In this document: piece by piece, positions 1 through 64,000 of the stretch
Position numbering within the stretch: position 1 is the first letter of the stretch
How the letters are laid out: each line of letters starts with the position of its first letter
Assembly (NCBI GenBank): GCA_031763025.1
Contig: JASSKH010000026.1
Location: 9,536,408-9,600,407 of the forward strand
Origin: Macrocystis pyrifera
Taxonomy: Eukaryota; Sar; Phaeophyceae; Laminariales; Laminariaceae
Length of the DNA stretch: 64,000 bases
Direction of reading: 5' to 3'
The notes under the pieces: generated by a model
Databases searched by the model: none
Told to the model about the DNA's origin: nothing
Seen by the model: only the letters and a program-made list of their open reading frames with translations
Translations under genes and position numbers: made by a program

Positions 1-1425
1 CACGAACAAGCCCAACCACTGCTGTTTGTACTCCGGTCCTCGATTCAAAATTATTTAATTGCAACGCTTTTTATGCTGTATTTTTTTTTCTTGTGCTGAT
101 GTGCATGATACCCTGATACGTATTTATACGAGCAGTGGGGAGTGTTGATTGCAGTACATATGAGGAACATCAGATTATCGAAATATCTACCTGACAGAAT
201 AAGAAAAATCATGAAAGAAAACCAAGATATCAAACTACAAAATATGTCAATCAAACCACGATTATTGTCAAGAAAACCAAAACAATAATACTGCTACGGT
301 ATAAACTACTACATACCTGGTAAATATATCAAAATGTCAGAATATCGAATTTTCAACATATAATAGTACAATCTTAATATTGAAATATCAAAGAGCAGCA
401 TGTTGACCTTGTGGTACTTTGTGACTCGGTGACAACGGAACTGTGCATCGCTGGAGAAATCAGAAGAATCTTCACAGATTCCACGTGTGCTGGATGCTGG
501 ATGCCGTTGGCGGTCAGTTGTTGAGTTGGAGAAACAGTTTACCTCTTGTGCTACATGCCACTATTTACCGACTTATACGGATTGTTTGGATATAATGTTA
601 ACATACAAGTGTTCATTATATGTAGGGATACAGAGTGGTACAGTAATTTCAAATGCTGCAAAACTGAATATGATCTGAACCCTGTGCTACAGTAATTCCA
701 GTTAGGAATAGTTTGTCCCCGAAACGCGTGTGCTTTTCGTCCAAAATGCTACCATATCAATATGAACCCCTTTGGAGCTTCACTTGATTGTAGTATCGAG
801 GAGACAAGTATCAAAAGTAAATGATGAGTTCGGCTTTAACCACAAAGATCAACGCCGATTGCTGGGTTGGGGCAAGTTTAAGACGGTATTTTGCCAGGGC
901 AATATGACCGCCTTATCCGGAAGCCGGCTTATTCATTCCAGGTTATGAGTGCAGTTCTCCAGTTGCGCCAAGCTTTTTTGACCGCCTTATATCGGGATCC
1001 CGCCTTGCTCGGACCGCACTATGGGGAGGACCCCTACTCTGTAGTGTTCGATATGGAAGGAGAATCGAGTGCGATACGATAATGACGAGCAAAAAAACTT
1101 CGGTAATGGAGGTCCGCGGCCGTAGCCAGCAGATACGTAGGGATGACAGCATCCGCGTCGGCGTCGAACGGAGCGAAACGTTCGCGAGACACGGCCTTCA
1201 TCCAGGCAGACGCTTTACCACTGTCGGAGGGGTTCGGGAAATCATACGCGGCATTCCCACGGGACAGCCGGCGGTCGCAGAACCCAGGGAAAGACTAGGC
1301 TAGAAGTTTGGGAATGATGATAAAGGAAAGGTACCCGCACGAGAAAGGATAAGAGATGATCGAGCGGCGACACTGAGATAAGAAAAGGGAAACAAGTATG
1401 GGTGTGACCTCATGCCGCAGCAGAG

Positions 1426-1878
1426 AGGCCTCATTGATCCCAAACTATATACGAATTAACCTACGACGCTATGTTACAACAGTAATCTCGAAGGAAGAAG
1501 AGAGGGGACGCCAGCAGGGCGAACCCCTCTTCGGAAAAAGCCTCTTGTTGTACTGGGAGGCAGTGGTTAAAGCCCACTCCGTGGTCGACACCGCAGCTCG
1601 ACAACAGCACGACAAAGTAGAAAGAGGCTAGGGAAAACAGACCATCCCGCCCGCCCGTCGTTGGTAGCGAAGTGTACCGTCGACAACGACATCAGTTGTT
1701 TTAGTGTGTATTTTACCGGGGTAGCTACTCTCTGCGACGACGTGCCGCGTTGATTGCCAGAGAATCAACGCGGGGGTAGTAACCCCGGGTGAGAGTCTCC
1801 GGCTGATCGCAGCAGGAGGCCTCATTGATCCCAAACTATATACGAATTAACCTACGACGCTATGTTACAACAGTAATC
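1426..1878. repeat. 62-bp direct repeats 391 bp apart
   Basis: The segment 1426-1487 recurs at 1817-1878 with no mismatch that I can see; both copies contain AACTATATACGAATTAACC and both follow a CGCAGCAG-like run. Such a pair could be terminal repeats of a small element or the result of a local duplication. The family is unknown. Confidence 0.7.
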
Positions 1879-1984
1879 GATACGATCGCGGTATGTGATA
1901 CCTGGTGTATAGTATACGAACAGTAGATTGAAGCTTTCGTTCAATGTCAGCATAAAAAAACCACAGGGATGCCAGGGGATGGAG

Positions 1985-2055
1985 GGCGAAAGACGATATT
2001 CGATACGATATTCGATACGATATATCGAAAGTTCGATATTTCGCGATACGATGTC
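1985..2055. repeat. CGATACGATATT short repeats
   Basis: Several close copies of a CGATACGATATT-like word lie in a row and create mirror-image frames on both strands. No function is visible. Confidence 0.5.
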
Positions 2056-2989
2056 CAACACGAATGGTAAGCGCTACTTGCCAAAGTACATATCCAAGGT
2101 GCTGCACGACACGCTCAACTCACGATACTACTCATACACATTGCCACGCGATCGAAGTATTTACAAGCAAGCTTGCAGGAATTAGTTTCGAGGAAAAAAT
2201 CGGCCTCACGGTTGTGTTGCCTTTGTGTTTTCGGCTAATCCTGCCACGCGTTCACGTTATACTACTGCGACAGTTGATATGGCCGCACATCTCGAATATT
2301 TTGGCCGTGTTTTCTGCGTCCCAAAAGGGTTAATGGTTAGTAGGAGACCCTTTTTTTCAGGGGCGTCAAGCCCACTTTTGGCCTTAACCCTCACGTGAAA
2401 TGCAACAAAAACGATTCCACGCTAAGAACAAAATCCAATCGGTTTTGTCCTCGAAACGAAGATGCCATTCTAAAAAGGTTAATGTGCTAGTTTTATAGTG
2501 TAGGGGACGATCAGTCTAGCGGTCAAACCGCGGTCTCCTGTAAGTGCTGCAAAAATGATCGAGTACTAATTCCAAGTGTTTTGTCTCCTCAAGGGAGGAG
2601 GCGCAGTTCTAAAATAGATGATGCTGTTTTTAGTGCGGGGGGCGGTCAGTCAAGGGGTCAAACCGCTGTCTCCTACATATAATGGCCATGTTTGCCTGCG
2701 TGTCGTTGTGATGATGTTGTTACCCCCCCCCCTTCGGACTTCAAAGAAAAAAAAAAAAACGTGTCAAAAATAAATGGGGACTGCAAGGTTGGTCGTCGGT
2801 CACACGGAGCACCCCGCGGTGGCTGCCGGGGTAGATAATCTTTCCGAAGTGCAATGTAGTGGACCTGTACGACACGCGTACGGCATGGCATGGCGTGCAG
2901 CGTATATAGTGCCTGCTGCTCGTACTACTGTGCTGGAATGCTTTTCCTATGCGATAGACGCTTGGTTGGAAGGATCCACACCTCGGATA

Positions 2990-3270
2990 GACAGATCATG
3001 ATTATCTATCTATCTATCTGGTTGCAGATGATCTAGTTCCTCGCCTGCCGTCGTGGGAGGTTGTGCAGGACCTGTGCAAGATCTGTGCATACAGTCTTTA
3101 CAGACCCAACCTAGGAAACATTTGCTGGATCATGCAGATTTTCGGGTCCCACCAGGCAACATGAGTTGAGATCATACAAGATCGGGAATAGATCTGCCTT
3201 GAAATATCTACAGCAGCAAACCATGAAGTGGGAATGATCTGTACATGATCTGTACATGATGTGGAGATGG
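2990..3270. repeat. Family F repeat (GATC-rich)
   Basis: Contains GATAGACAGATCATG, CATGCAGATTTTCGGGTCCCA and repeated GATCTGTACAT words. Related segments lie near 13.3, 21.8, 23.5 and 34.4 kb, so this is a dispersed family, very diverged. Confidence 0.5.
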
Positions 3271-3832
3271 TCTGTCCGAGGTGTGGCAGGATCGCCACTC
3301 GTCGTCGTTTTTTTTTGTTTGTCGCTATACCTGGACCCCCGAAAACCAAAGGAAAAGCCAAAACTACAAGGCGAGCAGACTGGGTCAAGCTCCCCTGCTG
3401 CTTATCTGCCCGAGAATACACAGCAAAAGACGCAAGAACGTTCAGTGCCAACTTGGTATTTTTACGGAGGGACCATGGTAATACATACCTGGTAGTAATC
3501 AGAACCAAGTATGGTTATCAAACACACGGGGATGTGTGGTTTTTTGGGTCCATCGTGGGTTCTAATCACTCACTATGTACCGCTCTGGCCGTAAATATAA
3601 GATAAGGAACGATTGATATTCATATTAATGACAAAACGTTCATTATATTTCAGATCATCAGAGTGGCATTACCATGGCCCCCCTCGAAATAATAATTTTG
3701 GGGGGGCTTGAGAGGGGGGAAAAAACTGACCGAAAATAATGACGATGATGATTTCGGTGTCGGCTGCACCAAGCAGCCCGGGCTTGTGGAATAGACAGGG
3801 GATGATACCTTTTTGGTGATGGAGCTGGGTTA

Positions 3833-3990
3833 TACCGTATGTGTGATATCACACTATCACCCGGGTGATAGAATAGCACACCCCCTGGGACGAATTTCGA
3901 AGCCAATTTTCTCGACAACCGGGAGGGTGCTAAACGCCGAGCGACGCCGTTGAGGAAATATATCGACGAGATATCTCGGTAGCAGTCGAG
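3833..3990. mobile_element. MITE-2 family copy
   Basis: Begins with the small palindrome ATCACCCGGGTGAT followed by a CACACCCCCT run and the core GCCGAGCGACGC...CGACGAGAT. The same order of blocks is seen near 16.1, 18.0, 51.7 and 60.4 kb. No coding capacity. Confidence 0.55.
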
Positions 3991-4304
3991 GGTTGATGTT
4001 GAATCTTCGTAAGGTAGCTACGTGGGCACTCTGATTGGCTGAGGGTGTATTAAACGCGGCTCAATCAAAACCTAAGAGTCTTTTCTTCCCACAGCACCCC
4101 GAGCTGGCCGAACCAACCTAGAGTCTTTCCAAGCACAACATCCAAGCCGGTCGAGTCAATCTAGGGTCTTAACCTGCACAACATGGGAACACTGACCACC
4201 GCCATAGGGTCAGGGATAGGGTCGGCGGGTCGGCTTTAGGCCCCAAGCATTGAACCCCCGTAAAGATTCACTATCCAGCCGTGACCACCCCTCGGACATC
4301 CTCC

Positions 4305-4415
4305 CGGAGCCACCGTTTTCGTTGGGTGCACCCTCCTGGTTTTGGCGAAAAGTCCCTCTGAAGTTTGCCACAGCAGGGGGTGTGTTGTCTCATCACCCGT
4401 GTGATAAGGTGTTCG
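4305..4415. mobile_element. MITE-2 partial copy
   Basis: Ends with a GGGGGTGTGTTGTCTCATCAC segment and the palindrome ATCACCCGTGTGAT, matching one end of the MITE-2 family; the other end is not clear. Confidence 0.45.
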
Positions 4416-5056
4416 ACGCGTGTGTGTGGCGAATGGTGCTTGCTCGAGCTGCTGCTGCGCGCTCAGTCATACCCTAGACGGTGGGTGGGCACTGTTGTGG
4501 TCCCTCTATGGAGCCGCTTGAGTAGTGGTGGTTGCCCGCTATATTGCTGTAGTGCGGGTGGAATCGCTTTGCACAGATGGGATTAACTATTAACCAGCGT
4601 GCCAGTGTGGTAGGGTGTGGAGTAGTTAGTGCCGGTTGCCGCTATATATATACCTGGTATATAGTGCCGGTATTGTTGACGGCTGTAGCGGATACCGTCA
4701 CTGTGCAGGGACCACTGACTGCTGTGTGCTGTCGTTATCGTACATTGTTGCTTTTTCGGTAGATTTTCCCCGGGTCCCAGAAGAGTTTTAGGAGGGGGAA
4801 AAAAGTGACCACAGTAAACGACGAGTACAATATTGGCCACTGCTTGCTTGGGTGTGTGTTTTGCTCATGTCTTGAATGGAGGGGGGGTGTTCGAAATATT
4901 TACGATGAACTACAGAGCTACTCAGTCAGCGCTGACTTAATAGCTCAGTGGTTTTAACCTGTGTAAACGAACAAAAGAAGTACCTTTGAGCTCGATACGG
5001 CCTCCCGCCGGTAACATCCTCCGGGGTTGATCGAGTCCCTAAACGAACAGGGGAGG

Positions 5057-5128
5057 GCGTACTCGTTTGCTGCTTGCCTCGGTCATTTTTTACCGTTGAC
5101 CACGCACCACTTTCGAGACGGAGCACCG
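5057..5128 (-). mobile_element. LINE 3'-end fragment (family C), truncated
   Basis: A diverged copy of the about 65-bp 3' end of the LINE at 34.8 kb, in minus orientation: GTACTCGTTTGCTGCTTGCC then CTTTCGAGACGGAGCACCG. Unlike most copies it has only a very short G run beside it. Confidence 0.6.
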
Positions 5129-5269
5129 TTCCTACTCCTACGCCTCCAACATTTGGGCGCACGTTTGTTCGGGGGATGATGAGTTTGGTGTCCGGTTTAC
5201 TGCTGTACGTATTGTTTAAACCCTTTTTTATATAGTGCCAACTCCAGTCCCGTTTTGAGCACAAACCAC

Positions 5270-5330
5270 TCTAATTCCAAGTAGTTTGTCCCCCAAACGG
5301 GACTGACCGCAGTCCTAAAAGGGGTTTGAC
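5270..5330. repeat. Family D 55-bp dispersed repeat
   Basis: Reads CTCTAATTCCAAGTAGTTTG then TCCCCCAAACGGGACTG and GCAGTCCTAAAAGGGG. The same three blocks recur at about 5378, 9525, 21041 and 54593. Confidence 0.65.
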
Positions 5331-5377
5331 CCTTTTACCAGTGCACTGTACAGACACCTAAACCTTACCTGGTAGTC

Positions 5378-5430
5378 TAATTCCAAGTGTTTTTATCCCC
5401 GGAACGGGACTGCAGTCCTGAACGGGCTGT
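5378..5430. repeat. Family D 55-bp dispersed repeat
   Basis: TCTAATTCCAAGTGTTTTTA, then CGGGACTGCAGTCCTGAACG. Lies 50 bp after the preceding copy, with a TACCTGGTA word directly before it. Confidence 0.65.
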
Positions 5431-5484
5431 GGAGTCATACGAGACGGGCGCAGCATGATCTTGCTCGCACTGCTGCGCATCCGT

Positions 5485-5625
5485 ATAATATCAGATCATA
5501 TCATATTATAGTTTATCATATTCTATCATATAATATAATACCTGGTATACTTTATTATATTATATCATATTCTATCATATATAATATAACATAATATCAT
5601 ATCGTATCACATAATATCTTACGGA
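5485..5625. repeat. ATATCATATT AT-rich tandem words
   Basis: Near-pure A/T with repeated ATATCATATTCTATCATA words on both sides of a TACCTGGTA at 5539. Partly self-complementary. Confidence 0.6.
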
Positions 5626-6233
5626 TGGTAAAAAGGGTTGATAAAATCAAACTCATCATATGTTTCGTCGCCACCTCGGGATTCCCAAAGGGTTAAGTTG
5701 TGTACGTATGTTATTCACATTAATCCGTTCTTTCTATGTTCTACCCGTCGACATCTAGCAACAACGTGTACATATCCGCGCTGATTCTTGAATCCTAGAG
5801 AGATACACGTCATGTGGTCACCAAACTACGCCACAGAGATACTATTAATATTAATACGTGGTGGTTATGCAGTAAGCAGAGTAGACACTGCGGTGCCATG
5901 TTCGTCATACTGGATACGACAGGCACGACATACACATTATTTAATATATAAAAGAGAGATAACGAAAGACACAAACAAACGAATAAAAAAACTCCAAAAC
6001 ATAAAACAAAGAACAAATCGAAAGATAATAAAAAAAAAAAAAAAATCAAGCTGTCGTGCCCCCCTCAAGAGATGTGGCAAGACACTTGAAAAGAACGAGC
6101 CAAAGAAACAGCACCAATACGTACTATTAATACATATAAACAGAGTATCACCGAGAATCGCCTACTCTGCTTACTTCATAACAACGTAGTATCTCTCGTG
6201 TCGTAGTTTTGTGACCACAGCGCTTGTCTGTTA

Positions 6234-6340
6234 CGTGGGACCATAGTAAATAGGACCAAATATTGTTGCTAAATAAAGGGAGATATATAGCTTGTTGTGC
6301 ATAACGTAGGTCCTATTTACTATGGTCCCCCGTAATAGGA
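6234..6340 (+). mobile_element. MITE-1 copy
   Basis: Inverted ends around GGGACCATAGTAAATAGGACC and GGTCCTATTTACTATGGTCC, flanked on the right by TA. Left end is degraded (no ATTACGG). Confidence 0.85.
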
Positions 6341-6914
6341 TTGGAGAATCGGCACGGACACTGGTTGTGCTGGATGTCGACGGGTAGAAAGAACGGTTCG
6401 ATTCGAAAAACACAAACAGGGTCAACAGCAGTAGTAGTTTACCAGGTGGTAGTTTACGAATGTGTCGGATTTGTCGTTGAAGTTAGATATATGAACCCTT
6501 TCCGAAAAACTAAAAGGTCAACAATATATGAATAATAGTACGAATACTACCACAGATTGTAATTACGGGATGTGCCGTTGAAGTAGAAATACCTGGTATG
6601 AAATATGAACCCTTTCCCATATAGCCTCCTGTTGACCCTTTCGGTTTCATGTTGTTGCTTTTCTTCTTCGCCTGTTGTTGTTATTATTGTTGTTTTCTTC
6701 ACATTAAACCGTTCTTTCTACCCATCGACATCCAGCACAACCAATGTCCGTGCTGATTCACGTGGCACCTTGCGGTTGGCCTCTTGTATAGCTGTATGTA
6801 TTAATATGACATTTTTGTTGTTGTGTTGCGGGCGAGCGACTCGAAAAAATCGCGTTCAGTTTGTTGAACTTTGGTCGGCGCCTGATGATGATACGTTCCT
6901 TCAACACATCACTA

Positions 6915-7022
6915 TTACGGGGGGCCATAGTAAATAGGACCTACGGTAGACAAAAAAAACTATATATTTCGCTTTTTTTACTAACAATATTTGGTCCTAT
7001 TTACTATGGTCCCCCGTAATAG
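6915..7022 (-). mobile_element. MITE-1 copy
   Basis: Inverted relative to the first copy: the CCTACGGTA inner block precedes the CAATATTTGGTCC block. Both ends ATTACGGGGG and CCCCCGTAAT are intact. Confidence 0.9.
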
Positions 7023-7750
7023 AAATGAACCCACTTTTTTGTGAGAAACTGTATGGAAATAGTGTGAGTTCATCAAATCACAAGAAGTGCGTCTTTTTTG
7101 GGGGGGGGGGGGGACAAAACTACATATACATAGGGAATTAGTGGGATCATTCTTGCAGCAGGAAAACGGTTAATAAACAGCCCTCCAGAAAACCGGGGGA
7201 CTATTAATAGGTATCGCCGAAAGTTGCCGCCATCGACGCCGATTTCGGCGTCGGCAACCAGCAGCCTCGACGCACTTGTGTAGGCCGGGATGTTGGTCGG
7301 GCTTAACCCTTGAAACTGCTTCAAAAAAAGTGTCCCACACCAATTCCAAGTTGTATGTCCCAAAAAAATGGTACGGTTGCAGTTCGTAACCCTTCTGCTA
7401 TTAATAGTACTATTATATAGTAGTACAGCACTGCCGTACATATACCTAGATACTTGGAAGTATGACTCTAATCCCTACCAGATACCAGTAGTGTTTTGTC
7501 CATACAAGCAATGGAAATGCAGTCCTGGAGGCCTGAAGAGGTTAACGAAGTCCTGCCAAGAATAGGGTTGGGGTTAAGTTGTGAGTTGGGGTCAAGTTGG
7601 GTCGGGTCGGCGAAAGTACCGACCGAAACAAACACCTCCCAAGCCTGTTGTCGAACCTGAACCAAGTGGACCAAAACCCTTGCGGAATCTGTCACTCCCC
7701 TCTGATGAGGTCTCTCGTTGCCGACGCATGCTACGGTAGGGGCTTGCCTT

Positions 7751-7860
7751 CTATTACGGAGGCCCATAGTAAATAGGACCTACGGTACACACAAAAACGT
7801 ATATGTTTCGTTATTTTTACTAACAATATTTGGTCCTGTTTACTGTGGTCCCCCGTAATA
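7751..7860 (-). mobile_element. MITE-1 copy
   Basis: Both ends present (TATTACGGAGG ... CCCCCGTAATA); same orientation as the 6915 copy. Confidence 0.9.
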
Positions 7861-7878
7861 GGGCTCGCGCCCAAGTTT

Positions 7879-7901
7879 TCTGAGGCTCCTCACTTGAGGA
7901 G
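7879..7901 (-). repeat. GGCTCCTCACTTGAGGAGC palindrome
   Basis: Imperfect palindrome beside a CTGAGG block. Two further copies occur in RRP6 introns at about 55508 and 62438, so it belongs to a small dispersed family. Confidence 0.6.
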
Positions 7902-8234
7902 CTGTATACTATTACCAAGTCATTAGTAAGGCACCCGAGAACCGACTTTGAGGAAAAGTGTAACCTTGACCCCTTAAGGACTGCACCCCTGGTGAGGGGA
8001 CAAAGCGCTTGGAAATATGGTCATATTTAGGTTTTAGTACAGTGCCGTACTGAACAGGCTAACCCCCCGATACAGCATTCCATGGGGCTGTAGTCCAGGT
8101 GTGTCTATAGTGACTGTAATGTAAAATGCACATCGGATTGAACGGTAACTGGGTATTATGTTAGTTGAAGAGTTCCGTGAGAGTGTTTTGCCTCAAAAGG
8201 GCTACCCCCGCCTACGGTTGCCCTTCCTCCTTCT

Positions 8235-8435
8235 CCTCTTCCTCCCCGCCCCCTCTTCCTCCTCTCACCCCTCCTCATCCCCGTCCTCCTCCTCCTCTTC
8301 CTCCTCCTCCTCCTCCCCCTCCTGCTTCTTCTTTTCTCCTTCTCCTCATTCTCCTCCCCTCCCTCCCCCCCTTCCCCTCTTCCTTCTCTTCCTCCTCCTC
8401 CTCCTCCTCCTCCTCCCACCCCTTACCCCCCCCTG
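8235..8435. repeat. CTCCTC polypyrimidine tract
   Basis: About 200 bp of almost pure C/T, 30 bp before the acceptor of the first visible RagA exon. It explains the proline/serine-rich and glycine/arginine-rich open frames seen here on the two strands. It may serve as an extended polypyrimidine tract for splicing. Confidence 0.85.
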
Positions 8436-8468
8436 CCCCTTCCGCCGCCGATGCTGCCGCCGCCGCAG

Positions 8469-8572
8469 GTGTTGATCTATGTGTTCGACGTGGAGAGCAG
8501 CGACGTTCCCGGCGACCTGGAGCGCTATCACGGAGTGCTCGAGGCGGTGGAGGCTAACTCTCCGGACGCGAG
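8469..8572 (+). CDS. RRAGA: RagA exon (first in window)
   Basis: Acceptor CCGCCGCAG before GTG, donor GAG|GTGATG. Reads VLIYVFDVESSDVPGD... to NSPDAR and leaves two bases that complete Arg with the next exon. Confidence 0.93.
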
Positions 8573-11500
8573 GTGATGGTGATCGTGATGGTGATGGAGA
8601 TGGGGATGGATGGATGGATGGGTGGCACCGTGTTACTGTTTTCGTCTGGTTTAAAATTGGTAGTTTTGTTTCTGTCTACTCCGCGCTGGTTCATTGTTTT
8701 TTTCTTGTTACCCTTCTCTGGACGGAAATTTAAGGACCGCTGGTGTATAAATGTCAGTACCTATCGGTCCTTACGGCTCCATTCAGAGTGGTACATGGTT
8801 AACGATCAGCCGCCTACGTGAAAGTCAGTAACTCTAGCTGATATATATGTTGGGGGTTTCTCACTCGTGACAAGCTATTTTACCGTGCAACCTCCGGATA
8901 TATTTTTCTTTCTTCTTTTGGTTTTCGCAAATATAGACACACCTACTCCCTGAATTCTGCAGCATCTCAAGCAGATTTTTTCTTCCTCATAAACGGACTT
9001 CTACACCCGGCATGAGGCCGTGTGAAACCCGTAGTACGCGGGATCGAAGTATGACTATATAGTATACACTGTAGTATATAGTATAGTATGACACAGCTTG
9101 CAAAGATGATGAGATTCGACGAGATTCTCGATCTCACAGCTGTTGTTTTTTTCATTTTATAAATATAGGTAAGGGTCGTGAGTTGGCCGACTGAAAGCTC
9201 GCCGACTACTCATACTCGTAGTTTTTTTTTTCTCCGGCTAAGCATTGTTGTAGGTAGTTGGTTGCGTCCTTTGTTCGCGAAGGTCTGCTTCTTCGGTGTC
9301 TTGGCTCGAAGCGCGTATGTGGCTGGCTCGACGTGAGTATTTTATAGGTAAAAATCCACCATTCTGGTCGTGAACATAAGAGAACATTTTAGATGGCCGC
9401 AAAAAAAAGTCCAATCGTATCTTGTATTCCGAATCAGACTGCTGTTGAGTCAGTTGGTTGGCTGTATATTTTCGCCACCCGATTGATCCTTTCAGGACCG
9501 CGGCCCCGCTCTGGGGACAAACCACTCTATTTCCAAGTGGTTTGTCCTCAAAACGGGACTGCGGTCCTGAAAGGGTTTACAACCACCACTCTTGTCTCGG
9601 AAAATAAGACACGTTTATATTCAATAGTAATGCACAAACGATCCTTACACTTCGGGACATTGGTATTAGCCGGGAAGAGGCGTGCTGCGGCAGGGGTTGC
9701 GATGAAAAAGGATCACAATTTTTAGCCCCGCTGTTTTTCACTGATGGAACTCCCCAACCGAAGAGCTATATACCCAATATACATCGTTGGATCCAATGCA
9801 TGTTTTTCTTTATGTACCACTCTGTCCTCAAATATAGGCACCATTTCTACACTAATATTCAATACAGATGGTCATTTTATTTAGGGACAAGAGCTTCGAG
9901 ATCGACAGGCTGTAAGGGTGCCAAGGTGGACCATTCTACCCTCGGAAAGGGCTAAAAAGCTCTCTCTCGACCAGATTTTTTTTCCGAAAACGCTTTGTTC
10001 GGTATTTTGGTGGCAAACCTCCCCCTTTTTGGGGAAAAATTGAGCGCTCTGAAGAAAAAACGATCGCACACAACTCAACGCTCTTCACGGTTATTTTTTT
10101 TAATAAATTCGTGGCCCAAGGGATTGTGCGTCGGGCTTAGCTGAACCCTTTTTAGTGTAGATAACTTCAGTTCCATCTGGGGGGACAAACCCCTCAAATC
10201 GTAGGTATTAATATTGCGGGGGTCCATAGTAAATAGGACCAAATATTGTCAGTAGAAATAGGTAAATATATACCTGGTATGTTTTTATGTACACCATAGG
10301 TCCTGTTAACTATGGACCCCCGTAATAGTTTGCCCTAAAAACGGGACTGACTGCAGTCCTATTTACGGGGGACCTAGAGTAAATAGGACCAAATACTGCT
10401 AGTAAAAATAGTTAAATATGTAGTTTTTTGTGTGTAACGTAGGTCCTATTAACTATGGCCCTCCGTAATAACTGTCCTGAAAGGGTTGAGCCCTCTGGGA
10501 CTCTCAAGGTAGCGACCAAAAACGGAAACGTTGGTGACATCAGCTTTTTTTTTCTACTTGGTGGCGGCGTCAGCGCCGAGCGGTACGGTGAAAGGGTCAT
10601 GCCAGGCCGCGTGCGGAACGACGCCTTGCGTTGTAACTGGGGACAGCAGTGCTGTGTACCACCCCCCGTCACGCAGTGGCCGGTGCTGTATTCGCCACTG
10701 TGCGTTTTATCGTCGATTTTCCCCTCTCAAAGCCGATTTTTGGGGCTCCTCCTAGTGCCAAAATACCAGGGCTTGTCATGGTCCGGGCCGGGCCGGGCCG
10801 GGCCGGGAATGTTTGAGAATGTGATGGGCCGGGGAATTTTGAAAATATGATGGGCCGGGCCGCGGCCCACCAAAATAAAAGTTTGATGGGGCGATAAAAA
10901 ATTCGATGCGGCGGGCCGGGCCGCGGCCCATTGCGTGAAAAATTGATGTGCCGGGCCGGCCCATCAGCGTCGGCCCATGAAAAAGCCCCGGAAAATACCA
11001 GGGTCTGTGCGATGCGTGCAATATTATTGTCGAAGAACTTGTGCCAGTATCACTCTTGTCCCCAACGATATAGATATCATTTAAACTAAATATATATGTT
11101 AAGAAACGGTCCTTGTGTTTCGGTACATATTGGTAGAATCTTATGAGTACGTACTCGTACGTATGATGACGCGTTTTTTTTTTTTTTGTCTGGTTGTTTT
11201 TCTTCTGTCGCCGAAAGCGCCAAGAGGCGAGTCGGCTAATTTTTCATCTGATGGAAATCGACGAGTAGAGGGGATGTACGAGTAGGGGGGATGTTGAAAA
11301 CCCTGTACCATGTACGCGCGATGAAAGACGAAAGTGGTGGGAAGTACCGCGTGAGAGAAAGAAGGGCGTTTGGGATGTTCATCTCGTTCTGCGGGCAAAT
11401 GCTTACATTCACGAGCGCACAGCTTTTGCACGAGGACAGTGGGTCTTTTTCTGGGAGAGTGAGTGTTGGGGCATAGGGGTTGAACTGAAAATACTCGTAC

Positions 11501-14500
11501 AAAGTAGAAGTGGGGGCAGCAAAAAGAAAAGAAAAGCAGGACTGAGGAGCAGGTTATCACAATCCGACACCACAATCACCCATCAAGTTGGGAAAAATGG
11601 GGGAAAAGACTATTAGAGGCCGGGAACCGTTGGAGAGTAAAGTGTTGTTGTTCGTTGGTTGTAGAGGGAATCCGGCGTTTGGTGTACGTTGTAAAAACGA
11701 ACTTTACCTGGTATTGTTTTCGAAAACTCGTCCGGAAATCCCTCATCCCATTTTTTTAATTATTATTTTGATCTTTTTTGAAGTGTAGTGTCGTCTTTTC
11801 TTTTTCACCCACCCACCCACCAACCCCTCCCTCCCACCCCATCCCATCCCATCCCGCCCCGCCCCGCCCCGCCCCGCCCCGCCCGCCCTGCCCCACCCAC
11901 GCTCGCGCGATGGTATTTTTTTCTGTTCGTGTGTAGGGTGTTCGTGCTTATCCACAAGATGGACCTGGTGTCGGAGGATAGCCGAGAATCGGTCTTCCAA
12001 AACCGGAAGCAGGTCATAGCGGAGGCGAGCGGCGGCATCGAGTGCACTTTTTTCAAAACATCCATCTGGGATGAGACGCTGTACAAGGTAGGTCATAACA
12101 ATAATAGCGTTTTTGCCGCTTACAAGAAGTAAACTCCAATATTGGACGGAAAAAAGTGAGGACCGGTTGGTATTTTGGTGTTGATACATCATTCTCACAT
12201 CTGGTGTCGACGAAGGCTTGCGCCTGCAGCAAGCGTTTGATTTACGTTTCCTGGGAGGTGTCCAATGGCAAAAAAAAGAAGAAGGCTGCCGCTGGAGAAA
12301 AACAAACCCCCGGACCCCATCCCAATGTTCTTGGTGACAAACAGCTAGGAACTAGTGTGGGGTCGTTTTTGTAGCGGTGAGAGGGATTCACGCGTCGGGC
12401 AGACCAGATATATCAGATCCCCATTTCGTGACCAGATATATCAGGTCCCCATTTCGTGACCAGATATATCAGATCCCCATTTCGTGATAAGATAGATTAG
12501 ATCCCCGTTTCGTGTCAAATACATCAGATCCCCGTGTTGCGATCAGATATGTCAGATCCTCGTTTCTTGACCGGATAGATCAGATCCCCGTTTCGTGGTC
12601 AGATAAATCAGATTCCCGTTTCGTGACCAGGTAGATCAGATCCCCGTTTCGTGATCAGATAGATCAGATCCCTGTTTTTGTGATCAGATATTAGATCAGA
12701 TCCCCGTTCCGTGATCAGATACATCAGACACCTGCCTCGTGACCAGATATATTAGATCCCCGTTTCGCGACCAGATATATCAGATCCCTGTTTCGTTATC
12801 AGATAGAGTGTCGTGATCAGATAGAGCAGATCCCCGTTTCGTAATCAGATAGGTAAGATCCCCGTTTCGTGATAAGATAAAACAGATCTCCGTTTCGTGA
12901 CCAGATAGGTCAGATGCCCGTTTTGTGATCAGATAGATCGGCCCCCCGCTTTGTGATCAAATAGATCAGATTCCTGTTCCGTGATCAGATAGATCAGATT
13001 CTCGTTTCGTGATCAGATATATCAGAAACCAGCTTCGTGACCACATATATATCAGATATCCGTTTCGCGACCAGATATATCAGATCCCCGTTTGGTGATC
13101 AGATAAGAGCAGATCCCCATTTCGTGAATCATGTAGATTACATGTCCATTTCGTGGTTTGATAGATCAGATCATCAGATCCCAATTTGATAGATGTTTCG
13201 GGGGCTGATGTAAATAGGTTCCTGATTTGTGTATACTTCAGTTGTTGGATCGTGCGGGATCTACCATAGAGGATATTTGCACGGTGGGGTAGGGTCTATA
13301 TGACCACGGCTCTTGCGCACACATGTTGGCAGGGTGGGATCCGCGTTATCCGATTCTTGGAAGAGCATCTCGTAACCGAAAACATAGGGGATCTACGAGA
13401 TGATCCACTATGCAGTAGATCATAATATTGTTTGATCTGTAGATGATATTATTATTAATAGTATTATCTGCTTGTTGATGGTCTGGGTCCTAATATGTCC
13501 GCCGATGTATGGAAGGTTCAAGGCTGGCGGCGTGGCTTGAGGTCGACGGAGTGTCGGGCGCGGGGGGCGGTTGCGTGGGCGACTCGCTTCTTGTTTTGGT
13601 GGGGCGGCCGCGCGATGATTTGCGCCAGCTGTGTTGCTGTGTTGGTTTGGCTTGGCTTGGGCTGAGCTGGGCTTGGCTTGAGATGGGCTGGGCTGGGCTG
13701 GGCTGGGCTGGGCTGGGCTGGGCTGGGCTGGGCCGGGTCGGGCTGGGCTGGGTTGGATTAGGTTGGGGTTATCGGTTAGGTTTGGTTGGGTTGGGTTGGG
13801 TTAACGCAGGAGATGGGTTGACGGCGCGGGTGCCCGCGTATATATGTGACGTTTCTGTCCACGTGTCCAACAAAAAAGCACACACGACATGCCTACGTTC
13901 GATTCCTTTTTCGAGTCTAGTCGCAGACGCAACACACCCCGCCGTGCTGGGTACCCTCGGCGTTCGATGGCCCGGCAGGCGTGGTCGTCAATTGTGTACT
14001 CCCTCATCCCCGACACGGAGGCCCAGCGTGATATATTACACTATGCGATTTATTCTATCGTAAGGCCGGTATATTTTTGTGATACCTGGTATCATATCAT
14101 ACCATATGAACGTAACGGAGTACTTTGGTATGCTGGTAGTGTCGTACGTTTTTGTGATATTATATCGATCTCTCCTGTGCGCCCTCCTTCGTATCTGATG
14201 GCCATTGTATGATATCCCTGGTATATCACAACGGTATGATACAACGTGCTACTCAATGGAACTAAACGATACGATATGACATTGTATCGTGAAAGGATAT
14301 CGGACCTCATACCATACCACACATCCTGATATTGTGACAATGTTGCGATATGATACCGACCCTCTGCTGTGTACCCTCTCTGATGCCACGGCAGGCATGG
14401 TCGTCCATCGTGTACTCCCTCATCCCCAACATGGAGGTCCTCGAAAGCCACCTCCAGAGCTTCTGCGAGATTTGGTGAGAAAGCGAGGATTTTGGTTTTT

Positions 14501-17500
14501 GGTGTAGCGGCCTCTTCCGCCAAGGCATGTTCACTCGCACCCTCTTTCATTCGCTGATTTTTTCCCCCACTAAGAACTGAGACCAAAACTGCTGTGGAAG
14601 AGTTCCTGCCCCATTTAATCTTCTTCTCCAAAAATTAGACGTATCGTATCAATATTATTTATTGCGGCTCGGTAATAGTGATGATGGTATCCTAATATAA
14701 CGCTTTCTGCACGAGTAGCCACTCGCTGTGTGGCGACTCGAGTGCTGCGCCCGAACTGTTGTTCTGTTCCTCCTCTCTCCCCACCGAAAATATGTTTGGG
14801 GTGTATAGGGGGGGGGTGTACTCGGTAGAAGAGATGTACTCATTACCATGCATGGCCGTAGTCGTATGACCATAGACCCTCGCATCCCTACAATGCCGGG
14901 ACGGAGCATGTCGGCGTTTCACATGGGGGGGGGGAGGTATACTCATTATCATGCATGGCCGTAGTCGTATGTCCATAGACCCTCGCATCCCTACAATTCC
15001 GGGACGGAGCACGTCGGGTTTTCACTGACCGGGCAGACATTGCTGCACCAAGCGCGAAGCGCCGTGAGGGGGGGTGTACTCGGTATATCATGCATGGCCG
15101 TAGTTGTATGGCCATGGATCCTCGCATCCCTACAATGCCGGGACGGAGCACGTCAGGTTTTCACCGACCAGGCAGACATTGATTGGGGGGCGCGTAAAGA
15201 AACAACAACCAGCAGAAAAACAGCAACGGTGCTAGCCTGACAGCTGCGGTCGTGCCTCCTCGTCGTGTGGGCTTCCATCTCTGCTCCGAAGTTCGCTGGT
15301 CCTCCTGGACGATGATTTCTCTGAGCACTGCCCACCACGGGCTATATACGGTCACGCTTTTTCGAGACAGTATAGAGCTATGCCGATCTCTCCTTGCCAA
15401 CAGATACCTGATACGTAAAACGTTTCCTCGTGAAGTCTAAATACCTGGTATATTCTAAAGTATATACCTGGTATTATCATACCTGGTTTACCAGTATAGT
15501 TTAAAACAACATACAAAGCTTGTGTGATCGAAACATATTCCTCAAAAATCATCTCTGCGAGCTTGGTGTGGTTACGTCCAGTAGACCGCGCTTGGTATAT
15601 GCGGGGTGTATACGGCAGATTTATTTAATACTGTTCGTTTTTTCTTGTGTGTGTGTTGTTCAGCGGAGCGGAGCGGACGAAGTGGTTCTCTTCGAGCGAG
15701 CAACGTTTTTGGTGATAGCCCACGCGACGGAGGTACCGCACGAGGACCAGCACCGGTTCGAGAAGATCTCCAACATCGTGAAGCAGTTCAAGCTGAGCGT
15801 CAGCAAGACCAGCCTGGAGTTCGAGGGCATGATGGTGAGTGAGAGTCGTATCCAGCATTACCTATGGTGTGAATAGCCCCATGGTCCGAAAGCGTACAGT
15901 ACCTATTTTTGAGCGTAGCCTGTGATATAGAATACCTGGGGTACCTGGTACGAGGTATACCATGAGTACGTACGGGTATAGTGTAAGCAAGACCAGCCTG
16001 GAGTACGATGATTATGCGGCGACGTTTCGTAACGATTTCGGCATGGGCAGAGCTGCCGTTTGCCCTCGGTCACAGCAGTTGAGGCGGGGTTTGGCCCCTT
16101 GACTGGCCGCCTCCTTATATACACTGAAAATACTACCGTATCACACGGGTGATAAGATAACACCCCCCTCGAACGAGCTTCAGTGCTGGTCAATGGGAAA
16201 GGTGCAAACGCCGAGCGATGCGTCTGTCTATGGAAAGAGATCTCGTCAAGATTTTCCCAGAGCCTATTCCGGGGGACCATAGTAAACAGGACCAAATATT
16301 GTCAGCAAAAATTGGTAAATGTATAGGTTTCTGTGTGTAACGTAGGTCCTACTTACTATGGTCCCCCGCAATATTTTGTTGGTTGTGTGTACCCCCCCCT
16401 GGGACTGGAGAAATTTTGCTTGCCTTCTGTGCACCTTCATCGATCATTCAAGATAAGTATTGGATCAGTTGAGGCCTCCTCTGCCCCGAAGCAGGGGGGG
16501 CTCACCCGGGATTAATTACCTCCTCACGCTGAGTGCGTGCCCTGCGCTTTGGCGATCCCGGCCGCAAATGACTACAAACGCAGAAACTGCTGTTGCATGC
16601 TGAGGTAGGTGTAGATGTGCTTCAGTTTATCGACATCTATTATTCTTTGCTTATTTATTTTTTTTCCCGAGATATTCTCCCACTCTTTTTTTTTTCCCGA
16701 GATATTCTCCCACTCCAGAGAGGTATTATTGGACCCTGTCCTGCGACCACGGACTACATTGTATTGTGGCGATGAGTTATCAATAGTGTGAGAAAAACTA
16801 CAACTCCGTATACGGTTTAGCCGGGCGGGTGAGACGGTCAGAATTCTCCATCAAAAGCCTCGATGGTATCGCTTTTAGGTGCGTTGAAAAAGATAATGTT
16901 CTCGTGACCACACCTTCGACCAGTAGTTTCGGATTCAACAATCGGTTGACTCTCGACTTTGCTTGGGAAATCCGTCCCATCGGGTGTGTTATCTAGCGTG
17001 GTATATGACGCTGTAGTATCGTACGAAAGACCTGCAAAAAATTGTCACACCCGTCGAGCCGACGCTCGCGCGCACCACCCGCGCGCCGAGCCCTCTCACG
17101 ACCGGCTCCTGTTCGAGGCGCTGTGTGGACTCATCCCACGGGAGGGGTATACCGGGGTTTTTTTTTGCCTTCTGAGGCTATATAGTTTGACCGGTTGCGC
17201 TCCTCAAGTGAGCAACTACCGGCTATATACAGTAGTATGATACTTTTAATATCAAAGTATGTTTTTAGGACTACGTACATACCAGGTAGCGCGTAGAAAG
17301 GTTGGTCGAGTTGCGCGACAAACAAATCTTCAAAGTCATGTTTCGGGTGATATCTCTAGCTCCTCCCCATGTGACGAGAACAGAAATTAGGGCACCAGTC
17401 CTACGGTGGTATTGCTCTGGTCCCTCGGGGCGGTAAGCGCGAGATGCTTCCACCCGCCCCCCCCCCCTCCCTCCATATGCAAGCAAAACCCCCTCCAAAA

Positions 17501-18708
17501 GCGGTTCTTTGTAGGATGCAGCTCACCCTACATGCGACTCGCCCAACACCTCACGGCGCTTCGCGCTTGGTGCAAGCAATATCTGCCCGGTCAGTGAAAA
17601 CCCGACAATGTGCTCCGTCCCGGCATTGTAGGGATGCGATGGTCTGTGGTCATCCAAGTACGGCCATGCATGATAATGAGTACACCCCCCCCGCGCGCGC
17701 GCTCGCTCGAGGCCCACCTGATCGTCGCGTACAGCGCGCTCACGGAGACGCTGTCGCCGGTGCGACAGACGGGGCAGACGCTGCTGTATCCTGGGACGAT
17801 TTTCCGAGCAGATTTTGTAAAAAAAACGAGGGGGTGTACAGGCAGAAGTAGTGGTGGCTTGTGGTTGATGAATCTCGTCGAGATCTGATGTTGAGATCTG
17901 ATTCCATAGACGCATCTCTCTGGGCATTTTCTGCTCTCTCCTCATTGTGGAGAAAAGCTGCTCCGAAAATCGTGCGTGGGGGGGTGTATTGTCTTATCAC
18001 TCGTGTTATAACGGATGTATATCATGTGCTATTAATAGTGGTGGCTTGTGACCGATGAATCTCGTCGAGATCTGATGTTGAAATCTGATTCCATAGACGC
18101 ATATTTCTGGGCATTTTCTGCACTCTCCTCGTTGTGGAGAAAATCTGCTCCGAAAATCGTGCGTGGGGGGGTGTATTGTCTTATCACTCGTGTTATAACG
18201 GGTGTATATCATGTGCTAGCACTTGTGATACCTGCAAGCATTCTCAAACTCTTATTACTTTTTGGACGGTCGACCTCAAAACGCAGATGCAGTCATAAGG
18301 GATTTTTTTGAGCACAGCAGTTTTTTTTGTTTTTTTTTTCCTGTGGTGGCCCCTCCATAGTGCCGGCTGAGTAGTGTCCGATTGCCCGCTTTTTCACGTG
18401 GCGCCTGCGGAATCGCCTGTCATAGACGGGCGTTCGCCAGTGTTTTCATCGGCCACGACTAACACGCACAGTATGTACCCCACCCCGCTCCCCGCTCTCG
18501 CCACCGCCTCCCTCACTAGGTGAAAAACTCTAGCTTTACGGTATTCATCAGCCACTTGACGGCCAACACGTACATCATGGTGGTGACCACCAGCCCCCTC
18601 GTGGAGAAAGCGACGACGGAGCTTAACATCAACGCGGCAAGGAAGCACTTCCAGCGGTTACTTAGGCAACCGGGCCGGCCGGCCAACCACCAGGCTGAAT
18701 TGGACTGA
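8469..18708 (+). CDS. RRAGA: RagA/Gtr1-type small GTPase gene, 3' part (5 exons)
   Basis: Exons: 8469-8572, 11937-12087, 14395-14474, 15669-15834, 18520-18708. Joined they read 229 codons plus stop with all intron phases (2,0,2,0) agreeing. The protein corresponds to about residue 98 to the end of animal RagA. Visible parts: the strand LIYVFDVES, the guanine-specificity motif HKMDL, the segment [21 protein letters not shown], and the C-terminal roadblock domain from ADEVVLFERATFLVI through RFEKISNIVKQFKLS to NINAARKHFQRL. RagA pairs with RagC on the lysosome or vacuole and recruits TORC1 when amino acids are plentiful (family knowledge). The P-loop and switch exons are not in the window. Introns are 1.2-3.4 kb and full of repeats. 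It is a RagA/B rather than RagC/D type by its close match in the roadblock part. Confidence 0.93.
9525..9578. repeat. Family D 55-bp dispersed repeat
   Basis: CTCTATTTCCAAGTGGTTTG, then AACGGGACTGCGGTCCTGAA. Lies in a RagA intron; a half-copy (AACGGGACTGACTGCAGTCC) sits between two MITE-1 copies at about 10333. Confidence 0.7.
10211..10329 (+). mobile_element. MITE-1 copy carrying a TACCTGGTA insertion
   Basis: Ends ATTGCGGGGGTCCATAG and CTATGGACCCCCGTAATA. Compared with the 52.56-kb copy it has about 8 extra bases, giving TACCTGGTA at 10271. Confidence 0.9.
10357..10470 (+). mobile_element. MITE-1 copy
   Basis: Ends TTTACGGGGGACCTAG and ATGGCCCTCCGTAATA; 28 bp after the previous copy. Confidence 0.85.
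10776..10990. repeat. GGGCC-rich minisatellite
   Basis: GGGCCGGGCCGGGCC pentamers followed by diverged units of the form GATGGGCCGGGCCGCGGCCC, in a RagA intron. Confidence 0.85.
11805..11900. repeat. CCCAC / CCCGC pyrimidine-rich repeats
   Basis: Pentamer repeats (CCCATCCCAT, CCCCGCCCCG) about 40 bp before the acceptor at 11936; it explains the glycine/arginine-rich frames on the minus strand. Confidence 0.85.
11937..12087 (+). CDS. RRAGA: RagA exon with HKMDL motif
   Basis: Acceptor GTGTAG, donor AAG|GTAGGT. Encodes VFVLIHKMDLVSED through [10 protein letters not shown]. The HKMD is the G4 motif that reads the guanine base. Confidence 0.95.
12385..13200. repeat. 28-bp GATC satellite
   Basis: About 27 tandem copies of a unit close to CCCCGTTTCGTGATCAGATA + GATCAGAT, length near 28 bp, with frequent point differences and a few short units. 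It lies in the RagA intron and the right edge runs into a family F repeat. Confidence 0.92.
13200..13450. repeat. Family F repeat
   Basis: GATC-rich sequence (GGATCGTGCGGGATCTACC, GATCTACGAGATGATCCAC) related to the segments near 3.1, 21.8 and 34.4 kb. It directly follows the 28-bp satellite, which may have grown from it. Confidence 0.45.
13670..13805. repeat. GGGCT / GGTTGG pentamer repeats
   Basis: Runs of TGGGC then TTGGG pentamers in the RagA intron. A shorter related run occurs just after the RagA stop at 18710-18775. Confidence 0.85.
13945..14029 (+). pseudogene. Decayed duplicate of a RagA exon
   Basis: Bases 13945-14022 match 14365-14440, covering about 35 bp of upstream intron, the CGGCAG acceptor and the first 15 codons ([16 protein letters not shown], starting 13979). 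After that the copies diverge and no donor in the needed phase is seen, while the copy at 14395 continues to a good donor. This is best read as a partial exon duplication that is not used. An alternative exon is possible but the phase of the only nearby GT does not fit the next exon. Confidence 0.7.
14395..14474 (+). CDS. RRAGA: RagA exon, [11 protein letters not shown]
   Basis: Acceptor ACGGCAG, donor TG|GTGAGA. Encodes [26 protein letters not shown] and leaves two bases. Matches the animal RagA sequence along its whole length, which marks it as the functional copy. Confidence 0.92.
14809..15186 (-). mobile_element. Three family B elements in tandem
   Basis: Three minus-strand copies of the poly(C)-tailed short element, each starting at a G run: about 14809-14920, 14924-15062 and 15069-15186. 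All hold CATGCATGGCCGTAG, CTCGCATCCCTACAAT and GGGACGGAGCA. The second continues into the GCGCGAAGCGCCGTGAG part found in longer copies. Confidence 0.8.
15669..15834 (+). CDS. RRAGA: RagA exon, roadblock domain
   Basis: Encodes GADEVVLFERATFLVIAHA to LEFEGMM; donor ATG|GTGAGT. The acceptor lies in a CAGCGGAGCGGAGCGG run with three possible AGs; only the one ending at 15668 keeps phase with the exon at 14395 and gives the family length. Confidence 0.92.
16134..16262. mobile_element. MITE-2 copy
   Basis: TATCACACGGGTGATAAGAT, AACACCCCCCTCGAACGAGC, then CGCCGAGCGATGCGTCT and GATCTCGTC. The same blocks in the same order occur at 51.7 kb. Confidence 0.6.
16267..16374 (+). mobile_element. MITE-1 copy
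   Basis: Ends CCGGGGGACCATAG and CTATGGTCCCCCGCAATA; inserted at the right edge of the MITE-2 copy. Confidence 0.85.
17060..17400 (+). pseudogene. Exon-like relic, paralogue of the 56.45-56.85 kb segment
   Basis: The block RVERLVELRDKQIFKVMFRV (from 17288) matches [24 protein letters not shown] at 56.78 kb, and both follow a TTTTTAGGAC acceptor-like site and a CTCCT-AAGTGA block. Here the frame is interrupted by a TACCAGGTA insertion at 17280. It may belong to an unknown mobile element or duplicated gene; function not recognised. Confidence 0.45.
17470..17700 (+). mobile_element. Family B element, longer copy
   Basis: Runs from AAAAGCGGTTCTTTGTAGGA through CACCTCACGGCGCTTCGCGC and GTGCTCCGTCCCGGCATTG to GATAATGAGTACACCCCCC. 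Plus orientation with the C run at its right end. Confidence 0.8.
17845..18218. repeat. 187-bp tandem duplication containing MITE-2 sequence
   Basis: Units 17845-18031 and 18032-18218 are about 95% alike. Each holds AATCTCGTCGAGATCTGATG, GAAAATCGTGCGTGGGGGGG and TCTTATCACTCGTGTTATAAC, one end of MITE-2. At the junction the first unit has CT-ATTAAT-AG where the second has CTAG. Confidence 0.85.
18520..18708 (+). CDS. RRAGA: RagA last exon
   Basis: Acceptor CTCACTAG, phase 0. Encodes VKNSSFTVFISHLTANTYIM to NINAARKHFQRLLRQPG and stops at 18706-18708. The tail after HFQRL is short and unlike animal RagA. Confidence 0.93.
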   Translation: MKNSSFTVFISHLTANTYIMVVTTSPLVEKATTELNINAARKHFQRLLRQPGRPANHQAELD

Positions 18709-18944
18709 AGTGGGCTTGGCTGGGCTTGGCTTGGTTCGGCTGGGCTGAGCTGGGCTGGGCTGGGCTGGGCAACCGAATCGGCTGGGCCACTACCAGTCAG
18801 GCCAGGTCACGTGATGGGGCTACAGTCTGGGCTTGGGGCAAGCAAGGGCGAGGCAACGCGTTATCGTCGTCCGTAGTCCATCGTCCGCCCCTCCCTCCCA
18901 AGAAAAATGTGTGTTTGTGTATGTGTTTTTTTTGGGAGGCGTTG

Positions 18945-19566
18945 GAGGCAGCAGCAGGACCAGCGGAGCAGAAAGGGGCCCGGGCTGTGCTCCCGTATTT
19001 TTTTAAGCAGCAGCAGCATTGTGTGGTGCAGGCTGCGTCCCGTATTCGTGTGAGGCAGCAGCAGTGGTTTGGCCGATACGTCCCGTAAATATTTTGAGGC
19101 AGCAGCAGCAGCAGCAGTGGTGGTGTCGCTGATGCGCCCGGTATTTTTTTAGGGCAGCAGCAGTGTGCGATGCGGCTTGCTGCGTCCCGTGTTCGTCTGT
19201 CTAAGGCAGCCGCAGCCGCATGTGTGGCGTGGCCTGTGCATCCGGTATTTTTTAGGCAGCAGCTGCTGCTGCTGCAGCAGCAGCAGGAGTGGTGAGGTAT
19301 CACCGTTACGTCCCGTAATTTGTGTGAGGCAGCAGCAGCAGTGGTGCGGCCAATGTGTCCCGTATTTTTTTAGGCAGCAGCATTGAGCGGCGGTGCCTGT
19401 TTGCGTCCCGTACTTATTTGAGGCAGCACAGTTGGTGTGGCCGGTGCATTACGTGTTTTTTCAAGGCAGCAGCAGTGAGCGCCGCTCTCTGTTGCGTCTC
19501 GAAAGGGTGCGAGGCAGCAGGAGGAGGAGGAGCAGCAGGAGCAGCCGACGCATCGCGTATTATTTT

Positions 19567-19600
<34 letters not shown>

Positions 19601-19735
19601 TGGTGGTATTGCCAGTGCGTCTCGCGTTTTTTTTTACTGCAGTCAGCAGTGAGCGGAGCGGCCTGTTGCGTCCCGAAATTGTCTGAAGCAACAGCAGCAG
19701 CAGCAGTGGCGTGGCCTGTGCGTCCCGTAGAACTC
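18945..19735 (+). repeat. CAG-containing minisatellite
   Basis: Some 12 diverged units of roughly 55-70 bp. Each has GAGGCAGCAGCAG, a short GC-rich middle (GTGGCCTGTGCGTCCCG) and a TATTTTTTT run. CAG number differs between units. It lies downstream of RagA and is not obviously coding. Confidence 0.85.
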
Positions 19736-20299
19736 GTTGTATTTATTAAAGGGGAAATACTGGGGCACGTCGTAGTGATGAGGAGTAGAATTGGTACGGG
19801 GGAGGGGAGGAGATTGGAGGCGGGGGGAGGGGGCGCGCGGGGGGGGGGGAGCCCGGGGTCGGGCGTGCAAGCCTTCCCGAGCGCCCGCTTTTCCCGACCG
19901 GCCCAGCAGATGCTCGCCCTCCCGCCCGAGTGTCCCTCCCTCGATCGATAATTGTTGTATTTGTTTTTGTTTTTTTTTTCGATAGGATGGGAAGAGGTGG
20001 CGGCAAGGAGAGAGGGGGGGGGGGGGGGTTGGAGGACGATGCAATTGACAAGGAGGGAGATGTTGGGGGAGGACGGGGAGGGATAACAGGAGACGGGTCA
20101 CACACGGCACCGGCAAGATATTGCCTCTCCTACCATGTGCGTACTACTGGCTGGTTGGTGCTGTACTTTTTTGTTTACTGTAGCAAGTTGTCCTTCTCCT
20201 CTCTTGTTCGTCGTTACGCGTCGTGGCGCGTCTGGGTCATGTCGTGTTGTGATATTCGCAAGATTCAGAGCGGCAGCGAGGGGCTTAATAATAAAACTG

Positions 20300-20345
20300 T
20301 GCAGCAGCAGCAGCAGCAGCAGCGGGGGCGGGCAGCGGCAGCAGT
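20300..20345. repeat. (CAG)n and CGG-rich microsatellites
   Basis: CAG repeats at 20300-20322, followed by GCAGCGGCAGCAG; a CAACAACAA run lies near 20520-20545. Confidence 0.8.
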
Positions 20346-20908
20346 GACATCGTCATATCATATACTAAGCTCTGCGGCAGTAGCGGCGGCGGCGGTAACT
20401 GCAGCAGCACCAACAGCACCAGTGACATGATACTAAGCTGCGCGCAGCACGGAACACAGCAACATCAAAATCGACAGTGACATAGTATACCGTCATCCTA
20501 CTGCTGTGTAGGCAATACAACCACAACAACAACAACAACAACAGCAGAATGGTAGTTGTTGTTGGTTGGTTCGGTTTAGGAACTTTTTGCGGTGCGGTGC
20601 GGTGCGGTGCGGCGCGGCGCGGCGCGACGCGGTGCGCGGTTGGCGGTGCGGGAAGCGTCCCGCTAGTTAGGTTGGATTGGTTTGAATTGATTGAACTGGG
20701 GTGGTGGTTTGTGCGTGGGCTTGTGGTGAGCACCGGAGCAGCGACAACAAAACGGACAGGACTCGAACAGCGCACCCAATCGTGCTTGCGCGACTGACAG
20801 ACAGACAGACAGACCGACAGACTTACCAACCGCCGGTTTGGCTGGAAGGAGCAGCTGTGGTTGTCAAACACTTGTTGGGCTGGCGTGAGTCGGATGTAAA
20901 AACGCCCG

Positions 20909-20993
<85 letters not shown>
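20909..20993. repeat. 85-base C homopolymer
   Basis: An uninterrupted run of about 85 C, the longest homopolymer in the window. Its exact length is unlikely to be reliable in any assembly. Confidence 0.9.
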
Positions 20994-20995
<2 letters not shown>

Positions 20996-21040
20996 CCCAG
21001 CTTGTTATCTGGTACTACTGCACTGTACAGACACGTGTTG

Positions 21041-21096
21041 ACTCTAATTCCAAGTAATCTGTCCTCACAACGGGAGTGCAGTCCTGAAAAGAGTAA
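21041..21096. repeat. Family D 55-bp dispersed repeat
   Basis: CTCTAATTCCAAGTAATCTG, then ACGGGAGTGCAGTCCTGAAA. Confidence 0.65.
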
Positions 21097-21324
21097 CCTA
21101 GGTTATAAAAACTAGACCCTGCTGTTGATCAGTCACAGAAGTTTGATGTCTTGATGTTTGGACTGTTGTCACGCTTTGCGGTCCAGATAATTAATAAATT
21201 ACGCATCGCTACTCTTTCGGGCGATAACGATTTTCATGGTTTGCTTCGTGTTTCATTCAGAAACACGCCACCTTTCAAGAATAGAGGGGACACACCATGA
21301 GCACCATCACATCTGTTGATATAT

Positions 21325-21434
21325 TACGGGGCCCATAGTCAACAGGACCAAATATTGTTAAATAGTAAAAATAGGCAAATATAAAGGTTTTTATGTACCC
21401 CATAGGTCCTATTAACTATGGACCCTCGTAATAG
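21325..21434 (+). mobile_element. MITE-1 copy
   Basis: ATTACGGGGCCCATAG ... CTATGGACCCTCGTAATA. Confidence 0.88.
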
Positions 21435-21689
21435 TTACCACAACTATTTGTCTGTTGGGCCTTTTGGGACTGCAGTCAGACCCGTTAGGGGGGGGAAATA
21501 TCGCTTGGAATTTTTCACTGGTTTGTGTATCGAGACTGGCTGCAGTCCTCGTAAGAGGGTTATGAATTAGGAGGGAACCCGCGACGAAAACAAGTAAGTG
21601 GCGGTTCTTAAGGCAGGCGTCGGCCACATGAAGCATCAGCCCGGGCTGCTGGGTTTCGTCGTCTGCAGTGTCCGAACCGACATGCAAGG

Positions 21690-21975
21690 AGTTCAAACAT
21701 CCGATAGATCATCGACTTCCACACAAATCATCTACATACAGCAGTGGATCAGGCAGAGCATAGATATATTCCTGATCTGTATGATCTAGCTCATCATGTT
21801 GCGGGGTGGGACCCGTATATATCTATGTAAGCTGCATGTGATCTACTGCTGTGGGCCTTGTTTCCTGGATTGGATCTGCACTACGAACGAATACAGATCC
21901 TATGCCCAGTACTTCATAACGGCAGCTTAGTAGGATCTAAACGATCTGCAGCAAGCAGTAGTTTCGGGATCTGTG
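21690..21975. repeat. Family F repeat
   Basis: Holds CAGTGGATCAGGCAGAGCAT, CTGATCTGTATGATCTAGC and GTTGCGGGGTGGGACC, shared with the segment at 23.5 kb. Confidence 0.5.
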
Positions 21976-22009
21976 CGACACGTGGAGGGACACATTGTAC
22001 CACACCTGC

Positions 22010-22011
22010 GC

Positions 22012-22049
<38 letters not shown>

Positions 22050-22085
22050 GAGGAGGAGGAGGAGGAACGGCAGCAGCAGCAGCAT
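22010..22085. repeat. (CAG)n(GAG)n microsatellite
   Basis: About nine CAG, five GAG, then CAG again; produces Gln/Glu-rich and Ser-, Ala- or Leu-rich frames on the two strands. Confidence 0.85.
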
Positions 22086-22096
22086 ATACGTATAAC

Positions 22097-22190
22097 ACGC
22101 AAGACAACACCCGCTCTGTGGGAGGGGGGTGAATTTCACAGCCGCTTTTCTCCAAAACCAGGGGGGGAGGCGTGTTCTGACTACCAACTT
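22097..22190. mobile_element. MITE-2 partial copy
   Basis: ACACGCAAGACAACACCC followed by CCGCTTTTCTCCAAAACCAG matches one end of the MITE-2 family. Confidence 0.4.
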
Positions 22191-22555
22191 AATAGGCAAA
22201 TCTGTCCAGGGATACAAAGTGTCCCGCCTTCTTACAGGCGCACCCACGACGAAAATAATGGAGGCTTTGGGAAGCTCTCGTCCAGATCTGTCCATATATA
22301 TATATATATATATACCAGGCAGACGCGTCGCTCAGCATTTGTTTGCACTCTTCTCCAAGTTGTCGAGCAAATCAGCTTCGGAATTCGTTGGAGGCGCGTG
22401 TTGTCGTTATCTTGCGTGTTCTTAACAATGTTACCAAAATGGGGCCGTTGTTTTCGGAGAGTTTTGTTTGTTCATAATTGTTTCCATGTACGCACCAGGG
22501 GTGTTCCGTGTGAAATAACTTCCGAATATCCGAAATTGAAAGAGAGGGCAAAAAA

Positions 22556-22692
22556 TCAGGAAAGTTAAATTTCGCACAACATGGAAAATAATATTTATTT
22601 TCACACAATATGGAAAATAATACTAGGTACCAGTAGATATTATCTACCAGGTATTATTTTCCATATTGTGTGAAATTTAACTTTCCTGATTT
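22556..22692. repeat. Long inverted repeat / hairpin
   Basis: AGGAAAGTTAAATTTCGCAC at the left pairs with GTGTGAAATTTAACTTTCCT at the right; inside, TTTCACACAATATGGAAAAT pairs with ATTTTCCATATTGTGTGAAA. A TACCAGGTA lies at 22645 near the centre. It could be a MITE or a hairpin made by inverted duplication. Confidence 0.85.
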
Positions 22693-22857
22693 TTGGCAAT
22701 ATTTCAAAAAAGAGTAACAACATATGGAAAGAAATAGCTCTGCTGCGATAACAACGGCTCTCACTTACAACGGCTCTTACTTACACGTTAGTCACACCGT
22801 TACTCGTGCGCGCTCGCTCTCTTCACCCCGTTGGGATTTGAAGGCATGAAAAAAATA

Positions 22858-22968
22858 TATTACGGGGGACCATAGTAAATAGGACCAAACATTGTTAGTA
22901 AAAATACGGAAACATACAGGATTTTGTATGTACCGTAGGTCCTATTTACGATGGTCCGCCGTAATAGA
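22858..22968 (+). mobile_element. MITE-1 copy
   Basis: TATTACGGGGGACCATAG ... GATGGTCCGCCGTAATAG, both ends clear. Confidence 0.9.
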
Positions 22969-23320
22969 AACTAAGGGAATACGGACTATAGCATCAGCCA
23001 CACGAACATAACCCAATCTGGGACATGCTCGAGGTAGAAGCTGTGCCCGAACTGCAATCAACGCGAGGAGAGCTGCAAGACGCGCATATGCAGCATGGCA
23101 TGCTTGGCCTGATGCGCGCTTTCCTCCCCTAGCCGCTTGATGATTGGACCGGCGTCGCACTCACTCGTTACCTTCTTGGTCTCTACACGCATGCTCTGCA
23201 CGCATGTGTATGCCACCCGAAAGGGCCCAGGCTGATGAGGCCGAACTCGCCATCGTTGAACACCTCTGCCTGACAGGTCATCAGCGGCGAGCGGTTCTCA
23301 CTCGATGATCTACATGTTAT

Positions 23321-23500
23321 AAGGAATACCCTGGGCTGGGTAATCGATCGATCTTTTACCCCTATAGCTCAGTAGGTTATACCTTCACATTTGGCGTCGT
23401 CGAGTGTCACAAGGATTACCCTGGGCTGGGTAATCGATCGATATTTTACCCCTGTAGCTCAGTAGGTAACACCTCCACATACAGCAGTAAGCAGTACCTG
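23321..23500 (+). repeat. 90-bp tandem pair with tRNA-like D arm
   Basis: Units begin at 23321 and 23411. Each has CCCTGGGCTGGGTAATCGAT and then TAGCTCAGTAGGT (23364 and 23454), a perfect tRNA A-box. No good B-box or acceptor stem follows, so these are tRNA-derived fragments, not tRNA genes. Confidence 0.6.
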
Positions 23501-23640
23501 TTTCAGGGCAGATAAATCCCTGATATGTACCAGTCTACGTGAACTAGCTCATGTTGCCGGCATCGATTCCCACTTGACGATGTAGATGTTTCAGAGCAGA
23601 TAAACCCCTGGTTTGTATGACGTTAACTCATGTTGCCGGG
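23485..23640. repeat. Family F repeat
   Basis: GTTTCAGGGCAGATAAATCC and GTTTCAGAGCAGATAAACCC form two short units, each followed by a CATGTTGCCGG block as at 21.8 kb. Confidence 0.5.
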
Positions 23641-23720
23641 TGGGACCGTATTAAATAGGAACTACGGTACATACAAAAACCTATATATTTGGTCCTATTT
23701 ACTATGGTCCCCCGTAAATA
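23637..23720 (-). mobile_element. MITE-1 copy with internal deletion
   Basis: About 84 bp: GGGACCGTATTAAATAGGA at left and GGTCCTATTTACTATGGTCC at right; about 25 bp of the middle is missing. Confidence 0.8.
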
Positions 23721-24284
23721 GCACGCGTTTCCTGGGTTGGGTTTGTAAAACAAGACTGTATGCAGATCCTGCACAACCTCTCACTGAGGCAGGTGGGGAA
23801 CTAGATGATCTACTGTAGACAAATAGATCAGATAGGCCATGATCTGTCCGAAGTGCGCAGTCGTGGTTCGGGTCGCTAGACCTGTTCCGCCGCGACGCTG
23901 GCACACACTGGGGTCATTCGCGCCCGAACTACAGTATATAGAAAAGGGCCTGCGCGAACGGTTATTTACAGTATCGCGCCCCCCGAGGGTACAAAGAAAA
24001 AGAAAGAAGTCGACGCCCCTTAGTTTTTTTAGCCCCCAGACGGGGGGGGGGGTATACTAAAATAAAACGAGTAAACATTGAAAAGAAAAAAAAAACAAGT
24101 ACTGTACGAAGGTATACTAATATAAGTAAACTAAAACCGAGTATACATTTTTTTTTTCAAATAATGACAAAAATTCCGACCCCCTCGTCGTATTAATATT
24201 AATAAATTGTTTTGAATTCCTACATTGTGGCGGATGTGGCTTCGTCTTATCTGTCCCCCCCCCCAACTCCCATTTTTGTGCGGG

Positions 24285-24668
24285 GAGAACCTTTACTCCG
24301 CACAAGGGGGATGCTCGTATCACGTAGTGTGTATATGGTGAGGCACCCACGAGGCACTTACATAGTAAACCCATTGCTGCCTCTGGAAATGGCCACACCA
24401 GAAGAAATTAAGTCAATTCATTGATGCTGGCATCCACATGGAAAAATCCGCCTCAAAAGCGGTTCTTAGTAGGATGCAGCTCACCCTTCATGCGACTCGC
24501 CCAACACCTCACGGCGCTTCGCGCTTGGTGCAAGCAATGTCTGCCTGGTCTGTGAAAACCCGACGATCTCCGTCCCGGTATTGTAGACATGCGAGGGTCT
24601 ATGGTCATAACGACTACAGCCACATGCATGATATGAGTAATGAGTACACCCCCCCCCCCCCCCCCCCT
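24285..24668 (+). mobile_element. Family B element, full-length type
   Basis: The longest form, about 380 bp: ACTCCGCACAAGGGGGATG, GGTGAGGCACCCACGAGGCA, AAAAGCGGTTCTTAGTAGGA, CACGGCGCTTCGCGCTTGG, then the 3' block with CATGCATGATATGAG and a C run of about 17. Confidence 0.82.
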
Positions 24669-24829
24669 ATTTATTATATATACGGTAGATTGGGTTAGCG
24701 TAGGCTGGCAACGACACCGTAAAACATGCCGCTCACTACTTCAGCTCGACAACCAGGGTACCGTTTTGTTTGTTTTTTGGCCGTCGGTCACAGCTGGTGG
24801 TCGATTTAGATAATTTGTGCAGGATGGAG

Positions 24830-25334
24830 TACTGCTCCGCACAAGGGGAATGATCGCATCACGTACTGGTTTATGGTAAGGCACCCAAGAGGCAGTTACA
24901 TGGTATTCCCATTGGTGTCTCTGGAGGTGGCCACACCGGAACTTAATTCTCTAGTTGAAGCTGTCGTCTGCACGCAAGTCCGCCGCACAAGAGGGATGAT
25001 CGTATCACGTAGTAGTGTGTATATGGTGAGGCACCCACGAGGCACTTACATAGTAAACCCATTGCTGTCTCTGGACGTGATCACACCAGAAATTAAATCA
25101 TCATTGACGCTGTCATCCATATGCAAGAAAATCCGCCTCAAAAGCGGTTTTTAGTAGAATGCAGTTCACCCTTCATGCGACCCGCCGCACACCTCACGGC
25201 GCTTCGCGCTTGGTGTAAGCAATGTCTGCCTGATCGGTGAATACCCGCCGTGCTCCGTCCCGGCATCGTAGGGATGCGAAGGTCGACGGTCATACGACTA
25301 CGGCCATGCATGATATCGAGTACACCCCGCTGTG
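24830..25334 (+). mobile_element. Family B element with partial duplication
   Basis: The 5' part occurs twice (24835-24970 and 24985-25110), then the usual 3' half up to CATGCATGATATCGAGTACAC. The C run is very short here. Confidence 0.8.
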
Positions 25335-26092
25335 GGTGCCCGCTCAGCTTCTGTTCTCGGCGGCCCTATGTGTGCACGCACCTATCTTACCTGCGCACTT
25401 GCGCTGCGCTGTACATGTGAATCATTATTGTCGTTTTGCGTTCCACGGAGAAAGGAGGCGCCCCGTTTCGAGAGTAACATTTACCCGCCCGGTGGGGGCT
25501 CCAATGAGCGGTTGATACACAAGTGTCCGGAACCCCCGTCCTCCACAATGTGTCGGCCTTAAAACAAATCCTTCTTGTGAAGACATTGGACAATATAGTG
25601 CACCATTAGGCGTGCCGAATTAAGAGGTTACCGACGCGTTGCGGGACTTGCCACACTGTTCGCGATGTCTCCACAAGGAGGTTCTTACGGGGTTGTCGAC
25701 ACCTTGTGGAGTGTGCTACATCGTTCAATGTCTCCACAAGGAGTCGTTTACGCTCACATTGTGCAAGGGGGGCGTCCCGGCCACCTGTACACGTTTGCCG
25801 CAACGACTGACGCCGGTGCCGCCCCAGCGCTGACAGGCACAAGGGGCAGGCGCGAACTTTACGTACAAAGGGCCTGCGCGAACGATTGTACTATCGGGTG
25901 GCCTCTCAGCGTCTCGGGCAACCTAAGCACCTGTGCACCGACAACTGACTGCTTGCCGTGGGACGTATAAATCTCTTAAAGCAGCCATTAAGAAAACGCC
26001 TACAAGCGTTTCGAACGAAACCCTATTCGTAAATACTTTTTGTTGGGTGAAATTGTTGTGCCTGGCGGCTGGGCTGCCACTGAACGCCCGTT

Positions 26093-26170
26093 GCGCTCTG
26101 CCCCAAGCTCCGTCTCGAAACGGATGCGTGGTCCATGGCCACATTACCAAGGCAACCAACAAAATTAGTA
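26093..26170 (+). mobile_element. LINE 3'-end fragment (family C)
   Basis: GCTCCGTCTCGAAACGGATG, CGTGGTCCATGG, ACCAAGGCAACCAACAAAAT, then AGTACG with no C run. Lies inside the tandem array. Confidence 0.7.
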
Positions 26171-27037
26171 CGTCCCACCTCGCTCCCCCACTCCCCTTCC
26201 TTTCCCGGCCGGCCGAGACACTCCCCTTCCCTGCTCCACCGGCCGCCATCCCACCCTGAAGCCAAAAACGCCTCCAAGCATTTCGAGCAAAACCCTGTTC
26301 GTGCTATAATAGGTACCTGGTATTACTTTTTTTTGTTGGGGTAATGTTGTGGCGTCTGGGCGACCGCTGATCGCCCACCTCGCTTCACCCCCCCCCCCCC
26401 CTGCCCGTCTGGCTGCTGAGGTCATTTTGCCCCGACCCAATGAAGCCAAAAACGCCTCCAATCACATGGAGCGAAACCCTCTTCGTATTACATACAGGCA
26501 TATCTGCAACTCATTTTTTGTTTCTGGACTATACCAATGATCGTTCCGACTGAGAAGGGGTGTGATGTTTTTTCGACGTCCGGGCCGTCGTCGAAGGTGG
26601 CAATTCTCCCTCCCTCCCCGTCCCAGCGAAACCAAACACGCCTCCAATCGCTTCGAGTGGAACCCTCTTCGTACGGCGTACCTGGTACTGATGCATCTGC
26701 AATTAAGTTTGTTCGTATTCTGGGTAACCACTGATCGCTCCGGCCGACGACAACTGTGATGTCGCCTTTCCTCCGTGGTTCAGCGGAGCTAAAAACGCCA
26801 TCCAAGCCTTTTAAGCGAAACCCTGTTGGTATTGCCTCACGCGTGTATTACGAACTCGGATTATATTTTGTTTTCTGGGTTACGACAGATCGCTCCGGCC
26901 GAAGAGGTGTGTTATGTCGCCATTCCTCCCCGGTCCAGCCAAGCCAAAAACGCCTCTAAGCCTTTCGAGCGACACCCTGTTGGTAATACCCTACAGTACG
27001 TGCGTATTACAAACTCGTTATATTTTTTGTTTCTGGG

Positions 27038-45589
<18,552 letters not shown>

Positions 45590-48500
45590 TGCAGCGAGTT
45601 GTCACGGGAGGGGGGGCACAGGGGGTGGCGTGGCGGGGGAGAGGGGGGGCACAGGGCACACTCCTAGCAGAGGCGGCGGGATTCGAGAGCGAGGTGAAAA
45701 AGCTGCGAAAAGAGCGACATGGGGCGATTTGATTGGCTGAAATATTTTATTGTCCCCGAAACAGAATAATATTTGGTACCGGTGGAACTCCCAATCGTGA
45801 TGGACGAGGCAAGGCTAACAGCTCACAACACGCGAAAGCTTCTCCGTTGGGCGAGGAAAGGAGACGGTACCTGGAGAATCAGCTAGCGCGGGATTTTGAC
45901 GGCCTCCGAAATAATTGCTGTCTTGTTTAAGGTAAGAATTCAAAAGGCCGCAGGCGGTGCAAATTTACGAACTGGCTGGCTGCGAGATATCAAACCGCCG
46001 AAAAAGGCAGCCCAAACCAAAACGAGCTCAAGAGACGAGGTGGAAGAGAGAATGCAACGCTACTTTGTATCCAAGCATGAGAGCACTGATCTAGCAAGAC
46101 AATAGCCAGAAACGCGAGGATGTCAGTAGTGATCCACAATACCTTTCAGGGAAGGTATCTGGGCTTTCGACATTTTTCAGAAAAAGTGAAGAAGTCCAAA
46201 AGGCAGCTCGTACTCCCGAGGCAAGGGTTGTACGTACGGATTACCACGAATGAATGCGACCTCGTAGGTAGGACTGCCGTAGCTTGGATGTGGCTGCCAT
46301 GACTGGTGGTCGACGACTACGCAGAGCTGTTGCCGGTACGGGTTCTAGTTGGGGTGGTGCCACCCCCCGTAATTTGCTGCTACGAAACCGAAGGTAAATA
46401 TGGGACAACGAATCAACCGTTTGACCAACGGAATACCAGTATCGAAGAAAGAGAGGAAGAGAGGCTTTTTGCTTCGTAATACCAGTACGAAGGACACCTA
46501 CTATAATCTGTGTCGTGACCCGAAAGCTGATCCAGGCTGGATTTCTTAGTTGAGAATGGGGACCTTCTACCCCAAATTCAGTAGAAAGACTCACGAAGTT
46601 CTTATTTTCCTGTAAAATTCAACCTGCGTTTCTTTTTGGTCGTTTTCTTATTATTAATAGGTGTCTTGTACTGCTGTACTGCTGTTTGTACATGTAATAC
46701 AGACGTGAGAACACCGCGCCGGGGCAGCGGCAGCAGCAGAGAAGCAGAGCTTGGCCTGTTGTCGTGACTGCTGACGACGATGGTGCTGCTTTATACGAGT
46801 ACCTGTATCTGTATGCTAGCATCGAGCGCAAGAGGCTCCTGTGAGCAATATCGCCGAAACGAAACGAGTTCAGAGTGCTGTACGCTGTACTATCAATACG
46901 AGTACGTATACAAGTATACGAGGTTCCCCTCCGAGACGTGTCTAGGGGAGTGGCGCAAGAACGAATTGAAAACGATACAGCATGCGAAATTGTATCATGC
47001 GCATACCCGGCATGATACAGTAGTGTTGCGACGTTATGAAATATCTGCGTATTGCTGCTGTACATGGAGACATGTACAGCAGGAGACTCTTTTAGAACTG
47101 CACCTGCGTTTTCGGGGACAAGACTTGAACGATGGAAATAGTGTGAAACTGTTATTATGCTATTGACTGAATCGTTTTTTGTAGATTTTTTCAATGATTC
47201 CGCCAAACATCGTTTTTTGTCAGCTCGTTAACGCACGACCTTGCTGTGGCGCTCGCTCACGGCGAAGAAAGCCCCTGCCGCACTAAACCGAGGGGGCTGA
47301 AGATTAAAAAAAAAGGTTGAAAGCACTCCACGCGCGACACATGGCACACACGGCCCACACACGCATGACACACGGAACACAGCAGTACAGTCAGTAGTGG
47401 GATCATATTGACAGAAATAAAAAAAGATGCACCAAAGAAGGGGCTGGAACTCTCGAGAAGCCTCGACTGCTGACGAAAATCGCACTGCAGCAGAGCAACA
47501 GCAGTATTGTTGTACCTGTGGCAGCATGCATGTACATGATATCACACAACAGTAGAGACCCCCAGCTTTACAGGTCGCAGGGTTCGATAAAAAAGCAACT
47601 ACTAATAGGAAACCGGAGCAATACAGCGCGGACAAACTACCGCACACGCGTAATGTTGCTTCCTGCTCTGATGACGGTGCGACAGGCATGTATAGCGTTA
47701 TAACCAGCTGGTTTTATCACGCTCCCTGCACTGCTCATGTGCTGTTTGTTGTCCGTGGTGTCTGGATTATACACACGTACATGACACACAAAAAAAAAGA
47801 AAAAAAAGTGAAAAAAATAGACTTGATCTCTGCGAGGATCGAACTCGCGCCAAGTCCAAAAACAGGCATCGTGACCATTTTATTTCGTATATTAAGAAAG
47901 ATCCATTTTACCTGGTATGATATTATTATTCACGGCGCGCACGACACACTGCACACACATCCACAGCAGCACAGCAGAAGAGATAGAGGTGGTGATGACA
48001 GATGGCGGACCGCAGCCTCCGGTATGTCAACTAGCCATAGCAGTGCGCCACGGACCTGCGACACGCGCGTGATGTGGCCCGCTGCTGCTTGTACTGTTAG
48101 GCGGGGTTGTAACGTTGTGTTCTTTGCATGTTGTCTGATGTCTACCGTAGATTTCTGGGATGTGCCTCGCCATGAAACACGAAACGGTCCTTACCTTTTC
48201 GTCCAGAGTGTGCGTGGATCTGTCTCACAAAGAGCAGCAGCAACAAGAAGTAGATGGTGGATTACGGACCGCAGGTTCCGGTAAACACAACCACAGCCAC
48301 AGCAGTACACCGCATATGGATGTGTCGCACACGCATGACGTATGGGCGGCAGCGTTGTAACGTTGTCTCTATGCATGTGGTCTGTTGTCCACCTGCTATA
48401 TGCCTGGGCTGTGTGCTCATGAGAGCCTAGGGATAAGGCAGAAAACGTTTTGCCGGTACGCACATACCATATAAGGCCTCTCGTACTGAAACCAGGGAAA

Positions 48501-49175
48501 TCGTCTTATCCACTCCCGCCCCCCCCCAAAAAATGAGTGCGCGCCACGCGCTCCAGAGGGCACGGATCGCGCCCGCACCTCGACCAATGTGTCCGGCCGG
48601 GCTCCCCGTGTCGACAACGTAGTGTTTGGCCAAGAGTGCAGGTACGAAGAGATATGTTCGAAAAAGTACGAACATTTCACAGTCATAACTACCTCGTGTA
48701 TGTATGATACGACTAAGAGTACGTGCGTACGGACGTACCGGTAATTTGTTTTTGGGGACAAGCGACAACTGCACCCAAGTTTCGGGGACACACAACTTGG
48801 AATTAGACCGGGGTCCTTTTTGCAGTATATGCAACCGTAAACGGGTAAGCACCGCCCCCGATGGTCTATGGCCATACGGCTACGGCCATGCATGATAATG
48901 AGTACCTCCCCCCGCCTCCAGGAGCTCATTACTTGGAATTCGACAAACATTTTTTATATTCGAAAGCGAAAGGGTTAACACTTATGTTTGTATATACCCC
49001 CCCCAACTCTCCCCTGTACTGCGGGAACGCCCACGTCAGCAGCAGCAGGAGGAAGAGGAGGAGAAGGAGGCGAGGGAAGCAGCCCCTGCGGCTTCAATCG
49101 AAGAACCTTCGTAAAAATACAATATACCATAGTATTAATAGTAGCTCCACCTGTTGGGAAAAAGGCGCGCACAAA
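45590..49175. other. Intergenic region between divergent genes
   Basis: About 3.6 kb separates the proposed starts of the DUF1995 gene and RRP6 and should include both promoters. Open frames at 45733-46302 (plus; for example SRDEVEERMQRYFVSKHEST) and 46241-46594 (minus) look protein-like but match nothing I know. A TACCTGGTA lies at 47909. Confidence 0.45.
48858..48915 (+). mobile_element. Family B 3' end
   Basis: GATGGTCTATGGCCATACGG, CATGCATGATAATGAGTACC, then CTCCCCCC; truncated, lies 260 bp before the RRP6 start. Confidence 0.7.
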
Positions 49176-49349
49176 ATGAGTCAGAGCATCGACAGCGTGC
49201 TGATGGGCACTCCATCGCGGGGAAGCGAGGCTGACGGAGCAAGCGGCGACGAGGAAGTGGAAGAGGACAAGTTCGTTCGGCAGCTGTTCGAGAGCCTGCT
49301 GATCGGGACGAAGGCGTCGAATGCTATCCCCGACGCAGGCGGACAAGAG
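49176..49349 (+). CDS. EXOSC10: RRP6 exon 1
   Basis: Begins [16 protein letters not shown], acidic stretch, then [20 protein letters not shown], which matches the start of the PMC2NT domain. The ATG follows CACAAA and there is no upstream in-frame homology. Donor GAG|GTTCGT, phase 0. Confidence 0.85.
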
Positions 49350-52300
49350 GTTCGTAGGGTTTCGTCGGGCGGGCGGCAAAGTAAGACGAACTCTGGCGTA
49401 TTCACCAGGGGCTGGGGGAAATCAAATTCCCTTTTTTTTTTTTCTTCTTCTGCTGACTGCTGTTAATATTAACCCGACTTTCGAGGGGGGAAAACTGTCC
49501 ATAAACAGTGAACGATCACAACAAAAGAAGGCCACTGCGTGATTGGGAAATGACATGCCCAAGTTGGTGTCCCGAGTCCCGAGTTGAAAATGTACGGAGG
49601 CGTACATGGGCACGGGGCGCATCACGGCCCTACCCGTACCGCTCGGCGCTAACGCTGCTCGCAGACAGTACTGTAGATGATAACACCAAACTTACCAACC
49701 ATTGTGTTGGTCGGTATCTCGGGGTCCCTAAAGGAGTAAATTTGCTTATTACGGGGGACCATAGTTAATAGGATCAAATGTTGGTTGTAAAAATAGGGAA
49801 ATGTGTAGGTTTTTGAGTGTACCGTAGGTCCTATTTACTATGGTCCCCCGTAATAGTGCAGCGCTGACTGCTAGATCAGTGGTATGGGTGTCTATTAGCA
49901 AAAGCAGCATCTGGGGTCCTTATGGCTGCTCAGCCTCGACCTCGGACTTACTCGTAATCAGCGCTGTCCCCCGTACAGACTGGGTTGTGTAAATGGTGTA
50001 GCTCTAACACAGGTTGTTTTGCGCTTACAGGCGGGGGTCGTGCTTAAACCAAACTTAGGTCTGTTGCCACCTAATTCTGTTCGGATTGGCAATTCCCAAA
50101 CCGACTTCCAACCTCAGCGTAACACCGACCACCACCACCACCACCCCGATCGCCATACACGCACGTGTTGAGGTAACACATAGGCAACAGCAAAGCAACG
50201 CGTGTCGTTGGCTCTGCTCTATCTCTTTCACAGTTTTTGTTATTTGTTTTTCGCTATATAATCAGATCATATGTACCTGCCCCTGCGCCGTAAATAGTTA
50301 CGATTCGTGGAGTTCGTGATGCGCGGCACGGGATACTCGGTTCGCGGGGGACTGCGATGCCTGCGATTGTTTCACGTAACGGTACTGCTTCCTACTCCCA
50401 CACCTCGCTCACGCCTCGCGTGTGTTTGCGTTTTTTTCAATCGTGTGTTCGTTTGTTCGTCGTGCTTGGTTCCAGGATTATGCGTACAACGCTACCTTCC
50501 CGGAGTTCAGGTCGAAGGCGAAGGAGTGCGGCAACGAGGTGCTACAGGTGCTGCAGGTATTCATCGACCATGTCACCCAGGACGGGGAGATCGGTGTGCC
50601 GGAGGTCGGAAACGCTGCAGACCCAGAATGTTTCCAGGTTCGGAGAGGCGTTTTTTTTTTTTTTTCAGTTTTCCCCCCCCCCCACGGTCTGATGTTGAGG
50701 GATGGCGCAGCAAACGCGTGTGAGGAAGGCGGGGGGAGAGAGGTGTACGGAATTTGCTGTGCTAGGGACACTGGTTGTGTCCGTTGAATCGACAGTGTCG
50801 AATGCGTTGTCGTCCTCAGTGCTGTTGGCGATGTCTGTATTAGTTATCGTGGTCATTCATAGTGTTTGTTGTTGTCGATGTTGATGTTGCAGCAGTAGCT
50901 GTTGTGGTAGTGGTGGTGGTGATGGTGTTGGTGTCTGTTGATATTGGCGTTGGTTTTGTTGTTGATGTTGCTGTCGCTGTTGTCGTCATTATTGCTGCTG
51001 TTCTTGTCTTCCCTCTTGCTCTTGGTCATATATACGTGGCAGGTGCATATATACGTGGCAGGTGCTTGTGTTTTTGTTTTCTAACCCGGTCACCGTCGTG
51101 GTCGTTGTTGTTGCCCTTGATCATTGCTGTTGCGCTTGGTCGTTGTTGTTTCTGAATTGTCCTGGTATGGTTCCTGTTCTTGCTGCTTTCTAACCCTGTT
51201 GTTGTCGTCGTGTGGCCGTTGTCGTCGTCCTCGTGACGCACGGTTCGTCGCCGCAGAGCATCGCGCGTGTGGTGGAGGTGCTTCTGGACGACGTCGACTC
51301 CTACATCGACAATGCCACCGGAAAGGGAGCAATCCAGCAGGCAAGGCACCTCTTTCCTCCTCGCTCTCTGCCTTTTTTTGCCTCGGAGAGCTATTTGTCG
51401 CTCGTTGTTGTTTCTGGAGTGCCCTTGATCGCTCGTGCTTTTGCCATCCGAAAACGCCTTTGAATGCTCGTTCTTGCCTCGGTGGGCATTTAATTGCTCG
51501 CCCTTGTCTTGTCTCTGGGGGGCGTTTTGGTTGCTCGTTCTTGTCTCTGAAGGCGTTTGATTCCTTACATGTTGTCTCTCGTGGGAGTTTGCTTCGGCGT
51601 GCCAACTGCCGACGCATGCTTTTCTTTCGGAAACCCCAGTCCGAGATCCGAGATTGGCATATGTAATTGATACGTATCATACAACACGCAAGATAAAACA
51701 TCCCCCCCTCGGGCGAGTTTTTGATCAACAACGGGCGGAGAGTGTAACCGCTGAGCGATGCGTCTATGGAAAGGTCTCGTCGAGACCTTTTCAAAGCTAC
51801 CACTTTCGATGTGTAGGCCCTCCCAATTTTGGAGGAAATGGGCTCGGAAGACCGCCGAGGGGGGGTGTTATCTTGCGTGGTTTACACCGGGTATGCGGTA
51901 AGGGTCATTTCTAACGCGCACAAACTGTCGCGAAACGTGGCGCTTGTGGCGGTGTGTCATGGACCGTTTTTTTTCCCCCTCGTTTTCGTTACGAATAGTG
52001 ACTTATGTTTTCCTCGTTTTTTTTCACCGGTCACTTTTTATTTTCCAGCTATCTGGACAAGCCGTGCTCACAGGTGTGTTCCCTTCTCCCCCGCTGTGCT
52101 TGCCTTCATTTTCATCGCGCAGAGGGTTCATTCAGCATTCCCACTGCTCGTCGACTTGTATCGATTTTTGCTACGAGTAACTCACGTTCTCGCTCTTTCC
52201 GCGATGAGAAAAATAAACACAAATTTCTTCTTTTTGGATTTTTGGGAACCCGCCGGAATTCGAATCCCAGCCCTGACAAGCTAGTTGTTTCGAGATTAAC

Positions 52301-54997
52301 CACTACACAGAGGCGGCCGGTCTATACAGCAGTACAATGCGCTTCTTGAAATTTCAGCAAAATATTTCGATTCCTGAAAACAATACTCGTACGTGGTACG
52401 TTTTTCCCCCCACGGTTTGGGCACGAATCTTTACTGTAGTTTTATGTTTTTTGGAAAACAGCCCTGATGTAGCCTGCAGACGATATAATCGTGCGTCGTA
52501 TGTCAGCAGTATATCAATCATATATATATATAGTATGACAAACACACAACTTGCGACTACTATGGGGGTTCATAGTAAATAGGACCAAATATTGTTAGTA
52601 AACATAGGTAAATATATTGGTTTTTATGTATACCATAGGTCCTATTAACTATGGACCCCCGTAATATGAGGTTCGACGAAATCCTCGATCTCACAGCTGT
52701 TGCGTTTATTTTTTACGCGTAAATATGTACCAGGTATGTTTTCTCGTTTTATCGTATCATATACCAGGTACCTAGTATATTCACTGGAAGTGTTTCTTGG
52801 AATACCATGCAGTACGTCGTAGTGATCCTCCGAGTAGGGTATGCATTCCAGCCATGGCCCACGCCCAATCCTAACTGCTGGTGTGCTCCGCGAGAGCAGC
52901 GCGATCGTATGATAAAAGATCGGTGTTGTGAGCTTTTTTTTTCGCGATCCTGGACGACGTGCATCGAGTGAAATAACGGGGGCTGTGTCTCAGTTGGCTC
53001 ACCATAAATCGCGGACTAGTTATTCGTTGGCTACTAATAGGTATCAAAGGTAGTTGCGTCCGACGATGTGTGGCGTGTACATCTTGTGTGTCTGACTGAC
53101 GTGTTCGTGGCTCGACATGTGTTTTTTATTGATACGATACTATCAATAATAAGTCAACTACAGCAGTTGGGTTACTTGGCCACCCAACTACAGAAATAGC
53201 TGCCCCTGTCGATGAACAAGGCATGCCTTATCCACAGCCCTATTACGGAGGGCCATAGTAAATAGGACCTACGGTACACACGAAAACCAATACATTTTCC
53301 TTGTTTTTACTAACAATAGTCGGTCCTATTTACTACAGCACACTATGGTATGGCCCCCCGTAATAGTTGGCGTACTTACTAGTAGCCACCCAACTATTGC
53401 CCAGGCTTTTCAGTGAAGCCCAGCCAAGGGATATATGCCTTACTCACAGCTTCCAGTTGGCCTACTGCGCTACGCAACTACAGTAGTAACTATCAGGTAG
53501 TAAGTAGCCTTTATCAATGAAGTCCAGTCACGGCATGCCTTACTCACAGCTCTAGTTGGCGTGCTTCGCTATCAAACTATCAGGTAGTAAATAGCCTTTA
53601 TCGTGAGGTCCAGACAAGGCATATGCTTGCTCACAGCAGTCCTGGTTGGCTTACTACGCCACACAAGTAGTACTTACTAGAAACGTGAAGTCCGGCCGGA
53701 GGCATGCGTTACTCACAACGCCAGAAATGACAGGGGACCGATTCCATTTGCGACTGCCATTCCAATCGGTGTCGTACTTGATATGGTGATGATGTTGATA
53801 TTTTGATGATAATCTTACGATGGTGATGATGACGATATTACCACGTTCAGCCTATTTCCCCGAAATGTCGCCCGTCGTCACAATATCCTTGCAGATGGCG
53901 CTCATGCGGACCCAGCTGAAGTCGGTGGCTTCGGCTGCTCGCAGCGGGCCACAGAGGTACGCCTCCATGGTGTCGAACGTCGTCGACATTCCTAAACCCC
54001 AGGAGGCTTTTTTGGAAGAGATCGACAACGGCAGGGACACGCCGTTCGTGCCCCGCATCAGGGACAAGCCTAACGCTGTGACGCCCCTCGACCTCACGCC
54101 GGTGAGGTTTGTGTAGAGTGGTGGTTGTGCGACTTTTTCCGAGCGGGTTTGTTCGCGTATTGTTTTTTCTTTCTTCTCTTTTTACCACTACTGTGGATAG
54201 GATTCTAATCTTAACCCTCGACCCCATCGCCGGTAAGTTTGTTCTGTCCCGAATTATAAGGTTCGTTTCTATCCTTATATTAAATAAAAAAAGGTCCTAT
54301 AAATCGAGCCATAGTGGCACCCGGTACGGGTATATATGCCTAGTACACCAGGTATATATATGTGATATACCAGGTAGGTGGTTGTGCACCGTTTTTCAAG
54401 CGTATTTTTTTTCTGTCGGGTGGCGTGGAAGTTTTTAGCCCTTGCATATGCTGCAGTGCAGAAATTATGAAATCATGGTGCCAAGTATTGATAAGTCTCA
54501 TCCCAAGTGAGTATGTCCACGATAAAGTGCGTGAAGATTTTACGGACGTTTTTGTAGCCCTTTTACGACTTACTATCGGAAAACGTTATCCCACTCTAAT
54601 TCCAAGTAATTTTCCCCCAAACGTGGATGCGGTTGTGGAAGGCTTGGAGGGTTGGGGGTTGGGGGGTAGGAGAATTTTTTGTAAGGGTAACAGAGTTTTG
54701 TTTCCTTGGAAAATCAAGAAAAAAAAAGGCTCACGCTTTTAGCTCGCGCGCCCTCATTGTTAGTAGTAGACGGTTCCTGAGACCGCGCTTCTCGGTATTT
54801 AGTCGTTGCTGTGGTTGTGGTTGGCTACTGGTTGCTGGATGCTTGGTGTTGCGTGAGCACCGTTGTCTGGGGGGAAAGTTTATCGAAAGCACACCTGTGC
54901 GGTTCTCTTGTCGAACGCCGCTGCCTCTCCCTTCTCGAACATCTCTACCCATCTCTTGTGGAGAACCCCGCCCACCCCTCTCTTATCGAACACCCCT

Positions 54998-55037
<40 letters not shown>

Positions 55038-58000
55038 TACCCCTTCGGGGCCTAGATGAAACCAACACCAAAAGTGAGTGACAAGTGCGGTCTTGTCAAT
55101 CGTCTTATATGGTGTGAGCGCACCGTAATACTGTAGATATGTAGAACGATGCAGCGCAGGTGTCGTGAAACTCACCGCGTTGTAATTCGGGTACTCCCAC
55201 CTGTGTCACAATAGTGGGACCGGTATGCGCCAACCAGCAATACCGGCACTATACCGGCACTACTCCACGCAGAACAATGCCACACAGGTTAATCCCACAT
55301 GATGTCCTCCCTCTACCGTAGAGGTAGCACATTTCCGTTAAAATGTTTCCGGAATGACCGGGTTTCCAACACCCATTTTCGTGGGAATGTCAATCTTGTT
55401 TTGAAGTTTTTTTTTTTTTTTTTTTTTTTTTTCTGTACTTGAGGCCATGAGATTTTTCAACGGTATGCAGTTTGATTTTTTTCTGAAGTCGTTTTCGGGT
55501 GAGGTGTAGAGCTCCTTAAGTGAGGAGCCTCAGAAAAAATAGGGTGAACCTCTATCGCAGAACGCCTCATCTGCGCCAAGCGATTTCACCGTCATTGTAT
55601 GGGGCGGCCGGCACTATTAGTCACCTACTTCACCGCCACTCTATAAGGACCACTACTGTACCCTATGGTACCCCAGCTCTCCGGGTTGCTCCGTATGGCG
55701 GACGCTGTGATCACCACCTGTTCTCGACAATTCTTTCCTCTCAAGTCCCATTGCGGACAGCGTTAAGCTTCTAGCTACTACTGATAAAACAGCTACTGTA
55801 TTCGTTCTCTAGTTCCGAGGAATTCGTCCCGAAGGCTTGGGTGGGCTTATCAAAAGCTTGGCAAACACCGCTTATTCCCCCTCGTGTGAAAAAGATCCCT
55901 ACTCCCTTATCAAACCCCCCTACCCCTGTCTTGTCGAACACCCCTACCCCTCTCTGTATCCAACACTCATGTACTCCTATATTTTCGAACACGCCTCCCC
56001 GCTTGTCTAATAACATTTCTTGTCTCGCGTGCTTTCTCGCTGCTACCCCTAGATATCGACAGGCATGGGGATGGGCATGGAATCGGAGGGGCTTGATCAG
56101 TCGCTGGCCGATCAGTCGATGCAGGGCTCCGGTGAAGGGTTGGACCACCACCACCCCCACCCCTACGAGGTGGAGGTCCGGGCGTTCCACTACATGCCGG
56201 CGCAGGTGACGATATGCTCCGCTCCTCGCATCAGGCAGATCAGACGGATTATTATAGTAGAGCTCACCACTTATCCGAGGTTTGGTCTGATCGGCTTAGA
56301 TCCAGGGTTAGGGTTTGCTCTGATTGGCCTGATTGGCGTTTGGTTAGGGTTAGGTATATACGCCTCCTACACAGTGTGTGTCACCGCCATTTTCTCATTT
56401 TAGGTGGCGAGCAAGTCTACCCATTTTGATTTTCTGGATATTTTAGGGCGCAGCTGTATCACCCCTGATCGATAACCTGCACGACTTTCATTTTCTGCAG
56501 TTGAAATCACAGGGCGCAGCTGCATCATCCCTGATCGATCTTAGCGGCACGGTCTATCTAGATGATGGCCGGTGGCCGGTGGGATCCTGTGTGGCACAGG
56601 TCTTTGCGCACATGGGTTTGCCGGAGACCCATCCCGCAGTGGAGGTATACCGTTTTTTCGCTCATTTTTTTCTGACCGGTTGAGCTCCTAAAGTGAACAA
56701 ACTACTAGTATTAGTATTCCTGTTAAAATGATAAACTTACTACTAATATTAGTATTTGTTTTAGGACTATTCAAGGCGCATAGAAGTGTTGGTCGAGATT
56801 GAGCGGACGGACAAGCTTCTTCAAGGTCGAATGTTGCGGGTTGTGAGATATTGAACTCGTGGGAGGGGCTCAGAAAACAAGGCACCATCCCTGTATGCCG
56901 TGGGAATGCTCCAGATGGGATATGTTTAGGTACAGCTCTTGCACTACGTATCATAGCAGCTAATATCGAGTCTGTAAGGGATCTACGGTTTGTAGTAGAT
57001 CGTGATCTGTTCCCGTGTGTGAAACGACGTTAGAAAAACAGCTGTTCAGCAGCTTTTTTTTTTAATTCAAGTTTTGAATTTTTGATTGGAGCCGCACCTG
57101 CCGTTTTATCGTCGTTGGTGATATATTTTTTTAATCGTTTGTTGAGCGAAGCGAGCTGCTAGTTTACACGGCCGCCTATATATTGTATCTTACTATTAAT
57201 AATACGAGTATGTATTTTTTTTAAATATTTTAATATAGAGCATGCTTTAGTATACGTATTTTTGTTCAGCTGCGTGACGCCGGAGATACTTTTTTTTTCT
57301 CGGATATTTATTTGTGTAATTTGTTTTGTACTTTTTTTTATTCATCATTTATTTGCATTATTAGAGTGTCTGCGCAAAAGAAAGAATATTACGAATTTTG
57401 CTTATCTATTCCCCCGTTACCGACGACTAATCAAATATCCTAATCAAATTTGCATAAAAATGACGAAGTTATGCATTTTTGGATAGCTTATTATATTAGA
57501 GCCATATTTGTGTGATATGAGATTCGACCGCTGCATTCTGTTGGCCGAAAACTCTCCGGACGCTTTGGATTGGCCAAGCTTGCCCCGAGAGTGGCCTCGG
57601 ACCCTCGGACCATGTGTCTGCTACCGGCGGAGTTTTGCGAGAAGAATTGCTGCCGCTGATGCTGCATGCCTTTGCTGCCTGCTGCTGCAGCAGCAAGTAC
57701 TATTAGGTAGGTGCTGCTACAGCTGCTGCTGCTGCTGCTGTACGTCACCGACTACTGCTACTACTGCATGTAGTGTGCTGCTGCTGCTGCTGCTGCTGCA
57801 AGTAAGTGCTGTTGTTGCTGGAAACACTGCGACAATAAGCAAGCACTGCGGTGAGCAGGCGCTGCTGCAAACATAAGCGCTGCTGCAAGCGAGCGCTGCT
57901 GCACACAAGCAAGGTCTGCTGCAAGCAAGCGCTGCTGCGAGCAAGCGCTGCTGCAAGAGCTGTCGCAGGCGCTGCTGGTGCTGCAAGCACGTGCACCCTT

Positions 58001-58948
58001 GCCGCCACGCCCCTGATCTTCGTCGCTTCGACCCCTTTTCGGCCAGAGAGGACGACGAAGAAGGGGGGCGATCTTCTCGTTGTAGCGGCGTTGCTTGCAC
58101 AGCGAGTGTCGAGGAGCGCAAGATAGATCGCACTTCTGCCTGTTAGTGCTTGCTGCTGCTTACTGCTCTTCCTCCTGCAGCTGCTGCTGCTGCTGCTGCT
58201 GCTGCAGGTAGGTACTGCTGCTGTGCTTGCACGACTTCTTGTGTTCGGCTCGTTTGGTACAAAAAAAAGTGCTGCCGCTGCCGCAAGTGTTTTTTTGTCA
58301 AACATAAGAATCCAATATTTAGCTGTTTTTCGTCGACGATTATGCGCATGCCGAAAGGCTTTCGATTATGATTGCCTTTCCGACGGGGAAATCCTTGATA
58401 AACAAAAATATTTTGCAGCAGACACTCTATTTACTCATTTATTTGTTTAATTGTTTGTTTATTGTTTTGTTTTTTCATCTACGGCACTCATCTATTTTAT
58501 GTTTCGATTCATGGCTTATTTTTTTTTTCAACGCCTTTCACCAGCGCGCACAGTTGACGACAGTGTCAAATACCCACCGCGGCCAGAGTCCCTAGCGACA
58601 GCTACAGTACGAGCATACCCTACCTTACTATGTATTGAAATGACTAATGTCCAATACCGATGCGATACGATATAGGTCCAAGCCCCGGACGCCTCTCAGC
58701 TGATACGGCCGGAGCCGCTAGACGCGGACGATGCCCCCGCTGCCATCTTCGTCGATACGGTAGACGCCCTCGACAAGATGATCTCCGACATCTTGGGAGA
58801 TGGTGGTGGTGGTGATGGATCGGACAGCTCGAGCGACGAGGAGGGGGGGGGCGGGAGGGGGGCGGGGGGAGGGGGGGGGGGGGGGAGGTGTGCCGGGAGA
58901 TAGCGGTCGATCTGGAGCACCACTCGTTTAGGTGAATGGAGGGGATTT

Positions 58949-58979
<31 letters not shown>

Positions 58980-61900
58980 TCCTCATGTACTGATGTTCAT
59001 GCAGGACCGTAGTCGTATGACCATAGACCCTCGCATCCCTACAATGGGGGGGCGGGGATTGAAGATGGGAGAGGGCGGGAGAAGAAGAAGGGGGGGGGGG
59101 GGGGGGGCAGGGTCTTTTAGTCTGGCTGATTGGTTGATTCGATGGAGAATCGGGTGGCTTTGTGGGGGCGTGGCAAGAGGAGGAGGAGGAGGGGGTGGGG
59201 GTATGATTCATGTTTCCTTTGTTGCGGCGTGCTGTTGTAACACTCGGTTATTCTGCTTGCATCGCTCGTTGTCCGTGATCCTCAAACTCACCGCCTTCGA
59301 AGGACCAATGGTTGATGGTAGCGGCGGCGGAAGCGACGGGTAGCAATGCCTATATTATTGGATTTTCCTGCTTTTCTGCCTCTTCTCCTTTGCTTCTCCT
59401 CTGCCCTCCTCTTTCTCCTTTTTGCGTTTTCCTTTTGGAACGGTCTCACTTTTTTCTTGCTTGAGGTGTACGATGTGCTTTGGTTGTGATGTGTATCGTG
59501 TACCACTGCGTTGTGTTTTTTTTTCATCTTTCGTCTTTCTATTTTTCCTGGGGTAGTCATCCATTCCAGAGTTTTTTATCCTATTACGGACTAGATTGTT
59601 GGCGACGAGTTCACGTGAGAACAGCAACGGCAACAACACCAACTACGTTATATGCCAGGACCCTACCGTAGTTTTGTTTACCTTATCCCTCTGTCTCTCA
59701 CTGTTTTGTCTTTCGTTTTGGCAGAACCTTCCAGGGCGTGGTTTGCCTGATGCAATTGTCGACCAGGGAGCGAGACTACATCGTGGACCCTCTGAAGCTG
59801 CGGAAGGAGATGGGGAGGCTGCTGCCGGTGTTCACGAACCCCAGCATTGTGAAGGTGGGGGCGTGGCGGCTACGATAGCGTCGAGTCGATTTTAAGTTGT
59901 TGCAGTCGTTTTTATTGGGTGTTTTCTTTGTTGTCACCTTTTCGAGATCACTGCGTTACAGCGGATGGTATAGTAGCGGTAATGGGTGTCGGCTACAGCA
60001 CTACTGCTGTGGCATTCATATTTGTTAGTCTTTCTTGCGGTGGGGAGCAGTTCGAATAGTAGCAGTAAATACATTTTTCGTCATGGAACGGTTTTCGTGT
60101 TCTTCTTGGTAAGTATTCGTAAGGAACAGGCGTTTTTATGCGAGGGATTCGTGTCCTTCGTCCCCCTTTGTCCGAGTTTCTCACCTACCAGGTACCTGTT
60201 TTCTGTTATTCTTGTTGACCAGGTTTTGCACGGATCTGACCAAGACGTTCTCTGGCTCCAGCGAGACCTCGGACTGTATATTGTCAACTTGTTCGACACG
60301 GGTCAGGTACGCATGATATTTATTGCTCGTCCGACAAGCAACACGGGTGATAGGATGAGGCAACCCCCTCGGTCGAATTTCCAAGCTGATTTTTCTCGGC
60401 AATGGGGAAAGTGCATACGCCGAGAGATGCATGCATGTATGCGAATATCTCGATGAAACCTTTCGAAGGCCACCCTTTGTCGTGGAGAAATCGGCTCAGA
60501 AATCAAGTCCAGGGGGGGGGGGTTGTTGTTGTTGTATTTTTACACGTGTCACACGGTTTCAATACGTACGACATCAACACTTTTTGCTGTTTATCCGTCG
60601 CAAGCACGTACTTGGTGCGTACGTACGTGAGTACGTATGTATACTGGAAACGATTGTATCATACGATACCCGCGCTTCTTCGGCGCCCCCCCCCCCCCCC
60701 CCGTCCCCCCCGTCCCGCGACCAACACGCCCACGCAGTGTCTATTTTTTCGTGGCAAACACGTACCACTCTGTCTCGAAATACAAGTACCCCTGAAGTTG
60801 AACTAAAAGTTGAACTTGACGTTGCTTCAACCTCAGCGTTGTCCTCAACCTTGAGCTTGAATATGTACTTGTCCTAAACTGTAACCTTGACCTTACCTTG
60901 ACCTTGTTCTTAATTTCAACCTTGGCCCTACCTTGACCTTGACCTTGTCCTTGACCTTACCTTGACCTTTTTCTTGACTCTAACGTTGACCTTGCCTTGG
61001 CCGTGACCTCGACCTTGACGTTACCTTGTCCTTATTTTTTGTTAACTCTAACCTTTAACTCAACGCTGGCCTTGACCTCGACCTCGTCCTTGTTTTTAGG
61101 TATAGCCTTGACCTTACCTTGACCTTGACTATGTCCTTGACTTCGTCCTTGACCTCGACTATGTCCTTGACTTCGTCCTTGACCTTGGTCTCAATCTTTA
61201 TTTTCCACAGGCGGCGCGCCAGTTAAAGCTGCGGTCGTTCGGTCTAGCCCACCTGCTGCAGACGTTTTGCGACTTCTCCCCGGACAAGAAGCACCAGCTT
61301 AGCGACTGGCGCATGCGACCGCTCCCGGCAGACATGCTCAAGTGAGTGCTGCTGCTGGTGCTGCTGCTGCCACCGCCGCCGCCACCGCCGTCTTTCACTT
61401 GTGCTTGCACTTGATGGTGTAGGCAGTGGTTGGGAGGACTTTGGGCCGCACGGTCGTCCTATTTCGTTTATGTTGCTTGTTGTTGTTGTGTTTTTTTTTT
61501 TTTAAACTGTGTTCTCGTTGCTGTTGTGCGTACTACTGCTGTATGTGTTTTATTTTCCTAGTGATACGTATTATACCGCAGCGAACACACGAACACCAAA
61601 AACGCACAAGCACACCTACACCACACCCACAGCGCCTAAGCAAGCACACTCTACACAAAACGCACCCACCCGACACACTACCACAACATACAAACACCCA
61701 CCCACCCACACAAACAATCACCCACCCACACGCCGACAATCCCACAACCTCCATGATCTATCTGTTGGTGGCACATGCTCGCTGGCCTGGACTTGCACTT
61801 TCACAGATCCTGCTCAACATATCATGATGGCGAGTTCAGACCTACAGTGCAGTAGATGTACGGTAGATTGTGCTCTGTCCTGAGTCTGCAAATCGCCCAT

Positions 61901-64000
61901 TCACCCGCCCAGATACGCCCAATCGGACACCCACTACCTCCTCTACGTCTACGACCGCCTCCGCGCCGACCTCGAGCGCGCCGGCGGAGACGTTGCCGTC
62001 AAGGCCGTCCTTGACGCGTCGCGAGAGATATGCCTCCGACGATACGAGAAGATGGTGTTCAATGAGAAGGGCTGGGTGGCGGTGCTGAAGAGGGGGACAG
62101 GGAGGGAGGAGGCGGAGGAGCTCGGCGACTTGCCCAAGAGGGTGTTGTCTGCTTTGTGGGAGTGGAGGTGGGTGGGAGTTGGCGTTGTTGGGGTTGGCGT
62201 TGGGGGGGGGGGGGGTGATCCCAGGGTTAGGGTAAGGAGGCGTGCTACGATAGGGGTAGCACTTTTTTGCCTTCCAGGGGAAATATTTTTGACCAGCCAG
62301 GCTCCTTAACCCAATATCGTTGGAATGCCGCGAGTGTTTTTCAACATTATTGTTCTTGAGATACCTACTGTTCGTCGAATTTGCCCTTTTAGCTCTTCTC
62401 ATCATCAGGTGTTAGTCTAGTGCAGGTATTGAACTTGTAGAGCTCCTTAGGTGAGGAGCCTCTGAAAAATCAGGAGCTTCCCGTACCCTAGCAGGCTTCT
62501 TTGAGGAGGGGGGCGAGGGGGCAAGGGGGGGCGGGGTGTACTCGATAGGAGAGATGTGCTCGATCTCATACATGGCCGTAGTCGTATGACCATAGACCCT
62601 TGCATCCCTACAATGCCGGGACGGAGCATGTCGGGCTTTCACCGACCAGGCAGACATTGCACCAAGAGCGAAGCGCCGTGAGGTGTCCGGCGAGTCGCAT
62701 GAAGGGTGAGCTGCATCCTACTAAGAACCGCTTGTGAGGCGGACTTGTATATGGATGACAGCTTCAATGCGCTAATTTAATTTGGGGAGGAGGGGGGGGG
62801 TACTCATTCTCATGCATGGCCGTAGTCGTATGGGGGGGGGCAGCATAGAAAGTCGGCGAATTGCGGTGGAACGTGCTGTCCGGCTTGTGAGATTGGAGAT
62901 GCGTACGCGTAGTGCGGACGACTGGTGGTAGTGGAGGGGGGGTGAGGTAGGGTTGAGGTCGGGGTGGGTTCGGGGAGGGAGGGGAGGGGGGGGGTGGGGG
63001 ACTTGCCAAGGAGGGTGCTGTCCGCCTTGTAGGATTGGAGGTGCGCAATGGGGGGGCAGGGTGGGGCGGCAGGGGGGGGGGGGGGGGGGGGCGTACTCAT
63101 TTGTTGCTTGCCTTAGTCATTTGACCATTGACCACGCATCCCTTTCGAGACGGAGCACCGGGGGCGGCAGGAGGGGGTGGTCATTATCGCCTCAGCGCGT
63201 GAAGTGCCCGCAATTGTGGGTAGTGTCCACCCGGCTTGGGCGTGTCGTTACGCGTTGTACGTTGTATTTCCGCTATTCCCAGTGTTTTTTGTTTCTGTTT
63301 TTGTCTCGGAAGGAAAGCTAAACGACAGCCGTCGATACCATGTACTGTACTTGGTAGTATACCTGGTACCGGTATACGTTTTCAGTCACCTTCGACGACG
63401 TGGTCGAATCATCACGCTGCACGAGTATATCTCCCCCCCCTGTCGCCGTTATTTCGTGCGGGCAAGAAGAAGAAAAATTAAAGAACGCAAATAAATCGAC
63501 ATACCACTCCGCCCGGAAGTGTAAGAGCCCATCTTAACGGGGAACACTGAATTTCGTTCAATCAGATGCAAATTAAATTAGAAAAAAAAAAATCAAGTCA
63601 AACTGAAAGAACCGAAAGTCCTCGATAAGATGGGCCCTAAGGAACCGCGTTGTCCGGAAATGTTAGGACCGTGTTGATATTCACATTACCACTCGAACGA
63701 TTCTAAAATTTCCGGACATAGTGCTATCCACCTAACTATTGTTGAGAGTAACTACTGTACATGAATACCTTGACGGTTCTAACATTTCCGAATAGAGTTT
63801 TATCCAGCGAAATACGTATTGTTATTCGAATTTTCTCTCGTTTTTTTTTTGTTTCTTTTTTTCTTTTCGCGCTCCTCTCTCTACAGGGACCGCGTCGCCC
63901 GTGCTGAGGACGAGTCCCTGGGTTACGTGATGTCCATGTACGTGATGATCCGGGTGGCGAAGAGGTGTCCCACCACCCGCGACGAGCTGGAGGGGTGCGG
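49176..64000 (+). CDS. EXOSC10: Exosome exonuclease RRP6/EXOSC10 gene, 3' end outside window (11 exons seen)
   Basis: Exons: 49176-49349, 50476-50637, 51257-51340, 53895-54101, 56053-56205, 58676-58931, 59725-59854, 60223-60306, 61211-61341, 61913-62167, 63887-64000. About 580 codons are in the window of a family of 730-890 residues. Order of parts: N-terminal PMC2NT region ([16 protein letters not shown]), the linker [20 protein letters not shown] and [16 protein letters not shown], then the DEDD-Y exonuclease with [10 protein letters not shown] (first Asp, Glu), [20 protein letters not shown] (second Asp) and [16 protein letters not shown] (Tyr and Asp), then the HRDC domain ([16 protein letters not shown]). 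All catalytic residues are present. RRP6 trims and degrades nuclear RNA with the core exosome. One frame inconsistency lies in a G run of exon 6. Confidence 0.95.
49747..49857 (+). mobile_element. MITE-1 copy in RRP6 intron 1
   Basis: TATTACGGGGGACCATAG ... CTATGGTCCCCCGTAATAG; both ends perfect, TA on each side. Confidence 0.92.
50476..50637 (+). CDS. EXOSC10: RRP6 exon 2
   Basis: Acceptor GGTTCCAG, donor CAG|GTTCGG. Encodes [20 protein letters not shown] to NAADPECFQ (the FPEF corresponds to FPGF of human EXOSC10). Confidence 0.9.
51257..51340 (+). CDS. EXOSC10: RRP6 exon 3, GC donor
   Basis: Acceptor CGCCGCAG; donor CAG|GCAAGG, a GC-AG intron. Encodes [28 protein letters not shown], a PMC2NT helix. 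Confidence 0.82.
51665..51905. mobile_element. MITE-2 copy, near full length
   Basis: About 240 bp: ACACGCAAGATAAAACATCC at left, middle GAGCGATGCGTCTATGG, right end GGGGGGTGTTATCTTGCGTG, inverted with respect to the left end. Confidence 0.65.
52031..52322 (-). mobile_element. SINE-like repeat with tRNA-like head, copy 2
   Basis: On the minus strand: A-box region TGTAGTGGTTA (near 52305) and B-box GGGATTCGAATTCC (near 52262), body with GGAAAGAGCGAGAACGTGAG, GACGAGCAGTGGGAATGCTG and CACGGCTTGTCCAG. Position 33 of the anticodon loop is not T, so not a working tRNA. Confidence 0.65.
52558..52666 (+). mobile_element. MITE-1 copy
   Basis: CTATGGGGGTTCATAG ... CTATGGACCCCCGTAATA. Serves as the reference without TACCTGGTA for the 10.2-kb copy. 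Confidence 0.88.
53150..53725 (+). repeat. About 100-bp tandem repeat (5 units)
   Basis: Units contain GAAGTCCAG, AAGGCATGCCTTACTCACAG and AGTTGGCGTACTTCGC ... GTAGTAACTA. One unit is split by a MITE-1 insertion. In an RRP6 intron. Confidence 0.8.
53241..53365 (-). mobile_element. MITE-1 copy with proven TA target duplication
   Basis: Inserted in a tandem unit: CACAGCCC-TA-[TTACGG...CGTAA]-TA-GTTGGCG, against the empty unit at 53.55 kb CACAGCTC-TA-GTTGGCG. The element itself is 53243-53363. Confidence 0.95.
53895..54101 (+). CDS. EXOSC10: RRP6 exon 4
   Basis: Acceptor CCTTGCAG, donor CCG|GTGAGG. Encodes [20 protein letters not shown] to [20 protein letters not shown], matching human FREKIDNSNTPFLPKIFIKP. 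Confidence 0.93.
54593..54633. repeat. Family D partial copy
   Basis: CACTCTAATTCCAAGTAATT then TTCCCCCAAACGTGGATGCG. Confidence 0.55.
54999..55037. repeat. 39-base C run after short CCCACCCCTCTC units
   Basis: Preceded by four diverged units with CTCTTGTCGAACGCC / CTTATCGAACACCCCTA; similar units recur at 55.86-56.0 kb. Confidence 0.8.
55508..55536 (+). repeat. GAGCTCCTTAAGTGAGGAGCC palindrome copy
   Basis: Second copy of the small palindrome first seen at 7.88 kb, followed by TCAGAAAAAATAGG. Confidence 0.6.
56053..56205 (+). CDS. EXOSC10: RRP6 exon 5
   Basis: Acceptor CCCCTAG, donor CAG|GTGACG. Encodes [20 protein letters not shown] to [18 protein letters not shown], matching FAHPYQYELNHFTP. 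Confidence 0.92.
56445..56853 (+). pseudogene. Exon-like pair of unknown origin inside an RRP6 intron
   Basis: An open segment ([20 protein letters not shown] to [10 protein letters not shown]) ends at a GAG|GTATAC donor-like site at 56644; after TTTGTTTTAG it could continue [20 protein letters not shown] to a stop at 56853. RRP6 skips it by homology. The 5' end contains a 32-bp near repeat (GGCGCAGCTGTATCACCCCTG / GGCGCAGCTGCATCATCCCTG). Paralogue of 17.06-17.4 kb. Not recognised. Confidence 0.4.
57655..58215. repeat. CTG/CAAGCGCTGCTG-rich repeats
   Basis: Clusters of GCTGCTGCTG and of a GCAAGCGCTGCTGC unit of about 15 bp around a non-repetitive core (58000-58140). It yields Cys-, Ala- and Leu-rich frames that I do not regard as exons. 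Confidence 0.8.
58676..58931 (+). CDS. EXOSC10: RRP6 exon 6, first exonuclease motif; one-base inconsistency
   Basis: Begins [20 protein letters not shown] and ends [14 protein letters not shown], donor AG|GTGAAT. The two halves are in different frames: the length is 256, while 257 (or 254) is needed. The change falls in a G-rich run at about 58842-58887, next to an acidic SDSSSDEE stretch. A miscounted homopolymer is the simplest cause. Confidence 0.9.
58943..59050 (-). mobile_element. Family B 3' end with 29-base G run
   Basis: G run at 58951-58979, then CATGTACTGATGTTCATGCA, GGACCGTAGTCGTATGACC and CTCGCATCCCTACAATG. Just after the exon-6 donor. Confidence 0.75.
59725..59854 (+). CDS. EXOSC10: RRP6 exon 7
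   Basis: Acceptor TTGGCAG, donor AAG|GTGGGG. Encodes [26 protein letters not shown] to FTNPSIVK. Confidence 0.95.
60223..60306 (+). CDS. EXOSC10: RRP6 exon 8, second exonuclease motif
   Basis: Acceptor GACCAG, donor CAG|GTACGC, 28 codons: [28 protein letters not shown]. Holds the second catalytic Asp. Confidence 0.96.
60333..60555. mobile_element. MITE-2 copy
   Basis: ACACGGGTGATAGGATGAGG, CCCCCTCGGTCGAATTTCCA, CGCCGAGAGATGCATG, CGATGAAACCTTTCGAAGG, right end GGGGGGG...TTTTTACACGTGT. Confidence 0.6.
60820..61200. repeat. (CCTTGA)n hexamer repeats
   Basis: About 60 diverged CCTTGA/CTTGAC words, ending directly at the exon-9 acceptor TTTCCACAG. Confidence 0.9.
61211..61341 (+). CDS. EXOSC10: RRP6 exon 9
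   Basis: Encodes [20 protein letters not shown] to [12 protein letters not shown]; donor AA|GTGAGT, the two bases completing Lys with the next exon. Confidence 0.96.
61913..62167 (+). CDS. EXOSC10: RRP6 exon 10, third exonuclease motif
   Basis: Acceptor CGCCCAG, donor AG|GTGGGT. Encodes [31 protein letters not shown] and ends [10 protein letters not shown]-x3-D closes the DEDD-Y active site. Confidence 0.96.
62438..62466 (+). repeat. GAGCTCCTTAGGTGAGGAGCC palindrome copy
   Basis: Third copy of the small palindrome, followed by TCTGAAAAATCAGG as at 55.5 kb. Confidence 0.6.
62500..62838 (-). mobile_element. Family B element plus a second 3' end
   Basis: A copy at 62520-62785 (GTACTCGATAGGAGAGATGT, CATACATGGCCGTAG, AGCGCCGTGAGGTGTCCGGC, AAGAACCGCTTGTGAGGCGG) followed at 62787-62838 by another G run and TACTCATTCTCATGCATGGC. 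Confidence 0.8.
63068..63165 (-). mobile_element. LINE 3'-end fragment (family C)
   Basis: About 20 G, then CGTACTCATTTGTTGCTTGC and CATCCCTTTCGAGACGGAGC. Confidence 0.85.
63887..64000 (+). CDS. EXOSC10: RRP6 exon 11, HRDC start, cut by window
   Basis: Acceptor CTCTACAG. Encodes [38 protein letters not shown]; human EXOSC10 has RDKTARREDESYGYVLPNHM here. The exon runs past the window edge. Confidence 0.95.

Follow-up and report, generated by a model that had tools for sequence, protein, structure and literature searches.

The nine-base word TACCWGGTA, scattered through the genome of the kelp Macrocystis pyrifera, is most likely a footprint left by the excision of a TA-inserting, cut-and-paste DNA transposon, once chance background and the copies multiplied by other repeats are set aside. 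We demonstrated that the word arises as a gain of seven nucleotides, TA becoming TA-CCWGG-TA, at a TA and not at an adjacent AA. This insertion at TA is established by counts with a denominator, by an AA control inside the same repeat and by 22 distinct events. That the inserted element is a transposon is what we infer, since the source element was not found.

The window, i.e., the whole stretch of 64,000 nucleotides that was analysed, is C207:9536408–9600407 in a Macrocystis pyrifera assembly of 537,376,219 bases in 223 contigs, on which all genome-wide counts were made; the published reference is described with 537 Mb, 223 contigs, and a GC content of 50.37% (PMC10498591). Local statistics come from a small sample of 204 kb, made of the window and 14 sampled 10-kb stretches, and the GC fraction is 0.46–0.54 across the sampled stretches. 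Six stretches of one contig (C1, L080–L085), picked for word pairs, were excluded from the 204-kb counts.

Three genes can be followed in the window. The RagA gene lies on the + strand (8.4–18.7 kb by coding score), with exons 11938–12087 and 15664–15834 passing the PF04670 search; its exon 14383–14475 has a degenerate duplicate just upstream, at about 13.95–14.03 kb by eye. A DUF1995 exon occupies 31335–31610 on the − strand, in a gene whose extent, from the coding score only, is about 23–33 kb. Finally, EXOSC10-like exons lie on the + strand at 49–62 kb, with PMC2NT and 3'-5' exonuclease matches that are both below the cut-off. A 3.8-kb stretch (40001–43800) is nearly free of C on the + strand (C 68 and T 2,211 out of 3,800) and is followed by a G-rich tract up to about 44.55 kb. 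An Rfam search gave no match.

The initial annotation had counted about 27 exact copies of the word in the window, for a chance expectation of about 0.5. All 27 coordinates that it listed match exactly (Table 1), and shuffling gives the same expectation (0.50, sd 0.69, maximum 3 in 100 shuffles). With the arrays masked, 26 words remain against 0.4 or 0.96 expected (order-3 and order-4 Markov models, respectively). The word is the top enriched dispersed 9-mer of the window, simple repeats set aside, and the top enriched 9-mer of the sampled genome, CAG repeats apart. Genome-wide, TACCWGGTA is found 121,279 times, including copies multiplied inside other repeats (the C1 repeats, L080–L085), whereas the reversed word is found 2,421 times. 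The C/G-centred form TACCSGGTA is found 12,109 times, against 2,024 for its reversed control. In the 204-kb sample, these two words are present at 74 and 4 places, the related word TACCGGTA at 19, and the reversed TACCWGGTA at 0.

Table 1. Copies of the putative scar word TACCWGGTA in the window, with the MITE-1 copies used for comparison.
Feature	Position	Basis
Putative scar word TACCTGGTA	314..322	exact match
Putative scar word TACCTGGTA	3486..3494	exact match
Putative scar word TACCTGGTA, within TATATA tract	4651..4659	exact match
Putative scar word TACCTGGTA	5366..5374	exact match; L099 paralog with 7-nt gap and two adjoining single-base gaps
Putative scar word TACCTGGTA, AT-rich palindrome	5539..5547	exact match
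Putative scar word TACCTGGTA	6590..6598	exact match
MITE-1 copy with putative scar	10212..10329	sole exact-word carrier among 35 MITE-1 matches in 236 kb
Putative scar word TACCTGGTA in MITE-1	10271..10279	gain of 7 nt over 7 of the 11 paralogs in the same orientation
Putative scar word TACCTGGTA, RagA intron	11705..11713	exact match
Putative scar word TACCTGGTA, RagA intron	14083..14091	exact match
Putative scar word TACCTGGTA, RagA intron	15442..15450	exact match
Putative scar word TACCTGGTA, RagA intron	15465..15473	exact match
Putative scar word TACCTGGTA, RagA intron	15942..15950	exact match
Putative scar word TACCAGGTA, RagA intron	17280..17288	exact match
Putative scar word TACCAGGTA, hairpin-like repeat	22645..22653	exact match
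Putative scar word TACCTGGTA	26314..26322	exact match
Putative scar word TACCTGGTA	26679..26687	exact match; array-unit comparison not clean
Putative scar word TACCAGGTA	27739..27747	exact match
Putative scar word TACCTGGTA	29027..29035	in paralog L092 too; other paralogs lack it and have irregular gaps within TA-rich sequence
Putative scar word TACCAGGTA	38097..38105	exact match
Putative double scar TA-CCAGG-TA-CCAGG-TA (words 38774 and 38781)	38774..38789	exact match
Putative scar word TACCTGGTA	47909..47917	exact match
Nearest MITE-1 paralog without the word, read as empty site	52557..52667	paralog comparison
Putative scar word TACCAGGTA	52728..52736	exact match
Putative scar word TACCAGGTA, followed by TACCTAGTA	52762..52770	exact match
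Putative scar word TACCAGGTA	54368..54376	exact match
Putative scar word TACCAGGTA	60186..60194	exact match
Putative scar word TACCTGGTA	63360..63368	exact match

The shape of the word is strict. As first described, it is palindromic around a central A/T: all 27 centres are A or T (T 17, A 10, C/G 0). When the spacing between the two halves is varied from 0 to 14, TACC-N1-GGTA alone is enriched (27, against 0 to 4 elsewhere), and 27 of the 127 CCWGG sites of the window are flanked by TA on both sides. The earlier count of six one-mismatch copies was too low, as 36 are found, 13 of them being TACCTAGTA in an array. This tandem array of 10-bp units (33791–33986) carries TACCTAGTA, which closely resembles the scar word. 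The words had also been said to avoid the recognised exons, and indeed none of the 27 falls in these 2,802 bp, an absence that says little, as chance would place only about 1.2 words in them. A splice-related strand bias, considered because the window opens with 12 words of the T form, was rejected: counted by hand in gene sense, the words in the three genes of assigned strand are 7 T and 8 A.

The word had further been claimed to be gained between paralogous repeats. This holds for the MITE-1 copy at 10271, which exceeds 7 of its 11 same-orientation paralogs by exactly 7 nt and the other 4 by 4–6 nt. It does not hold for the pairs 17280/56.7 kb and 26679/26.9 kb, which align at about 69–70% with scattered gaps and are not clean. 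The comparison of 5366 with L099 gives a 7-nt gap at the word and two single-base gaps beside it, for a net difference of 5. More generally, a paralog spanning the word site was found for 29 of 91 sampled words (comparisons for 10271 and the match of 5539 to itself being excluded), and the paralogs devoid of the word mostly present irregular gaps.

The MITE-1 terminal repeat offers a target that can be counted over the whole genome. Its 17-mer CCATAGTAAATAGGACC is present uninterrupted 27,181 times, and the same string with CCWGG and a second TA inserted at its third TA is present 114 times, the reversed control giving 0. An identical insert at the AA directly upstream in the repeat, with AA doubled, was found 0 times genome-wide. 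The scar rate at this TA is thus 0.42% (114 vs. 27,181), or 0.39% once 8 redundant loci are removed, and for the genome as a whole the number of words is 0.39% of the number of TAs, the latter extrapolated from the 204-kb sample. We read 30 of the 114 loci and compared their flanks, by script where at least 20 bases were at hand and otherwise by eye. Nine of them (L100–L107 and L133) derive from one duplicated event and the other 21 differ in their flanks, giving 22 distinct events, with T at the centre of 12 and A at the centre of 10. Twelve MITE-1 copies carry TAAATACCWGGACC, in which the insert lacks the second TA (L111, L113–L115, L117, L118, L120–L124, and L128, of which L122–L124 are near-identical to each other); the insert is of the CCA form in 11 and of the CCT form in L118. 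These copies may stem from a different outcome of repair or from the amplification of one sub-family.

These results bear on two explanations in which no element of this kind is needed. The word could belong to longer repeat families, or be amplified with them, and some copies have spread in this way, such as those of the C1 repeats L080–L085 and the scarred MITE-1 copy found at nine loci. The doubles TACCWGGTACCWGGTA go in the same direction: there are 5,620 of them genome-wide (control 0), for about 950 expected under independent insertion, and among the matches listed they lie on small, repeat-rich contigs, some at regular spacing, and many may thus be duplicates. As a general account, however, we judge such spread very improbable: in the 204-kb sample the enrichment is limited to the nine bases, with no longer common flank, and one single target has received 22 events with distinct flanks. 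The second explanation, a near-palindrome that a dimeric protein binds and that selection has spread or maintained, would suit the palindrome, its A/T centre, and its single spacing, as well as the clustering of sites and the centre base shared by neighbours. It leaves unexplained, however, a clean 7-nt insertion in the terminal repeat of a transposon at 0.42%, for 0.39% predicted, and one-mismatch neighbours are in excess; we give it as little credence as the spread by repeats.

In the excision reading, the sequence of the word would reflect the ends of the element. The element would begin with CCAGG (or CCTGG) and end with the complement, and its transposase would cut the two strands with a stagger of five bases. 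Each flank would keep a CCAGG-type overhang, and the two overhangs would anneal through CC/GG around a single A-A or T-T mismatch at the centre, which repair would resolve to A or T with about equal chance. The T/A centres of the 22 events (12/10) are consistent with the last step, and the CCWGG held between two TAs would then derive from the element ends. The reconstructed empty sites (n = 73) define a target R-TA-Y with AT-rich flanks; counting both strands of 74 words, the base following TA is C or T in 123 of 148 cases, against 14,378 of 23,393 for any TA. The word TACCGGTA has the same preference (34 of 38 over both strands of 19 sites) and appears by eye as a clean insertion in L140; it is possibly a shorter joining product of the same process. 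Other words running from TA to TA are enriched about twofold or more in the 204 kb, namely TACAGTA (81 vs. 34), TACCGTA (64 vs. 27), and TACGTA (198 vs. 98 expected at order 3); some of these may be shorter joining products and some simple repeats.

Two patterns count against this model, because random repair of the mismatch predicts neither of them. Neighbouring words agree in their centre base in 14 of the 15 pairs less than 500 bp apart, a set that may include local duplicates, in 16 of 23 pairs at 0.5–2 kb, and in 11 of 22 beyond. Moreover, on the + strand of the assembly, T is in excess at the centre of the sampled words (T 46, A 27).

Once formed, the word looks like a sequence that decays by mutation. 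In the local sample, 80 one-mismatch copies, for 34–38 expected, accompany the 74 exact ones, so that decayed copies exist, as for an unconserved sequence. Under a model of steady formation and neutral decay with equal substitution rates, the ratio of C/G- to A/T-centred words is predicted at about 0.077, and the observed value is (12,109 − 2,024)/121,279 = 0.083. For the local one-mismatch excess, however, the constant-rate decay model predicts approximately 74, more than the roughly 44 observed. A low scar rate over a long period suffices. The initial annotation had proposed a very active TA-targeting element: insertion at TA is borne out and the scar reading fits best, the source element was not found, and the high activity is unneeded, since a modest jump rate over a long time gives an equal number of scars.

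We searched for this element in several ways. In 236 kb, inverted pairs of TACCWGG with significant terminal repeats were not found, the best inverted half-site pair having an expected number of 0.19 over 456 pairs. Repeats interrupted by a resident element were sought genome-wide as ATAGTAAATACCWGG with A, C or G as the next base, a design that an element with T as next base would escape. Among the 29 places obtained, 21 lie in MITE-1 and 8 outside (by eye), and none holds a full element; all 21 MITE-1 cases run on into MITE-1. They comprise decayed scars of the form TACCWGGCA (L151, L152, L155, L156, and L158), a six-base variant TACCAGGGTA (L110 and L126), TACCWGGACC in twelve cases, and a few other continuations. 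The PF13358 (DDE_3) search gave 0 matches, as did the PF01359 (Transposase_1) search, in which the control was silent as well, and the PF03184 (DDE_1) search gave 39. Four of these 39 DDE_1 loci (L159–L162) were read and rejected as source, with no TACCWGG inverted ends, in stretches of 4.5 kb to whose edges L161 and L162 align, so that the element ends are not reached there. A candidate full element at L088 (783–2250, ends matching at 19 of 24 positions) was also discarded, being of low complexity and with no transposase-like frame by eye.

Many scars with few copies would be expected of an element that moves strictly by cut-and-paste and has long done so at low copy number, its scars coming to far exceed its copies. 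A stronger version of this idea, which we advance tentatively and hold to be rather unlikely, is a hit-and-run element that is removed nearly every time, has stayed for long at near-zero copy number in the sequenced haploid gametophyte, and cuts five bases apart. It is suggested because the one target tested presents 114 scars and no resident copy. Such an element could persist either by strictly conservative transposition or by a removal tied to the life cycle, and its five-base cut inside the ends would be unlike the relatives described in the papers cited here. The unseen full copies could also be accounted for by abortive integration, in which the ends are joined to TA and the host trims the element close to its ends before completion, leaving only end nucleotides and no full element at any time. 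The TA, the target preference, and the end-derived letters fit this equally. However, we cite no precedent for it, uniform 5-nt products demand regular cutting, and the MITE-1 of this genome shows the usual pattern of excision, with full copies as well as an apparent scar. Abortive integration is thus improbable, and we retain excision.

Indeed, MITE-1 provides an analogue within the genome. Its copies read TA-TTACGGGG...CCCCGTAA-TA and are abundant (35 matches, some partial, in 236 kb). The word TATTAATA is enriched about 20-fold in the 204-kb sample (76 vs. 3.5 expected, both strands), with 38 sites, of which 16 are in the window between 5843 and 57194. The base following TA is G in 35 of 76 TATTAATA words and in 16 of 26 MITE-1 right ends, for a background of 4,419 in 23,393. 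From this enrichment and this bias, TATTAATA is probably the scar of MITE-1. Both systems thus share a TA target and a word enriched between two TAs, of four bases for MITE-1; they differ in that MITE-1 copies are abundant and that its preferred next base after TA is G. Pieces resembling kelp and bearing MITE-1 are also found in bacterial MAG contigs of the g1/g2/g3_MAG series (L021, L035:1-2053, and the starts of L059 and L046). L021 is reverse-transcriptase-like by eye and the other pieces are joined to bacterial-looking sequence; they are likely host contamination or chimeras. The exact word is absent from these pieces of four MAGs, but the pieces are too short for this to count, and the other 49 loci beside them have no similarity to the window. 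Two scans of viral contigs (one without result, ten loci of the other without match to the window) and a search of phage records with one window repeat gave no match.

Tc1/mariner (IS630) elements are recognised by inserting at TA and duplicating it, which is what we observed at the MITE-1 repeat. Footprints of Sleeping Beauty have the form TA-CWG-TA. The kelp word is alike in the duplicated TA, in the letters held between two TAs, and in a central A/T ambiguity such as a mismatch would give; it differs by its five bases (CCWGG) instead of three and in that its source element and transposase were not found. The three-base cut and footprint described for Sleeping Beauty and mariner (PMC7827188) thus do not describe the dominant kelp word. 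The 3-bp TWA-type duplication and mostly precise excision of PIF/Harbinger do not correspond to a 7-nt gain with TA duplicated, nor do the TTAA target and seamless excision of piggyBac correspond to a TA target where 7 extra nucleotides stay. Stowaway MITEs and plant Mariner elements, as described in PMC4561436, are alike in their 2-bp duplication, and their footprints hold end sequences, as those of the kelp element would. In rice, Mariner insertions are reported to outnumber excisions about 2.6–2.8 to 1, and 8 of 94 putative excisions, a set not restricted to Mariner, to be "perfect" (PMC4423477); in contrast, the kelp has one dominant scar and no full copy seen. TA-targeting elements are expected in brown algae, since Ectocarpus is reported to have 17 Mariner-Tc1 families with almost 12,000 copies, together with MITEs (PMC12477816), a likeness by description of brown-algal Tc1/mariner elements accompanied by MITEs; the terms "excision" and "footprint" have 0 occurrences in that paper. 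The kelp scar can be placed no closer than a resemblance to Tc1/mariner, as the searches yielded neither element nor transposase and the footprint has five bases. In the literature searched by word in full text and by topic, we found no report of a TACCWGGTA scar: among the matches listed, none for TACCTGGTA concerned algae or transposon scars by title, and TACCAGGTA was in none of those listed for kelp and transposons.

The footprints that excision leaves are, as a rule, uncommon and diverse by-products of transposition, whereas the kelp genome holds one uniform scar, 121,279 times, which outnumbers the full copies seen. The scar shifts the reading frame by its 7 bp, and its A form adds CAGGTA, which could act as a splice donor. 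A TA-targeting transposase with a five-base cut is indicated, and it might serve as a tool. Lastly, the scars constitute an abundant class of 7-bp markers for kelp genetics, and they make the history of transposon insertion and removal measurable per TA, at about 0.4%.
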